This document shows, one piece after another, positions 1-64,000 of a stretch of 64,000 nt of DNA (position 1 is its first letter; the number at the start of each line of letters is the position of its first letter). Location of the stretch: the NCBI RefSeq assembly GCF_030815405.1, contig NZ_JAUSWX010000001.1, positions 62,001 to 126,000 of the forward strand, given 5' to 3'. The notes beneath the pieces were generated by a model, which did no database searches, was not told the origin of the DNA, and saw nothing but the letters and a program-made list of their open reading frames with translations. The position numbers and the translations under genes were made by a program. The DNA comes from Agromyces albus. GTDB lineage: Bacteria; Actinomycetota; Actinomycetes; Actinomycetales; Microbacteriaceae.

Positions 1-24
1 CCGCCTCCAACGAAAGGATTGCCC

Positions 25-657
25 GTGCCGGCCACTGACACCCTCTTGCCCGCCGACGTCATCGACCACCTCGTCGGCATCGCCCCCGGCGACCCGCTCG
101 ACGCGGTGCGCGACAACCGCCCCGAGGCGCGCGAACACGTACAGGGCAGCTTCCTCGCCCTGTTCGCGCCCGCTGACGCCTCGGCCGTCACACTTCAGGA
201 GCGCTACGCTATCGGCGCGTTCGTCGCGGCACTGCACGGCGTGGACGCGGCGGTCGAGTTCTACAGCGAGCTCCTGCTCGCCGGTGAGCCGGCAGGCTCG
301 GCGGCGCTCGACGTGATCCTCGCCGAGGCCGCCCACGCGAAGGCGTTCGGCCCGTACGGGGCGTTCCGCGGTCCGCTCGCCGCCGAGACGGTGGTCGGGC
401 CCGAGTACGCGGTCGACGATCTCGCCGGCGTGTACGTGCTCGGCGACCGGCTCGCATCGGCGATGGAGTTCGCGCACTTCCTCGTGTTTCACCCTCGCGA
501 CGCGTCGCGTGAGCGGTTGCAGCAGCTGCTCGACGGCGGCTGGAGCGTCGACGCGATCGTCACCCTCTCCCAGCTCGTGGCCTTCCTGACCTTTCAGATC
601 AGGGTGGTCGCCGGCCTCAACGCATTGAAGATCGACCTGGAAGGACGCCGCCCGTGA
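25..657 (+). CDS. CMD (carboxymuconolactone decarboxylase-like) domain protein
   Basis: A 210-residue soluble protein that I place, by overall resemblance, in the alkylhydroperoxidase/CMD-like family usually encoded directly before an AhpD-type partner. No CxxC redox pair is visible, so it is probably not itself a peroxidase. I chose the GTG at 25 rather than the in-frame TTG at 19 because GAAAGGA at 12-18 then sits 6 bases upstream. The stop overlaps the next start (GTGA), which indicates translational coupling. The gene begins at the window edge, so it may belong to an operon extending left. The exact reaction is unknown. Confidence 0.75.
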   Translation: MPATDTLLPADVIDHLVGIAPGDPLDAVRDNRPEAREHVQGSFLALFAPADASAVTLQERYAIGAFVAALHGVDAAVEFYSELLLAGEPAGSAALDVILAEAAHAKAFGPYGAFRGPLAAETVVGPEYAVDDLAGVYVLGDRLASAMEFAHFLVFHPRDASRERLQQLLDGGWSVDAIVTLSQLVAFLTFQIRVVAGLNALKIDLEGRRP

Positions 658-1250
658 ACGAGCGCCTCGCCCCATCCGCCACCATCACCGAGCCCGAGCG
701 ATTCACGCAGGACATGCTGAACTGGCGCACCTGGCTGCCGCCGCTCGACGAGGAGGACCTCACCGAGGAGCACTACGAGGCCCTCGTGCAGCGCAGCCGC
801 GCGAAGAACGAGTACTTTCGGCTGCTCGCGAGGGATGCGGCGATCCTGCGCGAGCGCACGAAGACTGACAACGACATCTTCTACAACACGAAGCAGGGTC
901 TTCCGCGCGCCGATCGAGAGATCGCTGCGACCGCGGCGAGCCGGTACAACGGATGCATCTACTGCGCCTCGGTGCATTCGGGTTTCGCGTCGCATCACTC
1001 GAAGCGACGCGACGACGTGCAGCGCCTCCTCGACGAGGGCGTGAGCGTCCAACTCGATCCGAGATGGACGGCGATCATCCGCGCCGCGGCCGCGCTCACG
1101 GCGACACCCCCGCGTTTCGGTCAGGCGACCCTCGACGAGGTTCGCGCGGCGGGCCTCGACGAGCTCGAGATCCTCGACGCGATCATGTCGGGCGCGTTTT
1201 TCAGCTGGGCGAATCGGCTGATGCTCGCGTTGGGGGAGCCGACGTACTGA
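654..1250 (+). CDS. AhpD-like alkylhydroperoxidase domain protein
   Basis: A 198-residue protein with the AhpD-type redox motif CIYCASVH (CxxC followed by His, near residues 100-107). In AhpD this motif forms the cysteine pair and proton-relay histidine that reduce peroxides or recycle AhpC. The GTG start overlaps the stop of the preceding CMD gene by four bases, so the two are very likely co-translated and may form a complex. The 3' end overlaps the convergent LysR gene by 50 bases. Substrate and electron donor cannot be read from the sequence. A role in peroxide defence tied to an upstream oxidoreductase is the usual context for this pair. Confidence 0.8.
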   Translation: MNERLAPSATITEPERFTQDMLNWRTWLPPLDEEDLTEEHYEALVQRSRAKNEYFRLLARDAAILRERTKTDNDIFYNTKQGLPRADREIAATAASRYNGCIYCASVHSGFASHHSKRRDDVQRLLDEGVSVQLDPRWTAIIRAAAALTATPPRFGQATLDEVRAAGLDELEILDAIMSGAFFSWANRLMLALGEPTY

Positions 1251-2238
1251 ACACGCGCGCTCGGCGCGCGACGTGCGACGGGCGGAGCATCTTCCACGCT
1301 GCGCCGTCGAGCGCGGCGAGGGTCGCGAGCGTCGCGCGGACGGCTCCCGTCGAGACCGCGGACTCTGGCGCGATCACGTGGATCTCGCGGTTTGCGTGCG
1401 GATTCAGCCGCCGCACCACTGCGCCCTTCGGGATCGCCGCGGTGCCGAGTGACAAGCGCGGCAGCACGGCGATCCCGAGGCCCCGCGAGACCATCCCGAG
1501 CGCGGCGATGAAGTTGTCGGTCTCGAGCGTGATGTTCGGTTCGTAGCCGACCGCCGCACACACGTCGACGACGTGCCCGCGGCACCGGGGGCATCCGGCG
1601 ATCCACTCATCGTCCTGGAGTGCGATGAGGTCGACGATGCGCTCGTCGGCGAGCGGATGGCCCTCGGGGAGGATCAGCAGCATCTGGTCGAGGAACAGGG
1701 TCTTCACCCAGAGGCCCTGGCGGTGCAGCGCGTCGAGGTCGAGCGGCTCGCTCGGGTACGAGGCGATGATCGCGACGTCGCACTGTCCGTCGAGCACGAG
1801 CTGGGTGGCATCCGGCGGTTCGGCCTCGGTGTAGCTCATGGAGATGCCCGGCCGGGACTCGCGCATCGTGCTGAGGAGCGTCGGCACGATGGTCGACGAC
1901 GCCGACGGGAAGCCGGCGAGCGAGACGCGGCCGGCGTTGAGCGACGCGAGCCCCGTGATCTGCGTCGACGCGTGGTCGAGCGCGTCGGAGATCTGCGGGG
2001 CGATGTCGGCGAGCACCTGCCCTGCCTCCGAGAGCCTGATCGTGCGGCCGGTGCGCACGAGCAGCGGCACGCCGAGGCGCGTCTCTGCTCGCTGCAGATG
2101 CTGGCTGATCGCCGGCTGGCTGAGCCCGAGCGCCCGGGAGGCGCCCGTGATCGATCCGGTCTCCTCGATGGCGCGGATGACGCGGATGGTCTGCAGGTCG
2201 ATGTCGAGCCGGCCGGGGCCGGTCGGGGTCTGGGCCAT
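1201..2238 (-). CDS. LysR-family transcriptional regulator
   Basis: A 345-residue LysR-type regulator. The N-terminal winged helix-turn-helix is clear (residues about 13-70, with the ASRALGLSQPAISQHLQ recognition region), followed by a periplasmic-binding-like effector domain. It is somewhat longer than the usual 290-310 residues because of a basic, low-complexity C-terminal tail that overlaps the convergent AhpD-like gene. It may control the neighbouring CMD/AhpD pair, but LysR genes usually diverge from their targets and this one converges, so the target is uncertain. Confidence 0.88.
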   Translation of the reverse strand: MAQTPTGPGRLDIDLQTIRVIRAIEETGSITGASRALGLSQPAISQHLQRAETRLGVPLLVRTGRTIRLSEAGQVLADIAPQISDALDHASTQITGLASLNAGRVSLAGFPSASSTIVPTLLSTMRESRPGISMSYTEAEPPDATQLVLDGQCDVAIIASYPSEPLDLDALHRQGLWVKTLFLDQMLLILPEGHPLADERIVDLIALQDDEWIAGCPRCRGHVVDVCAAVGYEPNITLETDNFIAALGMVSRGLGIAVLPRLSLGTAAIPKGAVVRRLNPHANREIHVIAPESAVSTGAVRATLATLAALDGAAWKMLRPSHVARRARVFSTSAPPTRASADSPS

Positions 2239-2517
2239 CGCTGACCTCCGGGTTGCGGGCGGAGGTGCGACTCTACTCGCGAGACGTGTCTGAGCGGTTA
2301 CGCCGCGGTGGGAGATGTCCGTGACTCAGTCACCCGACCAGCGGATAAGCAGGGAGTCGGGTCAGATCGTCAGGGGTGAGCGTCCCGACTTGGCGGGTAG
2401 TGCGTGGGGTGATTGCGCGGTCCATGCCGCCGCGCGCAAGTGCCCGGGCGACTCTGCATCTGCGGTCCGCGTGCGAACGTCGGCGACTCATACTCCGGCG
2501 TGTTCCAGGGGCTAGCG
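2239..2517. other. Gene-free stretch upstream of the alpha-glucoside operon
   Basis: This is the left part of a 485-base gap between the LysR start and the binding-protein start. I see no convincing open reading frame, RNA gene or repeat in it. The right part of the gap carries the two candidate LacI sites listed separately. Confidence 0.5.
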
Positions 2518-2638
2518 ATTCGTATCGAATGTCGCGACCCCTCCTCGGCACGTTAATGCTGTGTAAAAAGAAGCTCTACGGCTCGTCGGTGACCCTGAGG
2601 TGCGGTTACCGTGATCCGACCAGTTGATACGTATCGAC
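2518..2638. promoter_or_regulatory. Two candidate LacI-type operators (CGTATCGA pair)
   Basis: Site A is the imperfect palindrome ATTCGTATCGAAT at 2518-2530. Site B contains the perfect palindrome GATACGTATC at 2626-2635 with the CG centre typical of LacI-family sites. Both include CGTATCGA (2521-2528 and 2630-2637), 109 bases apart. They lie 90-200 bases upstream of the binding-protein start. The likely ligand is the LacI protein encoded as the last gene of this operon (7464-8477). Assignment is inference from position and symmetry. Confidence 0.5.
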
Positions 2639-2723
2639 GTTCCATCGAATCGAGGATCGACCCCAGCCCCGCAGTGCAGGTGCTCGACGGTCGTCCTCAC
2701 CCCTACTGAAGAGGACTCGGAAC

Positions 2724-3929
2724 ATGACCATCTTGAAGCAGCCTCGACGTGCCGTGATGGCCGCGTCGATCGTCATCGTCGGCATCGCGGGGCTCGCCGC
2801 CTGCAGCGCGCCGCCCTCCCAAGGTTCGTCTGCAGACTCCATCACCGTGTGGACCGGACTGCCGTATGACAGCTTCCAAGTACCGAACACCGAGAACTTC
2901 GAGCGCTGCGAGGAGGAGACCGGCATCTCGGTCGAGCTGCAGGACTTCCCGCCCGGCGAGCTCACCGGGAAGGTGCTCCAGGCCGCCACCTCGAACGACC
3001 TGCCCGATCTGCTCTACCTCGAGGGCACCGACCTGACACGGGTGGCGGAGACCGGTGTGCTGACCGACCTCGCCGACTACGACATCACGGCAGAGGGCTA
3101 CGACGCGAAGCTCCAGCAGATGGGAACCTACGACGGCACCCTCTACGGCGTCGCGCCCGGCGTGAACACGGTCGGCATGTTCTACAACAAGGGGATGTTC
3201 GCTGAGGCGGGTGTCGAGGTGCCGACGACATTCGCCGAACTGCGCGACGTCGCCGCGAAGCTCACCACCCCCGACCGGATGGGCTTGGCCCTCTCGGCTG
3301 GCTCCGGCGCAGGTCCTTACGTCTTCCTGCCGTTCCTGCTGAGCGCCGGAGGCGATCCTTCAGACCTGACGACACCCGAAGCGGCTGAGGCGCTCCAGCT
3401 CTGGAAGGACCTCGTCAGCGACGGAAGCACCTCGTCGTCGGCGGTCACCTGGGACTGGGACGCACAGGACTACTTCCGCGAGGGTAAGGCCGCCATGGTC
3501 ATGTCCGGATCCTGGTTGTTCAACGAGGCCGAAGGCCTCGGCATCGACCTCGGCGTCTTCCCGATTCCGAGCCCGGACGGCTCGGGCCCGTCGCGATCGC
3601 CGATCGGTGCGGAACTGTGGACCATCCCGGTGACGGATGATGCGCACCAGGCCGCGGCCGCCGAGGTGCTCTCCTGCATCACGAACGACGAGAACGCGCT
3701 GATCATGGCCGAGCAGTCCCGCCGTACCCCCGGCGACACCTCAGTCGGCGAAGACTACGCGGCGGAGTTCCCCGAGGAGGCGCCGCTCGTCGCGCTCATC
3801 CCCGACTCGTACCTTCGCGACCCCGAGCTGAACGGCAAGCAGACCGAGCAGCTCACCTACGCGATCCAGGATGCGATCGCGAACGGGACCGAGCCCGAGG
3901 AAGCCCTCGAGAAGGCCTCCGAGCAGTAA
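2724..3929 (+). CDS. ABC sugar-binding lipoprotein (CUT1)
   Basis: A 401-residue extracellular solute-binding protein of the CUT1 (MalE-like) class. It has a lipoprotein signal with the lipobox LAAC and acylated Cys27, followed by a typical sugar-binding fold rich in Trp and Tyr. It should capture an oligosaccharide outside the membrane and deliver it to the two permeases encoded next. It is the first gene of a five-gene operon that includes an alpha-glucosidase, so an alpha-glucoside is the likely ligand. A strong hairpin follows the gene, which may raise its level relative to the permeases. Confidence 0.9.
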   Translation: MTILKQPRRAVMAASIVIVGIAGLAACSAPPSQGSSADSITVWTGLPYDSFQVPNTENFERCEEETGISVELQDFPPGELTGKVLQAATSNDLPDLLYLEGTDLTRVAETGVLTDLADYDITAEGYDAKLQQMGTYDGTLYGVAPGVNTVGMFYNKGMFAEAGVEVPTTFAELRDVAAKLTTPDRMGLALSAGSGAGPYVFLPFLLSAGGDPSDLTTPEAAEALQLWKDLVSDGSTSSSAVTWDWDAQDYFREGKAAMVMSGSWLFNEAEGLGIDLGVFPIPSPDGSGPSRSPIGAELWTIPVTDDAHQAAAAEVLSCITNDENALIMAEQSRRTPGDTSVGEDYAAEFPEEAPLVALIPDSYLRDPELNGKQTEQLTYAIQDAIANGTEPEEALEKASEQ

Positions 3930-3938
3930 CCCCGGACG

Positions 3939-3972
3939 GGGGCTGGGGGCGTCGTCCATCGCCCCCAGCCCC
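3939..3972 (+). terminator. Intercistronic GC hairpin after binding-protein gene
   Basis: Thirteen-base arms (GGGGCTGGGGGCG at 3939-3951, complement at 3960-3972) flank an 8-base loop, with no T run. Lying between the binding protein and the first permease, it probably stabilizes the upstream message or attenuates transcription rather than ending it. Confidence 0.6.
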
Positions 3973-4021
3973 GGACAGATGGCGCTCGCCGAGCGCCGAG
4001 CAGACCTGAGGAGCTTGCCCC

Positions 4022-4927
4022 ATGGCCGCGATTACGACTTCGCGACGGATGACGACCGCACGACGAGAACGGTTGGGCTACCTGCTGTTCGTGGTCCCCG
4101 CCTTCCTGTACATCGTGTTCTTCTTCGGGTACCCGCTCGTGAAGAACGTCTGGATGGGTTTCGTCGACTTCCGCACGTCGACGTTCATCAACGGGCACGC
4201 ACCGTGGGTGGGCGTGGCCAACTACGCCGAGGTGCTCAGCGACCCGGTGGTGCCGCTCGCGACATGGAACACGATCGTCATCACCGTTGCGACCGTCGTC
4301 GCACAGCTCGTCATCGGTCTCGCTCTCGCGACGTTCTTCGCCAAGCGATTCGCTGGAAGCCGGTTCTACTCGAGTTCGATGCTGCTGCCGTGGCTTCTGC
4401 CATTGGTCACGACGGCGGCGGTCTGGAGGTGGCTCCTCCAGGAGCGCGGTCCGCTCATGACCCTGCTCGCACCGCTGGGCGTCACCGGCTCGCCGCTCGC
4501 CGACCCCGATGTGGCCCTCATCGCCATGATCATCGTCAACATCTGGCTCGGCATCCCCTTCTACGTCATCATCCTCGGCGCGGCGCTGCAGGGCGTCCCA
4601 TTGGACCAACTCGAGGCCGCACAGCTCGATGGCGCCGGCCGGTTCGGCCGCTTCTGGCACATCGTGCTCCCGAGCATCCGCCCGCAGGTACTCGTCGCGG
4701 CGACGCTCAGCGTCATCTACACACTCAAGATCCTCGAGCTCCCGCTGATCCTGACGGGCGGCGGTCCGGCCAACGCGACGCAGACGCTCGGCACAGTCGC
4801 GTACACCCTCTCGTTCAAGCAGTTCGAATTCGGTCAGGGCGCGGCAGTCGGCAACCTCCTCATGCTCATCACGCTCGTGGTAGCGATCGTGTACGTGTAC
4901 TTCGGTGCCCGCAAGGAGGAACGATGA
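4022..4927 (+). CDS. CUT1 ABC permease, MalF type
   Basis: A 301-residue inner-membrane permease of the CUT1 importer, with about six predicted membrane segments. The conserved EAA-type loop that contacts the ATPase is visible as LEAAQLDGAGRFGRFWHIVLP near residues 196-216. The ATG at 4022 follows a GAGGAG ribosome-binding site. It overlaps the next permease by ATGA at 4924-4927. There is no ATPase gene in the operon, so a shared MsiK-like ATPase encoded elsewhere is expected. Confidence 0.9.
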   Translation: MAAITTSRRMTTARRERLGYLLFVVPAFLYIVFFFGYPLVKNVWMGFVDFRTSTFINGHAPWVGVANYAEVLSDPVVPLATWNTIVITVATVVAQLVIGLALATFFAKRFAGSRFYSSSMLLPWLLPLVTTAAVWRWLLQERGPLMTLLAPLGVTGSPLADPDVALIAMIIVNIWLGIPFYVIILGAALQGVPLDQLEAAQLDGAGRFGRFWHIVLPSIRPQVLVAATLSVIYTLKILELPLILTGGGPANATQTLGTVAYTLSFKQFEFGQGAAVGNLLMLITLVVAIVYVYFGARKEER

Positions 4928-5742
4928 ACACGCGCGCACGGGTTCGCAGCGGCCTCAGTTCCGCCGTCGGAGCACTCATCCTCGCCGCCATGCTCTATCC
5001 GATCTTCTGGCTGGTCAGCGCATCGCTTCAGCCGGGGGCGACAGCGGCATCGGTGACACCGATCCCGCTCCCGTCCTCGCTCGATGCGTACGCGGAGGCG
5101 TTGAGCGACCAGTTCCGCAACATCGTCATCAGCCTCACCGTCGCCGTCGGCACGGCGGTACTGACGGTGGCGATCGCTGCACCCGCGGCGTTCGGGTTGT
5201 CGCGGCTCCGTTCACGATTCGTCGATGTGGTCCTGATCACGCTCTTCATCGCTCAGATCGTGCCGCCGATCGTGTTGTCCAACTCGCTCTACACCGTGTT
5301 CCACACGCTCGGCCTCTTGAACACGATCTTCGGCCTCATCCTGGCGAACGCCTCGAACACGCTGCCATTCGCGATCCTGCTGCTGCGGTCGTTCATGCGG
5401 GATCTCGACCCAGAACTCCTCGAGGCAGCACGACTCGATGGCGCCAGCGATCTGCGGACCTTCCGCTCGATCGTGCTGCCGCTGAGCCGCAACGCACTCA
5501 TCACTGCGGGAATTTTCGGCTTCCTCGCCGGATGGGGCGACTTCCTCTTCGCCCTCACGCTCACGACAGGATCCGATCTGCGAACCATGACGATCGGCAT
5601 TTACCAGTACATCGGATCACCGAACGTCGATTGGTCGACCGTGATGGCCGCCGGCGTGCTCGCATCCATCCCCGCCGTCATCTTGCTGCTCCTCCTGCAG
5701 CGCCATCTCCGAGCCGGCCTCGCCGCCGGGTCGGGCAAGTAA
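4924..5742 (+). CDS. CUT1 ABC permease, MalG type
   Basis: A 272-residue second permease subunit. I set the start at the ATG at 4924 because it overlaps the upstream stop (ATGA), has AGGA just before it, and begins a protein with the normal MalG-like N-terminus. The long in-frame extension upstream is an antisense-like shadow of the other permease. The EAA loop (LLEAARLDGASDLRTFRSIVL) is clear. It should pair with the 4022-4927 product to form the membrane channel. The GH13 gene follows after 15 bases. Confidence 0.9.
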   Translation: MNTRARVRSGLSSAVGALILAAMLYPIFWLVSASLQPGATAASVTPIPLPSSLDAYAEALSDQFRNIVISLTVAVGTAVLTVAIAAPAAFGLSRLRSRFVDVVLITLFIAQIVPPIVLSNSLYTVFHTLGLLNTIFGLILANASNTLPFAILLLRSFMRDLDPELLEAARLDGASDLRTFRSIVLPLSRNALITAGIFGFLAGWGDFLFALTLTTGSDLRTMTIGIYQYIGSPNVDWSTVMAAGVLASIPAVILLLLLQRHLRAGLAAGSGK

Positions 5743-5757
5743 TCGAGAAGGAACTCC

Positions 5758-7467
5758 GTGACCGACATCTCCACTGCCTCAACTGCGACCGTCGTCGACG
5801 ACGGGGCGGCCGCCCGATCGACCGACTGGTGGCGCTCCGCGGTGATCTACCAGATCTACCCGCGCTCGTTCGCCGACGCCAACGGCGACGGGATCGGGGA
5901 CCTGCCCGGGGTCACCGCGAAGCTCGGTGAGCTGGCCGAGCTCGGCGTCGACGCCATCTGGCTCTCGCCGTTCTACACCTCGCCCCAGAACGACGCGGGC
6001 TATGACGTCGCGGACTACGTCGACGTGGACCCGGTCTTCGGGACCTTGAGCGATTTCGACACCCTGCTCGAGACCGCGCACAGCTTCGGAATCCGGGTGA
6101 TCGTAGATCTCGTCCCCAACCACTCCTCGAGCGAGCATGACTGGTTCCGGCAGGCTCTCCTGGCCGGCCCGGGCAGTGATGAGCGCCGCCGATACATCTT
6201 CCGTGACGGGCTCGGCGAGGGCGGCGACCTCCCGCCCAACAACTGGCAGTCGTGCTTCGGCGGACCGGCATGGACCCGGACGGTGGACGCCGACGGCGCC
6301 CCGGGCCAGTGGTACCTCCATCTGTTCGACTCGACCCAGCCCGACTTCGACTGGAACAATCGCTGGACCAGGGATCGTTTCGTCGAGATCCTCCGCTTCT
6401 GGCTCGACCGCGGTGTCGACGGTTTCCGGGTCGATGTCGCCCATGGTCTGGCGAAGGCCGATGGCCTGCCCGACTACGAGGCCGACCCCGATGACTTCTT
6501 CCAGCCGACCCCGTACTGGGCGCTCGACGCCGTGCACGAGGTGTATCGGGAGTGGCGGGGAGTGCTCGAGCAGTACGGGCCCGATCGGATCCTCTGCGCG
6601 GAGGCCTGGGTCTCGCCGCTGGCGCGATTGGCCGAGTGGGTCCGGCCCGATGAGATGCACCAGGCCTTCAACTTCGAGTTCCTCGCCGCCGGTTGGGACG
6701 CGACGAGGCTGCGCAAGCTCATCGCCGACTCCATCGACGCGTTCGGCGCCGTCGGTGCGCCGAGCACCTGGGTGCTCTCGAACCACGACGTCGTCAGGCA
6801 CGCGACTCGCTTCGGTTACGAGAATGACGCGGTTCTCGTGCACGGCATCGGTCCGAAGACGCTCGACGTGCTCGATGCGCGAGGCGGACTCCGACGTGCT
6901 CGCGCGGCCACCGCGCTCATGCTGGCTCTGCCGGGGAGCGCGTACCTCTACCAGGGCGAGGAGCTCGGACTGCCCGAGGCGATCGACATTCCCGATGAAT
7001 CCCGCCAGGATCCGGCGTTCGCCCGAACCGGCGGAGAGCGCTACGGACGCGATGGTTGCCGTGTGCCGATCCCGTGGGAGGCATCCGCGCCGGCGTTCGG
7101 GTTCAGCCCAACGGGAAGGAGCTGGCTCCCTCAGCCGTCGACGTGGGCATCGTTCGCTTGGGATCGCCAGCGTTCGGATGCGCACTCGACACTGACGTTC
7201 TATCGTGAGGCGCTCGCCGCTCGCCGTGCCCACCGGCTCGGCAGCGGCGAGTTCGAGTGGGACGATCGCGTGAGCGGCGACGTGCTCGCATTCGTCGTCG
7301 GTGACATCCTGGTGGTCGCCAACCTCGGTTCGACCCCGGTGGAGATTCCAACGGGTGAGCCGGTGCTCTCGAGCGCGGACCTCGAAGACGGCCGTCTGCC
7401 TGGCGACACGACGATATGGTTGTCGGTAGGGCCCGACGCGCTCGCCGGAGGCCGGGAGGGGCGATGA
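5758..7467 (+). CDS. GH13 alpha-glucosidase
   Basis: A 569-residue cytoplasmic GH13 enzyme without a signal peptide. The catalytic residues are in place: nucleophile Asp226 in GFRVDVAHG, acid/base Glu282 in CAEAW, and transition-state Asp344 in SNHDVVR. The N-terminal QIYPRSFADANGDGIGDL motif is typical of alpha-glucosidase/oligo-glucosidase members, and it resembles the actinobacterial GH13_30 group. It should hydrolyse the imported alpha-glucoside to glucose. The GTG start at 5758 is preceded by GAAGGAAC. The stop overlaps the LacI start (ATGA). Whether it prefers alpha-1,4 or alpha-1,6 links cannot be told. Confidence 0.92.
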   Translation: MTDISTASTATVVDDGAAARSTDWWRSAVIYQIYPRSFADANGDGIGDLPGVTAKLGELAELGVDAIWLSPFYTSPQNDAGYDVADYVDVDPVFGTLSDFDTLLETAHSFGIRVIVDLVPNHSSSEHDWFRQALLAGPGSDERRRYIFRDGLGEGGDLPPNNWQSCFGGPAWTRTVDADGAPGQWYLHLFDSTQPDFDWNNRWTRDRFVEILRFWLDRGVDGFRVDVAHGLAKADGLPDYEADPDDFFQPTPYWALDAVHEVYREWRGVLEQYGPDRILCAEAWVSPLARLAEWVRPDEMHQAFNFEFLAAGWDATRLRKLIADSIDAFGAVGAPSTWVLSNHDVVRHATRFGYENDAVLVHGIGPKTLDVLDARGGLRRARAATALMLALPGSAYLYQGEELGLPEAIDIPDESRQDPAFARTGGERYGRDGCRVPIPWEASAPAFGFSPTGRSWLPQPSTWASFAWDRQRSDAHSTLTFYREALAARRAHRLGSGEFEWDDRVSGDVLAFVVGDILVVANLGSTPVEIPTGEPVLSSADLEDGRLPGDTTIWLSVGPDALAGGREGR

Positions 7468-8477
7468 CCGAGTCGAAGGGGTCGCGGCGGGTCTCGATGA
7501 CGGATGTCGCACGGCGTGCCGGCGTGTCGCAGAGCACAGTCTCCTATGTGCTGAGTGGATCGAGATCCATCTCGGATCGAACCCGGAAGGCCGTGGAGCG
7601 CGCGATCCAGGAGCTCGACTTCACGCCGAATGCTGCGGCGCAGGCACTGCGCGGGGAGCGAAGTGACACGCTCGTGCTCTCCTCGCCTGCGGACGACGCG
7701 TACAACGACGACACGGTGGGCGTCTACTACCTGGAAGTGGCGGCGGCGGCGCGCAGGGCGGGATGCGATCTGCTGCTTGCGACGGACGCGGCGGACAGCG
7801 GAGCCGCACTCCACCGGATCACGGCGAGTAAACGCGCCGATGCGGCCATCCTGATGTCGGTCATCGCGACGGACCCTCGCGTTCGGGCGCTCGAGCGCAA
7901 TGGCACCCCCGCGATCGCAATGGGAGACCCGACGCCGTTCAGTTCCATGCCATTCGTCGACTACGACTTCACCGCCGACGGGAGGTTGGCCGTCGACGCA
8001 CTTGTGTCGTGGGGCCACCGGTCGATGGTGTACGTCGCGTTCACCGACGACGAACTCGATGAGGGTCTTCTTTACGCGGAGCGTGGCATCGAAGGTGTTC
8101 GGGCAGCCGCGGAGCGGGCAGGGGCCCATGTGCACGTCATGCGATCTTCGAGGGACGTCGGGGAGCAGGCTCGGCGTCTCGATGCGCTGCTCGATGCCGA
8201 TCCGCGGCCGACGGCGCTTCTCTGCTCGTACCTGTCGGGGTTCGATCGCGCTCGGGGCCAGTTCCTCGCACGGCACCCAGAAGTCGATCCGGGTCGTTCG
8301 GTGATCGCGCTCGGCACGACCGGGCGCTCTGGAGGCCCGGGTGCCGACTCGACCAGGACGGTTCACTCGGTTCGCGACATCGCGGAGACAGCGGTGCGCA
8401 TGGCGCTTCTCGCCTCGACGGGGAAGCGGTCACCATCGCTCAAGCTGGTCCCCGACTTCGAGGTGCTCGGCGCCTGA
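7464..8477 (+). CDS. LacI-family repressor of the alpha-glucoside operon
   Basis: A 337-residue LacI-family regulator. The helix-turn-helix (MTDVARRAGVSQSTVSYVLSG) and hinge region are at the N-terminus, with a periplasmic-binding-like ligand domain behind. I used the ATG at 7464, which overlaps the GH13 stop and has GGGAGGGG upstream. As the last gene of the operon it is expected to autoregulate through the CGTATCGA sites upstream of 2724, released by the imported sugar or glucose derivative. Confidence 0.92.
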   Translation: MTESKGSRRVSMTDVARRAGVSQSTVSYVLSGSRSISDRTRKAVERAIQELDFTPNAAAQALRGERSDTLVLSSPADDAYNDDTVGVYYLEVAAAARRAGCDLLLATDAADSGAALHRITASKRADAAILMSVIATDPRVRALERNGTPAIAMGDPTPFSSMPFVDYDFTADGRLAVDALVSWGHRSMVYVAFTDDELDEGLLYAERGIEGVRAAAERAGAHVHVMRSSRDVGEQARRLDALLDADPRPTALLCSYLSGFDRARGQFLARHPEVDPGRSVIALGTTGRSGGPGADSTRTVHSVRDIAETAVRMALLASTGKRSPSLKLVPDFEVLGA

Positions 8478-8626
8478 GTCGGAGCGTCAGGCGGTCGGGG
8501 AATCGGGAGCCGAGCTGTAAAGCTCCGCGGATGCCCGCGGGCGCTGACGGATGCCAACGGCGGACTTCCGTCATCGGGGCGCTCGCCCCGGCGCGGCCTT
8601 CCGGCGCAACGACGGCGGTGGGGGAG

Positions 8627-10222
8627 TCAGAGTTCGATATGCACGACTTGCCAGATGTTCGGAGCGGGAAGGATCACGACGGCGTGGTCGCCCTCGAGGC
8701 GAACAGGGAGGTCGATGAGCCGCGGCTGTGCGTCGGGGTCGGCGACGCGCACCCGTGGCATTCGTCCGCGAACCAGACGGAAGCGCAGGGTGCCCTCACC
8801 GGGCGACTCGGGCTCGGCGCGCGGCGCATCCCAGAGGGTGTCGGACTGGCCGCGGAGGTTGATCAGGTGCATCACGAGCCCGTGCGACGTGCTCGTGATG
8901 CGCCGCCAGACGGATCCGGCGATCGGGTCACCGGTCACCGGGGTCTCGACGTACGACACATCGAGGTCGCCGTTGTAGTCGCCGGCGTACGACCCGGTGA
9001 CCTCGACGATCGCCGGGTCCTGCAGGAGCGCGTCGTGCTCGACGAGGAAGTCGTACCACCGGGCGAGCAGGTGGAGTGTCTGCGGCTCGGCCTCGTGGTT
9101 GCGAACGTAGTAGGGATCGACGAGCAGGCGCCCGGCCTCGCCGGCGAGCAGCTGCGTGGCCCCGTGCGAGAAGAGGGTCGCCATCGTGAGCGACGTTGCG
9201 CGGTCGGATGCCGCAGCATCCGCTCGGTCGTAGACGTGTTGGTACGCGGCGATCACGACGGGCTTGCCCGAACCGGCCGCGCGCGCCCGGGTCACCACCG
9301 CGGCGAGCGAGCCGAGCGTTGTCTGCGGCTCCCACACTTCGATGTAGACGGCGTCTTGCGGTGCGCCAGCGGTGCGCCAGGTGGGGAAGTCGTTCACGTT
9401 GTTGAAGATGAGCCGTGCCTCGGGCAGCGCATCGCGCACCCCCTCGATGCCTCGCACGAACGACTCGCCCACGTCGACCGAGCGCCCGTCGGGCGAGGCG
9501 GCGAACTTGGGGTATCCGTACTGGTCGAGGTGGAACCCATCGAACCCGATCTCAGTGACGGCACGCGCCAGCTCGCCGCGGAAGTGATCGAGCCACGGCC
9601 GCGCAGCAGGGTCAACGAGGAAGAGGAAGTCGCCGAGGGCATACGGCTCTCCGCTCGGCGCCAGCAGTGCGTGCTCACTCCAGGCCTCCCACTCGTTCGG
9701 GCCGACGGCGTAGACCGCGGCGTAGCCGTAGGCACGCGACCCGGCGCCCTGCACCGCGCCGACGAGGTCGCGCACGGTCGCGAGCGAGATCGGCTGGCCG
9801 AGTGCGTCGTCGTACTCCTCTCCGCCGCCGAGCAGCTCGGCGTGCCGGTACGCCCAGTCATAGAACTGGATGCCGTTCAGGTGCAACCGCCGCGCGAAGC
9901 GAGCGACGGCCGCCGTGTCTTTGCCCGGCCGGTAGCTCGCGACGAAACCGTACCGCAAGCGGGCGTTCTGGTCGCGCGCGACCTCGACCGCCGTGCGTGC
10001 GACGACGCTGTCGCCGATCTCGAGCTCGATGCCGTAGCCGCCGCGATCGAGGCCCTCGAGCAAGCGGATGCCGCGGCCGGCGCCCTCCTCGCGATGCACG
10101 AGTTCGCCGAGGCGCCACACGCTCAGCGTGCCGGTGACGCCGTCGTCGGCGCCGATCTCGATGCCGACGGGCTCGCCCATGGCGAACGAGGCACGGGTGG
10201 GCAGAAGAGTTGGTGAAGGCAT
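8627..10222 (-). CDS. GH66 enzyme (dextranase/cycloisomaltooligosaccharide type), no signal peptide
   Basis: A 531-residue protein of the GH66 family, which cleaves alpha-1,6-glucan. The family signatures are clear: GFDGFHLDQYG with probable nucleophile Asp233, and YIEVWEP with probable acid/base Glu295. No signal peptide or membrane segment is present, whereas characterized GH66 dextranases are secreted and larger. I chose the ATG at 10222 because AAAGGA lies 5 bases before it; the ATG at 10228 has no room for a ribosome-binding site. It is the last gene of an importer operon, so it likely acts on imported isomalto-oligosaccharides or cyclic ones. Confidence 0.85.
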   Translation of the reverse strand: MPSPTLLPTRASFAMGEPVGIEIGADDGVTGTLSVWRLGELVHREEGAGRGIRLLEGLDRGGYGIELEIGDSVVARTAVEVARDQNARLRYGFVASYRPGKDTAAVARFARRLHLNGIQFYDWAYRHAELLGGGEEYDDALGQPISLATVRDLVGAVQGAGSRAYGYAAVYAVGPNEWEAWSEHALLAPSGEPYALGDFLFLVDPAARPWLDHFRGELARAVTEIGFDGFHLDQYGYPKFAASPDGRSVDVGESFVRGIEGVRDALPEARLIFNNVNDFPTWRTAGAPQDAVYIEVWEPQTTLGSLAAVVTRARAAGSGKPVVIAAYQHVYDRADAAASDRATSLTMATLFSHGATQLLAGEAGRLLVDPYYVRNHEAEPQTLHLLARWYDFLVEHDALLQDPAIVEVTGSYAGDYNGDLDVSYVETPVTGDPIAGSVWRRITSTSHGLVMHLINLRGQSDTLWDAPRAEPESPGEGTLRFRLVRGRMPRVRVADPDAQPRLIDLPVRLEGDHAVVILPAPNIWQVVHIEL

Positions 10223-10224
10223 GA

Positions 10225-11055
10225 TCATCCTTTGACGGCGCCGGCCGTGAGGCCCTGCACGAAGTACCGCTGGAACACGAGGAAGACGATGATGACGGGG
10301 ATGATCGCGATAGCGGATGCCGCGAATACGAGCCCCCACTCGGTGGCGTTCTGCCCTTGGAAGAGCTGGATCGCGACCGGCAGCGTGAGCTTGTCCTGAT
10401 CGGTGATGATCGTGAGCGCCCACGCGAACTCGTCCCAGTTCGCGAGGAAGGTGAAGATCGTCGCGGTCGCGAGGGCGGGCTTGGCGAGAGGGATCGCGAG
10501 CCGCCAGTACCGCGACCACGCGGATGCGCCGTCGATCTGCATCGCCTGGTCGAGCTCGGCCGGGATCGCTTCGAAGAAGCCGCGCAGCAGAAAGGTGTTG
10601 AGTGCGAGGGTGCCGGCAACGTAGAACACGATCAGCCCCACGAGCGAGTCGAGGAGATGCAGCTGCTTCGCGAGCACGAACTGCGGCACGATGAGCATCA
10701 TCGCGGGCACGATGAGCCCGATGAGGAGGATCCGGAAGATGAGCTCCCGGCCGCGGAACTTGAAGCGGGCGAACGCGAACGCCATCATCGAGCTGATGAG
10801 CACCGACAGCACCGTGGAGATCACCGTGACGATCGTGGAGTTCAGGAAGTAGAGCCCGAAGTTGTGGCTCGTGAGGACCTGCTCGTAGTTCGCGGTCGTC
10901 GCCGGGTTCGGGATGAACTCGGGTGGAATCGTGAGCACGTACGCCTGCGGCTTGAAACTCGTCGACAGCAGGTAGATGAATGGGGTGACCATGATGATCG
11001 CCCCGACGGCGAGCACGACGTAGCGGAAGACGGCGGCAAGCGGCATCCGGCTCAT
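10225..11055 (-). CDS. CUT1 ABC permease, MalG type
   Basis: A 276-residue permease with about six membrane segments and an EAA-type loop (LDQAMQIDGASAWSRYWRLAI). The ATG at 11055 overlaps the upstream permease stop (ATGA) and follows GGGAGG by 7 bases; the long extension upstream is a frame shadow. The stop lies just before the GH66 start. With the 11052-12074 product it forms the channel for the 12089-13357 binding protein. Confidence 0.9.
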   Translation of the reverse strand: MSRMPLAAVFRYVVLAVGAIIMVTPFIYLLSTSFKPQAYVLTIPPEFIPNPATTANYEQVLTSHNFGLYFLNSTIVTVISTVLSVLISSMMAFAFARFKFRGRELIFRILLIGLIVPAMMLIVPQFVLAKQLHLLDSLVGLIVFYVAGTLALNTFLLRGFFEAIPAELDQAMQIDGASAWSRYWRLAIPLAKPALATATIFTFLANWDEFAWALTIITDQDKLTLPVAIQLFQGQNATEWGLVFAASAIAIIPVIIVFLVFQRYFVQGLTAGAVKG

Positions 11056-12074
11056 GCGTAGGCCTCCCCTGAGCGGTCGCGGAAGACGCGGAGCTGGACG
11101 ATGGCGAGCACGAAGACGACGATCGCGAGGATGACCGAGAGCGCCGAGCCATAGCCGAAGTCGAGGAACTCGAAGGCCTGCTGGTACATGTACGTGAGGA
11201 GCACCTCGGTCTGCCCGCCCGGGCCGCCGCCGGTCATCACGAGCACCGAGGTGAAGACGTTGAACCCGCCGATCACGAGCATCACGACGACGAAGAGCAT
11301 CGCCGGCCAGATCGCCGGGAGGGTGACCGCGCGGAGCTGCTGCCAGCGGTTCGCCCCGTCCATGATCGCGGCCTCTTCGAGCGAGCGCGGCACGCCCTGA
11401 AGAGCTGCGAGGAAGATCATCATGGACCAGCCGATGCCCTTCCAGACGCCGAGCGCACAGATTGCGATGAGCGCGGTCCAGCGGTTCGCGAGCCATGACG
11501 TGGCGCCGTCGGTGACATGGAGCAGATCGCCGAGGGCGAAGTTGATCAGGCCCGCGTCGGCGAAGAGGTACTTGAAGAGGAGGGAGACGACCACCCAGCT
11601 CGTGACGACGGGCAGGTAGTACAGCGCACGGAACACCGGCTGCGCGGGGCTGCGCTTCTTCAGCAGGATCGCCACGGCGAGTCCGAGCACGATCTGCGGC
11701 GGCACGGTGAAGAGCATGTAGATGCCGCTGTTGGCCAGGGCGAGCCAGAAGCGGTCGTCCTGGAGCGCACGCACGTAGTTGCCGAGGCCGACGAACTCGC
11801 TCGTCGCGCTCGCGATGAGCTGCCAGTCGAAGAAGCTCATGTTCACGGCTTGCGTGATCGGGTAGAGGATCGCCACGGCGAAGAGCGCAACGCCGGGCGC
11901 GAGGAAGAGATAGGGCGTGAGTTTCGCTCGGGCAGCCTTGCGGGAGTGGCGCGCCCGACGGTGCCCGCCGAAGGGCACCGCGGAGCGCCCGGCCCGGCGG
12001 GGTGCCGGCCGCGCACCCGAATCCTGTTCGGGAGCGCGGCCAGCCGGGGCCAGCGGGGTGGGGAGGATCGTCAC
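11052..12074 (-). CDS. CUT1 ABC permease, MalF type
   Basis: A 340-residue permease. I place the start at the GTG at 12074, which has AGGACGAG upstream, directly after the binding-protein stop. The first 55 residues are a Pro/Arg/Ala-rich cytoplasmic tail before the first membrane helix, longer than in its paralogues here. The EAA loop (LEEAAIMDGANRWQQLRAVTLP) is present. Neighbours on both sides overlap or nearly touch it, so the whole 13357-8627 block should be one transcript. Confidence 0.88.
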   Translation of the reverse strand: MTILPTPLAPAGRAPEQDSGARPAPRRAGRSAVPFGGHRRARHSRKAARAKLTPYLFLAPGVALFAVAILYPITQAVNMSFFDWQLIASATSEFVGLGNYVRALQDDRFWLALANSGIYMLFTVPPQIVLGLAVAILLKKRSPAQPVFRALYYLPVVTSWVVVSLLFKYLFADAGLINFALGDLLHVTDGATSWLANRWTALIAICALGVWKGIGWSMMIFLAALQGVPRSLEEAAIMDGANRWQQLRAVTLPAIWPAMLFVVVMLVIGGFNVFTSVLVMTGGGPGGQTEVLLTYMYQQAFEFLDFGYGSALSVILAIVVFVLAIVQLRVFRDRSGEAYA

Positions 12075-12088
12075 GGTCGGGACTCGTC

Positions 12089-13357
12089 CTACTTCGCGCC
12101 GGGCAGCAGCGGGTCGATCGCGGCGGCGGCGTTCGCGAGGGCTTCCTTCACCGAGATCGTTCCCTCGAAGGCGGGGAGCAGCTCCTCCTGGAGGATGGCG
12201 TCGACCTTCGAGGCATCCGGGATCGCGAGTCGGTTCTTGGCGGTCTCGAGCTGTGTCGCGAACGTCGCGTAGAAGGGCTCGATCTCGTTCTGTTGCGCTG
12301 CGAACTCCGGGATGACCGTCATCTGCCCGGTCTTCACCATCTCGATCTGGAACTGCTCGCTCTGCGTGAAGCGGATGAATTCCATCGCCGCCTCCTTGTT
12401 CTCGGAGCTCTGCGTCAGCACGATGTCCTCGCCGCCCACGACGCTCACCGAGCCACCGTCGCCGGCCGGCACCGTTGAGTACACGGGATCGAAGTCGGGA
12501 TACTGACCCGACCAGACACCGCGCATCCACGGCCCGTCGAGGATGGTGGCGTACTGGCCGCCGGGAAGGCCGTCAGACGTCGCAGTCGCCCCCTCGTTGC
12601 CGATGATCAGGTTCGGGACAGCGTCCTGCACGTACAGGTCGACGAGCAGTTGGATGCCCGCAACGCTCTCGTCACTGTCGAGGTACCCCGTCGAGGTCGT
12701 GAGATCGGGATCGGCGATGTCGCCGCCGGCCGACCAGATCCACGGCATGATGTTCCACGCCTGCAGCTTGTTCTCGGCGAAGGCGAACGTGCCGGTGCCC
12801 TTCACCGCGTCGCCGAGGGAGCGAAGCTCGTCGAACGTCGCCGGCGGTGCTGACAGGCCGGCGGCGTCGAGGGCGGCCTGGTTCGAGACCATGACGCGCG
12901 TATTCGTGTCGAGCGGAAGCCCGTAGTACTCGCCTTCGTAGAGGTTCGTCGCGAGCACACCCGGGTAGGTGGCGTCGGCGAGCTCGTCGAAGTCCTCCAT
13001 CTCCTGACTGAGCGGCACGAGCACGCCGAGCTCCGCGAACTGCGGCACCCAGCCGAGGTCGGCGCGCACGAGGTCGGGCAGCTCTTCGCCCGCTGCGCTC
13101 GTCGTGAGCTTCTGGAGCAGGCTGTCGTAGGGGATGTCCACGTACTCGACGTGGATGTCGGGGTGCTCCGCCTCGAAGGCCGGGATGAGCAGCTCGTTCA
13201 GGGCGTCCTGCTGGGTGGAGTTGCCGCCGTTGCCGTAGCTGCCCCAGAACGTGATGGTGACGGGACCGTCCGACGGCGCGTCGGCCGCGGTGCATCCGGT
13301 GACGGTGAGTGCTGCCGCGGCCATCAGGCCGACGGCGGTGATTCGTGAACGCGTCAT
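12089..13357 (-). CDS. ABC sugar-binding lipoprotein (CUT1)
   Basis: A 422-residue extracellular binding lipoprotein with lipobox VTGC and acylated Cys22. It belongs to the MalE-like CUT1 class. As first gene of an operon that ends in a GH66 alpha-1,6-glucan enzyme, its probable ligands are isomalto-oligosaccharides, perhaps cyclic ones. This is inferred from context, not from ligand residues. Only 14 bases separate it from the permease, so unlike three other binding proteins here it has no intercistronic hairpin. Confidence 0.9.
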   Translation of the reverse strand: MTRSRITAVGLMAAAALTVTGCTAADAPSDGPVTITFWGSYGNGGNSTQQDALNELLIPAFEAEHPDIHVEYVDIPYDSLLQKLTTSAAGEELPDLVRADLGWVPQFAELGVLVPLSQEMEDFDELADATYPGVLATNLYEGEYYGLPLDTNTRVMVSNQAALDAAGLSAPPATFDELRSLGDAVKGTGTFAFAENKLQAWNIMPWIWSAGGDIADPDLTTSTGYLDSDESVAGIQLLVDLYVQDAVPNLIIGNEGATATSDGLPGGQYATILDGPWMRGVWSGQYPDFDPVYSTVPAGDGGSVSVVGGEDIVLTQSSENKEAAMEFIRFTQSEQFQIEMVKTGQMTVIPEFAAQQNEIEPFYATFATQLETAKNRLAIPDASKVDAILQEELLPAFEGTISVKEALANAAAAIDPLLPGAK

Positions 13358-13414
13358 TGCGGTTCTCCTGGTGTGAGAGATGCGGGTTGGATCCGCCGCT
13401 CGGCCGGATCGAGG

Positions 13415-13446
13415 TTATTTCACCACACAAAATAAGTAGCTGTCAA
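13415..13446 (-). promoter_or_regulatory. Promoter with overlapping ROK-type operator
   Basis: On the minus strand TTGACA (13446-13441) is followed after 18 bases by TGAAAT (13422-13417), a good sigma-70-like promoter for the binding-protein operon. The spacer and -10 are covered by the inverted repeat TTATTT-N9-AAATAA (13415-13435). That layout resembles the NagC/Mlc type of ROK operator, and a ROK repressor gene starts 75 bases away on the other strand. Confidence 0.65.
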
Positions 13447-13509
13447 TCGCCTCCTGAAAAGCCGAATAGCGCATAGTATGTTCATGGGACGTAGAAAGAG
13501 GCGCAGTCG

Positions 13510-14652
13510 ATGGCATGGAGGCCGAGCGATGAGCTCTCACACGCCGTGGCCCTCGAGGTGTTGCTGCACGGTCCGCTGTCCCGCTCCGATCTCGCGCGCC
13601 GACTGCAGCTCGCCCCCGCGACCCTCACGCGCATCAGCACTGAGCTCATCGACGTCGGCCTGTTCGTCGAGATGCCCGAACTCGCCGAGAAGCGCACGGG
13701 CCGTCCCTCCATCCCGCTCGACGTGATCCCCGGCACCCATCACTTCCTCGGTGTGAAGCTCTCGGGCAACATGCTCATGGCCGCGGTCACCGACCTGCGC
13801 GCCGACCTGCTTCGCTACGAGGAGGAGCCGCTCAGGTCGCACGAACCCGCCGAGGTGGCGCGGCAGATCGCCGAGCTAGAGCGGCGGCTGCGCGACGACG
13901 GTCCGGCCGCCGCGATCGGCATCGGGCTCGGCGGCGTCGTCGTGGACGCACGCACCGTTGCGAGTGCACCGTTCCTCGACTGGCACACAGTGCCCATCGC
14001 CGAACTCGTGGAAGCGGCGACCGGTGTGCCCACCTTCGTGGCCAACGACCTCACCGCGTTCACCGAGTCGCAGCACTGGTTCGGGGTCGGCCGCGGCCAC
14101 GACAACTTCGCCGTGCTCACCGTCGGCGTCGGGATCGGGTACGGATGTGTTGCGAACGGGACGTTGCTCGCGAACGACGACTCCGGGGTCGGCCTCGTCG
14201 GCCACTGGCCGTTGGACCCGTTCGGTCCCTTGTGCGCGAAAGGACACCGCGGGTGCGCCGAAGGCCTGCTTGCCATCCCGTCGATCGAGCGCGACGTGTC
14301 CATGGCGCTCGGCCGCCAGGTGACATTCGACGAGGCACTCGACCTGGCAGAGGTCGGGGAGCCGGGCGCGCGCGAGATCCTCGACGTCTCCGGACGCGGA
14401 CTCGGACGGCTGATCGCAGCGGTGGCGAACCTGACCGCTCCCGACAAAGTCGTGATCGGCGGTGAAGGAGTTCGCCTCGCCGAGGTAGCCGCGGCATCCG
14501 TCCGAGACGGGATCCGCGCCGACCGGGATCCACGCGCGGGCGAGGTGGTCGTGGAACTCGTCTCAGGCGGAAACGACTCGTGGTGCCGCGGCGCAGCCGT
14601 GATCGCGATCCAGAACTACGTGCAGAAACGACGGCGGTCGCGTCGCACGTGA
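13510..14652 (+). CDS. ROK-family transcriptional repressor (copy 1)
   Basis: A 380-residue ROK repressor. An N-terminal winged helix (residues about 8-60, ALEVLLHGPLSRSDLARRL) precedes a sugar-kinase-like ROK domain with GIGLGG and the zinc site GHW...LCAKGHRGC near residues 231-250. The kinase-type acidic position in VANDLTAF is retained. It diverges from the GH66 importer operon, which carries a fitting operator, so it likely represses that operon and itself. It is clearly paralogous to the ROK protein at 15331-16524. Confidence 0.9.
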   Translation: MAWRPSDELSHAVALEVLLHGPLSRSDLARRLQLAPATLTRISTELIDVGLFVEMPELAEKRTGRPSIPLDVIPGTHHFLGVKLSGNMLMAAVTDLRADLLRYEEEPLRSHEPAEVARQIAELERRLRDDGPAAAIGIGLGGVVVDARTVASAPFLDWHTVPIAELVEAATGVPTFVANDLTAFTESQHWFGVGRGHDNFAVLTVGVGIGYGCVANGTLLANDDSGVGLVGHWPLDPFGPLCAKGHRGCAEGLLAIPSIERDVSMALGRQVTFDEALDLAEVGEPGAREILDVSGRGLGRLIAAVANLTAPDKVVIGGEGVRLAEVAAASVRDGIRADRDPRAGEVVVELVSGGNDSWCRGAAVIAIQNYVQKRRRSRRT

Positions 14653-14736
14653 TAGCGGAAGAGCGACGACATGGCGAGCGACGCCCCGAGCGGCTTCCGA
14701 TGGACGGCACAAGGGCGCTGACCGGCTGGGGCGTCC

Positions 14737-14883
14737 CTAGTCCGGGAAGCGTGGGTCCGCGTCCCGGAGTTGCCAGAGGAACGCCCGGGCACGGTCTTCC
14801 GTCTCGCCGTCACGCATGTATGCCGCGATGATCTCCTCGTCGGAAGCATTCTCAACGTCGTCGAGCGTGAGAGGCGTGATCAT
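14737..14883 (-). CDS. Small acidic hypothetical protein (48 aa)
   Basis: A 48-residue ORF starting MITPLTLDDVENASDEEIIAAYM. It is acidic and amphipathic, with coding-like base use, and contrasts with the low-quality ORFs around it. There is no good ribosome-binding site upstream of the ATG at 14883. I do not recognise the family. It lies alone between the two ROK genes. Confidence 0.4.
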   Translation of the reverse strand: MITPLTLDDVENASDEEIIAAYMRDGETEDRARAFLWQLRDADPRFPD

Positions 14884-15330
14884 GACGCGAGGATAACGCA
14901 ATGGGCAGAAAGCTGTCTCGCCTTCGCGTGGAGGGGGCGCAATCGTCGTGCTCGGCCGGAAACGTAACATCCTGCTAACCCGAGCCCCTCTCACGGCTGG
15001 TAGCGTCAAAGCCGCCACACGTCCCATCGCCGCCAGAGTTCGGGTCTCTGCGGTTCGGGGTACATCTGCGTGTCGGCGGCGGCGGAGCAAACACACCGGG
15101 GAGCCACGTGGCCGCCGCCTGTCCTGCCGCCGGGGGGTGGCAGGCGCTAGCGGTTGCACGCGCGCCCCACCTTCGCGCGGCAATCGCGAGCTGGGTCAAC
15201 GGGCGCTCCCCTCGGCGCTGGCCCGGCGGTCGTCCCGCCTTGTTCCGCCCCCGGTCGAGGCGGGGCGACTTCACGTGGTCTGGCTATCGGGCGACGCCCT
15301 CCATGTGTTGAGATCGGATAGCGTCGGACG
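14884..15330. other. Gene-free stretch between two ROK loci
   Basis: About 450 bases without a credible gene on either strand. The ORFs here are Arg/Pro-rich shadows. There are several imperfect GC palindromes, for example around 15110-15150, and no tRNA-like or repeat signal. It may be decayed sequence left at a junction between the two sugar loci. Confidence 0.45.
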
Positions 15331-16524
15331 CTACGCGATCCTGAGACGATCCCTGCCGGAAAGCTTGCTCTCGTCAGCTGAGCCGAGTACGAACGATTGG
15401 ATCGCTAGGGCTGCCGCGCCGCGGCACCATTCGGCGTTGTCGCCATCCGTGAAGATAACCGGCAGGATGGCTGCGAGCGGGTTGCGGTGGTCGCTGAGGC
15501 TTCGCCTCATCTCCGACTGCGCGAGCACGGCGAGCCGGACGCCCTCGCCGCCGATGATGATGCGCTGCGGGAGGGTGAGATTGCTGATCGCCGCGATCAG
15601 CACGCCAAGGCCGCGACCGGCCTCTCGAACGATCTGACCAGCTGCGCGTTGGCCGTTTTCCGCCGCGTCCAACACTTCGTCGAAGGTGAGCTCCTCGCCG
15701 ATCGCGATCGATGCCCGCCGCGCGATCGAGTCGGAATTGAGCAAGCTGGCGGCACAACCACGGTGACCCTCTTCGCAGAGCGGCCCGCTCGGATCGAGCG
15801 GCCAATGGCCGACCAAGCCGAGGCCGTGGTCTTCGTCGACGATGAGTGCCCCGTTGGCGACGAGCCCGAAGCCGGTTCCGATTCCAAGTGTGACGACAGC
15901 GAATCGGTCGTCGTCTCGGCCTGCCCCGAACCATCGTTCGTATTCCGTGAAGGCGATGACGTCGTTGTCGACGCGGGTTGGAAATCCAGTGCGCTCAGCG
16001 ACAAGTGCGGCAAGCGGAACGTCGGTCCAGCCGAGGAAGCGCGCGGACATCACGTGGGTACGCTTTCGAACCCGGCCGCCGAGGCCGATGCCGACGCCTG
16101 CGATCGTGATGCCGTCGCGGACGGTGTCGATCAAATCGACGAGGGTGCCGACAACGTCGTCGGGTCGGCGTCCCGACAACGGCAGTGTCAACTGATTGAG
16201 CACTCCACCCCTGAGGTCGGTGAGCGCGCCGACCACCTCGGTTTCACGGAGCTTGATTCCGACGAAGTGACGTGACTCCGGCGTGACGTCCAGGAGGCGG
16301 GTAGGCCGGCCGACGCGTCCGTCGTTGTGCTCGCCGATGTCGACGAGAAGCCCTTGATCGATCAGCGGAGCGGTGAGACGGCTGAGCGAGCCGGCGGACA
16401 TGCCCATTCGGCGCGCGAGGTCGGCGCGCGAGATCGGCCCGTGGCGCAGCACCTCGATCGCCACGGGCAACGAAGCGTCGGGGCGATCTGTCCACGCGAG
16501 TGAAGCGACCATTTGGGCCAGCAT
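15331..16524 (-). CDS. ROK-family transcriptional repressor (copy 2)
   Basis: A 397-residue ROK repressor with an N-terminal winged helix (AIEVLRHGPISRADLARRM), the GIGLGG nucleotide/sugar fold motif and the zinc site GHW...LCEEGHRGC. It shares long stretches with the ROK protein at 13510-14652, including the EWCRGAAALAIQ-type C-terminus, so the two are paralogues. It diverges from the dextran operon starting at 16661 and is the likely repressor of it. The start could be the ATG at 16524 or the one at 16512; neither has a strong ribosome-binding site. Confidence 0.9.
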   Translation of the reverse strand: MLAQMVASLAWTDRPDASLPVAIEVLRHGPISRADLARRMGMSAGSLSRLTAPLIDQGLLVDIGEHNDGRVGRPTRLLDVTPESRHFVGIKLRETEVVGALTDLRGGVLNQLTLPLSGRRPDDVVGTLVDLIDTVRDGITIAGVGIGLGGRVRKRTHVMSARFLGWTDVPLAALVAERTGFPTRVDNDVIAFTEYERWFGAGRDDDRFAVVTLGIGTGFGLVANGALIVDEDHGLGLVGHWPLDPSGPLCEEGHRGCAASLLNSDSIARRASIAIGEELTFDEVLDAAENGQRAAGQIVREAGRGLGVLIAAISNLTLPQRIIIGGEGVRLAVLAQSEMRRSLSDHRNPLAAILPVIFTDGDNAEWCRGAAALAIQSFVLGSADESKLSGRDRLRIA

Positions 16525-16584
16525 AACGGTGAATTCATGTTTTACGGATCAAATACACGGGATCGGGGCGCGAAAATCTGGCAC

Positions 16585-16613
16585 TTGACGTCTGAATAGT
16601 TCTGAAGTAAACA
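16585..16613 (+). promoter_or_regulatory. Promoter with TCTGAA direct repeats in the spacer
   Basis: TTGACG (16585-16590) and TAAACA (16608-16613) are 17 bases apart and point at the binding-protein gene. The spacer holds two TCTGAA copies (16591-16596 and 16601-16606) exactly 10 bases apart, one helical turn. This is a candidate repressor site for the divergent ROK protein, by inference only. Confidence 0.5.
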
Positions 16614-16660
16614 TAATCCCAGCCCCGACCCGGGTGGCCGATTCGACCAATGGAGTTCAT

Positions 16661-17965
16661 GTGTCAGCACGCAATCACAGCACAGCGCGGCGCCGGCTTC
16701 TCGCCACAGCGGCCCTTGCCGCCGCCGCCACTCTCAGCTTTGCCGGATGCGCCACCGGCGGAGAATCCGACGATCAGACCTTGAAGGTCTGGTGGTGGGA
16801 GAACGACGACAGCGCCCTCTCGACCGCCTGGAGTACCGCGATCGAGATCTTCGAAGAGGAGCACCCCGGCGTCACCGTCGAGTTCGAGCTCAAGACCTAT
16901 GAACAGATGCAGCAGTCAGGCCAACTCATTCTCGACTCGAACGAGGCACCGGACGTCCTCGAATACTTGAAGGGCAACGCCACCGCGGGCGTCGTCTCGA
17001 ACGCGGGCCTCCTCACCGACCTCACCGATGTCGCCGAAGAGCGCGGATGGGACCTCGACAACACCGCCCAAGACGTCGGGCTCTACGAGAACGGACTGAT
17101 GGGCTCGGGCAAGCGCTACGGCGTGACCAACTACGGCGAATATGTCTCCGTCTGGTACAACGCCGACGCATTCGCAGAGCACGGCCTCGATGCGCCGACC
17201 ACACTCGATGAGCTCGAGTCGGTGATGCAGACCTTCGTCGACAACGGCATCACCCCACTCGCGCTCGGTTCAGCCGACTACCCCGGCCCGCACCTGCTGT
17301 ACACGCTCGCACTCGCCGAGATGAACGACGAGTCACTCTCCGCATACCAGCAGTTCACAGGTGATGTGGACTGGCAAGCGTGGGAAGACGCAGCGACCCG
17401 CATGGCCGACTGGGTCGCAAAGGGATACATTTCACCCGACTCGACCGGCATCCCGGCACAAGACGCGGGCAACGCCTTCGTCGCCGGACAGTACCCACTG
17501 TTCTACTCGGGCACTTGGTGGGCCGGCAGCTTTGTCACCGACATCACCGACTTCACCTACGACCAGTTCCTCTTCCCCGCCAACGACCTGCACCCGGGAT
17601 CGGGCGGCAACCTCTGGGTCGTGCCCGAGAAGGCGAAGAACAAGGACCTGGCATACGACTTCATCGAAACCACGATGCGCGCCGAGGTGCAGAACGAGCT
17701 CGGCGACCTCGGCGGCGTCCCGGTCGCCGCGGACACAGACGGGGTGACCACCGACATCGGCCAGCTCACCATCACCCGATTCAACGAACTCTTGGAGAGC
17801 ACCGAGGGCGGCCTCGCCTGGTACCCGGATTGGCCCGTCGCCGGACTGAACGACATCCTCGTGCAGAACGTCACGGACCTCGTCCAGGCCAACACCACCC
17901 CCACCCAGGCCGTCGAGAACATCAAGACCGCCTACGACCAGGGCAAGGCCGACGCCGGGTTCTGA
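16661..17965 (+). CDS. ABC sugar-binding lipoprotein (CUT1)
   Basis: A 434-residue binding lipoprotein with a twin-Arg-like basic N-terminus and lipobox FAGC (Cys30). I prefer the GTG at 16661, which has GGAG 5 bases upstream, over the GTG at 16634, which would add nine residues without a ribosome-binding site. It heads an operon with two permeases, an isomaltase-type GH13 and a secreted GH49 dextranase, so its ligands are probably isomalto-oligosaccharides released from dextran. It is followed by a large hairpin. Confidence 0.9.
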   Translation: MSARNHSTARRRLLATAALAAAATLSFAGCATGGESDDQTLKVWWWENDDSALSTAWSTAIEIFEEEHPGVTVEFELKTYEQMQQSGQLILDSNEAPDVLEYLKGNATAGVVSNAGLLTDLTDVAEERGWDLDNTAQDVGLYENGLMGSGKRYGVTNYGEYVSVWYNADAFAEHGLDAPTTLDELESVMQTFVDNGITPLALGSADYPGPHLLYTLALAEMNDESLSAYQQFTGDVDWQAWEDAATRMADWVAKGYISPDSTGIPAQDAGNAFVAGQYPLFYSGTWWAGSFVTDITDFTYDQFLFPANDLHPGSGGNLWVVPEKAKNKDLAYDFIETTMRAEVQNELGDLGGVPVAADTDGVTTDIGQLTITRFNELLESTEGGLAWYPDWPVAGLNDILVQNVTDLVQANTTPTQAVENIKTAYDQGKADAGF

Positions 17966-17974
17966 TCCACAACC

Positions 17975-18014
17975 CGCGGGGTGGCGGCCCGCGGCATCGC
18001 GCCGCCACCCCGCG
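17975..18014 (+). terminator. Intercistronic GC hairpin after binding-protein gene
   Basis: Perfect 14-base arms (17975-17988 and 18001-18014) with a 12-base loop and no T run lie between the binding protein and the first permease. The position matches the hairpins near 3950 and 29165, which suggests differential expression of binding protein over permease. Confidence 0.65.
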
Positions 18015-18030
18015 ACCACGAGAGAACGCA

Positions 18031-18969
18031 ATGACCCAACTCAGTATTGAACCCGCCGCCGCACGACGCGTCCGCAGGGAACGCCCCGCCGGGTATTACT
18101 GGTACATCGTCCCCGGGGCCGCAGGCTTCATCGCCATCGTCCTGCTGCCCTTCGCGATGAACATCTGGTACAGCCTCACCCGCTGGAGCGGCGTCGGCAC
18201 ACCGCAGTTCATCGGACTGGACAACTACACCCGGCTCTTCGTCGACCAGACCTTCTGGGCGTCGTTCCTACACAGCGCCGCATTCATCGTCGCGATGGCG
18301 ATCATCCCCACCGCATTCGGCGTATTCATCGCCGCGGTCCTCTTCGACTACATCTCACCCCGGTTCGGCACTCGGATCGCGAGCTTCCTCCGCGCCACGT
18401 TCTACCTTCCCCAGATCCTCCCGATCGCAGTGGCAGGCGTGCTCTGGAGCTGGATGTACCAGCCTCAGTACGGCATCATCAACACGATCCTCCGGGGCGT
18501 CGGGTTGGGTGACCTTGCGCAGAACTGGCTCGGCGACTCCGACTTCGCCATCTACGCCGTCATGAACGTCCTGATCTGGCTGCAGATCGGCTACACCGTC
18601 GTCATCTTCATGGCCGGACTTTCCCGCGTCGACCCAGCACTCCATGAAGCCGCGGAGCTCGACGGCGCCGGATGGTTCCAGCGCTTCCGTGCGATCACCC
18701 TGAACCAACTGCGACCCGAGATCGCCGTGGTCGTGATCACCACCTCCGTCGCCGCATTGAAAGTGTTCGCCCCGATCTTCGTGCTCACCGGGGGCGGCCC
18801 CGGCACCGCAACGATCGTCCCGGCGTATTTCTCGTTCACCAACTTCTTCACCACCAACCGGGTCGGCTACGGAGCGGCGATCGCGACAGTCCTGGCAGTC
18901 CTGGTGACCGTCATCGCCGTCGTCCTCCTGCGCTATCAGACCCGCAACACCGAAGGATTCGAGAAATGA
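18031..18969 (+). CDS. CUT1 ABC permease, MalF type
   Basis: A 312-residue permease with about six membrane helices. The EAA loop (LHEAAELDGAGWFQRFRAITL) is clear. The ATG at 18031 has GAGAG upstream, and the long upstream extension is a shadow of the binding-protein gene. It overlaps the next permease by ATGA at 18966-18969. Its role is import of the ligand of the 16661-17965 protein. Confidence 0.9.
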   Translation: MTQLSIEPAAARRVRRERPAGYYWYIVPGAAGFIAIVLLPFAMNIWYSLTRWSGVGTPQFIGLDNYTRLFVDQTFWASFLHSAAFIVAMAIIPTAFGVFIAAVLFDYISPRFGTRIASFLRATFYLPQILPIAVAGVLWSWMYQPQYGIINTILRGVGLGDLAQNWLGDSDFAIYAVMNVLIWLQIGYTVVIFMAGLSRVDPALHEAAELDGAGWFQRFRAITLNQLRPEIAVVVITTSVAALKVFAPIFVLTGGGPGTATIVPAYFSFTNFFTTNRVGYGAAIATVLAVLVTVIAVVLLRYQTRNTEGFEK

Positions 18970-19877
18970 CCGCGGACACCCTGGTACGCGAAGCAGCGAG
19001 CTCCGCAGAGCCCATCCGCCCAGCCCCGAGCGGCCGTCGTCGCAGCGCACGGGCACACCGCGGCATCAGCGGCTGGGCGGTCCTCGCAGTGCTCCTGGTC
19101 GCATCACTCCTGATGCTCTTCCCGTTCTGGGTGGCGATCGTCAACGCATTCAAACCGCCTGCGGACTACATCGCCGACGGCCCGATCTCAATCCCCACCC
19201 AGCTCGATTTCTCCGCACTCGTCAACTTCTGGAACGGCGTCGATTTCAACCAGAAGCTGTTGAACAGCGTGATCGTGAGTGGCAGCGTGGCGATCCTCGC
19301 CGCCGCACTGAGCCTGTTCAGTGCGTTCGCGATCGGCATCGGACGCATTCGCGGCCGCGTGTGGATCCTCGCCGTGTTCATGGTGGCGTTCACGATCCCG
19401 CAAGAAGCGCTGGTCTATCCGCTGTTCGTGCTCACGCGTGACCTCTACCTCTACGACACCCTTGCCGGCGTGATCGTCATCCTCGCGGTGCTGCAGTCCG
19501 CGTTCGGCACCTACATGCTCTCCTCGGTGCTCGGCGCTTTCCCGGCAGAGGTCCTCGAAGCAGCAAGAATCGACGGTGCAACCCGCTTCCAAACGCTCCG
19601 ACTGATCGTGTTCCCCCTCACCCGGCCGACGCTCGCCGTGCTCGTCACGTTCTTCTTCATCTGGACGTGGAACGACTTCTTCCTGCCGCTCGTGCTACTG
19701 CCCTCCGCCGACAACCAGACCGTCTCCGTCGCGCTCGGTGCGCTCAGCGGCCAGTACACGAGCGACCCGACGGCCCTCGCCGCCGCCTCGCTGGCCGGCA
19801 TCCTGCCCGCCATCGTCTTCTTCCTCATCTTCCAACGCACGCTCATGCGCGGCGTGAACCTCGGAGCCATCAAATGA
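18966..19877 (+). CDS. CUT1 ABC permease, MalG type
   Basis: A 303-residue permease with a 40-residue cytoplasmic N-terminus, about six membrane helices and the EAA loop (LEAARIDGATRFQTLRLIVF). The start ATG at 18966 overlaps the previous stop, and its own stop overlaps the GH13 start (ATGA at 19874). This marks one tightly coupled operon. No ATPase subunit is encoded nearby. Confidence 0.9.
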   Translation: MTADTLVREAASSAEPIRPAPSGRRRSARAHRGISGWAVLAVLLVASLLMLFPFWVAIVNAFKPPADYIADGPISIPTQLDFSALVNFWNGVDFNQKLLNSVIVSGSVAILAAALSLFSAFAIGIGRIRGRVWILAVFMVAFTIPQEALVYPLFVLTRDLYLYDTLAGVIVILAVLQSAFGTYMLSSVLGAFPAEVLEAARIDGATRFQTLRLIVFPLTRPTLAVLVTFFFIWTWNDFFLPLVLLPSADNQTVSVALGALSGQYTSDPTALAAASLAGILPAIVFFLIFQRTLMRGVNLGAIK

Positions 19878-21604
19878 CCATCCTGCAGCCCGCGACCCGC
19901 CACCAGAGCCTTCGAGCGGCCGACGAATGGTGGAAGGCAGCCGTCGTCTACCAGGTCTACCCCCGCAGCTTCGCCGACTCGAACGGTGATGGCATCGGAG
20001 ACATCCGCGGCATCATCGAACACCTCGATCACCTGGAGGACCTCGGAATCGATGTCGTCTGGCTGTCACCCGTTTACGCATCACCCCACGATGACAACGG
20101 ATACGACATCAGCGACTACTACGCCGTCGACCCCGACTTCGGCACCCTCGAGGATCTCGACGAGCTCATCGCCGCACTGCACGCGCGCGGCATGAAACTC
20201 GTCATGGATCTCGTCGTGAATCACACCTCCGACGAGCACGACTGGTTCCGGCAATCGGCGTCCAGTCGCGAGAACCCCAAACGGGACTGGTATATCTGGC
20301 GAGATCCTCGCGACGGCGCCGAACCCAACAACTGGGCTTCGTTCTTCTCCGGCCCGACCTGGACTCTCGACGAGGTCACCGGGCAGTACTACCTTCACCT
20401 GTTCGGAAAAAAGCAACCCGACCTCAACTGGGACAACGCCGAAGTCCGTGCCGCCATCTACCAGATGATGAATTGGTGGCTCGATCGCGGCATCGACGGG
20501 TTCCGGATGGACGTCATCAGCTTCATCTCGAAGCACCCCGAGCTGCCCGATGCCCAGATCAACGACGGTGCCCGTTACGGCAACGGCATCGACTTCTACG
20601 GCTCGGGCCCCCGCATCCACGACTACCTCCAAGAAATGAACCGCGAGGTGTTCGCCGGGCGCGAGGCCGATCTGATGACCGTTGGCGAGATGATCGACGC
20701 CACACCAGAGAAGGCACGCCTGTATACCGACCCCGCACGTCATGAGCTCAACATGGTCTTCCATTTCGAGCACGTCGGTCTCGACCACGGGCCCGGCGGG
20801 AAATTCACCCCGAAGCCACTCCGACTCGTGGAGCTGAAGCAGTCCTTCGCACGGTGGCAGCGTGAACTCGCCGAGGTCGGCTGGAACAGTCTCTACTGGA
20901 ACAACCACGACCAGCCCCGTGTCGTTTCGCGGTTCGGCAACGACACCGAGCACTGGTATGAGTCGGCGACGGCCTTGGCGACGGTGCTGCACCTGATGCG
21001 CGGCACGCCGTATATCTACCAAGGCGAAGAGATCGGCATGACGAACATGCCTTTCACCTCCATCGACCAGTTCCGGGATCTCGAGACCTTGAACTACTAC
21101 CGAGAGGCGACAGTCGCCAGCGACGGGGCACAAGCAGCCGACATTCTTGCCGGCATCGTCCGCGGCGGACGCGACAATGCACGAACCCCGATGCAGTGGA
21201 GCGCTGAGCCGAACGGTGGGTTCACCAGCGGTGCGCCGTGGATCCCCGTCAATCCCAACCACGCCGAGATCAACGCCGCGGCCCAGCGAGCCGAGACTCG
21301 ATCGGTCTACGCCTGGTACCGCCTTCTCATCGAATTGCGGCACACCGAGCCGGTCCTGATCGATGGAACCTTCGAGCTGCAGCTGCCGGATGACCCGCGG
21401 CTGTTTGCATACACCCGAACGAACGAGAGCACCGCACTCATGGTGATCGCGAACTGCTCGAACGAGCACGCACCGGTGGATGGCGCGTTGGTCGGTGCCT
21501 GGGCTAGCGCCGAGACGATTCTGGCGAACAACGTCGGTGACCACCGACTCCCGCTGCTGATGCTGCCCTGGGAGGTGGTCGTCCTCAAGCGGACTCACGG
21601 CTAA
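19874..21604 (+). CDS. GH13 oligo-1,6-glucosidase/isomaltase-type enzyme
   Basis: A 576-residue cytoplasmic GH13 enzyme. Catalytic residues are Asp213 (GFRMDVISFISK), Glu272 (TVGEMI) and Asp346 (NNHDQPR). The GFRMDV-x-FISK signature and the VGEM motif are those of the oligo-1,6-glucosidase/alpha-glucosidase subfamily (GH13_31). This fits cleavage of isomaltose and larger alpha-1,6 oligosaccharides imported by the preceding ABC system. It is coupled to the permease by ATGA and followed by the GH49 gene after about 100 bases containing a 7-base hairpin (21654-21671). Confidence 0.92.
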   Translation: MTILQPATRHQSLRAADEWWKAAVVYQVYPRSFADSNGDGIGDIRGIIEHLDHLEDLGIDVVWLSPVYASPHDDNGYDISDYYAVDPDFGTLEDLDELIAALHARGMKLVMDLVVNHTSDEHDWFRQSASSRENPKRDWYIWRDPRDGAEPNNWASFFSGPTWTLDEVTGQYYLHLFGKKQPDLNWDNAEVRAAIYQMMNWWLDRGIDGFRMDVISFISKHPELPDAQINDGARYGNGIDFYGSGPRIHDYLQEMNREVFAGREADLMTVGEMIDATPEKARLYTDPARHELNMVFHFEHVGLDHGPGGKFTPKPLRLVELKQSFARWQRELAEVGWNSLYWNNHDQPRVVSRFGNDTEHWYESATALATVLHLMRGTPYIYQGEEIGMTNMPFTSIDQFRDLETLNYYREATVASDGAQAADILAGIVRGGRDNARTPMQWSAEPNGGFTSGAPWIPVNPNHAEINAAAQRAETRSVYAWYRLLIELRHTEPVLIDGTFELQLPDDPRLFAYTRTNESTALMVIANCSNEHAPVDGALVGAWASAETILANNVGDHRLPLLMLPWEVVVLKRTHG

Positions 21605-21708
21605 GCGGCAGCCAGCCAAGGCCGACGCTGCTGGCATCGACACAACGGAGTGTACGACCCCCATGGGTCGTCTCGAGGGGACCACCCTCACGAACGAGAG
21701 GAGCCACG

Positions 21709-24700
21709 ATGCCCAGAACAGGGCTGCGACAACTGGCCAGAACCATCACCATCGCAACGGCGGCCACGCTGGTCGCCACCGCGGGAGCAGTCCTTCCCGC
21801 CAATGCAGAGGACGACATCGCGCCAAACGCGCCCGGGAGCACGATCGCGACCGCCAGCAGTCATGAACTGACCACTTGGTGGCATGAGAACGCCGTTGCG
21901 AATACCTCTACCCCTGTCGCCGACGATGAGGTTCGGCGCTCGGCCTTCTACGACGTCAAGGTCGCAACCACGGCCGACCCCGATGCACGCTACGACTCGT
22001 TCAGCTACATGAGCATCCCGCGAGGCGGAAAGGGCAAAGTCGGCTACACCGAAGAAGACGGCGCGGAATTCTCCTCATCCGCAGGTCTCACCATGAGCTG
22101 GTCGAGCTTCGAATACTCCGCGGACGTCTGGGTCGACGTCACACTCAAGACCGGGCAGGAGATGACCTCGGTCGATCAGGTCACGATCCGCCCGACCGAC
22201 CTCGAATTCGAGAAAGTGCTCGTCGATGCATCGACGGTGCGCGTGAAAGTGCCCTACAGCCCCGACGGCTACCGATTCTCCGTGGAGTTCGATCCGCAGC
22301 TGATCACCGTATACAACACCATGGCTGGTGCAAGCGGAGAGCTGACCACGGAGGCCGACGGCAACCGTGCGATCCACACGGAACCCCAGAACTCCATGAT
22401 GATCTTCGCCGAGCCGAAGCCGACGGGAGCGGATGCCGAGCGTCTCATCCCAACTCCGGAGTCGGGGTCGATCTACGCCCCTGAACCCGGGCTGGTGAAC
22501 GACCTCGGCGCCGTGACCGAGGACATTATCTCCTTCGGTCCGGGGACCTACTACATGGAGTCTGACCATCACGCCGTGCTCCCCGCGAACGTGAAGTGGG
22601 TCTATCTGGCGCCCGGCGCGTACGTCAAGGGTGCATTCCGGTTCTTCCACGACACGCAGACCAACTACAAGGTCACCGGGTTTGGTGTGCTCTCGGGTGA
22701 GCAGTACGTCTACGAGGCGGACACCACCAATGGATACCAGCACAACGTCAACGACAACTGCCATGTGACCTGCGTGAAGATGCTGCAGTTCGAGTCCTCT
22801 GATGCGGAGCAGACCCTCGACATGCAGGGCGTCACGATCAACGAGCCGCCTTACCACTCCTTCGTCGTCTACGCCCATGAAGGCGCGGCGGAGGTGGGCG
22901 TCGAGCGTTTTCACATGAACGTGGAGAACTACAAGCAGGTCGGCAGCTGGTATTGGCAGACCGACGGCATCGAGCTGTACTCCGGCAGCCAAATGAAGAA
23001 CACGTTCTTCCACGCCAACGACGACGTGCTGAAGATGTACCACAGTGACGTCACCATCGAGAACACCGTCATCTGGAAGAACGAGAACGGGCCCGTCATC
23101 CAGTGGGGATGGACCCCGCGCAACATCGACGGCGTGAACGTCACCAACACGGACATCATCCACAACCGCATGTACTGGAAGGACGTCAAGTACAACACCT
23201 GCATCTTCAACTCCTCATCGCACTGGGAAGACATGGGCGCGATCGACCGCGCCGACCCGAACACGACGGTGAAGAACATGCACTTCGTCGATACCAGGGT
23301 CGAAGGGATGACGAACTGCGCCATCCGGGTCTTCGCCCTTTCAGACACCGAGAACATCGACATCGACGGCCTCGAAATCGACGCATGGAACGAGCTCGAC
23401 ATCGACGCTCAGGCGAGTCTCCTCAAGCGCTACACCGATCCGGCAGGCACCAAGGTCACCATCGGGAATGAGATCGCCGACGGAAACGGCCTCTCCCTGC
23501 ACAACTACAGAATCGGCGGTACGCCAATTCTCAAAGCCGGCGACAACTGGGCGTCCGACGAACTGGGCCGGCTGAGCTTCGATGGCGACGCCTGGGACAG
23601 TTGGAACGCCTGGAGCGATGACCAGCCCACCGGGCAGGCGCCCACCCTGCAACTGGAGAACCTGACCGACGGCTCGACCTCCACCGCGCGCGAGATCCAC
23701 GTGACCGGGACCACCGATGCGCCGACCGTGACCGTGTCCGTGAACGGCGTCAAAACGACCGTCACCGTCGTCGATGGCCGTTTCGACACGCCGGTCACGC
23801 TCCCGGCGATCTCCAACCGAATCGTCGTCACCGCGACCGCGTCGAGCGGAGTGATGGCCGTCGAACGCAGAACCCTCTACGCCTTCGGCACGGAGATCGG
23901 CGCCGTTTCGGATCCAGAAGGGGACGACAACGGGCCGGGAAGCTACGTCTACCCGAGCGATGGCGCGTTCAACTCAGGCAGCCTCGACCTCACCGGCCTC
24001 GAGGTCTACCGCGACGACGACACGATCCGCTTCCTCACGTCCACCGCCGGCGTCATCAACAACCCCTGGGGCGGAAACGGCATGAGCACCCAGCGAGTCA
24101 ACATCTACCTCAGCGACCGAAGCGCACGCACCACCAGCCCCCTCCTGCCCGGCACGAACACCGCCGCCGAAGGCCCCTGGTCGTACGCGATCGTCGCCGA
24201 CGGCCGATACGACAACTCGAGATTCGCCAGCGGCGTCTACACCGCCGACCTCACTCGCGCCGCAGACGCGCAACTGCAGGTGATCCCCTCCGGGAAGATC
24301 ATCAGCTCGGTTCCCGCCAGCGCCCTCTCAGGGATCGATCTGCGGCAGGCCGGCTACCAGGTTTCGATGTACAGCGATGCCGAAGACGGCGAAGGCGTCG
24401 GCAACGTCCGACCCGTCTACAGCGCCGCCTGCTGGCAAGGCGATGGATGCCCGAGTTTCGTCGGCCAATACCGCCCCGGTGGCGGCGCCGGCGACTGGAC
24501 CGACCTCGGCGAGACCAAGGACACCGACACCGCCGATTCGAACGCCATCGACATCATCTCGGGCGACGCCCCGCAGTCGGCGGTCATGGACTGGACCCAA
24601 GGCCCTGTCGTGGTGCCCTACGTCACCCTGGACGCCGCCGAGACCGTGATCGACGTGTCCTTCAGCGTGACCAGCAACAAGGTCCGCGGATCAGAAGTGC

Positions 24701-24939
24701 TCACGATCACGGCGGAGAACGACGGCGAGACCCCGGTCGCCCTCGAGGCAGAAACCCCATACGGAGTCACTTATCTCGGGGACATCGACGCCGGTACGAG
24801 CACGAACTACACGATCAATACGCGCTTGCGTCGACTCCCAGCGTTCACCGTCACGGTGATAGCCACCGCGCCGGACGGAACTGAACGCACATACGAGGTG
24901 CCGTACGCCGGCTCAGGCCACCCGCCGGCTCGCCGGTAG
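21709..24939 (+). CDS. Secreted GH49 dextranase with glucodextranase-type C-terminal domains
   Basis: A 1076-residue secreted protein. The signal peptide is residues 1-33 (cleavage after ANA). Residues about 40-610 form the GH49 N-terminal sandwich and parallel beta-helix, with catalytic-site motifs WYWQTDGIELY (Asp419) and ANDDVLKM (Asp438, Asp439). GH49 enzymes hydrolyse internal alpha-1,6 bonds of dextran (some act on pullulan). An Ig-like segment (about 640-730) and a module starting DPEGDDNGPGSYVYP (about 735-960) resemble domains B and C of glucodextranase, the latter a probable surface or glucan-binding domain. No C-terminal membrane anchor is seen. The ATG follows GAGAGGAG. Confidence 0.9.
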   Translation: MPRTGLRQLARTITIATAATLVATAGAVLPANAEDDIAPNAPGSTIATASSHELTTWWHENAVANTSTPVADDEVRRSAFYDVKVATTADPDARYDSFSYMSIPRGGKGKVGYTEEDGAEFSSSAGLTMSWSSFEYSADVWVDVTLKTGQEMTSVDQVTIRPTDLEFEKVLVDASTVRVKVPYSPDGYRFSVEFDPQLITVYNTMAGASGELTTEADGNRAIHTEPQNSMMIFAEPKPTGADAERLIPTPESGSIYAPEPGLVNDLGAVTEDIISFGPGTYYMESDHHAVLPANVKWVYLAPGAYVKGAFRFFHDTQTNYKVTGFGVLSGEQYVYEADTTNGYQHNVNDNCHVTCVKMLQFESSDAEQTLDMQGVTINEPPYHSFVVYAHEGAAEVGVERFHMNVENYKQVGSWYWQTDGIELYSGSQMKNTFFHANDDVLKMYHSDVTIENTVIWKNENGPVIQWGWTPRNIDGVNVTNTDIIHNRMYWKDVKYNTCIFNSSSHWEDMGAIDRADPNTTVKNMHFVDTRVEGMTNCAIRVFALSDTENIDIDGLEIDAWNELDIDAQASLLKRYTDPAGTKVTIGNEIADGNGLSLHNYRIGGTPILKAGDNWASDELGRLSFDGDAWDSWNAWSDDQPTGQAPTLQLENLTDGSTSTAREIHVTGTTDAPTVTVSVNGVKTTVTVVDGRFDTPVTLPAISNRIVVTATASSGVMAVERRTLYAFGTEIGAVSDPEGDDNGPGSYVYPSDGAFNSGSLDLTGLEVYRDDDTIRFLTSTAGVINNPWGGNGMSTQRVNIYLSDRSARTTSPLLPGTNTAAEGPWSYAIVADGRYDNSRFASGVYTADLTRAADAQLQVIPSGKIISSVPASALSGIDLRQAGYQVSMYSDAEDGEGVGNVRPVYSAACWQGDGCPSFVGQYRPGGGAGDWTDLGETKDTDTADSNAIDIISGDAPQSAVMDWTQGPVVVPYVTLDAAETVIDVSFSVTSNKVRGSEVLTITAENDGETPVALEAETPYGVTYLGDIDAGTSTNYTINTRLRRLPAFTVTVIATAPDGTERTYEVPYAGSGHPPARR

Positions 24940-24942
24940 GGC

Positions 24943-24979
24943 GGTCGGCGGCCGCGTGAGGAGTGCGCGGCCGCCGACC
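24943..24979 (+). terminator. Hairpin terminator of the dextran operon
   Basis: Perfect 14-base arms (GGTCGGCGGCCGCG at 24943-24956, complement at 24966-24979) with a 9-base loop start three bases after the GH49 stop. There is no T run, as is common in high-GC actinobacteria. Confidence 0.7.
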
Positions 24980-25237
24980 CAACCCGGGGTTGAATTTTGC
25001 CGCTGTCGGACGCGTGGGCATTCATCGTGGTCGGCGTCCCGCTCGTCGTCGGCGATCACGCTCGTCACTCCAGCGCTGAAGCGATCTTGATGACAGCTCG
25101 GCATGAGGACCGCGGCGATGCTCGGGATCGGGCTGATCGCGAAGCTGGTCGAGATTCCTCAATCACCTGCGGCGAGCCGGAGCTTCGCGGCCAACCGCGG
25201 CCAGCAGGGCTCCTAGCGAGAGGCGACCCGGCAGTCG
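24980..25237. other. Gene-free stretch left of the scar
   Basis: I see no recognisable gene. A 38-codon frame at about 25103-25216 (starting MRTAAMLGIGLIAKLVE) looks faintly coding but matches nothing I know and may be a remnant. The region separates the dextran operon terminator from the broken hydrolase gene. Confidence 0.35.
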
Positions 25238-25606
25238 TTACTTGATGTTCAGGAAGAAGTCCCGGACGTCCTCTGCGAGGAGCTCCGGCACCTCCATCGC
25301 GGCGAAGTGGCCGCCGCGTTCGAACTCCGACCAGTGCCTGATGTCGTATAGCCGCTCGGCCAGCGGTCGCACCGACTGCGTGATGTCGTGCGCGAATACC
25401 GCCACGCCGACCGGTACCGGGCATGGCTCGGTTCGCCGCGGAGCCTCGCGGGCCAGACGCGCCGAGGACGACGCGGTGGCGGTCAGCCAGTACAGCGAGA
25501 TGTCGGTGAGCATTCGTTCGTCACTGATCTGCGAACGAGGGTCCGTCCACTGCGCGAAGCGCTCGGCGATCCAGACCAGCTGACCGACCGGTGAACCAAT
25601 CCCAGC
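25238..25606 (-). pseudogene. Truncated epoxide hydrolase (C-terminal part)
   Basis: The frame encodes the C-terminal third of an alpha/beta-fold epoxide hydrolase: SPVGQLVWIAERFAQWTD, ISLYWLT, PVGVAVF and HWSEFERGGHFAAMEVPELL with the triad His. The N-terminal part with the nucleophile Asp is missing. Homology continues past the first ATG at 25513 up to about 25606, exactly where a MarR gene on the other strand begins in mid-domain. It is therefore a 5'-truncated relic, not a short gene. Confidence 0.75.
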
Positions 25607-25909
25607 CGATTGGTCGACCGGCTCGTTGAAGCCGGGCTCGTCACCCGCGTCAGCGCGCTCGACGACCGTCGTCGCGTTGAACTCACCCTGACCCCGGCAG
25701 GCCGCGACCGGGAGCTGGCGGTGCGATCGGTGGAGGAGCGCCTCTACGCTGCCATCGATGCGGCGAGCGGGGGAATCGACGCAGGCGCCGCGATCGAACT
25801 TCTGCGGCGTCTGAGCGCCGGGGAGCCGTCGGGTGTCGCGGTCTACAATCGGATCCGGGCGAACGACGAACTCGCCGCGACGGGCAGCCGATCGGCGGTG
25901 ACCTCGTGA
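25601..25909 (+). pseudogene. Truncated MarR-family regulator (C-terminal part)
   Basis: The frame opens in the recognition helix of a MarR winged helix (SRLVDRLVEAGLVTR), followed by the wing (ALDDRRRVELTLTPAGR) and C-terminal dimerization helix, about 100 residues in all. The N-terminal half is absent and no start fits. The truncation point coincides within a few bases with that of the epoxide hydrolase on the other strand, so a single deletion of their shared divergent 5' region is the simplest explanation. Its stop overlaps a GTG of the next frame. Confidence 0.75.
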
Positions 25910-26339
25910 TCATCGAGCGCGCGACACGCTTGGTGCGCGCGGACGCCGCAGAAGTCCGGGGCCTCCTGCGGAGGCCGCTCCAACTGTCCGACTGAAATCC
26001 GGCGTTCACGAGCATCTCGGCCCGGCGACGGCCCTCGAGAACCATTCGTACGAACTCGTGGCCCGCGGCCTCAGGGACACCTTCCGCTACACGGCGATCC
26101 TCGAGCACCGGGTCGACATGGAGTGGGAAGTACCCGGCCCTCATGAGACCGGCAGATGGGTGCTGGAACGGGTGCCCGGCGGTACCCGGGTCGTGTACGA
26201 GTTCGAGCAGGCGGGAGAGGACTGCCTGTGGATCGAGGGGGCCGCGGATTGGTGCACGCCGATGACATTCGATCCGCGCACGTTTATTCAACGTTTATCG
26301 CTCCCAGACCGGCCGAGATCAGTCGAGCCGTCGGGTTAG
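25906..26339 (+). pseudogene. Frameshifted SRPBCC-like gene
   Basis: The first frame starts at the GTG at 25906 (VIIERATRLVRADAAEVRGLL) and stops at 25993. Homology seems to continue one frame over from about 25990 to 26270, with WEVPGPHETGRWVLERVPGGTRVVYEFE, a pattern like SRPBCC/polyketide-cyclase domains. Joined, they make about 120 residues. The end after 26280 is not family-like. I read it as a small SRPBCC gene, coupled to the MarR gene, broken by one indel. The family call is moderate. Confidence 0.5.
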
Positions 26340-26439
26340 CATTGAACTCGACAGCAACAAGCTCGACAAGGAATTCCTGGTCAGATCCAGATCAGCCGAG
26401 ATTGAACAGCACGGGGCGTTCCCGTGAAACGAGCTGAAC

Positions 26440-26481
26440 CACTCCGTGGTGTCGCGGGTTCGAGTCCCGCCCTCGCTACCA
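26440..26481 (+). other. tRNA 3'-end fragment (possible attachment-site remnant)
   Basis: The T arm is complete (GCGGG stem 26454-26458, TTCGAGT loop, CCCGC 26466-26470), followed by a seven-base acceptor strand CCTCGCT, discriminator A and CCA (26479-26481). No matching 5' acceptor (AGCGAGG), D arm or anticodon arm lies upstream, so this is not a functional tRNA. A 3' tRNA fragment of this kind is the usual product of integrase-mediated insertion at a tRNA gene. No integrase is visible. Isoacceptor unknown. Confidence 0.7.
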
Positions 26482-26597
26482 TCAAACGGTATTGCTTCGG
26501 GTGATCCCTGACATCTGATGTTCGACCTGGCACGAGCTGGATCGCCTACCCACGCAACGTCGACGCGCTCTCCTGACGACTCGCCGGCGTCGCCCGT

Positions 26598-27599
26598 CTA
26601 CAGCGACTCCCGTCGGATGAGCGCTGTGGGCAGCACCCGGTTGCGCTCCGTGGGATGGCCGTTGATGACCGCGAGCAGCGTCTCGGCGGCGACGCGCCCC
26701 ATGTCCTCGAGAGGCTGGCGGATGGTGGTGATCGGAGGGTCGGATGTCTGGGCGATGAGGACGTCGTCGAAGCCGACGACCGACACGTCGCCGGGCACCT
26801 GGCGCCCTGCAGCCTGGAGTACCCGGATCGCACCGCTGGCCATGAGGTCGGACGAGGCGAAGACGCCGTCGAGGGCGGGGGCCCGATGGATGAGTCTCGC
26901 CATCGCCCCGGCGCCGCTCTCCATCGTGAAGTCTCCGTGAACCATGGCGGTGGTCGGGATGTCGTGGCGAGCCAGTTCGTCCTGCCACCCGCGCGTGCGG
27001 TCGATCGCGGGCTCCATGTCGGCCGGACCCGCGATGATGCCGAGCCGGCGACGGCCGGCTTCCACCAGCGCTCGAGCGGCGAGGACGCCACCACCGTAGT
27101 TGTCGGAATCGACGACGATCGCATCGGATCCGAGGTCCCCGCGTGGCCGGCCGACCCACGCGACGGGAACCGGCGAATTCGCCAGGGCTTCGACCATATG
27201 GGTGATCTCGTGCTGGAGGATCACGATCGCCCCATCGACGGCACCCGTTCGCAGGAAGCGTGGGATCCGCTCTCGATCTTCGTGGTCGGCCGGCAACAGC
27301 ACCGGCTGCACTTCTCCGACCGAGAGTCCCTTCGCGGCGCCCTTGAGGACCGAGGTGAAGAAGGTGCCGCGGAGGCTGTCGAGTTCGTTGAACGCGATGA
27401 CGAGACCGATCGCACCCGCCCGGCCGCCGCGTAGAACCCGGGCTGCGAAGTTCGTCTCATAGCCCAGTCGTTCCGCCTCCCGCTCGACCGCGGCGGTCAT
27501 GGCGGGGTCGACATTCGTGGCACCGGCGAGGACTCGCGCCGCGGTGGCCCGCGACACGCCCGCGGCGCGTGCCACGTCGACGATGGTGGGCCGGATCAT
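26598..27599 (-). CDS. LacI-family repressor
   Basis: A 333-residue LacI-family regulator: helix-turn-helix TIVDVARAAGVSRATAARVLAG, hinge, then the ligand-binding domain. I chose the ATG at 27599 because AGGA precedes it by about 8 bases and the product begins in the standard LacI way; the longer frame upstream is non-coding. It diverges from the CUT1 operon starting at 27860. Two similar palindromes lie between them, one near each gene, which suggests autoregulation plus control of the operon. Confidence 0.92.
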   Translation of the reverse strand: MIRPTIVDVARAAGVSRATAARVLAGATNVDPAMTAAVEREAERLGYETNFAARVLRGGRAGAIGLVIAFNELDSLRGTFFTSVLKGAAKGLSVGEVQPVLLPADHEDRERIPRFLRTGAVDGAIVILQHEITHMVEALANSPVPVAWVGRPRGDLGSDAIVVDSDNYGGGVLAARALVEAGRRRLGIIAGPADMEPAIDRTRGWQDELARHDIPTTAMVHGDFTMESGAGAMARLIHRAPALDGVFASSDLMASGAIRVLQAAGRQVPGDVSVVGFDDVLIAQTSDPPITTIRQPLEDMGRVAAETLLAVINGHPTERNRVLPTALIRRESL

Positions 27600-27621
27600 G
27601 CGTCCAATCCTACTGAGCTTG

Positions 27622-27635
27622 AAAGATCGTTCTCT
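27622..27635. promoter_or_regulatory. LacI operator near the repressor start
   Basis: AAAGATCGTTCTCT matches 11 of 14 positions of the perfect palindrome at 27790-27803. It lies 23 bases from the repressor start, a good place for autoregulation. Confidence 0.55.
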
Positions 27636-27750
27636 CAGGCGGCTCGTGAGGGATCGATCTCTCCGATGGTCGGCGCCGGGGTTCAGCTGACCCGTAGGGC
27701 CCTCCGGCCCTGATACAGCCTCTGTGTTCTCGCATGCGTGCAGATCATGC

Positions 27751-27803
27751 TTGCCGAAACGGATGCCAGTGGTTAGTGTGTGCTTCGCGAGAGAACGTTC
27801 TCT
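27751..27803 (+). promoter_or_regulatory. Promoter and perfect LacI operator of the GH39 operon
   Basis: TTGCCG (27751-27756), a 17-base spacer and TAGTGT (27774-27779) form a plausible promoter. The 14-base perfect palindrome AGAGAACGTTCTCT at 27790-27803 then covers the expected transcription start. The CG-centred symmetry is typical of LacI-family operators. Confidence 0.7.
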
Positions 27804-27859
27804 GTGGTGAGGCGAAGCAGCCTCCACACGGTCATATTCCCCAAAGAAGAGGAGCAGTT

Positions 27860-29134
27860 GTGAACTATCGCAAGCTGGCGCTTCCCGTCGCAGTACTCGG
27901 TGCCATGGCACTGGCGATCTCCGGATGCAGCACGGGCGGATCCGACGCATCGGGCGATCCCAACGCCGAATTCGAGTTCTGGTCGTTCACCGGCATCGGT
28001 CAGCAGGAATCGGTCGACCGATACCTCGAGATCAATCCCGATGCCAAGGTCAAGCTCTCGGAGGTCGGCAGCACGACCGAGACGGCGACCGCGCTCACCG
28101 CCGCCCTGGCCGGCGGGAAGGTGCCCGACCTGGTCATGATCCAGAACGACGACCTTCCGAAGTTCGTCGAGAACCCCGACAACTTCATCGACCTCCGCAC
28201 GCTCGGGGGTGACGATGTCGGAGGCGAGTACCTGGACTGGGTGATCGACGCCGCGACCGGGCCTGACGGCTCCGTGATCGGCATCCCCACCGACGTGGGC
28301 GGGCTCAGCTTCGCGTACCGCGCCGACCTCTTCGAGGCGGCGGGCCTCCCCACCGACCCCGAAGAGGTCGCGCAGATGTGGTCCACGTGGGACGACTTCA
28401 TCGCGATGGGGGAGAAGTACACGGCGGCGACAGGCCAGCCGTTCGTCGACAACGTGGAGACATCGGTGTTCTTCTCCACCGTGAATCAGGTGAAGGAGAA
28501 GTACTACTCGCCCGACGGTGAGCTGATCTTCGACACCAACCCCGAGGTCGAGGAGGCATTCGATGTCGCCGTGCGGACACACGATGCCGGCATCAGTGCC
28601 GGCATCGCGGCATGGTCCTCCGGATGGGCGCCGGGGAAGGCGAACGGCACGTTCGCGGTGACCACCGCGCCCTCATGGATGCTCTCGGGCATCGAGAACG
28701 ATGCTCCCGATACGGCTGGGCTCTGGCGCATCGCGTCGATTCCGGGCGTAGGGGGCAACTGGGGCGGCAGCGTGATCGCGATTCCCGCCCGCGCCGAGAA
28801 CCCTGAGGCAGCGTGGCAGTACATCGAGACGATGCTCTCGCCCGAGGGCCAGGCCGACCACTTCTCCGAGACCGGCACCTTCCCCGCCGCCAAGGACGCG
28901 CTGGAGAGCGAAGAGGTCGTCGCCTACACCAATCCGTTCTACGGCGACTCGGCCATCGGCAAGGTCATCAGCGATGCCGTGCTGAACTTCAACTCGTTCT
29001 ACAACGGGCCCGACACGGGTGCCATCGGCGGGGCCCTGCTGAACGCCCTCGTCGACATGGAGGCCGGGAACGTCCGGCCATCGGATGCCTGGCAGACGGG
29101 CGTCGACAGCGCCAAGGCGGCCATCGGCGGTTGA
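27860..29134 (+). CDS. ABC sugar-binding lipoprotein (CUT1)
   Basis: A 424-residue binding lipoprotein with lipobox ISGC (Cys23). The GTG at 27860 has GAGGAG 5-6 bases upstream; the longer upstream frame runs through the operator and is not coding. It leads an operon of two permeases and a GH39 enzyme, so xylo-oligosaccharides or related pentose glycosides are plausible ligands. It is followed by a 15-base-stem hairpin. Confidence 0.9.
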   Translation: MNYRKLALPVAVLGAMALAISGCSTGGSDASGDPNAEFEFWSFTGIGQQESVDRYLEINPDAKVKLSEVGSTTETATALTAALAGGKVPDLVMIQNDDLPKFVENPDNFIDLRTLGGDDVGGEYLDWVIDAATGPDGSVIGIPTDVGGLSFAYRADLFEAAGLPTDPEEVAQMWSTWDDFIAMGEKYTAATGQPFVDNVETSVFFSTVNQVKEKYYSPDGELIFDTNPEVEEAFDVAVRTHDAGISAGIAAWSSGWAPGKANGTFAVTTAPSWMLSGIENDAPDTAGLWRIASIPGVGGNWGGSVIAIPARAENPEAAWQYIETMLSPEGQADHFSETGTFPAAKDALESEEVVAYTNPFYGDSAIGKVISDAVLNFNSFYNGPDTGAIGGALLNALVDMEAGNVRPSDAWQTGVDSAKAAIGG

Positions 29135-29147
29135 TCGCCATCTGATC

Positions 29148-29183
29148 GGTGGTGGCCCGCCGCTCGCCCGGCGGGCCACCACC
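29148..29183 (+). terminator. Intercistronic GC hairpin after binding-protein gene
   Basis: Perfect 15-base arms (GGTGGTGGCCCGCCG at 29148-29162, complement at 29169-29183) with a 6-base loop, and no T run. It lies between binding-protein and permease genes, as in two other operons of this window. Confidence 0.65.
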
Positions 29184-29199
29184 CTCACAGAGGAGAACC

Positions 29200-30168
29200 A
29201 TGACTGCGACCGCCACCATGATCACCATCGAGACGGGGAACACGAAGAAGCCCCAACAGCAAGCGACCCGCATCCGCAGTTCCTTCGGAGAGCGACTGGC
29301 GCCCTACCTCTACATCGCGCCGTTCTTCGCGATCTTCGTGGTCTTCGGGCTCTTCCCGCTGCTCTTCACCTTCTACGTCGCCCTGTTCGACTGGAACCCC
29401 ATCGGGGAGCAGACGTTCGTCGGCTTCGCGAACTTCGAGCGGCTCTTCCAGGATCCCCGCTTCTGGAACGCCGTCGTCAACACCTTCTGGATCTTCGTGA
29501 TCTCCACGGTCCCGCAGCTGCTGTTGGCGCTCGGGCTGGCACACCTGCTGAACCACGCCCGGCTGAAGTGGGCGAACTTCTTCCGAATGGCCCTGCTGGT
29601 TCCGTACATCACGTCGGTCGCCGCGACGGCGCTCGTGTTCGGTCAGATCTTCGACAAGAACTTCGGTCTGATCAACTGGGTCCTGGACATCTTCGGGATC
29701 GATCCGGTCAACTTCATGTCGTCGCAGATCGGATCGTGGATCGTGATCTCGTCGATGGTCATCTGGCGATGGTTCGGTTACAACACGCTGCTCTACCTCG
29801 CCGGGCTCCAAGCGATTCCGCGAGAGATCTACGAGGCGGCATCCGTTGACGGGGCCACGAGCTGGCAGCAGTTCATCCATCTCACGATCCCATCGCTGCG
29901 CCCGATCATCATCTTCACGGTCATCATGTCGACGATCGGCGGCCTGCAGATCTTCACGGAGCCGCTCCTGATCGCGCCCGAGTCGGGGCTGACGTGCGGT
30001 GCGGTGGGTCGGCAGTGCCAGACGCTGAGCCTGTTCCTCTATGAGCAGGGCTTCGGCCAGTTCGAATTCGGATACGGCTCGGCGATCGGTGTGGCGCTGT
30101 TCGTGATCGTCGTCGTGGTTTCCCTGATCAACTTCTACCTTTCCACCCGGACCCGGAGGGCGCGCTGA
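29200..30168 (+). CDS. CUT1 ABC permease, MalF type
   Basis: A 322-residue permease with about six membrane helices and the EAA loop (IYEAASVDGATSWQQFIHLTI). The ATG at 29200 follows AGAGGAG; the longer frame from 29149 starts inside the hairpin and is unlikely. Its stop overlaps the next start (TGATG). It should form a channel with the 30168-31085 product. Confidence 0.9.
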   Translation: MTATATMITIETGNTKKPQQQATRIRSSFGERLAPYLYIAPFFAIFVVFGLFPLLFTFYVALFDWNPIGEQTFVGFANFERLFQDPRFWNAVVNTFWIFVISTVPQLLLALGLAHLLNHARLKWANFFRMALLVPYITSVAATALVFGQIFDKNFGLINWVLDIFGIDPVNFMSSQIGSWIVISSMVIWRWFGYNTLLYLAGLQAIPREIYEAASVDGATSWQQFIHLTIPSLRPIIIFTVIMSTIGGLQIFTEPLLIAPESGLTCGAVGRQCQTLSLFLYEQGFGQFEFGYGSAIGVALFVIVVVVSLINFYLSTRTRRAR

Positions 30169-31085
30169 TGGCCGACGTGATCGACAAGGCGATTCCCCAG
30201 GCGCCGCAGGAGGCATTCGCCGCTCCGGCGATACGTCGAAATCCAAAGCGCAGTAGCGGCGGGCGGATCGGCAAGGTGTCGTGGCCCGTCTACGTGCTGC
30301 TGGTCGTGGCCGTGCTGCTGAGCGTGTTCCCGCTCTACTACATGTTCGTCATCGCGTCGGTGGGCGCGTCGGCGGTGACGTCGATCCCGCCACGGCTGTA
30401 TCCCGGCTTCAACTTCATGGATATCGCCACGAAGGTGTTCGACACCGTCCCGTTCTTCCAATCGCTCGTCAACAGCGTGATCGTCTCGCTGACGATCGCC
30501 GTGGTCTCTGCGATCCTCTGCGCGTTGGCGGGGTTCGCATTCGCGAAGCTGAGCTTCCGGGGGCGGGAGGCGCTGTTCATCGTCGTGCTGCTCACGATGA
30601 CCGTGCCGGCACAGCTGAGCGTCATCCCCCAGTACCTGATCATCTCGTGGCTCGACTGGGTCGACACGCTCCAGGCGATCATCGTGCCAGGACTGGCGAG
30701 CGCCTTCGGCATCTTCTGGATGCGCCAGCACATGTCGTCGACCGTGAGCGACGAGCTCCTGCAGGCGGCGCGGATCGACGGCTGCAATTCGTGGCAGATC
30801 TTCTGGCGGATCGCGTTCCCGGTCGTGCGGCCGGCCGCGTTCGTCCTCGGGCTCATCACGTTCACCGCGGTCTGGAACGACTTCATGTGGCCGTTCATCG
30901 TGCTGAAGTCCCCGGAGCTGTTCACGGTGCAGATCGTGCTGAAGCAGCTCCAGGCGAACCGCACGATCGACCTCGCGCTCACCATGGGAGGGTCGTTCAT
31001 GGCGACGCTGCCACTGCTGATCGTCTTCTTCTTCGTCGGTCGACGCATGGTCGCAGGAATCATGGACGGGGCGTTCAAGGGCTGA
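30168..31085 (+). CDS. CUT1 ABC permease, MalG type
   Basis: A 305-residue permease with a 40-residue cytoplasmic start, about six membrane helices and the EAA loop (LLQAARIDGCNSWQIFWRIAF). Start and stop both overlap the neighbouring genes by one base (TGATG), so it is tightly coupled to the other permease and to the GH39 gene. Confidence 0.9.
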   Translation: MADVIDKAIPQAPQEAFAAPAIRRNPKRSSGGRIGKVSWPVYVLLVVAVLLSVFPLYYMFVIASVGASAVTSIPPRLYPGFNFMDIATKVFDTVPFFQSLVNSVIVSLTIAVVSAILCALAGFAFAKLSFRGREALFIVVLLTMTVPAQLSVIPQYLIISWLDWVDTLQAIIVPGLASAFGIFWMRQHMSSTVSDELLQAARIDGCNSWQIFWRIAFPVVRPAAFVLGLITFTAVWNDFMWPFIVLKSPELFTVQIVLKQLQANRTIDLALTMGGSFMATLPLLIVFFFVGRRMVAGIMDGAFKG

Positions 31086-32728
31086 TGATCGCTCAGGCAT
31101 CCGACATCATGAACAACCGGACCCCGACCATCGACGGCGTGGTCCCCGAGGAACGCCACCTCGCGCATGTCTGGAACGCCTGCGTCGGCGCCGGCCGCGC
31201 AAACGAGGCATTGCGTGCGGACTGGCAGCAGCACTTCGCGGAGGCGGTCGAGAAGCTCGGCATGCGCTCGGTCCGATTCCACGGCCTCTTCCACGACGAC
31301 ATGTTCGTGTACCGGGCGCGTGGCGGCAGCGGGTTCGGCCCCGACGGGGAGTTGAGCGCGCCCACCTACACCTTCAGCTACGTCGACAAGGTCTTCGACT
31401 TCATCCTCGAGCAGGGCGCTCGCCCGTTCGTGGAGCTGGGCTTCATGCCTCGCGATCTCGCAACCGAGACCGAGACGGTGTTCTGGTGGGGCGCGCACGC
31501 GAGCCCGCCGAACGACATGAGTCGCTGGGTCGAGCTCGTCACGGTCACGATCGAGCACTGGATCGATCGCTACGGACTCGACGAGGTCGCGAACTGGCGA
31601 TTCGAGGTGTGGAACGAGCCGAACCTCGTGCCCCACTTCTGGACGGGCACGAAGACGCAGTACTTCGAGCTGTACGAGGCGACCGCACGAGCGATCAAGG
31701 CGATCCACTCGTCGCTGCTCGTCGGCGGTCCCTCGACGAGCGTGTTCGTGCCGGACGCACGCTACGACGGAGAGACCGAGGACCGCGAGGCGCAATTCAC
31801 CACCGCGGCCGCCGAGGACGTCGATGCCCTCGACTGGCGCCCGGTGTGGATCGAGGAATTCCTCGCCTGGTGCGCCGAGCGGAATCTGCCGGTCGATTTC
31901 GTCACGACGCATGTGTACCCCACCGACTACGCGTTCGGCGTGAGCGGCGATGCGAAGCTCATCAGTCGCTACGCGGACGCCACCCTCGATGACCTGACCC
32001 TTCTCGAGCGCCTCGTGGCCGAGAGTGCGTATCCGAAGGCGGAGATCCACATCACGGAATGGTCGACGACGCCGTCGAGCAGGGACAGCATTCACGACAC
32101 CGTGTTCGCGGCGACCTACATCACGAGGGCGTACCTGCAGTGCACCGATCTGGCCCAATCCATCTCGTACTGGACCTTCACGGACGTCTTCGAGGAGGGC
32201 GGGGCGGGCATCGGGCCGTTCCACGGCGGATTCGGCATCGTCAACGAGCAGGGCATCCACAAGCCGACATTCCACGCTTTCTTGGCGCTCGCACGGCTGG
32301 GCGATCGCCTGCTGCTGTCGACCGCCGAGGGCGTGATCACGAGAGACAGCGCGACATCCGCGATCTCGGCCGTCTTCTTCAACTATCCCGCCGACATGGG
32401 CCGGGCATCGGTCGGATCACGGGACTCCTACCCCGAGACTCGCGAGCTGCGGCAGCGCGGTCCGGCACGCCGGATCCGTCACTCGGTGGAGGGACTCGAG
32501 CCGGGCGCCGTCTTCCTCATCGAGATCCTCGACCCCGACCATGGCGACGTCGCCGAGGCCTGGTATCGCCTCGGGTCGCCCCAGAATCTGACGCCCGCGC
32601 AGACGGCCCACCTGCGCGAGGTCGCAGACGGACTCGAACGGTCCTCCCTGACGGTCTCGCCGGAAGGCGTGCTGGAGATCGACCTCGACCTGCAGCCGTG
32701 GGCCGTGGCATCCGTGGTCCCCTTATGA
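31085..32728 (+). CDS. GH39 beta-xylosidase-like enzyme
   Basis: A 547-residue cytoplasmic GH39 protein, the usual length for the family. Acid/base Glu178 is in FEVWNEPNL and nucleophile Glu325 in HITEWSTTP. A TIM barrel (residues about 20-360) is followed by a beta-sandwich. GH39 enzymes include beta-xylosidases and alpha-L-iduronidases. Bacterial importer operons mostly carry the former, so it probably releases xylose from imported oligosaccharides. Some GH39 members act on other beta- or alpha-L-glycosides, so the substrate is not certain. Confidence 0.88.
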   Translation: MIAQASDIMNNRTPTIDGVVPEERHLAHVWNACVGAGRANEALRADWQQHFAEAVEKLGMRSVRFHGLFHDDMFVYRARGGSGFGPDGELSAPTYTFSYVDKVFDFILEQGARPFVELGFMPRDLATETETVFWWGAHASPPNDMSRWVELVTVTIEHWIDRYGLDEVANWRFEVWNEPNLVPHFWTGTKTQYFELYEATARAIKAIHSSLLVGGPSTSVFVPDARYDGETEDREAQFTTAAAEDVDALDWRPVWIEEFLAWCAERNLPVDFVTTHVYPTDYAFGVSGDAKLISRYADATLDDLTLLERLVAESAYPKAEIHITEWSTTPSSRDSIHDTVFAATYITRAYLQCTDLAQSISYWTFTDVFEEGGAGIGPFHGGFGIVNEQGIHKPTFHAFLALARLGDRLLLSTAEGVITRDSATSAISAVFFNYPADMGRASVGSRDSYPETRELRQRGPARRIRHSVEGLEPGAVFLIEILDPDHGDVAEAWYRLGSPQNLTPAQTAHLREVADGLERSSLTVSPEGVLEIDLDLQPWAVASVVPL

Positions 32729-32738
32729 CGGCACTCGA

Positions 32739-33599
32739 CTATGACGGCATTCGACGCAGGGCCGAGCCGCCGCCGGGAAGGTAGGCGCGCCGAGCCGTTT
32801 CGGCCGAGACCGTGGGCCAGTCGGTGTCGCCGACGACGCGCCGGACACGGTCGACCCAGTCTTCGAAGGCTCCCCCGATGCCGAAGGTGGCGCTGACGGG
32901 CCAGTCGCTGCCGACCATGGCACGCTCGGGCCCGAAGACGGCGAGCGCGTGCTCGATCCAGCCGTCGGCGTGGCGCGCGAAGGCAGCCGGGTCGGTGGAC
33001 TCCGCCGTCATTCCGGAGAGCTTGACGAAGGTGTCGGGGCGCTCGGCGAGCGACTCGATGTTGCGCGCCCAGGCACGCCCTGCCGTGCTGCCGATTCCTT
33101 CGTCGACGGGCGGCTTGCCCAGGTGGTCGAGGATCACGGTGAGGTTCGGGGCGACGGCCAGCAGCTCGATCAGCGCGGGCAACTGCGCGTGCCGGATGCA
33201 CGCGTCGAAACGCGCGCCGTGAGCCTCGACCACACGCAACCCCTCGGCGACCGAAGGGAAGTCCTCGACTGGAGTGTCCTGCAGCAGATGCCGCACGCCG
33301 ACCACGCGCGGGAGTGCCGCAAGTGCATTCAAGTGGTCGGAGACCGCGGATGCCTCGAGCGTCAGGTCTGCGCCGGCGACGATGGCGATGAGCTCGGGCC
33401 ACTCGCTCTCGTCGACCCATCGCGCCTCGTCGAGCGGGTCGGAACCGCCGGCCTCCACGAAGATCATGCCGGTCGTCGTGCCACCGGCACGGTCGACCTC
33501 TTGGGGCAGTACCGGGCGGTCGAGCTCGGTCCCGGCGAGCCAGGCGTAGGGGAGTCGTCGCGGATCCCAGACGTGCACGTGGCTGTCGATGAGCGTCAT
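32739..33599 (-). CDS. Amidohydrolase-family sugar lactonase (L-fuconolactonase-like)
   Basis: A 286-residue member of the amidohydrolase-2 family with the HxH start (IDSHVHVWDP), mid-domain His (LDHLGKPP) and C-terminal metal-type Asp (GSDWPV). Proteins of this size beside L-fuconate dehydratase and sugar dehydrogenases are usually sugar-1,5-lactonases, here most likely L-fucono- or L-galactono-lactone. The ATG at 33599 overlaps the SDR stop (ATGA), making it third in an MDR-SDR-lactonase operon. It converges with the GH39 gene 10 bases away. Confidence 0.82.
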   Translation of the reverse strand: MTLIDSHVHVWDPRRLPYAWLAGTELDRPVLPQEVDRAGGTTTGMIFVEAGGSDPLDEARWVDESEWPELIAIVAGADLTLEASAVSDHLNALAALPRVVGVRHLLQDTPVEDFPSVAEGLRVVEAHGARFDACIRHAQLPALIELLAVAPNLTVILDHLGKPPVDEGIGSTAGRAWARNIESLAERPDTFVKLSGMTAESTDPAAFARHADGWIEHALAVFGPERAMVGSDWPVSATFGIGGAFEDWVDRVRRVVGDTDWPTVSAETARRAYLPGGGSALRRMPS

Positions 33600-34351
33600 C
33601 GGCCGAGCCATCCGCCGTCGACCGGCAGCACGACTCCCGAGACGTAGTCGGATGCCGCGGATGCGAGGAACACCGTGGCGCCCCCGAGGTCGTCGGGTCG
33701 ACCCCAGCGGGCCGCCGGGATACGCTCCAGAATCGAGCGGGTCCGGGTGGGGTCGTCGCGCAGCGCTTGCGTGTTGTCGGTCTCGATGTAGCCCGGCGCG
33801 ATCGCATTGACCTGGATGCCTCGGGCCGCCCACTCGTTCGCGAGCGCCTTCGTGAGCCCGGCGATGCCGGACTTCGCCGCAGCATAGCCCGGCACGTTGA
33901 TGCCGCCTTGGAAGCTCAGGAGGCTCGCCGTGAAGATCACCTTGCCCGAGCCGCGCTCCAGCATCGGCCGTGCCACACGCTGGGTGAGGACGAACTGGCT
34001 GGACAGGTCGATCTCGATGACGCGGTCCCAGAACTCGAGCGGATGCTCCGCCGCGGGGGCGCGCTCGATGGTGCCGGCGTTGTTCACGAGGATGTCGGGC
34101 GAGCGCGTCGCCAACTCGTCGCCGAGAGCCATGACGGCGTCGCGATCCGCGAAGTCGACCGCTCGGCTCTCGAAGCTCCGCCCGAGCGCCGTGACGGCGT
34201 CTTCGACTGCGCTGCCCGATGACGGGATGGTGGCGCTCACGCCGATGATGTCAGCGCCCGCCTTCGCCAGTGCGGTGGCCATGCCCAGGCCGATGCCGCG
34301 GTTCGCGCCGGTGACGACCGCGAGCCGCCCGGAGAGGTCGAACGCGCTCAC
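33596..34351 (-). CDS. SDR-family dehydrogenase (3-deoxy-sugar-acid type)
   Basis: A 251-residue classical short-chain dehydrogenase: nucleotide motif TGANRGIG, NNAG, and catalytic Ser with YAAAK. It resembles KduD-like 2-deoxy-D-gluconate/2-keto-3-deoxy-sugar-acid dehydrogenases. In the oxidative L-fucose pathway an enzyme of this type oxidizes 2-keto-3-deoxy-L-fuconate at C4, and I infer that role here. The GTG start overlaps the MDR stop (GTGA), and the stop overlaps the lactonase start. Confidence 0.85.
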   Translation of the reverse strand: MSAFDLSGRLAVVTGANRGIGLGMATALAKAGADIIGVSATIPSSGSAVEDAVTALGRSFESRAVDFADRDAVMALGDELATRSPDILVNNAGTIERAPAAEHPLEFWDRVIEIDLSSQFVLTQRVARPMLERGSGKVIFTASLLSFQGGINVPGYAAAKSGIAGLTKALANEWAARGIQVNAIAPGYIETDNTQALRDDPTRTRSILERIPAARWGRPDDLGGATVFLASAASDYVSGVVLPVDGGWLGR

Positions 34352-35379
34352 GCTGCCTCTCCCTCAGTGCCGACATCGACGAGGATCTTCATCGCCCTGC
34401 CGTTCTCGACGTCGGCGAAGGCGGCCTGCGTGTCTTCCATGGATACGATGCGGCTGATCATGAGGTCGGTCGGGATGACGCCGTCGCCGATGAGGTCGAC
34501 GGCGGTCTCGAAGTCCGTTCGCTGGTAGACCCGCGCGCCGAGCAGCCGGAGCTCGCGCCAGAACACGCGCTGCAGGTCGACTTCGCGCGGAGTCGGGTGG
34601 ATGGCGACCACGACGATCGTGCCGCGCACCTTCGCGAGGTGCGGTGCGCCGAGAACGGCGGCGGCGGCACCGGACACCTCGAAGACGACGTCGGCTCCCG
34701 CGCCGCCGGTCCATTCCTCGACCCATGAGACCTGATCGGTCGATCGGGGGTCGAGCGTACGGAATCCGAGGCCCTCGACTTGCGCGCGGCGGGCTGGGTC
34801 GAGCTCGATGACCGCCACCTCGGCCCCGAAATGACGTGCCACGACGGCGATGAGCACGCCGATCGGGCCTCCGCCGATGACGACCGCCTTCTGGTCGGCG
34901 ACGAGCTCCGAGCGGCGAACGTCGTGGACCGCGACCGCCACCGGCTCGACGAGGGCGGCGGCGTCGAGCGGAATGCCGTCGGGCATGCGCACGAGGGTGT
35001 GCGCGGGTACGTTCCACAACTGCTGCAGCGCACCGGGCGAGTCGATGCCGATGAAGTCGAGGTTCTGGCAGATGTGCTCGTTGCCGGCGAGGCAGGCGGG
35101 GCAGGTGCCATCCCAGTCGAGCGGCATCACGGTGACCTTCTCGCCGACGTTCCAGCCGTCGACGTCGTCGCCCACCGCGTCGATCGTGCCGCTCATCTCG
35201 TGCCCGAAGACGAGCGGCGTGTCCACGCGGGCATCCATGCTCCCGTGGATGATGTGCAGGTCGGTGCCGCAGAGACCGACATAGGCGACGCGAATTCTCA
35301 CTTCGCCTCGACCCGGCTGCCGCGACTCGACGTCGCCCACCTGCAGTCGGCGGTCGCCGATGTACGCCACGGTGCGCAT
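34348..35379 (-). CDS. Zinc-dependent MDR alcohol/sugar dehydrogenase
   Basis: A 343-residue zinc alcohol dehydrogenase-family (MDR) protein. The catalytic zinc region (LCGTDLH and GHEMSG) and Rossmann motif (VIGGGPIG) are intact. The structural zinc lobe reads DGTCPACLAGNEHIC, so one of the usual four Cys is Asp. The ATG at 35379 follows GGGAG by 6 bases. It heads the leftward operon with the SDR and lactonase. It could be a sugar or sugar-alcohol dehydrogenase feeding or leaving the fuconate route; its exact step is unknown. Confidence 0.85.
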   Translation of the reverse strand: MRTVAYIGDRRLQVGDVESRQPGRGEVRIRVAYVGLCGTDLHIIHGSMDARVDTPLVFGHEMSGTIDAVGDDVDGWNVGEKVTVMPLDWDGTCPACLAGNEHICQNLDFIGIDSPGALQQLWNVPAHTLVRMPDGIPLDAAALVEPVAVAVHDVRRSELVADQKAVVIGGGPIGVLIAVVARHFGAEVAVIELDPARRAQVEGLGFRTLDPRSTDQVSWVEEWTGGAGADVVFEVSGAAAAVLGAPHLAKVRGTIVVVAIHPTPREVDLQRVFWRELRLLGARVYQRTDFETAVDLIGDGVIPTDLMISRIVSMEDTQAAFADVENGRAMKILVDVGTEGEAA

Positions 35380-35433
35380 GGTGCTCTCCCAGATAGATAT
35401 GATGAATAGTAGTCTTATCGTAGACCCGCAGCC

Positions 35434-35446
35434 AGTGAACTTCACT
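35434..35446. promoter_or_regulatory. Palindromic candidate operator between divergent operons
   Basis: AGTGAACTTCACT is a perfect 6+1+6 palindrome midway between the MDR start (35379) and the aldo/keto reductase start (35510). The nearby FadR-type regulator at 37866-38642 is a candidate ligand. No second copy was found, so this is tentative. Confidence 0.35.
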
Positions 35447-35509
35447 ACTCTTTCCGGGTCCCAAGAAGCACGTGGGGAATTGATCTCATGATTTGTCGCA
35501 GAGGGTGCG

Positions 35510-36499
35510 ATGCGAAGCCGCGTTCATAAGGGTCTGTCGCTCACCGAGCTGGGATTCGGCGCGTCGCAGCTCGGCAATCTCTACCGTGAGACCACAGACG
35601 AGGAGTCCGCGGCCGCGATCGATTCCGCATGGGAGCAGGGAGTTCGCTATTTCGACACCGCGCCGCACTACGGCCTCGGCCTGTCTGAACGTCGCCTCGG
35701 AGCGGCCCTGGCAACCCGGCCACGCGACGAGTACGTGCTGTCGACGAAGGTGGGCCGTCTTCTCGTGCCGAGTCCTGAGACGAGCGGGCAGCTGGATGGC
35801 GAGGGGTTCGTCGTCCCGGCGGAGGTGAAGCGGCAGTGGGACTTCAGCCGAGACGGTGTCCTCCGCTCGATCGAGGCCAGTCTGGAACGGCTGAATACCG
35901 ACAGGCTCGACGTCGTCTACCTCCACGACCCGGATGCGCACTGGGCTGCCGCATCGACGTCCGCCATGGATGCACTCATCGAGCTTCGGGATCAGGGCGC
36001 GATCGGTGCAGTGGGTGTCGGCATGAATCAGTCCGCGATGCTGACTCAGTTCGTGGAGCAGTGCGACGTCGACCTGGTCATGGTGGCCAATAGATTCACC
36101 CTGCTCGAACAGGGGGCACTCACCGACCTCATGCCTCTTGCGATCGAGCGGAACGTCGGCGTCGTCGCGGCCGCTGTCTACAACTCTGGTCTCCTGAGCC
36201 AGCCCCGGCCGTCGTTGAATGCCCGATACGACTACGGTGCGGCCCCGGAATCGGCGATCCGGCGGGCGAACGCGATCGCGGACATCTGCGAATCGCACGG
36301 AGTTGCGCTGCCGGAGGCTGCGGTGCAGTTCCCATTGCGACATCCCGCCGTCGTATCGATCGTCGTCGGGAGCCGGACCTCAGCGCAGGTGGCGAGCAAC
36401 GTGCAGAGGTACGCCGCCCCCATTCCCGACGAGCTCTGGACAGATCTCACCGAGCTCGGACTCGTTCCCTCATTGACACAGACAGGCATTTCCGCATGA
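35510..36499 (+). CDS. Aldo/keto reductase, L-fucose/D-threo-aldose 1-dehydrogenase type
   Basis: A 329-residue aldo/keto reductase with the tetrad Asp49 and Tyr54 (YFDTAPHYG), Lys80 (STKVG) and probable His139 (YLHDPD). The motif [18 protein letters not shown] is typical of L-fucose/D-threo-aldose and L-galactose 1-dehydrogenases, which oxidize the free sugar to its lactone. The next gene encodes L-fuconate dehydratase and overlaps it by ATGA, strongly supporting the L-fucose or L-galactose assignment. An AGAGGG precedes the ATG. Confidence 0.87.
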
Positions 36500-37836
36500 C
36501 TTCCATCACCGCAATCCGGGTTCACGATGTCCGCTTCCCGACATCGCTCACCATGGACGGTTCCGATGCGATGAACAAGGACGGCGACTACTCGGCAGCG
36601 TATGTCGTCATCGAGACCGACGAGCCCGGCCTGTCGGGCTACGGCTTCACGTTCACGATCGGGCGCGGCAACGACTTGTGCGTCGAAGCGGCTCGGCAGC
36701 GAGGCATTCCCCTGATCGGCCGGCGCGTGAGGGATGTCGTCGGCGACCTGGGCGGAACCTACCGGGAGCTCGCGTCGGACTCGCAACTGCGGTGGCTCGG
36801 ACCTGAGAAGGGCGTCGTCCACCTCGCGCTGGCGGCCGTCATGAACGCGGTCTGGGACCTCGCCGCCCGGCGAGCCGGGAAGCCACTGTGGCGCTTGCTG
36901 GCTGACATGACCCCGGAAGAACTCGTGGATGTCGCCGACCTTCGATATCTCTCCGACGCCCTGACGCGTGATGAGGCGCTCGAGATGCTCGCCGAGATGG
37001 AGCCCACCCGCAAGCGCAGAATCGCCGAGCTCGAATTGCGCGGCGGCTATCCGTGCTACACCACGAGCGCAGGGTGGCTCGGGTACAGCGACGACAAGCT
37101 CCGTCGCCTGCTTCAAGAAGCCGTCGACGAAGGCTACCGTCACGTGAAACTGAAGGTGGGCGCCGACATCGATGACGATGTCAGGAGACTCCGCATCGCG
37201 CGGGAAGTGATCGGGTGGGACGCCGCCCTGATGATCGATGCCAACCAGGTGTGGGACGTCCCGGAGGCCATCGAGTGGATCGGGCGCCTCGCCGAGTTCA
37301 AGCCGATGTGGATCGAGGAACCCACGAGCCCAGACGATGTTCTCGGCCACGCGGCAATTCGCAAGGCTGTGGCCCCGATCGGCGTGGCCACAGGAGAACA
37401 CGGCATGAACAGGGTGTTGTTCAAACAGATGTTCCAAGCCGAAGCCATCGACTACTGCCAGTTGGACTCGGCGCGCCTGGCCAGCATCAATGAGATCTTG
37501 GCCGTCTATCTCATGGCCAAGAAGTTCGGCGTTCCCGTGTGTCCTCATGCCGGCGGGGTAGGGCTGTGCGAGCTGGTTCAGCACCTTTCGATCTTCGACT
37601 ACGTGGCGATCTCCGGGACTCTCGAGAACCGCGTCACCGAGTACGTCGACCACCTCCACGAGCATTTCGTCGACCCGTGCATCATCCGCAACGGGAACTA
37701 CGTGCTTCCCAACGCCCCTGGCTACAGCGCCGAGATGTTCGAGGAGTCCGTTCGGGAGTACTCATTCCCGAACGGCAGTCACTGGGTTTCGAGTGCCGCG
37801 ATCGAGGGCCTGGCCCTCGAGGCATCCGTTCACTGA
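36496..37836 (+). CDS. fucD: L-fuconate dehydratase (enolase superfamily)
   Basis: A 446-residue enolase-superfamily protein very close in sequence to characterized L-fuconate dehydratases and to human ENOSF1 along its whole length. The second-Lys motif KLKVG (Lys218, Lys220), metal ligands Asp248 (MIDANQ), Glu274 (WIEEP) and Glu301 (ATGEHG), and His351 (CPHAGG) are all present. It dehydrates L-fuconate to 2-keto-3-deoxy-L-fuconate. Members of this group also act on L-galactonate and D-arabinonate. The start overlaps the aldo/keto reductase stop. Confidence 0.93.
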
Positions 37837-37865
37837 TGTGTCGCTCGAACCGCGAAGTGACCACG

Positions 37866-38642
37866 CTAGGCCGGCAACGCCGGATCCTCCTCGACAAGGC
37901 CCCGAACCTCACGCTCATGGATGAACTCCTCCACGGCCAGCAGATGAGTGCCCATCCACAAGCGAGCGGCATCCGGATCATGCGCTGCGAGGGCGCGAAG
38001 AACCGCACGGTGCTCCGCATGAGTGGCGCGCGTTGCGCCGTCTTCGGTGATGGCTCGCCACATCCGCGTGCGCACGGTCTTGCTCGCCAGTGCCTCGATG
38101 AGGGCCTCGAGAGCCGGATTGCCGGAGGCGTGAGCGACGATCCGATGGAATCGGATGTCGGCCTCCATGACGGCATCATGGTCGATCTCGGCGGCACCGA
38201 GAAGCGACTCGAAATGGTCGAGGGTCTCGTCGGCCTCGAGAAGAGCCTTCTCGTCGATGACACGCGCAGCCAGCCCCGCCGCTTCCATCTCCAGCACTCG
38301 ACGAACGGACTGCAAATGAACACTGCTGTGAGCGGCTTGCAAATCAACCATGAAACTCACCGGCGACAACAGCAGGCTCGCGTCGAGCGAGGTCACATAC
38401 GTACCGTCACCCTGCCGCGTCTCCAGCACGCCCATCATGCACAACGCACGGACACCTTCACGCAACGGCCCGCGGGAAACCCCGAGCTGGAGCGCGAGCT
38501 CCTTTTCGATCGGCAACCGGGCACCCGGAGCCCACACCCCCTCGATGATCATTCGTTTGATCTCATCGACGACGACATCGGTCTGAGCCCGCGGAATGCC
38601 GCCAGGCGAGCGCGGGGACGAGGACGAGAGAACGCCATTCAT
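37866..38642 (-). CDS. GntR-family regulator (FadR subfamily)
   Basis: A 258-residue GntR-type regulator: winged helix with RLPIEKELALQLGVSRGPLREGVRAL, then an all-helical FCD domain whose metal-type residues appear in EADIRFHRIVAHASGN and a later His. FadR-type proteins often sense sugar acids. Its position beside L-fuconate dehydratase suggests that L-fuconate or a derivative is the effector. I used the ATG at 38642; longer starts would overlap the divergent dehydrogenase gene. Confidence 0.88.
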   Translation of the reverse strand: MNGVLSSSSPRSPGGIPRAQTDVVVDEIKRMIIEGVWAPGARLPIEKELALQLGVSRGPLREGVRALCMMGVLETRQGDGTYVTSLDASLLLSPVSFMVDLQAAHSSVHLQSVRRVLEMEAAGLAARVIDEKALLEADETLDHFESLLGAAEIDHDAVMEADIRFHRIVAHASGNPALEALIEALASKTVRTRMWRAITEDGATRATHAEHRAVLRALAAHDPDAARLWMGTHLLAVEEFIHEREVRGLVEEDPALPA

Positions 38643-38698
38643 GTGATCATCGTAGTTGGCGAGGCTGATGCCCTCTTGGAACAGCGCGGAGCACAGCG

Positions 38699-39676
38699 AT
38701 GAAGGCCGCCCTTGCCATGGCGCCCGACATGTTGCCATTCATCTTCGGCGACGACGAGCTCCGTCGGCTCCAGCAACTCCTCGACCTCGACGCAGATCGC
38801 ATCCTGAGCTCGATCGACGACCTCGACGATGAAGAACGTGCAGCAACCGAACTCCTGATCACCGGGTGGGGGGCGTTCCGGATCGGGCCGAACGAGCTGG
38901 CGATGCTGCCGGCCCTCCGCGCCGTGGTGCACTGGGGCGGGGGCATCGGGTTCCTTGATCAGAGTGCGACCGCACGCGGCATCGCCGTGTCGTCCGCACG
39001 GGCCGGCAACGCGATCCCCGTGGCCGAGTTCACGGTCGCCATGATCACCCTGGCTGCGAAAGACGCCTTCTGGGTTTCACGCGAGTACTGCAGGGAACAA
39101 CGGACGATCCACCGCGAGATCGAGCTGCCGCACACGGGGCTGTACGAAACCACGATCGGCCTGGTCGGCGCATCGACCATCGGAACACTGGTCATCGAGC
39201 AACTTCGAGATCGCGACGTCGAGATCCTCGTCTACGACCCGTACCTGACGGCCACTGACGCCGCACGACTCGAGGTGGAACCGGTCGGCGATCTCGAAGA
39301 GCTCGCACGTCGGAGCAGCGTGCTCTCACTCCACGCACCGGCGATGCCGCAAACCGATCGGATGATCTCCCGCACGGTACTCGCGGCCATGCCCGACGGC
39401 GCGACACTCGTGAACACGGCGCGCGGTTCGCTCGTCGACCAGGACGCCCTCATCGAGGAACTCGCAGGCGGTCGACTTCGAGCGATCCTCGACGTCACCG
39501 AACCGGAGGTGCTGCCGAAGGGGCATCCGCTCTACGCCCTTCCGAACGTGTTCCTCACCCCGCACCTCGCCGGATCCACCGGAACCGAACTCCGCCGGCT
39601 CGGCCGCGCGGCGCTCGCCGAGGTGGAACGATTCGTCTCCGGCGCACCGTTCGAGCATCCATTCCCCCTTACATGA
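38699..39676 (+). CDS. D-2-hydroxyacid dehydrogenase
   Basis: A 325-residue member of the D-isomer-specific 2-hydroxyacid dehydrogenase family. The NAD-binding loop is IGLVGASTIGTLV, and the catalytic Arg (NTARGSLVD), Glu (DVTEPEVLP) and His (LTPHLAGST) are all present. It probably oxidizes or reduces a 2-keto/2-hydroxy acid, possibly a product of the neighbouring sugar-acid pathway, but the substrate is unknown. The gene diverges from the GntR-type regulator. Confidence 0.85.
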   Translation: MKAALAMAPDMLPFIFGDDELRRLQQLLDLDADRILSSIDDLDDEERAATELLITGWGAFRIGPNELAMLPALRAVVHWGGGIGFLDQSATARGIAVSSARAGNAIPVAEFTVAMITLAAKDAFWVSREYCREQRTIHREIELPHTGLYETTIGLVGASTIGTLVIEQLRDRDVEILVYDPYLTATDAARLEVEPVGDLEELARRSSVLSLHAPAMPQTDRMISRTVLAAMPDGATLVNTARGSLVDQDALIEELAGGRLRAILDVTEPEVLPKGHPLYALPNVFLTPHLAGSTGTELRRLGRAALAEVERFVSGAPFEHPFPLT

Positions 39677-39698
39677 TGATCCAAAGTGGAGTACGACA

Positions 39699-39803
39699 GT
39701 GACATCGACCGCCCCTCTGCACGTCGACCACGAACTCGCCATCGAGTGGACCCACTCCAGACTGCACCTGCGGTTCGACCACGGTGACGACCAGGTGCGT
39801 TGA
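39699..39803 (+). CDS. 34-codon orphan ORF
   Basis: GTG-started frame (VTSTAPLHVDHELAIEW...) of 34 codons between the dehydrogenase and the GH43-like gene. It looks more like the start of a larger carbohydrate-enzyme gene than a complete small protein, but I do not recognise it. It may be a 5' remnant left by a deletion, or a leader peptide. Confidence 0.25.
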   Translation: MTSTAPLHVDHELAIEWTHSRLHLRFDHGDDQVR

Positions 39804-39823
39804 CGGGGCTGGGCTGAAGGCGA

Positions 39824-40771
39824 ATGAAGACCGTGATCCCGAAACCACTGTTCCGCGACCCGATCCACGACGGGGCCGCCGACCCCACGCTGATCTGGAA
39901 CCGCGCCGCGGGGGAGTGGTGGATGTTCTACACCAACCGCCGCGTCTTGGCGCCCCCGATCGACGACGTCTCCTGGGTTTTCGGTACCGACATCGGCATC
40001 GCCGCCTCGGCCGACGGCGGCGCAACCTGGTCCTATCGCGGCACCGCGCAGGGCCTCGAGACCGGCTGGGGCCGCGACACCTTCTGGGCGCCGGAGGTCG
40101 TAGACGACGGCGCGGTCTACCACATGTACGTGAGCTACATCGAGGGCGTGCACTCGAAGTGGGGCGCCCCGGGGGAGATCCGCCACTACACGAGCGCGGA
40201 TCTCGCGAATTGGGAGTACGAGTCCACGCTGGACCTCGACTCACGGCACGTCATCGACGCATGCGTCGTCCCGCTCCCGGGAGGAGGCTGGCGCATGTGG
40301 TACAAGGACGACGACCGCGGCACCCACACCTACTCGGCCGACAGTCCCGACCTGTACCGGTGGACGCCGGGCGGAGCGGCCGTGGAGAACCTGCCGCATG
40401 AAGGGCCGAACGTCTTCGAGCTCGGGGGCTCGCACTGGATGCTCACCGACGAATGGGCCGGCCTACGGGTGCACCGGTCGACCGATTTGCGCACCTGGGA
40501 GACGCAGGACCGCATCCTCGCCGAGTCCGGCTCGGGTGAGGACGATGGCGGCAGCGGGCTCCACGCCGACGTGGTCGTAGTGGGCGACGACGCGTTCGTC
40601 TTCTACTTCACGCATCCAGAGCGCCCCCCGGGCGCACCGGTCCGCGACAGTCTCTACGCTCACCGCCGCAGCTCGATCCAGGTCGCCCGTGCGTATGTGG
40701 CCGAAGGGCGGCTGGTGTGCGACCGGGACGAGGTGCTGACCGCGCCGATCCTCCCGCCGGGCGGGCCGTGA
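39824..40771 (+). CDS. GH43-like five-bladed propeller glycosidase
   Basis: A 315-residue cytoplasmic protein with the repeated blade motifs of the GH43/GH32-like propeller fold: DGAADPTLIWN (probable base Asp), FWAPEVVDDG and WYKDDD. Such enzymes usually remove arabinose, xylose or galactose. The assignment to family 43 is by fold-level motifs only. It is the last gene before a strong bidirectional terminator and may be cotranscribed with the dehydrogenase. Confidence 0.7.
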   Translation: MKTVIPKPLFRDPIHDGAADPTLIWNRAAGEWWMFYTNRRVLAPPIDDVSWVFGTDIGIAASADGGATWSYRGTAQGLETGWGRDTFWAPEVVDDGAVYHMYVSYIEGVHSKWGAPGEIRHYTSADLANWEYESTLDLDSRHVIDACVVPLPGGGWRMWYKDDDRGTHTYSADSPDLYRWTPGGAAVENLPHEGPNVFELGGSHWMLTDEWAGLRVHRSTDLRTWETQDRILAESGSGEDDGGSGLHADVVVVGDDAFVFYFTHPERPPGAPVRDSLYAHRRSSIQVARAYVAEGRLVCDRDEVLTAPILPPGGP

Positions 40772-40792
40772 ATCCATGGTCCAGACGACTGG

Positions 40793-40834
40793 AAGACCAA
40801 GGGCCCCAAGCTTCTGCTTGGGGCCCTTGGTCTT
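40793..40834. terminator. Bidirectional terminator with perfect 19-bp stem
   Basis: Arms of 19 bases at 40793-40811 and 40816-40834 are perfectly complementary around the tetraloop TTCT. The hairpin lies between two convergent genes, 22 bases after the GH43-like stop and 6 bases from the lyase stop. It should terminate both. Confidence 0.9.
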
Positions 40835-40840
40835 GAGCAA

Positions 40841-43800
40841 CTACGCCCTTGTCAGTCCTGCGATTGCATCGGCGAGACCACCAGCGGCGGTGTCGACCTC
40901 CTCCTGAGTGGCGCCCTTGTCGTCGGCGACGGTTTGGGCGGCGTCACGAGCGACAACGAGAGCCGCCCAGGACTCGGCGGTCCAGTCGGCCTCGGTCAGC
41001 TTGGACGCGTCGTCGAGGTGGACGGCGAGAGCGGACTTGTCGATGACCTCGACGATGAACTGGAGTTCGGCGACGTTGCAGTAGCCGTTGCCGCCGCTGA
41101 TGCGCAGGGCCTCATAGTGGACGGGCTCGGTCAGGGCGACCGTGTTCCAGCCGCGAACCGGGGTTCCAGTGCTCGCGAACTTGCTCCAGGTGGCACCCCC
41201 ATCGTTGGAACCTTGGATTTCCATGCCCGTCGCCCGCAACGGCGCGCTGTCCCTCGGGAAGTACTTCACGCCGACCACGGTGAACGCGGTCCCGTCTGTC
41301 GGGAGCACGGTATTGGTGCAGGACTTCGTGGTCGTGTCGGTGAATGTGCCGGTGTCCCCGTCGAACATGCGCCAGCCGTTCGCCGCCGCGCTCGTCGCGC
41401 CGTCAGCGGTCGCGGTGCTCGCGGCGACCCAGGACGGATCGAACGTCGCGGGCGCCTCAGCAGCCAACGGGTTCAGCAGGGTCCAGGCGTCGACGAGACG
41501 CTGCGCGAGCGCCTGCTCGTCGGCGTCGGGCCCGGCGAGTGCCTCACGCACCGCCGCGACTTCGCGGGGGAACAGGAGCTGGGAACCGCGCGTGTACGCA
41601 CCCAGGTCGACCGCGTCGGCGCGCTCGAGGAGCGGGTCGATGTCGTACGAGAACGAGCCGAAGAGCCGGAGTTCCGCGATATGGATCAGCATGCCGTTCT
41701 TGACACGCAGGTAGCGGTAGGCCTCGTCTCCAGAGGTCGGGAGGTTCTGCCACGAGAGTGTCTTGAAGGTCGGCTCAGTCAGCGTCGTCCAGGACGACAG
41801 GTCGTTCGAGCCTTCGAAGACCAGGCCGTTCATCTGCCTCACGCCCTCGTTGTCTTGGCGCGCGAGGTAGTCGAGGCGGTCCACGTTGAGCTGGGTGCCT
41901 TGGCCGAAGTCCCAGATCAGGTCGGCCTGGCCGTCGACGGTGACGATGTTGCTGAAGGTCGAGGCCTTCGCGTCGAACATCTTCGCCGCTTCGGTGGCCT
42001 TCGATGAGTCGGCCGAACCGTCCGCCTTGACCACTTGGGCGTCGGCGAGATCGATGAGATTCCGTTCGTCCGAGCCGTACAGGGCGGTGCCGTCCGTCGA
42101 GCCGTGGATCGTCGTGGCTGCCTCTGCGTCCTCAGTGGTGTGGTCGATGACGAGGTCGAGGCGGCCGCCGCCGGCGAGGTCGCCGAGCGTGCCGGTGGCC
42201 GTCCACGAAAGCGAGTTCTCGCTGGTCGCGGCGAGCTCCTGGCCGCCGAGGCTCACTGTTGCGTCGCTGATCGGCTTCGCGCTGGTGAACGTCACGTTGA
42301 CGTCGTCGCCCGCGATCACCCTGCCCGCCTCGGCGTCAGGAGAAGCCACCGAGACGTCGGTGATGTCCCCGGGGACTTCCGAGCGGTCGCCGAAGACATG
42401 GAACTCGGAGACGGACCAGATGCCCGGGTACGCGGGGTCGATCGGAGGGGCCGGCTCGTCGATCTGGAGCTTCAGGTAGCGGAACTCCTTGCCGCGGTGC
42501 TCGGCGATGACGGGGATCTTCTCCATGTCGTTGGTGTCGCCGGTCGGCCGCTCGGTGAGGAGATCCCAGGTGATGCCGTCGTTGGAGCCGTACACGTTGG
42601 TGCCCTGCGAGCGCATCGGGAACGAGAAGCGGGCCTGGAGGCCGAACTCCTCGGCCGAGACGCGATACCGGGTGCCGTAGTCGAGCGTGACGAACCCCAC
42701 GCGCAGGTCGCCGAAGTGGCTGTGGTTGCCGCCGTCGGCGAGGGCGCGGGCCTGGTCCGCGGTCATGTTGGCTGGCGTGACCGCGTCGCGGTAGTCGAGC
42801 GATCCGTCCGCCAGGCGCGGGTTGAGCAGCTCGAGCGCCTCGATGGCGTCCAGCAGGGCTTGGAACGCGGTGCGGAACTCCTCGTCGGTTCCGTTCTCGG
42901 ATGCGTCCCTCGTGGTGGCGAGTGCGGCCTGGTACGGCTCGTTGGAGGCCGTGGTGTAGACCGCGCCCTCCTCGGTGCCGTCCGCGACGGCGGCATCGAT
43001 CATCTTGGGCCGGTTCTTGGCCACGACGAGCTCGAAAGTCCGCGCAGAGACCGCATCGCCGTCGTCGGCGATGATCTGGACCTTGTGCGAGCCCCGGTCG
43101 TGGTCGGTCGGCTTCCAAGTGACCGTGCCGGTCGCAGCGTCGAGCTCCGCGCCCTCGGGCAGGCCGGAGGCGGTGAAGGCTGGGGCGCCGCCCGCGTCGG
43201 TCGCGCCGAGCTCAAAGGTCGAGGTCGCGTCCGGCCACAGGTAGTACTTGTCGCGAGCCTGCTCGAAGGCGGGCGGGGTGAGCTGCTTCTGGGCGTCGAA
43301 CATGACGGCGTCCATGTCCACGGTGGTGCCGTCGCCGATCACCCGATAGAACTGGGTGTTGGGCCCGCTCGCGGGATAGGTGACGTACCGCCATTCGCCT
43401 TGCGTGTCAGGGAGTTCGATCCGCGCCATGACGCCCGGCTCGGGTTCGAGCTCGTTGCGGGGGTCGGGCTCTTCCTTGTCGAGCACCTCGATGACCGCGG
43501 GGCCGTCGGTGCGCACGAGGACGCCCAACTTGCTGTTGCCGGGGTACATCACGCGGCTGACGACGCTCACCGTGCCGTCCGCGTCTGCGGTCGCGCGGGC
43601 GAAGGTGCGGTCGTCTTCGGTGATGATCTCGGTATCGTCGTCGAGCGGGATGCCGTAGTTGCCGAAGTTGAGCGTGGTGTCCTCCACCGGGGTCGGCTCG
43701 GTGCCGGCCAGCTCCGGCGGGAACGCCACCCAGTACTCGATACTCTTGTCGCCGGCGCTCCAGAAGTTGTTGACGCCGGTGCCGTAGTTGTAGAGGGGGC

Positions 43801-45097
43801 CGTCCATGCGCTCGTGGAGAAGAGCGACGTTCGGGGCCTCGGCCTCGACGTCGACGCCCTCGACGTACTTGTACTGGTAGTACAACTCGTTGAGCGGGTT
43901 GAACATCCGGCCGCGGTAGGCCGAGGAGATGGTCCCGCCGGTCCCTCGGTCGTCGACGTACTGCGTGGGCTGGCCCATCATGAAGCCGTCGAAGGCGTTG
44001 GCGCCCGCGAGGAGGCGGTTGCCGAGGAATCCGTAAGCGGAGACGGCGTCGTCGGCGGTGGAGACGGTGCCGTCTTCGGGGTCGACTTTGGTGCCCTGCA
44101 CGTGGAGGAAGCGGGCCATTGCGGCGAAGTTGTCGATGTTGCACTCGGCGTGGGCCTGGTCGCGGCCCATCTCGCGCACCTGCACGAAGTCCTCGCCGTA
44201 GGGGTTGAGGGGGTCGTCGGCTTCGATGAGCGGCATCTGCTGCGCCATCGAGCCGTTGATGTAATCGTCGAACGTGGCGTTCACGGTGAACCATTCGACG
44301 CCCGTGGCGTAGGCCTCTGCGTCGTCGGCGTAGATCGCGGTCGCAATGCGGCCGTAGAGCCCGAAGTTGTGCTGGTTCATCCAGCGCCCGTTGGAGTACA
44401 GGAACTTGTCGACCACGGGGTTCGCGAAGTTGGTGAGCAGGCGCTCGTCGTCCTCGGCACTCCAGACCACGTTGTACCCGTCGTGTTTCCCGGGGGTGTC
44501 GTCGGCGAGCGGTTCGGTGGCGCGGATGATCTCGGCGGCCATGAGGAACTGTGAGAGCGGCTTGCCGGTGTGGATGTGTGCGTCGGCGAAGTAGACGTAG
44601 CCGTCGGGGTTCATGCTCGCCCAGGTGCGCAGGGCCTGGATCGCGTTCTTGCGGTAGACCTCGTTGCCGGTCATGACCCACATGAGGGACTGAGTGAGCG
44701 CGCCGAAGGAGTCGTTGGTCTCGCGGCCGCGCAGGCTCCCGTGGTTGAAGTTCGGGTCGAGCGCGACGTCCGGCTGGGCGGCGGACTTGGAGTTGGCCGC
44801 GCGGTAGGTCTTGGAGGCGGCGCCGACCTTCGTCATGGCCTCGAAGTAGGAGGCCCAGGGCTCTTGGCCGGTACGGACCATCTCTTGGGCGTTGCGGAGG
44901 TCGTCGGCAGAGAGGCCCACGCCGGGGTGGACGAATCCGGCGTCGCTGACCGTCTCGTTGATGGCGACGATGTTGTCGGTGAGGAGGTCGCCGGGTTCGG
45001 CTGCCTTCGCTGGGGACGCCGCCACGAGAATGCCTGCCACGATCGCCAGTACGGCGGTGACGGCAGTTGATCGTTTACGGTTGCGGGCTTGCGTCAT
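40841..45097 (-). CDS. Secreted multidomain polysaccharide lyase-like protein
   Basis: A 1418-residue secreted protein with signal peptide 1-32 (SPAKA). The N-terminal half holds an alpha/alpha-toroid like the alginate-lyase superfamily, with HPGVGLSADDL, MNQHNFGLYGR and GRDQAHAE as likely active-site segments. Then come an Ig-like putative domain (PEGAELDAATGTVTWKP), FIVAR-like helical segments and several F5/8-type (CBM32-like) discoidin modules, ending in another FIVAR-like stretch. It should cleave an acidic polysaccharide outside the cell, but neither PL family nor polymer can be fixed. The ATG at 45097 follows GGAAGGAAG. There is no anchor motif. Confidence 0.8.
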   Translation of the reverse strand: MTQARNRKRSTAVTAVLAIVAGILVAASPAKAAEPGDLLTDNIVAINETVSDAGFVHPGVGLSADDLRNAQEMVRTGQEPWASYFEAMTKVGAASKTYRAANSKSAAQPDVALDPNFNHGSLRGRETNDSFGALTQSLMWVMTGNEVYRKNAIQALRTWASMNPDGYVYFADAHIHTGKPLSQFLMAAEIIRATEPLADDTPGKHDGYNVVWSAEDDERLLTNFANPVVDKFLYSNGRWMNQHNFGLYGRIATAIYADDAEAYATGVEWFTVNATFDDYINGSMAQQMPLIEADDPLNPYGEDFVQVREMGRDQAHAECNIDNFAAMARFLHVQGTKVDPEDGTVSTADDAVSAYGFLGNRLLAGANAFDGFMMGQPTQYVDDRGTGGTISSAYRGRMFNPLNELYYQYKYVEGVDVEAEAPNVALLHERMDGPLYNYGTGVNNFWSAGDKSIEYWVAFPPELAGTEPTPVEDTTLNFGNYGIPLDDDTEIITEDDRTFARATADADGTVSVVSRVMYPGNSKLGVLVRTDGPAVIEVLDKEEPDPRNELEPEPGVMARIELPDTQGEWRYVTYPASGPNTQFYRVIGDGTTVDMDAVMFDAQKQLTPPAFEQARDKYYLWPDATSTFELGATDAGGAPAFTASGLPEGAELDAATGTVTWKPTDHDRGSHKVQIIADDGDAVSARTFELVVAKNRPKMIDAAVADGTEEGAVYTTASNEPYQAALATTRDASENGTDEEFRTAFQALLDAIEALELLNPRLADGSLDYRDAVTPANMTADQARALADGGNHSHFGDLRVGFVTLDYGTRYRVSAEEFGLQARFSFPMRSQGTNVYGSNDGITWDLLTERPTGDTNDMEKIPVIAEHRGKEFRYLKLQIDEPAPPIDPAYPGIWSVSEFHVFGDRSEVPGDITDVSVASPDAEAGRVIAGDDVNVTFTSAKPISDATVSLGGQELAATSENSLSWTATGTLGDLAGGGRLDLVIDHTTEDAEAATTIHGSTDGTALYGSDERNLIDLADAQVVKADGSADSSKATEAAKMFDAKASTFSNIVTVDGQADLIWDFGQGTQLNVDRLDYLARQDNEGVRQMNGLVFEGSNDLSSWTTLTEPTFKTLSWQNLPTSGDEAYRYLRVKNGMLIHIAELRLFGSFSYDIDPLLERADAVDLGAYTRGSQLLFPREVAAVREALAGPDADEQALAQRLVDAWTLLNPLAAEAPATFDPSWVAASTATADGATSAAANGWRMFDGDTGTFTDTTTKSCTNTVLPTDGTAFTVVGVKYFPRDSAPLRATGMEIQGSNDGGATWSKFASTGTPVRGWNTVALTEPVHYEALRISGGNGYCNVAELQFIVEVIDKSALAVHLDDASKLTEADWTAESWAALVVARDAAQTVADDKGATQEEVDTAAGGLADAIAGLTRA

Positions 45098-45170
45098 TGC
45101 ATGCTTCCTTCCCTGGAGTTGGCGCAATTGGGACCGCCGAGCGGAACCTGCATCTCACGCCGAAGCAATT

Positions 45171-45235
45171 GGATATCGCTATCCTTCCGTTCCGAAGGCT
45201 AGCGCACCGGGGAACTTCAGCGCAATCGATTGTGC
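45171..45235 (-). promoter_or_regulatory. LacI operator plus second conserved element upstream of the lyase gene
   Basis: GCGCAATCGATTGTGC (45220-45235, core palindrome CAATCGATTG) is identical to the site at 53954-53969. Fifty bases closer to the gene (centre to centre) lies GGATATCGCTATCC (45171-45184), also present at 53914-53927. On the minus strand the first site would overlap a -35 region of the lyase promoter. Confidence 0.75.
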
Positions 45236-45281
45236 TTGCAACAGGAATCCGGGCAGCGTTCCGCCCGCTGCTGAACCGATT

Positions 45282-46601
45282 TCAGAGGGCTGGTGCGAAC
45301 GCGAGCAGCACGCAACCGTGCGCGGGGAGCGCGAGGTCAACCGCTGCGCCTCCCGGAGCAACACCACGCGCGTCATTGGACTGGACCGCCACCGGCCGCG
45401 CGGTCACCTCGATCCCCGACCACAGCTCGCGCAGACTTCCCCCGGATGCAGGGATCCCGAGGTTTCCGACGTCGAGCGTGACGACGGTCTCGCTTCGGCC
45501 CAGATTGAAAGCGGCGGCGAAACGCACGCCATCCGCGCCGTCGGCTCCCCACAGAACGAGGTCGCCCTCGCGAAGGAGCTCCCGGTTGTTGAACGACGTC
45601 CGCAGCACCTCGAGCACGTCGGCATTCGTGAACAGACGGATGGTCGCGGGGTCGCTGGTCGGAAGGTCTCCTCCGATCATCAGCGGAGACTTGGCGATGG
45701 ACCACAGCGTCATCACGGTGCGGCGCTCGTCAGGCGTCAGGCGATCGTGTCGCGGCTCGCCATGTTCGGCGCGGATGCCGATCCGGCCGAGCGGGAGCAT
45801 GTCGCCGTCGGGCCATCCGTACTCCGACGCATACGGTGCCCAGCGCGCGAACCGGGCGAAGTTGGCCTCGACGTCTTCCCAGCGGTCCCAGAGGTCGTCG
45901 CAGATGCGCCACATCGTTGCGTTGTCGCGCAAGTGGTCGACGCGTGCCAGCGTCACGTCTCGCCCGGGAGAGAGGCTCAGCTGGATGTCGCGTCCGGTGC
46001 GTCGGATCGCCTCCGAGTAGGCCTCGATGTCGCTCTTCTGGTACGGCCAGAGCATGTCGTCCGTCTTGATGAAGTCGACGCCCCATTCCGCATACAGCGC
46101 CAAGGTGCTGTCGTAGTACGCCTGCGACGCCGCGTTCGTGTGGTCGAGCCCCGCCATGTCGGGATTCCACTCGCACGTGTTGGTGAGGTCGGCGATGTCG
46201 GCTGCGGTCGCCGTCGCTCCGAGCACGGGGGTGTTCGCCGCGACAGCCCGCCTCGGGATGCCCCGCATCGTGTGAATGCCGAACTTCAGCCCGAGTGCGT
46301 GGATCTTGGCGGCGAGGGGAGCGAAGCCGCGACCATCTGAGGAGCTCGGAAACCGGCCGACGTCGGGGATCAGGCGCCCGTAGTCGTCCATCGCCAGGGG
46401 GGCATCGGCGTTGTATCCGTGTGACTTCGCAGTGGGGTCGGACCAGTCGATGTCGACGACGATCGTGTCCCACCCGTACGGCAGGAGGCGCTCGGCCATG
46501 AATTCGGCGTTCGCGAGGACCTCGGCTTCGGTGACGGTTGTTCCGAAGCAGTCCCAGCTGTTCCAGCCCATGGGCGGGGTGGGCGCGGGTAGAGAAGCCA
46601 T
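45282..46601 (-). CDS. GH27 alpha-galactosidase-type enzyme
   Basis: A 439-residue cytoplasmic GH27 enzyme opening with PPMGWNSWDCFG. The probable nucleophile is Asp181 (FIKTDD) and the acid/base Asp235 (RICDDLW). A TIM barrel is followed by the usual C-terminal beta-sandwich. GH27 includes alpha-galactosidases, alpha-N-acetylgalactosaminidases and beta-L-arabinopyranosidases; the last is a real alternative given the arabinosidases nearby. It is the last gene of the 53870-45282 operon and lies upstream of the separately controlled lyase. Confidence 0.88.
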   Translation of the reverse strand: MASLPAPTPPMGWNSWDCFGTTVTEAEVLANAEFMAERLLPYGWDTIVVDIDWSDPTAKSHGYNADAPLAMDDYGRLIPDVGRFPSSSDGRGFAPLAAKIHALGLKFGIHTMRGIPRRAVAANTPVLGATATAADIADLTNTCEWNPDMAGLDHTNAASQAYYDSTLALYAEWGVDFIKTDDMLWPYQKSDIEAYSEAIRRTGRDIQLSLSPGRDVTLARVDHLRDNATMWRICDDLWDRWEDVEANFARFARWAPYASEYGWPDGDMLPLGRIGIRAEHGEPRHDRLTPDERRTVMTLWSIAKSPLMIGGDLPTSDPATIRLFTNADVLEVLRTSFNNRELLREGDLVLWGADGADGVRFAAAFNLGRSETVVTLDVGNLGIPASGGSLRELWSGIEVTARPVAVQSNDARGVAPGGAAVDLALPAHGCVLLAFAPAL

Positions 46602-46731
46602 GGTGATGAGTGTGTCTTTCCGGGGAGGGGTCAGGCAGGGAGCGGTCGATTCGTCACGGGAGTGACTCGTGGCCCGGGACGACCGTACTGCGGACCAGCC
46701 CTCGTGCGTGTCTCCGATCGCGAGGTTTCCG

Positions 46732-47707
46732 TCATTCGACCATGGCCTCTTCTCGGCTCGTGCCCCAAGCGGAGCTGAGCCGCTCGTACTCTGGGGCGGT
46801 CACCGGCAGCACGACACCGTGGCACGGGTCCTTCGGCAGCCGGAAGTTCTCAGAGGGAACCCATCGGCCGCCGGCCAGGTCGGTCGTCTCGAACGGGACG
46901 TAACGGCGTTCCGGGGTGAACTCGTCGATCCAGAGGAACCACTTCTCCTCGGTGTTCGACTTGTACACCAATGGCCCCTCGCCCCGGCTGATCGCGTCGA
47001 GGCCGATGCCCTCGGCCAGCGGCATCCACTCGCCCGCGGTCAGGGACTCGGATGTCTCTGAGAACACCGACTTGCCGTGCGGCGCCTTCCCGCCGCGCGC
47101 GCGTTCGTCTTTGAGGAAGCGGTAGTAGAGGCCCTCGTGGTCGATCACGGTGGCATCGATCGTCTGCCATCCCCGGTCGATCCACACGCGAGGCTCGGAG
47201 AACTCGCGGAAGTCACGCGTGAAGGCGTACATGATCCGGTTGTAGCTCTGGCCCACATGTTCGGTGTCGTCGTAGAGGGTCGAGGACCAGTGCACGAGGA
47301 ACGCGCCCTGCTCGGGATCCCAGACCGACTCCGGTGCCCAGGTGTTGCCCGCCCCGGTCGGTGCGACCTCGACGAGACGGCCTTCTCCCCAGTCCACCAG
47401 GTCCGTCGACTCCCAGACCATGATCGAGCGGCTGCCCCAGCGCTGCATCTGGTCCCAGTCGTCGCGGTCGTGTACGCGCAGGTCGGTCGCGACCATGAAA
47501 AACCGCGTCGCCGCTGGGGGAGCGGACGATGTGGGGGTCGCGCACGCCGCGATCGCCCAGGGTGGAGAACAGGACCGGCTTGCCGCCGTTGAGATCGTCG
47601 AACTGCAGCGGATCGTTCCCTTCGCTCAGGGCGAAATGGATCTGCTCACCGTCGACCGACTCCCGCTTGAAGTGCGCATAGAGGTAGCCCGCATACTCAG
47701 TAGGCAC
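46732..47707 (-). pseudogene. GH43-type glycosidase with a frameshift
   Basis: Two frames together form one 324-residue GH43-like protein. The first runs from the GTG at 47707 (PTEYAGYLYAHF...GVRDPHIVRSPSGD) and the second from about 47496 to 46732 (MVATDLRVHDRDDWDQ...WAPESVWDP). They are separated by one extra base near 47498-47507. Removing it restores the family pattern RFFMVATDL. GGAGGAG precedes the GTG, and the gene overlaps the GH2 stop. It is either a recent knockout or a sequence error at this spot. Confidence 0.75.
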
Positions 47708-50126
47708 GGATCTCCTCCACATCCACCGGGGACTCAGGGAAGGTCAGTCGCACGGTCGAGGCCCGGCGCGGCTCGAACTCGAGCCGGATCGACAGCTCCT
47801 CACCGCCAGAGCCGGCCTCATGGAGCGGCTGGAATCCGCGGATGGTGTCCGTGCTCGTCTCGACCAGCCACGGCTGCTTCGGCACCTCGGCGAACACGAT
47901 GACGATCCGGCTGATCTCGTAGGTGAACTCCAGATGCGCCGCGATCCACGCACCCGGTTCGCGCGAGGCCGCTCTCCAGAACGTGCCGCTGCCGAGCGCG
48001 GTCGCGTTGCCGGCCTCGTGCCGGGGCAGCGCGCTGCTCGCGGCCACCGGTCGGTATGCGGTCAACGAGACCTCGCCCGTGCCGGCGGGCGGTTCGGTGA
48101 CCCACGGAGCGGGCGGCGCGAGCCGCCAGGTGCGCTGGGGCTTTGCCGGCCCTGTCGCGAGGAGCACCAGCTCCGCGGACGACACGCCCTGCGCGGTCGC
48201 GCGGATGCGTTGCGTGCCGGGTGCGTACGAGCGGAGCTCGATCGCGCCCGCGCCGCCCCCGAGGCTGTCAGTCTCGGGAGACAGCGTGATGCTGTGACCC
48301 GAGGGGAACAGGCTTTCGCCTTCGACGACGGTGAGGGTCACGGCCCGGTCGTCGGCGACGCGGATGCCGTGCTCGTCGAGGAGTTCCACCATGATCTGCA
48401 CGTCGCCCGTGCCGTCCGTGGGCATCTCCTCGGCGTCGGAGCTCAGGCGCAGCGCGATCGCCGCACCAGGTTCGGGAAACGCAGGCGGGGCGATGCCGCG
48501 CAGCTTCTCGCGGTACCAGTAGTACGGTCTGCGCGGCATCCGGAAGTAGTCGACGAGCCCTTGCAGCCCGGCGCCCTCAGCGACGGACTTGTAGTGGAAG
48601 GCGCACCACAGGATCTTGCCCGAGCGCCACGGGTAGTCGACCTCGACGCCGTGCTCCCATTGCACCTCGTACTCTCCCGCACCACGACCGCGGACACCGT
48701 GGTACTCCGCGACGAGGTTCGGCACGCCGGGGTCGTGGAAGATCTCGGCCCCGTCGCCGTTGTAGCCGGCGAGGTCGCCCAGGACGTCGAAGCCCTTGCG
48801 CTGTGCACCCCCGACCGCGGCCGGACGGGTCGGGTCGAGCTCGCGTGCGAGGCCGACCAGCTCGCTCGTCAACGCCTTCGCCTTGCCGACCACGTGGTCG
48901 TCGCTGAAGAAGGCCTCGTTGCCGATGCTCCAGGTGACGATGCTGGGGTGGTTGCGTTGGGTCCGGATCATCTCCCGCAGCGCGCGGCGCAGGCTCTCCT
49001 CGAACTCCGGCTCGTCCTCCGGGGTCACCGGATAGGCGCTGGCGAACCAGTAACCCTCGATGTTCTCGCCGCCGATGCCCCAGAAGTGCAGCTCGGACCA
49101 GAACAGGAGCCCCTGACGATCGCACTCCTCGGCGAAGTAGGGGTGATGGGGGTAGTGGGAGCCGCGGATGATGTTCATGCCGAGGTCCTTGACCATGGCG
49201 ATGTCCCGGCGGATCCCCGAGCGGGTGCCGGCGTCGCCCCAGCCGCCCCGGTTCTGGTGCACGTTGGCGCCGTGCAGGTCGAGGTGCTCGCCGTTGAGGA
49301 AGAATCCGCGGTCGGCGGTGAACTCGAACCAGCGGATGCCGAAGGCCGTAGTCTGCAAGTCGCACACCCTGGCGTCGCCGACGACCGACACGGTGAGGGT
49401 GTAGAGGTGCGGGTGGTCCGGATGCCACAACTGCGGCTGGTCGACAGCTCCCGCGAGCGCGACCACCGCGGTCGAGCCGGCAGCGATCGTGCAGCGGACG
49501 TGAGGGAACGCCGCGACCGGCCCGCCGGCGTCGGAGACGACGGCCGCGACCGTGACCTCGACCGGACCGGGCTCGTCGTTGACGATCTCGACCGAGGCGT
49601 TCACCTCGGCCCGCTCGGAGTCGACGGTCGGGGTGGTCACGCCGATGCCGTACCAGTCGATGCGCACCCGGTCGGCGACGATCAGGCTGACGTCGCGGTA
49701 GATGCCTCCGGCGAAGCTGTAGTCCCCGGCTCGGGGTGCCAGGCGCGGGTTCCAGTGATTGTCCACCCGGACGAAGACGTCGTTCGGGCCGGCTGCCACC
49801 GCGTCGGAGATGTCGACGACGAACGGCGTGTAGCCGCCCTCGTGGCGCCCGACCAGGCGGCCGTTGACGAACACCTCGGCGACTTGGAACACGCCGAGGA
49901 ACTCCACGGCGATCCATTTGCCGATCCATGCTTCGGCCACTTCGAGGCGCCGGCGGTAGCAGCCGTGGCCGATGTAGAACCGGGGCTCGCGGAAGTCCGG
50001 CAGGTCGAACGAGTGCGGCAGACCGACGTCGTACCACTCGGGGTCGGGGGATTCGAGCTCGGCACCGGGGTGCTCGCCGTAGTCGAACGTCCAGTCGTCG
50101 TTGATGAAGCGCTGCTCGCGGATCAT
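47697..50126 (-). CDS. GH2 beta-galactosidase-type enzyme
   Basis: An 809-residue cytoplasmic GH2 protein: sugar-binding jelly roll, Ig-like domain, TIM barrel with acid/base Glu404 (WSIGNEAF) and nucleophile Glu474 (NLVAEYHG), then an Ig-like segment and a discoidin-like C-terminal domain (about 700-809). The order is that of bacterial GH2 beta-galactosidases of the DUF4982-containing kind. It would remove beta-galactose from imported oligosaccharides. It is separated from the binding-protein gene upstream by a hairpin and is translationally close to the GH43 gene. Confidence 0.88.
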   Translation of the reverse strand: MIREQRFINDDWTFDYGEHPGAELESPDPEWYDVGLPHSFDLPDFREPRFYIGHGCYRRRLEVAEAWIGKWIAVEFLGVFQVAEVFVNGRLVGRHEGGYTPFVVDISDAVAAGPNDVFVRVDNHWNPRLAPRAGDYSFAGGIYRDVSLIVADRVRIDWYGIGVTTPTVDSERAEVNASVEIVNDEPGPVEVTVAAVVSDAGGPVAAFPHVRCTIAAGSTAVVALAGAVDQPQLWHPDHPHLYTLTVSVVGDARVCDLQTTAFGIRWFEFTADRGFFLNGEHLDLHGANVHQNRGGWGDAGTRSGIRRDIAMVKDLGMNIIRGSHYPHHPYFAEECDRQGLLFWSELHFWGIGGENIEGYWFASAYPVTPEDEPEFEESLRRALREMIRTQRNHPSIVTWSIGNEAFFSDDHVVGKAKALTSELVGLARELDPTRPAAVGGAQRKGFDVLGDLAGYNGDGAEIFHDPGVPNLVAEYHGVRGRGAGEYEVQWEHGVEVDYPWRSGKILWCAFHYKSVAEGAGLQGLVDYFRMPRRPYYWYREKLRGIAPPAFPEPGAAIALRLSSDAEEMPTDGTGDVQIMVELLDEHGIRVADDRAVTLTVVEGESLFPSGHSITLSPETDSLGGGAGAIELRSYAPGTQRIRATAQGVSSAELVLLATGPAKPQRTWRLAPPAPWVTEPPAGTGEVSLTAYRPVAASSALPRHEAGNATALGSGTFWRAASREPGAWIAAHLEFTYEISRIVIVFAEVPKQPWLVETSTDTIRGFQPLHEAGSGGEELSIRLEFEPRRASTVRLTFPESPVDVEEIRAY

Positions 50127-50156
50127 GGGGGTCGGGACCTCTCAGCTGTCGGGTGC

Positions 50157-50196
50157 GGCAGGCGGGCCGCCCACACTCGTGGACGGCCCGCCTGCC
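50157..50196 (-). terminator. Hairpin between binding-protein and GH2 genes
   Basis: Perfect 13-base arms (50157-50169 and 50184-50196), extended by an inner CCAC/GTGG pairing. It lies 16 bases after the binding-protein stop on the minus strand. It may terminate part of the transcription, so that the glycosidases are made in smaller amounts than the importer. Confidence 0.7.
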
Positions 50197-50211
50197 TTGA
50201 CTCGGGTGCGA

Positions 50212-51852
50212 CTACTTGGAGTCTTCCCAGGCTTCCTGGTAGATCTCGACGTAGCGGTCGGCGCCGAGATCGGTGAGGTTCTTCTGGAACTCGGCCCAGG
50301 CCTCATCGCTCTCGATGTCGCGGACGCCGGTGACGAACTCCGCGCTCGCCCGGACGATGAAGCTCTCCACGTTGGTCTGGATCGTCCCGAGCTCCTTCGC
50401 GGCGTCGCCGGTCACCGTGACATCCCAGTACGGGAACGCCTCGTCGGACTCGTGGCCCTCGTAGAGCTTCGTGGCCTCGAACAAACGGCGCTCGTAGCCG
50501 GCGGGCTCGTAGAGCTCAGTGGAGTAGACCTGCCGCTCCCGGAACTCCGCGTCGCTGAAGAACTGCGCGATCGCGCCCCAGCTGTTGTTCACGCCCTCGC
50601 CCTCGGCAGGCCTGAGCGTCTTGAACAGCGGCTCGAGGGTTTCGTCGAGGGCTACGTCGCCCGCCTCGGGCTTCGACCAGTTGACGCCCTCGACACCGAA
50701 CTCGCCCTGCATGTGACCCTCATACGAGACCATGAAGTCCACGATCTGCATGAGCTTCTGCTGCTTGGCCTCACTCGAGCGGTTCGTGATGACGAAGGTC
50801 GCGCCGCCCGCGCCGGGGGGGCCGGGGCGGAACGTGCCGCTGCCGTTCGGTCCGGTCAGTGGCGGGACCGCGTCGTACTGCGTGTAGCGCCCGTCCTCGT
50901 TGGTGGGCCTGACGAAGCCCGGGTGCATGACGGCGGCGGATCCGATGATCACGCCGTCGGCGCTGTTGCCCTTGGCGTTGAGCGCCTCACCGTTCTGCGT
51001 GAAGGCCCCGTCGTCGATCAGTCCGTCCTTGTACAGGGAGGTGACGTACGAGATCCCCGCCCGCCATTCGTCCCGCGTCGGCTGCAGGACGACCTCGCCG
51101 TCGACGGCTCCGAGCGAAGCCGGGGTGGCGCCCTTCGCGGACGGGGCCGCGGTGTAGACGAACGGGTTCATCAGGTAGGGGAGGATCGAAGCGCCGACCT
51201 CACCGGAGAGGGGGATCTCGTCGGCCTTGCCGTTGCCGTTGGGATCCTGCGTCTTGAACGCCTGCAGCACGGCGCGCAGCTCCTCGGGCGTGGTGGGCTG
51301 CTCGAGGCCGAGGGTCTCCAGCCAGGCGGAGTTCATCCACAGCTTCGCAGGGTACGCGCAGTGGAAGCAGTCGTTCCACTGGGGAAGCCCCCAGATGGTC
51401 CCATCCGAGGACGTCGCCATCTCCTTGAATTCGGGTTCCTTCTCGAACGCGGCGGTGATGTTCGGGGTGTCCTCGCCGATCAGGTCGTCGAGCGGCAGGA
51501 GCACGCCCTGCTCGCCGAGCTTCACCAGCTCTTGGTTGGTGAACTGGTCGACCCACGGAACGAGCATGTAGGCGTCGGGGTAGTCGCCGCTCGCGAGCGA
51601 GACCTGCCGCTTCTCGGCGGCCCCAGCCCCGTCGTAGGTGGTCGTCTCGAACTGGAGGTCGACGTCGAACTTCTCTTCGAGCACCTTCGTGAACGCGTTG
51701 TCGTTCAGTTTCCCGTCGGCGCCCTGGGGGGCGAAGATGGTGATCACGTCATCGGGAGTGGTCTGCGGACCCGTGGTGCAGGCGGAGAGCGCCGCCGCCG
51801 ATACGGCCAATGCCGCTCCGGCCGCCGCCGCCCGGGCGAATCTGTTGGTCAT
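50212..51852 (-). CDS. LplA-type oligosaccharide-binding lipoprotein
   Basis: A 546-residue extracellular binding lipoprotein with lipobox LSAC (Cys25). The length and the calcium-loop-like DPNGNGKADEIPL near residues 208-220 are those of the larger LplA/AlgQ-type binding proteins that take oligosaccharides of uronic-acid or complex polymers. It should deliver products of the secreted lyase-like enzyme to the two LplB/LplC-type permeases encoded upstream. The ligand itself cannot be named. Confidence 0.9.
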   Translation of the reverse strand: MTNRFARAAAAGAALAVSAAALSACTTGPQTTPDDVITIFAPQGADGKLNDNAFTKVLEEKFDVDLQFETTTYDGAGAAEKRQVSLASGDYPDAYMLVPWVDQFTNQELVKLGEQGVLLPLDDLIGEDTPNITAAFEKEPEFKEMATSSDGTIWGLPQWNDCFHCAYPAKLWMNSAWLETLGLEQPTTPEELRAVLQAFKTQDPNGNGKADEIPLSGEVGASILPYLMNPFVYTAAPSAKGATPASLGAVDGEVVLQPTRDEWRAGISYVTSLYKDGLIDDGAFTQNGEALNAKGNSADGVIIGSAAVMHPGFVRPTNEDGRYTQYDAVPPLTGPNGSGTFRPGPPGAGGATFVITNRSSEAKQQKLMQIVDFMVSYEGHMQGEFGVEGVNWSKPEAGDVALDETLEPLFKTLRPAEGEGVNNSWGAIAQFFSDAEFRERQVYSTELYEPAGYERRLFEATKLYEGHESDEAFPYWDVTVTGDAAKELGTIQTNVESFIVRASAEFVTGVRDIESDEAWAEFQKNLTDLGADRYVEIYQEAWEDSK

Positions 51853-51915
51853 CGTTGACTGCCTTTCATTGAGGTGTTGCTGTGATTTGAGGGGGGATTG
51901 TCGAGCGTGTACGGA

Positions 51916-52875
51916 TCAGCCCTTGACCGAGCCGATCATCACGCCCTTGGTGAAGTGCCGCGCCACGAACGGGTAGACGAGCATGACGGGCACGGTGGAG
52001 ACGACGATGAGCGAGAACTTCATGAGGTCGGCGAGCTGCTGTCGCTCGAGCTGGTTCGCGAGGTCCGTGCCTCCGGCGTTGTTGTTGAGCACCAGAATGT
52101 TCCGCAGTACCAGCTGCAGTGGATAGAGGTCCTCGCTACGGAGGTAGATCAGTGCGCTGAAGTACTGGTTCCACTGCCCGATGCCGTACATGAGCGCGAT
52201 GACCGCCAGGAGCGGTTTCGACAGCGGCAGCACCACCGACCACAGGAACCGCAGATCGCTGGAGCCGTCGAGCTGGGCTGCCTCGTAGAGCTCCGCGGGA
52301 ATCGACGACCGGAAGAAGGTCATCGCGATCAGCACCTGCCACGCCCCGATCGCGGCAGGGATGATCATCGCCCAAGGGGTGTTCAGCATCCCAAGCGACT
52401 GCACGACCAAGTAGGTCGGGATCAGCCCTCCGCTGAACAGCATCGTGAACAGGACCCCGCCGATCAGCGCGCGCCGTCCGACGAGCTCGGAGCGCGAAAG
52501 CGGGTAGGCGATCATGACGGTCAGGGCGAGGCTGATCAAGGTCCCGGCGACGACGTAGAAGAACGAGTTGCGGAAACCGGTGAGGATGTCGGAGTTGCCC
52601 AGCACCGCTTCGTATCCGCGGAGCGTGAAGTCGACCGGCCACAGGAACACCTGTCCGCTCGATACCGCCGCGGGACTCGAGAAGGAGCTGGCCAGGATGT
52701 TGATCAGCGGCACGAGCACGAGGAGCAGGAACGTCGTCAGGAGGATGTAGACGCCCGCCATGAAGACCCGGTCGACGCCCGTGTCGTGAATCGGGGTGGG
52801 TCGTTGGCGTGTCTTCCGGCGCTTCGTCTCCGCCTCGGCTCCGAAGTCGGGTCGGGTTGCGGTCTCGAGGAACAT
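51916..52875 (-). CDS. LplC/YtcP-type ABC permease
   Basis: A 319-residue permease with about six membrane helices and the EAA loop (LYEAAQLDGSSDLRFLWSVVL). The ATG at 52875 follows AAGGAGAG; the longer upstream frame is a shadow of the other permease. It pairs with the 52890-53870 product, which precedes it by 14 bases. Confidence 0.9.
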   Translation of the reverse strand: MFLETATRPDFGAEAETKRRKTRQRPTPIHDTGVDRVFMAGVYILLTTFLLLVLVPLINILASSFSSPAAVSSGQVFLWPVDFTLRGYEAVLGNSDILTGFRNSFFYVVAGTLISLALTVMIAYPLSRSELVGRRALIGGVLFTMLFSGGLIPTYLVVQSLGMLNTPWAMIIPAAIGAWQVLIAMTFFRSSIPAELYEAAQLDGSSDLRFLWSVVLPLSKPLLAVIALMYGIGQWNQYFSALIYLRSEDLYPLQLVLRNILVLNNNAGGTDLANQLERQQLADLMKFSLIVVSTVPVMLVYPFVARHFTKGVMIGSVKG

Positions 52876-52889
52876 TGCGTGCTCTCCTT

Positions 52890-53870
52890 TCACCACAGCC
52901 CGTTGCCGGTCACGCGCTTTGAGACGATGTTGACGGCCACGAGGAGGATGAGATTGATGACGGAGTTGAACAGCCCGATCGCGGTCGCGAGGCTGAAGTC
53001 GGCGCCGAGCAGGCCGATCTTGTACGTGTAGGTCGCGATGATCTCCGACTGCGAGAGGTTGAGGGGGTTCTGCAGCAGGAACGCCTTCTCGAAGCCGATC
53101 GCCATGATGCCGCCGACGCTCAGGATCATCACGACCACGATCGTCGGTGCGATGCCGGGAAGATCGATGTGCCAGATCTTCTGCAGGCGGTTGGCCCCGT
53201 CGAGGCGGGCGGCCTCGTACAGGCTCGGGTCGACGCCGGCGAGCGCGGCCATGAAGATGATCGCCGAGTACCCGGCGGTCTGCCAGACGTCGCTCCAGAC
53301 GTAGACGTGCCGGAAGGATTCCGGGTCGGCGAGGAGGTTCGCGTCCTGGCCGAAGAAGCCGAGGAAATCGGCCATGAATCCGATCCGCGGCGAGAAGATC
53401 AGGATGAGCATCGAAACGACGATGACCGTCGAGAGGAAGTAGGGCGCATAGGTGACCAGTTGAACGGTCCGCTTGAAGAAGCGCAGCCGCACCTCGTTGA
53501 GGGCCAGCGCCAAGATGACCGGGATCGGGAACCCGGCCAGGAAGCCGTACAGGCTCAGCATCAGCGTGTTGCGGATGAGGTCCCACGCGACCGGGTTGGC
53601 GAAGAACCGTTCGAAGTGCTCGAACCCGACCCAGGGGCTGCCCCAGATTCCCGCGACCACGTTGTAGTCCTTGAACGCGATCACATTGTTCGCCATCGGG
53701 ATGTAGCTGAAGATGACGAAGTGGGCCACCGGGAGGATCAGCAGCAGATAGAGCTGCCAGTGGCGGCGCAAACGCCGGCGCAGACGGCGGCGAAGACGAG
53801 GGCCGCTCGCCTCTGGGGCCTCGCTCGGGCCGGAGGGTGCCGCCACCTGGCGGTCCAACACGGCGGTCAT
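52890..53870 (-). CDS. LplB-type ABC permease
   Basis: A 326-residue permease with an Arg-rich cytoplasmic start (residues 15-40), about six membrane helices and the EAA loop (LYEAARLDGANRLQKIWHIDL). It is the first gene of the leftward operon that continues through the second permease, binding protein, GH2, GH43 and GH27. The promoter region carries the CAATCGATTG operator and faces the divergent LacI gene. Confidence 0.9.
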   Translation of the reverse strand: MTAVLDRQVAAPSGPSEAPEASGPRLRRRLRRRLRRHWQLYLLLILPVAHFVIFSYIPMANNVIAFKDYNVVAGIWGSPWVGFEHFERFFANPVAWDLIRNTLMLSLYGFLAGFPIPVILALALNEVRLRFFKRTVQLVTYAPYFLSTVIVVSMLILIFSPRIGFMADFLGFFGQDANLLADPESFRHVYVWSDVWQTAGYSAIIFMAALAGVDPSLYEAARLDGANRLQKIWHIDLPGIAPTIVVVMILSVGGIMAIGFEKAFLLQNPLNLSQSEIIATYTYKIGLLGADFSLATAIGLFNSVINLILLVAVNIVSKRVTGNGLW

Positions 53871-53913
53871 GGGGCCGAATCCTTCATCGTCATCATCGCT
53901 CCTTCGCGAACTC

Positions 53914-53969
53914 GGATATCGCTATCCTGCGGCGATCCTGCGGGTCACTATAAGCGCAATCGATTGTGC
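53914..53969. promoter_or_regulatory. LacI operator plus second conserved element in the divergent promoter
   Basis: GCGCAATCGATTGTGC at 53954-53969 and GGATATCGCTATCC at 53914-53927, centres 41 bases apart, lie between the importer operon (minus) and the LacI gene (plus). Both elements and their order match the lyase promoter at 45171-45235. CACTATAAG (53947-53955) may be the -10 of the LacI gene. Confidence 0.75.
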
Positions 53970-53998
53970 ACGCAACATCGATCGTCCATACTGGACAC

Positions 53999-55000
53999 GT
54001 GGTGAGCCTGAGCGATGTTGCCGGACGGGCCGGCGTTTCCGTGTCGGTCGCCTCTCGCGCTCTTTCGGGTGATCCTGCGGCCCGGCTGAGTGAAGCCACC
54101 CGCCGACGGGTCCGCCAAGCGGCCGATGAGCTCGCGTACCGGCCCAATCACGCCGGGCGATCACTCCGTCGCGCACGGACCGACGTCATCGCACTGATCG
54201 TTCCGGACGTGACGAACGCGCTGTTCGCGGAACTCACACGAGGAGCGGATGCCGAAGCCGCCGCGCGCGGACTCACGGTGCTCCTCGGTCGCGGCGACGA
54301 GACGGCGACGGGTCTGGTCCTCGCCGAGCGTCTCTTGGCAGAGGGGCGCGTCGACGGTGTGATCCTCCAGCCCCGCGATGGAGCCGACCCCCAGGAGCTG
54401 GCGCCGCTGGCCCGGGCTGGAGCGCCCGTCGTCATCGTCCACGATGAGATCGCCGGCGCGAGCGCGGTGCTCCTCGACGATGCAGCGGCCGCGATGGCAG
54501 CCGTTGATCATCTGGTGGCGCACGGACGACAGCGCCTTGCGCTGATCGGCGGAATCGAGGCATCGTCGAGTGCGCGCCGCCGCGAAGCAGGCTTCCGTTC
54601 CGCGCTCGCCGCGCACGGAATGCCAGTGAACGAGCAGTGGATCACGCGTCTGGGGTACGGCCCTGAGGATGGCCGCGCGGCGATGGGGCAGCTGCTGAAA
54701 TCCGACGAACGACCAGACGCGGTCGTGGTCGCGAATGTCAACGCCGGCTTCGGCGCCCTCGCGGAAGCCGCGAGGCTGGGGGTGGCTGTTCCGGAGTCCG
54801 TCGCTCTCGTCGCGATCCACGACTCTTGGCCCGCCGCCTACTCGTCGCCGGCGCTGACCTGTGTCCGCACGCCCCTCTACGAACTCGGCCGTGCTGCTGT
54901 CGCAGGATTGTCCGATCGCATAGCGGGCGGGGGTCCACAGGTCGTCCGCGTCTCTGTGCCCGCGCCGGTGGTCGTTGCGCGAGCGTCGACGGCGAGTTGA
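53999..55000 (+). CDS. LacI-family repressor of the polysaccharide regulon
   Basis: A 333-residue LacI-family regulator starting VVSLSDVAGRAGVSVSVASRALSG. I chose the GTG at 53999, which gives the standard N-terminus; the GTG at 53966 would lie inside the operator. No ribosome-binding site is seen, so the message may be leaderless or nearly so. It should bind CAATCGATTG sites upstream of the importer operon, the lyase and the GH95 gene, and autoregulate. The inducer is probably an oligosaccharide or released sugar. Confidence 0.9.
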   Translation: MVSLSDVAGRAGVSVSVASRALSGDPAARLSEATRRRVRQAADELAYRPNHAGRSLRRARTDVIALIVPDVTNALFAELTRGADAEAAARGLTVLLGRGDETATGLVLAERLLAEGRVDGVILQPRDGADPQELAPLARAGAPVVIVHDEIAGASAVLLDDAAAAMAAVDHLVAHGRQRLALIGGIEASSSARRREAGFRSALAAHGMPVNEQWITRLGYGPEDGRAAMGQLLKSDERPDAVVVANVNAGFGALAEAARLGVAVPESVALVAIHDSWPAAYSSPALTCVRTPLYELGRAAVAGLSDRIAGGGPQVVRVSVPAPVVVARASTAS

Positions 55001-55039
55001 TCGTCGCGACATGACACTGCGGGCGTCGTGAGGTACGGT

Positions 55040-55055
55040 GAACAATCGATTGCGC
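55040..55055 (+). promoter_or_regulatory. LacI operator upstream of GH95
   Basis: GAACAATCGATTGCGC matches the reverse complement of the two other sites at 15 of 16 positions and keeps the CAATCGATTG core. It lies 26 bases before the GH95 ATG, in the opposite orientation to the other copies relative to the window. Confidence 0.75.
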
Positions 55056-55080
55056 ATTTAGGGAACGTATGGGAGCGACC

Positions 55081-57483
55081 ATGAACGGGAGTGACATGTA
55101 CAGGACTGACCACTTGGGCTCTGACCCGGGCGTGCTGATCAGCCACGAGCCGGCCGCGCAATTCACCGACGCGTTCCTTCTGGGAAACGGCTCGCTCGGC
55201 GCGACGGTCTACGGAGGCCGCGGCATCGAGACATTCGACCTCAACCTCGACACGGTCTGGTCGGGCGGCCCCACCGTCGACGCCGGCGCGGATGATGCGA
55301 AGATCATCGACGAGCTGCGCCGCGCCATAGCCGACGATGACCACGACCTCGCAGACGGGTTGGCGAGACGCCTTCAGAGCGACCACTGGACGCAGTCATA
55401 TCAGCCGGTCGGCCGCCTCACCTGGAGCTGGGGCGATCCTGCGCGCGTGGGTGAATACCGGCGCAGCCTCAACCTCGACGTGGCGGAGGCGAGCGTCGTG
55501 CATGCGGCGGAAGAGATGACGGCATTCGTCAGCGCGCCCGATCGCGTCCTGGTCGCCGAGACGACCGGAAGACCGAGCGCAGCATCCGCGGTGTTCACGA
55601 GCCCGCACCCCGTGTTGCTCGAGGAGCGGCTCAACGAGGGCGGCATCGAGTGGATCGTCGCGGCGGGGCGTGCGCCGAGGCTGGTCCTGCCGAACTACAT
55701 TCCGACGGACGACGAGGTCCTGTACGGCGATGAGGCGACGGGTCCCGGCGCCACGGCCCCTGCAGGCATGGGGTGGGCCATCGCCGCGGCAGTCGTCCGC
55801 GCGCCCGACGGACGCACCAGGCTGATCGCCGCCGTGACGAGCGGCTTCCGGGGCCATCTCGAACCGGTCGGCATCGACCTCGAGCAGCTCATCGCCGAGG
55901 CCCGCGCGCGCGTCGACTCCGCATTGACCGTCCGCGCGCGCGAGCTGATCGATCGGCATCGCGCAGACTATGGCGGGTTGTTCGATCGAGTGAAGATCGA
56001 TCTGACACCGTCAGGAGCCGACTCGGCCATTGCTGCCCAGCGCTACTTCAACCTCGGGCGCTACCTGCTCATCTCCTCGTCGCGACCAGGTACGCAGGCA
56101 GCCAACCTGCAGGGCATCTGGAACATCGACGTGCGACCCGGCTGGAGCTCCAACTACACCAGCAACATCAACGTTCAGATGAACTACTGGGGAGCCGAGG
56201 TGGCCGACCTCGCAGAACTCGCGCAGCCACTGCACACACTTGTGACGGACCTGGCAGACGCTGGACGACAGACCGCCCGTCTCCGCTACTCGGCTCGTGG
56301 CGCAGCGGTGCACCACAACACCGACATCTGGCGTTTCAGCGCTCCGGTCAAGGGCGAACCGGAATGGTCGAACTGGAGCATGGGGCTGTCGTGGCTCTGC
56401 GCGCACCTGGGCGACCGGCTCGACTATCGGTGGTCGGACGAGTTCGCTCGACGAGTCGCAGCGCCTGCCACTCGCGCGGCTGCAGAGTTCGTCCTCGACC
56501 AACTGGTGGAGGCCTCCGATCGCCGCCTCGTGGTGAGCCCGTCGAGTTCACCCGAGCATCCGTTCGCGCACAACGGGGCGGTCGCGAGCGTCACGGCCGG
56601 AGCGACCATCGATCAGGAGCTCGCCCATGAGTTGCTGTCACGCCATCTCCAGCTCGCCGATGCGCTCGGACTCGCCGATGAGGTCGCGGCGGACGCCGCT
56701 GCGGCGGTCGTGCGCCTGCGCCTCCCCGGCATCGACTCCGAGGGGCGAACCGAGGAATGGCGGCCCGGATTCTCGGCAACCGAACTGGACCATAGACATC
56801 TGTCCCACCTGTACGGGGCATTTCCGGGAGCCAGGATCACCCCCACCAAGGACCCGGCTGGATTCGAGGGTGTGCGGATGGCGCTGCACTCGCGGCTTGC
56901 TCATGGCGGGGGATACACGGGCTGGAGTCAGGCGTGGGTGCTGTGTCTCTCGGCCAGACTCGGAGAGAAGGAATTGGCGGAGCTGTCGTTGTCACGACTG
57001 CTCGGGGATCTCAGTTCGGCGTCTCTCCTCGACCTGCACCCCATTGGGAACGGTGGAAACATCTTCCAGATCGATGGCAACTTCGGAGCGATCGCCGGGA
57101 TCGCGGAGCTCCTGCTGCAAAGCCACGACGGTGCGGTGTCCCTCCTGCCCACCCTTCCGCCGAGCTGGACGCACGGATCGGTCAGCGGCCTGCGGGCCAG
57201 GGGCGGCATCGGCGTGGATATCTCCTGGGCCGACGGTGAACTCCAGTCGGCGGAGCTGCGGGTCGAGAACTCAGGCGTTGTCGTCGTAGAGCTGCCTGCT
57301 TCGGCCGACGTGGGGCTGATCGATGATCGCGGGGCGCCGGTGCCCCTCGTCGCCGTTCCGAGCGCAGTCGGGCGGCGGCGCTGGCAGTGGTCCGCGACCG
57401 CGGGCGGACGGTATCTCGCTAGCGTGGATCCGACCCTGATCGACGGTGGGTCGCGGATTCAGCCCGCGCTCAACACGAGATGA
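55081..57483 (+). CDS. GH95 alpha-L-fucosidase/alpha-L-galactosidase
   Basis: An 800-residue cytoplasmic GH95 enzyme with the usual N-terminal beta domain, (alpha/alpha)6 barrel and C-terminal beta domain. Catalytic-site motifs: NINVQMNYW (Asn362, Asn364), SPSSSPEHPF (Glu492) and QIDGNFG (Asp665). GH95 inverts alpha-1,2-L-fucosyl bonds, and some members prefer L-galactose. I used the ATG at 55081, with GGGAG 6 bases upstream, rather than the ATG at 55069. It heads an operon with GH43 and GH127 and carries the LacI operator. Confidence 0.92.
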   Translation: MNGSDMYRTDHLGSDPGVLISHEPAAQFTDAFLLGNGSLGATVYGGRGIETFDLNLDTVWSGGPTVDAGADDAKIIDELRRAIADDDHDLADGLARRLQSDHWTQSYQPVGRLTWSWGDPARVGEYRRSLNLDVAEASVVHAAEEMTAFVSAPDRVLVAETTGRPSAASAVFTSPHPVLLEERLNEGGIEWIVAAGRAPRLVLPNYIPTDDEVLYGDEATGPGATAPAGMGWAIAAAVVRAPDGRTRLIAAVTSGFRGHLEPVGIDLEQLIAEARARVDSALTVRARELIDRHRADYGGLFDRVKIDLTPSGADSAIAAQRYFNLGRYLLISSSRPGTQAANLQGIWNIDVRPGWSSNYTSNINVQMNYWGAEVADLAELAQPLHTLVTDLADAGRQTARLRYSARGAAVHHNTDIWRFSAPVKGEPEWSNWSMGLSWLCAHLGDRLDYRWSDEFARRVAAPATRAAAEFVLDQLVEASDRRLVVSPSSSPEHPFAHNGAVASVTAGATIDQELAHELLSRHLQLADALGLADEVAADAAAAVVRLRLPGIDSEGRTEEWRPGFSATELDHRHLSHLYGAFPGARITPTKDPAGFEGVRMALHSRLAHGGGYTGWSQAWVLCLSARLGEKELAELSLSRLLGDLSSASLLDLHPIGNGGNIFQIDGNFGAIAGIAELLLQSHDGAVSLLPTLPPSWTHGSVSGLRARGGIGVDISWADGELQSAELRVENSGVVVVELPASADVGLIDDRGAPVPLVAVPSAVGRRRWQWSATAGGRYLASVDPTLIDGGSRIQPALNTR

Positions 57484-57522
57484 GATGTGTACGAACAACG
57501 CAATGAAGAGGACGGAAACACG

Positions 57523-58431
57523 ATGAGCGCACCTGCTGTGGATGGCATCATCCGGCCTGGCACGGTCTTCCACGACGACCGTGGTCACGTCGCCCAACTG
57601 CATGGCATCGGCGTCCAGCGCGTCGGCGACCTCTGGTATGCGTGGGGAGAAGACAAGGCCGCCGGCAGCACCTTCACCGCCGTCGCCTGCTACACCTCAC
57701 CCGATCTCGCCGCTTGGCGCTACGAGGGCAACGCGCTCACCGTCGCCGACGGAGATCTCGCGTCCGATCGCGTGATCGAACGACCGAAGGTGCTCCAGCG
57801 CCCCGATGGCGCCTGGGTGATGCTCCTCCACGTCGACACCGCAGACTACTCCTACGCTCGCGTCGGATACGCGATCGCGGAGCATCCGGCCGGCCCCTAC
57901 CGCTACCTCCACAGCGAGCGGCCGATGGGCAACGTCAGCCGCGATATCGGGGTGTACCAAGAGGACGGCGTCGGCTACCTGCTCTCCGAAGACCGCGACA
58001 ACGGGCTGCAGATCTACCGGCTTCGTCCCGACTACCTGGGTGTCGAGAGCATCGTGGCGACCCTCCGGCAGCAGGATCGCCCTGAGTTCGGGTACGAGTC
58101 ACCCACCATGGTGCGCCACGGCGACACGTACTACCTGTTCGGCTCCGACCTGACCGGTTGGAGCATGAACGAGAACAAGTACGCCACCGCGACGGACCTG
58201 GCCGGGCCGTGGACACCGTGGCGGAACGTCGCCCCCGAGGGGACCCGCACGTTCGAGTCCCAAGTGAGCGTGGTGGTCCCAGTGGATGGCGGCCACGTCT
58301 ACATCGGCGACAGATGGAACCCCGACGACCTCTTCCGGTCGCCCGCTGTCGTACTCCCGCTGCGCATCGCCGACGGCACGGCCGAACTCGTCTGGCATGA
58401 CGGGTGGCAGGTCGACGAGCTGTTCCGATGA
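57523..58431 (+). CDS. GH43 propeller enzyme (exo-galactanase-like subgroup)
   Basis: A 302-residue cytoplasmic propeller protein with the motif SRDIGVYQEDGVGYLLSEDRDNGLQIYRL, which resembles GH43 members that include exo-beta-1,3-galactanases. The ATG at 57523 has GGACGGAA upstream; the in-frame GTG at 57487 has none. The stop overlaps the GH127 start (ATGA). If the subgroup is right, it would trim beta-1,3-galactan fragments. An arabinosidase or xylosidase role is the alternative. Confidence 0.75.
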   Translation: MSAPAVDGIIRPGTVFHDDRGHVAQLHGIGVQRVGDLWYAWGEDKAAGSTFTAVACYTSPDLAAWRYEGNALTVADGDLASDRVIERPKVLQRPDGAWVMLLHVDTADYSYARVGYAIAEHPAGPYRYLHSERPMGNVSRDIGVYQEDGVGYLLSEDRDNGLQIYRLRPDYLGVESIVATLRQQDRPEFGYESPTMVRHGDTYYLFGSDLTGWSMNENKYATATDLAGPWTPWRNVAPEGTRTFESQVSVVVPVDGGHVYIGDRWNPDDLFRSPAVVLPLRIADGTAELVWHDGWQVDELFR

Positions 58432-60416
58432 GCGCGACGGATGCCGCCTCACGATCGCGCTCGCTGCGGGCAACCGATCTCGGCGACGTCCTGCTCATCG
58501 ATCCCTACCTCGTCAACGCCCATCAGAAGATGGTCGACTATCTGCTGCGTCTCGAACCCGACCGATTCCTCTCCGGCTTCGCCACGAATGCGGGCTTGAC
58601 CCCGACAGCCGAGGGCCCCTACGGCGGCTGGGAGCGCACGAGCGGCACCAGGTTCCAGGGGCACTTCTTCGGCCACTACGTCTCGGCCCTCTCGCAGGCG
58701 TATGCCGGGTCGACCCAGGATGCGGAGAAGGCCCGTCTCCTGGCGAAGCTCACCACCGCCGTGAACGGGCTGAAGTTTGCACAGGCCGCGTACGCGACGA
58801 AGGATCCGGCGAATGCCGGGTACGTATCGCCGTTCCCGGTCGACCTGCTGCCGCACGGGGGCGACGGACTCCTCGTGCCGTTCTACAACCTTCACAAGGT
58901 GCTGGCCGGGTTGCTCGCCGCGTTCCAGCGGGCTCCCGAACCCGTGGCCGCCACCGCATTGGAGGTCGCGTCGCACTTCGGCACCTGGTTGGAGCGCTGG
59001 GCGGGCCGCCAAGCCGACCCGGCCGCTCTTCTGCAGACCGAGTACGGCGGGATGAACGAGGCGCTGTACGAGCTCTTCGGCATCACGAAGGACCCCGACC
59101 ACAAGCGGGCGGCCGAGTACTTCGACGAGGTCGGGCTCTTCGAGCAGCTCGCCGCGGGCAACGACGTGCTCAACGGCAAGCATGCCAACACGACGATCCC
59201 GAAGCTGGTCGGCGCCCTCAAGCGCTACACGGTGCTGACGGAAGCCCCCGACCTCTCCGCGATGCTGACTCAGGCCGAGAAGGACGATCTCGGCACCTAT
59301 CGAATGGCCGCCGAACGCTTCTGGCAGATCGTCGTCGACGATCACACCTACGCGAACGGCGGCAACAGCCGGGGCGAGCACTTCCATGCCGTCGGCACCC
59401 TGCACGAGCGGGCAACGAACGGCGAGACCACGGGTTACGGCGAGAACTCGACGGTCGAGGGATGCAACGAGTACAACATGCTCAAGCTCTCACGAGCCCT
59501 GTTCCGAGTCGACCCCGACGTGAAGTACGCGGACTACTACGAGTGGGCCTACCTCAACAGCATCCTTGCTTCGCAGAATCCCGAGACGGGCATGATGACG
59601 TACTTCCAGCCCCAGACCGCGGGCTACGCGAAGGTGTTCGGGCGTGAGTTCGACGAGTTCTGGTGTGATCACGGCACCGCCACCGAGAGCTTCACGAAGC
59701 TCGGCGACTCGATCTACTTCATCGACGAGAAGTCGATCTACGTGAACATGTTCCGATCGACGGTGCTCTCGAGCACGGAGCACAACCTGCGGCTCGAGCA
59801 GACGGCGGACGTTCCCAACGACGAGACGATGACGATCTCGGTCTCAGCTCTCGACGCAGGCGCGGTCGCCCCGGGCACGACGCTGCTGCTTCGCGTGCCG
59901 TCATGGGTAGCCGGCACGCCGACCCTCGTCGTCAACGGGCAGCCGGAGGACATCTCGGCGCTCCATCACGACGGCTACCTGGCGTTCGAGGTCGCCGCGG
60001 GCGATGAGATCATCTACACGCTGCCGGCGAAGGTCGCTGTCGACGACGCCACCGAGAACCCGAACTGGGTCGCTTTCACGTACGGACCCGTGCTGCTCGC
60101 CACCGAACTCAGCCGCAAGAACGTGGACTCGACGTACACCTCCGGCGTGCTCGTGCGGATGAGCGTGGCTGACAAGACGCTCGGCAACAACCTCCGCGTC
60201 GACGATGCTGCAAGGTGGAAGCGCGACATCGAAGCAAACCTCCTCCGCATCGAGAACGGCGAGAACGCGAACGGCGTCGAGACGATGCGTTTCTCGCTGG
60301 AGCGCGTCGACGCGGCATCCGCCGACCTGGTGTTCGAGCCGTACTACAGCCTCTATGACGCGCGCTACGCCACGTACATGACGCTCGTGGAGCCGGATTC
60401 CCCGCAACGGTCCTAG
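58428..60416 (+). CDS. GH127 beta-L-arabinofuranosidase-like enzyme
   Basis: A 662-residue DUF1680/GH127 protein: (alpha/alpha)6 barrel plus beta-sandwich. In the family a Cys nucleophile sits in a zinc site made by one Glu and three Cys. Here Glu344 and Cys346 (VEGCNEYN) and the nucleophile position Cys413 (EFWCDHGT) are present, but the following family Cys is Asp414. It probably removes beta-L-arabinofuranose or a related sugar in the cytoplasm. It is translationally coupled to the GH43 gene. Confidence 0.85.
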   Translation: MSATDAASRSRSLRATDLGDVLLIDPYLVNAHQKMVDYLLRLEPDRFLSGFATNAGLTPTAEGPYGGWERTSGTRFQGHFFGHYVSALSQAYAGSTQDAEKARLLAKLTTAVNGLKFAQAAYATKDPANAGYVSPFPVDLLPHGGDGLLVPFYNLHKVLAGLLAAFQRAPEPVAATALEVASHFGTWLERWAGRQADPAALLQTEYGGMNEALYELFGITKDPDHKRAAEYFDEVGLFEQLAAGNDVLNGKHANTTIPKLVGALKRYTVLTEAPDLSAMLTQAEKDDLGTYRMAAERFWQIVVDDHTYANGGNSRGEHFHAVGTLHERATNGETTGYGENSTVEGCNEYNMLKLSRALFRVDPDVKYADYYEWAYLNSILASQNPETGMMTYFQPQTAGYAKVFGREFDEFWCDHGTATESFTKLGDSIYFIDEKSIYVNMFRSTVLSSTEHNLRLEQTADVPNDETMTISVSALDAGAVAPGTTLLLRVPSWVAGTPTLVVNGQPEDISALHHDGYLAFEVAAGDEIIYTLPAKVAVDDATENPNWVAFTYGPVLLATELSRKNVDSTYTSGVLVRMSVADKTLGNNLRVDDAARWKRDIEANLLRIENGENANGVETMRFSLERVDAASADLVFEPYYSLYDARYATYMTLVEPDSPQRS

Positions 60417-60420
60417 TCCC

Positions 60421-60516
60421 GTGGGCGGCGTCTACGGTGTCACCATCACGGCGTATGCGCAGGATCACACGACCTCGGTCGCGTATCGCCTCGAGATCGT
60501 GCGCAGCGACCAGTGA
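60421..60516 (+). pseudogene. Orphan C-terminal tail (Ig-like remnant)
   Basis: A 31-codon frame (VYGVTITAYAQDHTTSVAYRLEIV...) begins just after the GH127 stop in a different frame. Its pattern is that of the last strands of a bacterial Ig-like or cadherin-like domain. No such domain precedes it, so it looks like the tail of a protein whose body was deleted, or of a longer GH127 version. Confidence is low because of its length. Confidence 0.35.
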
Positions 60517-60519
60517 CGG

Positions 60520-61290
60520 TCAGCCGTCGTTCCGCCGGGGGTTCGGCGGGCGGCGGCGTTCCCACGCGTCGATGATGTGCGCACGCATGGCCGCCTCGGC
60601 GGCTTCGGGATCGGCCGCCTCGATGGCCGCGAACACCGCCTCGTGTTCGTCGAGCGTGAGCTCGAGCTCACTGTGCCTGCTGAACCGGGCGCTGAGCCGT
60701 GCCTGGTAGAAGAGCGTCTTGACGATGTTGTCGGCAAGGCGATTGTCGGTCATCTCACCGACGACGGCGTGGAACACCACGTCGGCCTCGCCGAACGCCG
60801 GCTCGTCGCCGATCGTGTCTCGCATGAGCTGGAGGGCGTTGCGCAGACGCTCGAGCTGTTGTTGCGTGCGCGATTCGGCGGCATCCTTCGCGATGACCGC
60901 TTCGAGCGCGGCGCGCACCTCGGTCAGATCGTCGAGCACGCCGAGCGTCGCGTCGTTCGCCACGAGGGCGGAGAGCACGGTCGCGTCGAGCATGTTCCAT
61001 GAGCGGGATGGGGTCACTTGAGTGCCGCGGCCTTGCGCCACGGTGACGAGCCCCTTCTCCTCGAGGCGCTTCACCGACTCTCGGATGACCGTGCGACTGA
61101 CGCCGAACTGCTCGCAGAGCACTGCCTCGGGAGGGAGCGTTCCCCCGGTCGGGATGTCGCCGCGCACGATCGCCTCGACGAGCTCGGCGACCACCGTCAC
61201 CCCGAGCCTCGGCGAGCGCGCCCGCGTGGTCATCGATGGCGACCAACCCGACTGAACGGTCTCGTCAGCCGTGCTCGATTCAGGAGACAT
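60520..61290 (-). CDS. GntR-family regulator (FadR subfamily)
   Basis: A 256-residue GntR-type regulator with winged helix (LPPEAVLCEQFGVSRTVIRESVKRL) and a helical FCD domain (EADVVFHAVVGEMTDN). The ATG at 61290 has AGG about 8 bases upstream; the GTG at 61296 is possible. It diverges from the CUT1 operon starting at 61425, and a palindrome between them is the expected operator. The effector is probably a sugar acid or sugar taken up by that system. Confidence 0.88.
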   Translation of the reverse strand: MSPESSTADETVQSGWSPSMTTRARSPRLGVTVVAELVEAIVRGDIPTGGTLPPEAVLCEQFGVSRTVIRESVKRLEEKGLVTVAQGRGTQVTPSRSWNMLDATVLSALVANDATLGVLDDLTEVRAALEAVIAKDAAESRTQQQLERLRNALQLMRDTIGDEPAFGEADVVFHAVVGEMTDNRLADNIVKTLFYQARLSARFSRHSELELTLDEHEAVFAAIEAADPEAAEAAMRAHIIDAWERRRPPNPRRNDG

Positions 61291-61343
61291 GCGCACAGCC
61301 TAGCGAGCACGACGTCACACCTATGATGTTCACTCTTGCAGAG

Positions 61344-61363
61344 TACATCACATGTATGATGTA
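61344..61363. promoter_or_regulatory. FadR-type palindromic operator
   Basis: TACATCA (61344-61350) and TGATGTA (61357-61363) form a perfect inverted repeat around CATGTA. A further half-site, TATGATGT, is at 61322-61329. It lies between the GntR-type regulator and the binding-protein gene. Confidence 0.65.
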
Positions 61364-61424
61364 ATCACTCTTGCTCCCACGAGTGCTTTGTCGTCAGAGA
61401 CGCCGACCAGAAAGAAGTTGCGAG

Positions 61425-62795
61425 ATGTCACAGCAAACGTCCCCCCGGCGCCGATCCATTCGGCTCCTCTCCGTGGCCGCAACTGCGGTCGCCGGGCTCC
61501 TCGCGCTCAGCGGGTGCTCCACGAGCGACACGGGCGGGGGTGACAGCACGTACGGCTTCACCCAGGCCGAGCAGGTCGAAGGCAGCGAGATCACCGTGTG
61601 GGTCGACGCGTCTCGTGAGCCCGCCGTCACCGCCTTCGAGAAGGCCTACCCCGACATCAAGATCTCGTACGAGACCTACGACGGCTCGTCGGGCGGCAGC
61701 GGAAGCTTCCAGAGCAAGATCGCCCTCATGGACCAGGCCGGCGAGGGCTGGCCCGACGTGGTCTTCTCCACGCAGCAGAACGACGCGATCTGGGCCTCGA
61801 AGCCGACCACCAGCGGGGAGCAGGGCTTCGCGGCCCCGCTCAACAAGGGACTCCTCGACCAGGACTTCCTCGATGGGTTCGCCGACGGCGCACTCGACTA
61901 CGCCACGATCGACGGCACGGTCTACGCCCTCCGCAATGACCTCGCCCAGACCGTCTTCTACTACAACCAGGCGCTCCTCGACCAGTTCGGCTACGAGGTC
62001 CCCACCACGTGGGAGGAGTACGCCGAGCTCGGCGACAAGCTCGCCGCCGAGCACCCCGGCTACATCCTCGGCACCATGGGCGACACGTTCATGACCTACG
62101 TCTATTACGGCGGATCCGAGTCGCCGGTGTTCCAGTCCCCTGAGGCCGGCGTGTTCCACTCCGACGTGAGCGACGAGCACACGCAGAAGATCTCGAAGAT
62201 CATCGACGGCATGCTCGCGAACGGCACGCTCGTGCAGGACAGCTTCTTCAGTGCCGAGTTCGCGGCCAAGTACGCCGACAAGCTCGTCGGCGTGCCGGGA
62301 CCGGTCTGGTACACGGGAGCCATCTTCCAGGGCGGCCTCGCCGTTCCCGCCGGACAGATCGGCGTCGCGCCGCCGCTCAAGTGGGAAGACGGCGACGTGG
62401 CGGCCGGCAACGTCGGCGGTGGCCAGTGGTACGCGTCGAGTCACTCGAAGAACCTCGAGGCCGTCAAGACCTTCCTCGAATTCGTGACGAGCGCCGACGA
62501 GTTCCAGGTCGACGCCTCCTCGGGCTACCCGGCCTACACGGATGCCGCCACCAAGTGGCTGGCCAAGCAGGCCGAGGCCGGCTACTTCGTGAACGACGAC
62601 TTCCAGACAATCATGAGCGACGCCGCCACGCAGATCTGGGACGGCTGGAACGTCACGAACTGGAGCCCCGAGACCGCCTGGGCGAAGGTCGTCATCCCGG
62701 GCATCGCCGCCGGTGAGACCGTCGAATCCCTCCTGCCTGCCTGGCAGAAGGAGCTCGAGAACGAGGCGACGGTCAACGGCTACACCGTCAAGTGA
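61425..62795 (+). CDS. ABC sugar-binding lipoprotein (CUT1)
   Basis: A 456-residue binding lipoprotein with lipobox LSGC (Cys31). The ATG at 61425 gives a normal Arg-rich signal start; the upstream in-frame extension is not coding. It is the first gene of an operon that runs off the right edge. The permease start overlaps its stop (GTGA), so there is no intercistronic hairpin here. The ligand is unknown; control by a FadR-type regulator hints at a sugar acid or glycoside from the adjacent locus. Confidence 0.9.
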   Translation: MSQQTSPRRRSIRLLSVAATAVAGLLALSGCSTSDTGGGDSTYGFTQAEQVEGSEITVWVDASREPAVTAFEKAYPDIKISYETYDGSSGGSGSFQSKIALMDQAGEGWPDVVFSTQQNDAIWASKPTTSGEQGFAAPLNKGLLDQDFLDGFADGALDYATIDGTVYALRNDLAQTVFYYNQALLDQFGYEVPTTWEEYAELGDKLAAEHPGYILGTMGDTFMTYVYYGGSESPVFQSPEAGVFHSDVSDEHTQKISKIIDGMLANGTLVQDSFFSAEFAAKYADKLVGVPGPVWYTGAIFQGGLAVPAGQIGVAPPLKWEDGDVAAGNVGGGQWYASSHSKNLEAVKTFLEFVTSADEFQVDASSGYPAYTDAATKWLAKQAEAGYFVNDDFQTIMSDAATQIWDGWNVTNWSPETAWAKVVIPGIAAGETVESLLPAWQKELENEATVNGYTVK

Positions 62796-63742
62796 CCATG
62801 ACCGTCATCTCGCCCCCGGCTCCCGCCGGCGTCGTCCCCACGGGGCGGCGCCGGCCGGCGGGCCGGCGCGGCACGCAGCTCAACTCGGGCCAGTCGCGCT
62901 ACGGCTACCTGTTCGTCAGCGGCTACACCCTCCTGCTCATCGCCTTCGGGCTGCTCCCCACCCTCTACGCCGTGTACCTCGCGTTCACGCGCAACGGCGC
63001 GTTCGTCGGCGTCGACAACTTCGTGCGAGTCTTCAACGACTACCGATTCCTGCCGGCCGTGGCCCACGTCGCGCTGTACGTGCTCTTCTGGCTCGTGAGC
63101 CTCATCGTCCTCGTCGTGATCCTCGCGATCGTGGTGCACGGCATCCGGGTCCGCTGGCTCGGCAACACTGCCCGGTTCCTCTTCTACATTCCCGGCGCCA
63201 TCGCCGGCGCCTCGAGCGTGCTGCTCTGGCTCTTCGTGCTCGATCCCACCGTGAGCCCGGTCTCGGGCCTGCTGCACGCCATGGGCTACGAGTCACTCGT
63301 GAATGTCGTCGCAGTGGGCAACCTGCCCGTCGTGTTCACGGCGATCGCCTTCTGGGCGGGCGCGGGCGGCTGGATCGTGATCATGTACGGGGCACTCAAC
63401 AACATCAGCACCGACGTGATGGAGGCCGCCCGCATCGACGGAGCCTCGCATGTGCAGACCGCGTGGCACATCCAGCTGCCGATGCTCGCCAAGTGGATCA
63501 GCTACATGGGCATCATGTCGCTGGCTGCCGGCACCCAGCTGTTCGTCGAGCCCAAGGTGCTCGCCCAGGCGACCAAGAACGTCGTGCCCGAGGACTACTC
63601 GCTCAATCAGCTGGCCTACCTGTACGCGTTCCGGCAGAACGACTTCTCGGGATCCGCCGCGATCTCGATCACGCTGCTCGTGGTCGCGCTCGGCCTGTCC
63701 ACCGTCTTCATCTTCCGCGGAAAGCTGTTCGAACGTGACTGA
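62792..63742 (+). CDS. CUT1 ABC permease, MalF type
   Basis: A 316-residue permease with about six membrane helices and the EAA loop (VMEAARIDGASHVQTAWHIQL). The GTG at 62792 overlaps the binding-protein stop; the ATG at 62798 is an alternative. Its stop lies within the first codons of the next permease (8-base overlap). Confidence 0.88.
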   Translation: MTMTVISPPAPAGVVPTGRRRPAGRRGTQLNSGQSRYGYLFVSGYTLLLIAFGLLPTLYAVYLAFTRNGAFVGVDNFVRVFNDYRFLPAVAHVALYVLFWLVSLIVLVVILAIVVHGIRVRWLGNTARFLFYIPGAIAGASSVLLWLFVLDPTVSPVSGLLHAMGYESLVNVVAVGNLPVVFTAIAFWAGAGGWIVIMYGALNNISTDVMEAARIDGASHVQTAWHIQLPMLAKWISYMGIMSLAAGTQLFVEPKVLAQATKNVVPEDYSLNQLAYLYAFRQNDFSGSAAISITLLVVALGLSTVFIFRGKLFERD

Positions 63743-64000
63743 TCACACCACCCGCAGACGGCGGGCCATGCTCACCCCCGCACAGTGGATCGGGCGGGCG
63801 GTCGTAGCGCTCGTGCTGGCCGTGTTCGCGGCCTTCTTCATCCTCCCGATCATCTGGCTGATCCTGGCCCCGACGAAGACCAACAACGAGCTGCTCCTCA
63901 GCGGGCCGTTCAGCTTCGGAAGCCTCGACCAACTGGCGGCCAACTGGAACGAGCTGTTCGCCTTCGGCGGCGGAGTCTTCGCCACGTGGCTCGGCAACTC
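63735..64000 (+). CDS. CUT1 ABC permease, MalG type (partial)
   Basis: The frame opens at the GTG at 63735 (MTDHTTRRRRAMLTPAQWIGR) and is still open at the window end. One membrane helix and the start of the periplasmic loop are visible (LPIIWLILAPTKTNNELLL). This is the usual second permease of the importer. The rest lies outside the window. Confidence 0.85.
   Translation, partial: MTDHTTRRRRAMLTPAQWIGRAVVALVLAVFAAFFILPIIWLILAPTKTNNELLLSGPFSFGSLDQLAANWNELFAFGGGVFATWLGN

Follow-up and report, generated by a model that had tools for sequence, protein, structure and literature searches.

A predicted type II arabinogalactan utilization locus with a secreted toroid-fold protein in Agromyces albus

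Which polymer is taken apart by a LacI-associated block of glycoside hydrolases in the 4.27 Mb genome of Agromyces albus, and which enzyme opens it outside the cell? The initial annotation of this DNA proposed a fucose- or arabinose-bearing acidic galactan and a secreted lyase-like protein. Gene content, similarity and sites, from which substrates, import and regulation are deduced, suggest with a probability of roughly 0.7 that the locus is a type II arabinogalactan (arabinogalactan-protein-like; AGP) utilization system, under dual regulation and opened by a secreted toroid-fold enzyme.

Coordinates are those of the window, the 64 kb stretch of DNA that was analysed (Table 1). The 1418-residue open reading frame is present as annotated and has a hydrophobic stretch at its N terminus; genes for GH27, GH2, GH95, GH43 and DUF1680-type (GH127/GH146) proteins, two permeases and a LacI protein were likewise found. 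The left edge, first placed at 40841, has to be moved, as the block extends to 32739 through an oxidative L-fucose pathway (32739–37836) that appears to be part of it. By a crude hydropathy analysis the GH27, GH2, GH95, second GH43 and GH127-like proteins have no signal-peptide-like stretch, consistent with the cytoplasmic location first suggested; of the enzymes tested, only the 1418-residue protein begins with such a stretch. A Pfam scan of the 546-residue lipoprotein-like protein, which belongs to the importer labelled LplA-type in the initial annotation, gave 0 matches, and relatives of it are present in loci L017 and L023 of other genomes.

Table 1. Positions of genes and regulatory sites in the A. 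albus locus
Feature	Position	Strand	Basis or remark
Amidohydrolase (Amidohydro_2), candidate L-fucono-1,5-lactonase	32739..33599	-	PF04909 94.6 bits; start MTLID chosen by eye
SDR dehydrogenase, candidate 2-keto-3-deoxy-L-fuconate dehydrogenase	33596..34351	-	PF13561; role from inference
Zn-dependent alcohol dehydrogenase (ADH)	34348..35445	-	PF08240/PF00107
Aldo/keto reductase (AKR), candidate L-fucose (L-galactose) 1-dehydrogenase	35510..36499	+	PF00248 174.8 bits; role from context
L-fuconate dehydratase	36496..37836	+	593.5 bits to 2hxt
GntR/FCD regulator	37866..38738	-	PF00392, PF07729
2-Hydroxyacid dehydrogenase	38699..39676	+	PF02826 148.4 bits
GH43-like protein	39824..40771	+	PF04616 30.1 bits, under cut-off 32.2
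Secreted 1418-residue toroid-fold (lyase-like) protein	40841..45097	-	Signal-peptide-like start, domain matches
Second palindrome GGATATCGCTATCC, ahead of lyase-like gene	45171..45184	.	
LacI operator 1 GCGCAATCGATTGTGC	45220..45235	.	0 mismatches
GH27, predicted beta-L-arabinopyranosidase	45282..46601	-	418.5 bits to Abp 4nx0; Ile at specificity position
First GH43, alpha-L-arabinofuranosidase-like, frameshifted	46732..47722	-	Two frames
GH2 (beta-galactosidase or beta-glucuronidase)	47697..50126	-	Weak C-terminal F5/8 match
Solute-binding lipoprotein, 546 residues	50212..51852	-	Lipoprotein-like start
ABC permease B	51916..52818	-	PF00528 38 bits; start approximate
ABC permease A	52890..53870	-	PF00528 51.4 bits
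Second palindrome GGATATCGCTATCC, ahead of importer operon	53914..53927	.	
LacI operator 2 GCGCAATCGATTGTGC, between importer operon and lacI	53954..53969	.	0 mismatches
LacI repressor	53999..55000	+	PF00356, PF13377; start by eye
LacI operator 3, ahead of GH95	55040..55055	minus-strand match	1 mismatch
GH95 alpha-L-fucosidase or alpha-L-galactosidase	55069..57483	+	PF22124 390.2 bits
Second GH43, predicted exo-beta-1,3-galactanase	57487..58431	+	304.9 bits to 5flw
GH146-like beta-L-arabinofuranosidase	58404..60416	+	533.1 bits to 8k7x

The structure closest to the GH27 protein is that of the beta-L-arabinopyranosidase Abp, with VVDIDW aligned to VVDIQW of Abp, where the Ile is residue 67 of the chain by our own count. 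GH27 beta-L-arabinopyranosidases are described as having Ile or Glu where alpha-galactosidases have Asp (PMC4598101). This Ile and the proximity of Abp argue against an alpha-galactosidase, although the third-best structure (3cc1, 404.3 bits) is named a putative alpha-N-acetylgalactosaminidase. The protein is therefore predicted to be a beta-L-arabinopyranosidase and not the galactoside enzyme first annotated; with Abp as its best match and the diagnostic Ile, it would resemble GsAbp and CpArap27, but comes from another species and locus. Two GH43 genes had been counted, of which the first is split over two overlapping frames (47213–47722 and 46732–47496), indicating a frameshift; an intact relative of this gene occurs in locus L011. 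The best matches of the second are exo-beta-1,3-galactanases (5flw, and 7bys with 195.9 bits), matches with other names scoring at most 151 bits, and this activity is predicted for it. By similarity, the GH2 protein may be a beta-galactosidase or a beta-glucuronidase.

The protein encoded at 58404 is of the DUF1680 type, but the GH127 assignment gives way to GH146, since GH127-type structures score just 25–30 bits versus 533.1 bits for 8k7x and 245.8 bits for 5opj. The former is presumably Bll3HypBA1. Entry names and PMC10850190 suggest that both are GH146 enzymes, and Bll3HypBA1 is described there as releasing beta-1,3-L-Araf from AGPs and as encoded within an AGP gene cluster. The Cys3-Glu zinc site of GH146 is incomplete in the A. 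albus protein, which keeps E-G-C and has W-C-D versus W-C-C in two distant relatives; the presence of Asp in place of one Cys of the Cys pair does not exclude function. In the GH95 protein, N-I-N falls within the segment aligned to known GH95 structures and represents the catalytic Asn pair N-x-N, the role of which is described in PMC4491172. The protein also carries a Thr seen in an alpha-L-galactosidase, but a published counter-example (PMC8245568) shows that this residue does not settle specificity, and L-fucosidase and L-galactosidase both stand.

With an exo-beta-1,3-galactanase, a beta-1,3-L-arabinofuranosidase and a beta-L-arabinopyranosidase as nearest relatives, and with the adjoining L-fucose pathway, the fucose- and arabinose-bearing galactan originally proposed is supported. 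A pectic target (RG-I or RG-II side chains or seed mucilage) in place of type II arabinogalactan appears quite improbable: GH95, GH2 and GH127/GH146 enzymes are known to work in RG-I/RG-II pathways too, and the GH146-like protein weakly matches an aceric-acid-hydrolase model (46 bits, cut-off 950 bits), but the closest relatives are the exo-galactanase and the arabinopyranosidase, and no Pfam match to pectate lyase, GH28, GH78 or GH106 was obtained among the subset of open reading frames from 26598 to 63742 that was scanned. A point against the arabinogalactan reading is that the block shows no gene for a secreted endo-galactanase. A GH39 protein (31085–32728) was considered as an AGP GAfase and rejected, its nearest structures being beta-xylosidases.

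In Xanthomonas, the oxidative L-fucose pathway includes L-fuconate dehydratase, an amidohydrolase-type lactonase and an SDR. The same dehydratase, lactonase type and SDR would operate here, with the AKR at the place of the first dehydrogenase. The enolase scores 593.5 bits against 2hxt versus 99.7 bits for the best anhydrogalactonate cycloisomerase, which argues against the use of anhydrogalactose. The amidohydrolase is a candidate L-fucono-1,5-lactonase from its position beside the dehydratase, and the AKR is a candidate L-fucose (L-galactose) 1-dehydrogenase from a family-level assignment and context. The best NCBIfam match of the SDR is KduD (324.5 bits), under the cut-off of 338.85.

The 1418-residue protein consists of an (alpha/alpha) toroid at about residues 25–610, a CBM6/35-like sandwich, a He_PIG Ig domain, an F5/8 type C domain and a weakly matched FIVAR domain. 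The toroid has the catalytic fold of the PL5/PL17/PL38 alginate-lyase group, with which it also appears to share the motifs N-[NQ]-H and E-x-x-R. Among the 50 fold matches listed, every toroid-fold entry is either a polysaccharide lyase or dermatan sulfate epimerase, and no non-catalytic or unrelated family emerged for the domain; PL27 is not among these 50 entries, an absence that is uninformative. The Pfam Alginate_lyase score (17.2 bits, 20 bits in another scan) lies below the gathering threshold of 22.2, and a phmmer search of the PDB with the full-length protein gave 0 matches. Profile searches from the toroid family touch PL38 at E values of 0.009–0.028, with alignments that end before the second motif.

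A Tyr is found six residues past the Arg of E-x-x-R in 11/11 canonical loci (all of L093–L103), and the titles of structure entries suggest that it is the catalytic Y246 of PL5 and Y298 of PL38. In a profile alignment (hhalign; probability 87.2, E value 3.9e-6) built from the 8/10 canonical sequences that passed an N[NQ]H filter, which selects for the motif and not for the Tyr, this position is a Glu in the 1418-residue protein; it is variable within the toroid family. The protein is thus unlike PL5, PL17 and PL38 in this Glu, in falling under the Pfam cut-off and in its gene neighbours. That it acts on uronates by beta-elimination, as a true lyase of the PL5/PL17/PL38 type with GlcA residues of an acidic arabinogalactan or gum as its cleavage sites, is rather unlikely. 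A GH88 comparison (12/50 versus 24/197) leans towards such an enzyme, but the variable Glu position speaks against it, as does the finding that no GH88 or GH105 protein over the cut-off occurs in the host genome or in 38/50 family-carrying genomes (50 loci of the 80 described below, each from a different genome judging by the titles). Given this substitution of the presumed catalytic Tyr and the lack of GH88/GH105 proteins over the cut-off, the terms 'lyase' and 'acidic' are unproven; the toroid fold itself was recognized correctly.

It is possible, if somewhat doubtful, that the protein attacks AGP side chains as a hydrolase, or as another enzyme that does not eliminate, through E-x-x-R-D-x-x-H as its active site. 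An alignment of 26 near and distant members has A, R, N, E, R, D, H and Q as its invariant columns, which together with the replaced Tyr and the lack of an unsaturated-uronide hydrolase over the cut-off in the genome would suit such an enzyme; however, the toroid-fold entries listed are lyases and an epimerase, and another loop could supply a Tyr, several being invariant in the near family. The near family has N-Q-H versus N-N-H of the lyases, and the most distant members are without the His. The best reading of the 1418-residue protein is a candidate new enzyme family that would open the polymer.

The toroid family is encoded in 272 stretches of a species-representative collection, mostly actinobacterial, and none of the 120 family proteins listed has a functional name. 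An algal or bacterial L-galactose/fucose polymer (fucoidan, ulvan or exopolysaccharide) as substrate is highly improbable: the alginate-lyase-type fold and the GH95 Thr would fit it, but that Thr is not decisive, the arabinosidases and exo-galactanase indicate plants, and the toroid relatives occur mainly in genera generally known from soil and plants.

Neighbours were counted in the best 80 of the 272 stretches, which are non-independent (24 from Glycomyces, 18 from Microbacterium) and many of which have cut flanks. An exo-beta-1,3-galactanase relative lies within ∼10 kb of the lyase-like gene in 24/80 loci, although that gene occurs in 2/299 genomes of the family sample (E values up to 1e-60); the link involves three genera, with Microbacterium supplying 18 of these loci. 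A close GH36 gene (at least 700 bits) is near the lyase-like gene in 23/80 loci. Scores above 830 bits are found in four genomes of the 299-genome sample, three of them among the four carrying the lyase-like gene, and in G125 and G011 the two genes are ∼0.3 and ∼4 kb apart. The looser count (36/80 loci at 400 bits or more) is uninformative because GH36 in the broad sense is common (44/299 genomes at E values up to 1e-100). Relatives of the 2-hydroxyacid dehydrogenase are near the lyase-like gene in 40/80 loci, a count without a background rate, and those of the GH43-like protein at 39824 occur in 4/80. The full gene set is not conserved, since relatives of the GH27 and GH146-like proteins are found in 0/80 loci at the thresholds used, of GH95 in 3/80 and of FucD in 2/80; two distant GH127-type matches (31–32%) are in L043 and L055. 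Locus L011 has GH95, FucD, exo-galactanase and first-GH43 relatives (the query for the last being the C-terminal piece only) around the lyase-like gene, together with both LacI types described below and related operator sites, and in L014 FucD, ADH, SDR and AKR adjoin the gene.

The LacI protein and the three operators of the initial annotation were confirmed. One operator precedes the lyase-like gene, another the divergent importer/lacI pair and the third the GH95–GH43–GH127-type genes, and a scan of the whole genome allowing at most one mismatch gave three sites, all within the block. This genome-wide uniqueness supports LacI control of the three units. The second shared palindrome, GGATATCGCTATCC, had been overlooked. 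This second palindrome, as the consensus GGATAACGATATCC, is present upstream of the lyase-like gene in 18/78 loci from five genera (two of the 80 were dropped as the match begins too close to the locus end), while in the remaining 60, including 17/18 from Microbacterium, the best site has two to six mismatches. Because the consensus was fixed once the sites of the host genome were known and these loci had been scanned a first time, the 72-fold figure is post hoc. In the host genome, GGATAACGATATCC-type sites also precede two other secreted toroid-fold genes and adjoin another lacI (genome positions 183164–184213, ∼76 kb from the secreted-protein gene), the product of which is probably the second regulator, acting through these sites.

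The AGP cluster of Bifidobacterium longum is described as encoding exo-beta-1,3-galactanase BLLJ_1840, Bl1,6Gal BLLJ_1841, Bll3HypBA1 BLLJ_1848, BlArafE BLLJ_1850 and GAfase, and shares with the A. albus block an exo-beta-1,3-galactanase, a GH146 beta-L-arabinofuranosidase and a GH43 alpha-L-arabinofuranosidase (PMC10850190, PMC8939339). Key enzymes of B. longum are reported as anchored at the cell surface (PMC8939339), whereas the hydrolases tested here appear to be cytoplasmic. The A. albus block further has GH27, GH95 and L-fucose oxidation, and no secreted enzyme other than the toroid-fold protein was seen in it. A review on the microbial degradation of type II arabinogalactan (PMC8424115) names fungal enzymes and single ones from Streptomyces, Clostridium, Bifidobacterium, Geobacillus and others, and no word in its text begins with 'lyase' or 'actinobacteria'. 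Neither the family nor such an actinobacterial locus is described in the literature consulted on AGP, this toroid enzyme type and its regulation, which included few subscription papers.

In the proposed mechanism, the secreted toroid-fold enzyme with its binding modules would attack the polymer extracellularly and the oligosaccharides would be taken up by the ABC importer. In the cytoplasm, the GH27 enzyme would take off beta-L-Arap, the GH146-like enzyme beta-L-Araf caps, the GH43 that is frameshifted here alpha-L-Araf, and the GH95 enzyme alpha-L-Fuc or L-Gal, while the beta-1,3-galactan would be trimmed by the exo-beta-1,3-galactanase assisted by GH2. Released L-fucose could be converted to L-fuconate and oxidized by the adjoining pathway. 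The block LacI would repress the three units through its operators, and a second, probably LacI-family, regulator may add control at GGATAACGATATCC-type sites common to other secreted toroid-fold enzymes.

AGPs coat the roots of plants, and gums. It is tentatively suggested, from sequence comparisons, that the toroid proteins form a new AGP-specialised CAZyme family in which N-Q-H and E-x-x-R-D-x-x-H replace the alginate-lyase machinery, with a LacI-type regulon at GGATAACGATATCC in five genera, and that they may provide the extracellular opening step of AGP use in root-associated actinobacteria. The locus is a testable system: its operators are uniquely placed, it offers a single candidate for the enzyme that works outside the cell, and a fate can be proposed for L-fucose. 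Since the family is widespread, functionally unnamed and recurrent beside AGP-type enzymes, expressing one toroid protein could assign a function to many genes.

The LacI-controlled system for a galactan capped with fucose and arabinose, proposed in the initial annotation, holds, with operators unique at up to one mismatch, but its description of the polymer as acidic and of the secreted protein as a lyase is unproven. The encoded enzymes now point to a narrower substrate, type II arabinogalactan, and the gene block extends beyond its earlier delimitation by five further genes.

Features of the locus and related sites (L001, L003, L004 and L005 are stretches of the same genome; GGATATCGCTATCC sites outside the window are in genome positions)
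Feature	Position	Strand	Remarks
Sugar cluster	8627-24939		GH66, GH13 and GH49 genes, sugar-binding proteins; probably dextran utilization
Separate small sugar cluster	26598-32728		LacI, ABC importer, GH39 closest to beta-xylosidases
Five further genes	32739-37836		amidohydrolase, SDR, Zn-ADH, AKR, L-fuconate dehydratase (FucD)
2-Hydroxyacid dehydrogenase	38699-39676		
Secreted protein, 1418 residues	40841-45097	-	after importer operon; own operator-bearing upstream region
Importer operon	53870 to 45282	-	in transcription order: two permeases, solute-binding lipoprotein, GH2, GH43, GH27
First GH43	46732-47722		spread across two reading frames
LacI	53999-55000		divergent from importer operon; then GH95, second GH43, GH127-like gene
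GH127-like (GH146-like) protein	58404-60416		
Possible sugar-acid cluster	60520-63742; L001:2520-11497		GntR/FCD regulator, ABC importer parts, enolase-superfamily protein, isopropylmalate-dehydrogenase-like protein, FAD oxidoreductase
GCGCAATCGATTGTGC	45220, 53954, 55040		
GGATATCGCTATCC	45171, 53914		
GGATATCGCTATCC, exact	337850		upstream of apparently secreted Alginate_lyase-domain protein with arabinose-binding AbfB domain (L003:6100-7848)
GGATATCGCTATCC, one mismatch	184272		between lacI and GH36 genes (L004:7102-10405)
GGATATCGCTATCC, two mismatches	183101		upstream of L004 lacI
GGATATCGCTATCC, one mismatch	4081502		upstream of secreted-protein paralogue, 38% identical (L005:8564-12109)

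The second GH43 is closest to the exo-beta-1,3-galactanase 5flw (304.9 bits) and scores 195.9 bits against 7bys ('galactan 1,3-beta-galactosidase'). The GH127-like protein matches GH127-type structures at only 25-30 bits; its best matches are 8k7x/8k7y (533 bits), which from the structure name ('beta1,3-L-arabinofuranoside') we take to be Bll3HypBA1, followed by 5opj (245.8 bits). Bll3HypBA1 is a GH146 enzyme, encoded within an arabinogalactan-protein (AGP) gene cluster, that removes beta-1,3-L-arabinofuranose from AGPs (PMC10850190). The zinc site of the window protein carries a Cys-Asp pair, and two distant relatives have Cys-Cys there. For the GH27, the best match is Abp, a beta-L-arabinopyranosidase from Geobacillus (418.5 bits), with a putative alpha-N-acetylgalactosaminidase next (404.3 bits). 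At the specificity position the GH27 has Ile, where alpha-galactosidases are described as having Asp and beta-L-arabinopyranosidases either Ile or Glu (PMC4598101). The GH95 retains the catalytic Asn pair together with a Thr that was originally tied to L-galactose (PMC4491172) and later seen in an L-fucose-specific enzyme (PMC8245568), so that either sugar is a possible substrate. The GH2 may act as either beta-galactosidase or beta-glucuronidase. The split first GH43, of which Microbacterium aurantiacum (L011) has an intact relative, reflects either a true frameshift or an assembly error.

The five further genes, with FucD scoring 593.5 bits against 2hxt, fit the oxidative pathway of L-fucose use; FucD could also accept L-galactonate. 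In Streptomyces himalayensis (L014), FucD, ADH, SDR, AKR and GntR genes adjoin a relative of the secreted protein; the link is therefore not unique to this genome.

The genome is a single contig of 4,268,800 bases, of which the window occupies 62001-126000, and at up to one mismatch GCGCAATCGATTGTGC occurs in it only at the three tabulated sites. At three mismatches, with palindromic sites scored on both strands, 43 matches are found versus 18 for the reversed control, and looser sites thus have little meaning. Because the importer operon and lacI flank the middle site, a single repressor can plausibly govern all three operator-bearing units. The M. aurantiacum locus encodes a LacI 81% identical to that of the window and has similar operator sites (two mismatches before the secreted-protein gene, three near FucD).

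Further two-mismatch GGATATCGCTATCC sites occur in the genome; the reversed control gave one match. A GGATAACGATATCC-type palindrome is common to the window locus, two more apparently secreted alginate-lyase-fold proteins, and the L004 lacI and GH36 genes. In other genomes, GGATAACGATATCC or its symmetric form, at up to one mismatch, lies within 400 nt upstream of the match in 18 loci, which belong to five genera, out of 78 (78 of the best 80 of 272), with 19 sites in 31,200 upstream bases versus 13 in 1,532,617 bases elsewhere in these loci. The best candidate for reading this palindrome is the L004 LacI; seven of the 80 loci have a relative of this LacI, scoring at least 300 bits, within about 10 kb.

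Within the same distance of the secreted-protein relative, in the best 80 of 272 loci, an exo-beta-1,3-galactanase relative occurs in 24 and a close GH36, scoring at least 700 bits, in 23; GH95 is found in three, FucD in two, GH2 and the binding protein in two, while GH27 and GH146-like relatives occur in none of the 80. As controls, the exo-galactanase is present in 2 of 299 Microbacteriaceae genomes (E up to 1e-60) and GH36 above 830 bits in four (44 in the broad sense); three of these four encode the secreted protein, two with GH36 within about 4 kb. Relatives of the 2-hydroxyacid dehydrogenase adjoin the secreted toroid gene in 40 of the 80 loci, from nine genera.

These loci span 16 genera, all actinobacterial except one Paenibacillus; a few relatives come from Massilia, Duganella and Verrucomicrobiota. 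Of 494 family members retrieved, the 120 that were listed carry no functional name, the labels including 'putative Ig domain-containing protein' and 'discoidin domain-containing protein', and some short relatives are annotated 'alginate lyase family protein'. At E up to 1e-40, the secreted protein is encoded in four of the 299 genomes, with 43-44% identity for the three copies outside this genome, and was not found in the five other genomes of the genus in that sample. Proteins 85-89% identical occur in several Glycomyces, one Arthrobacter and one Microbacterium (86-89% in L006, L021 and L011, loci of other actinobacterial genera). Such identity across genera, together with the absence from five genus mates, suggests horizontal transfer of the gene.

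The literature searched on AGP use, enzyme type and regulation, with most subscription papers outside its reach, yielded no description of the secreted family or of an actinobacterial locus with such a gene set. Arabinogalactan use is itself a known kind of system; as far as this literature shows, the novelty lies chiefly in the secreted family, and also in the set of genes and in their dual control.
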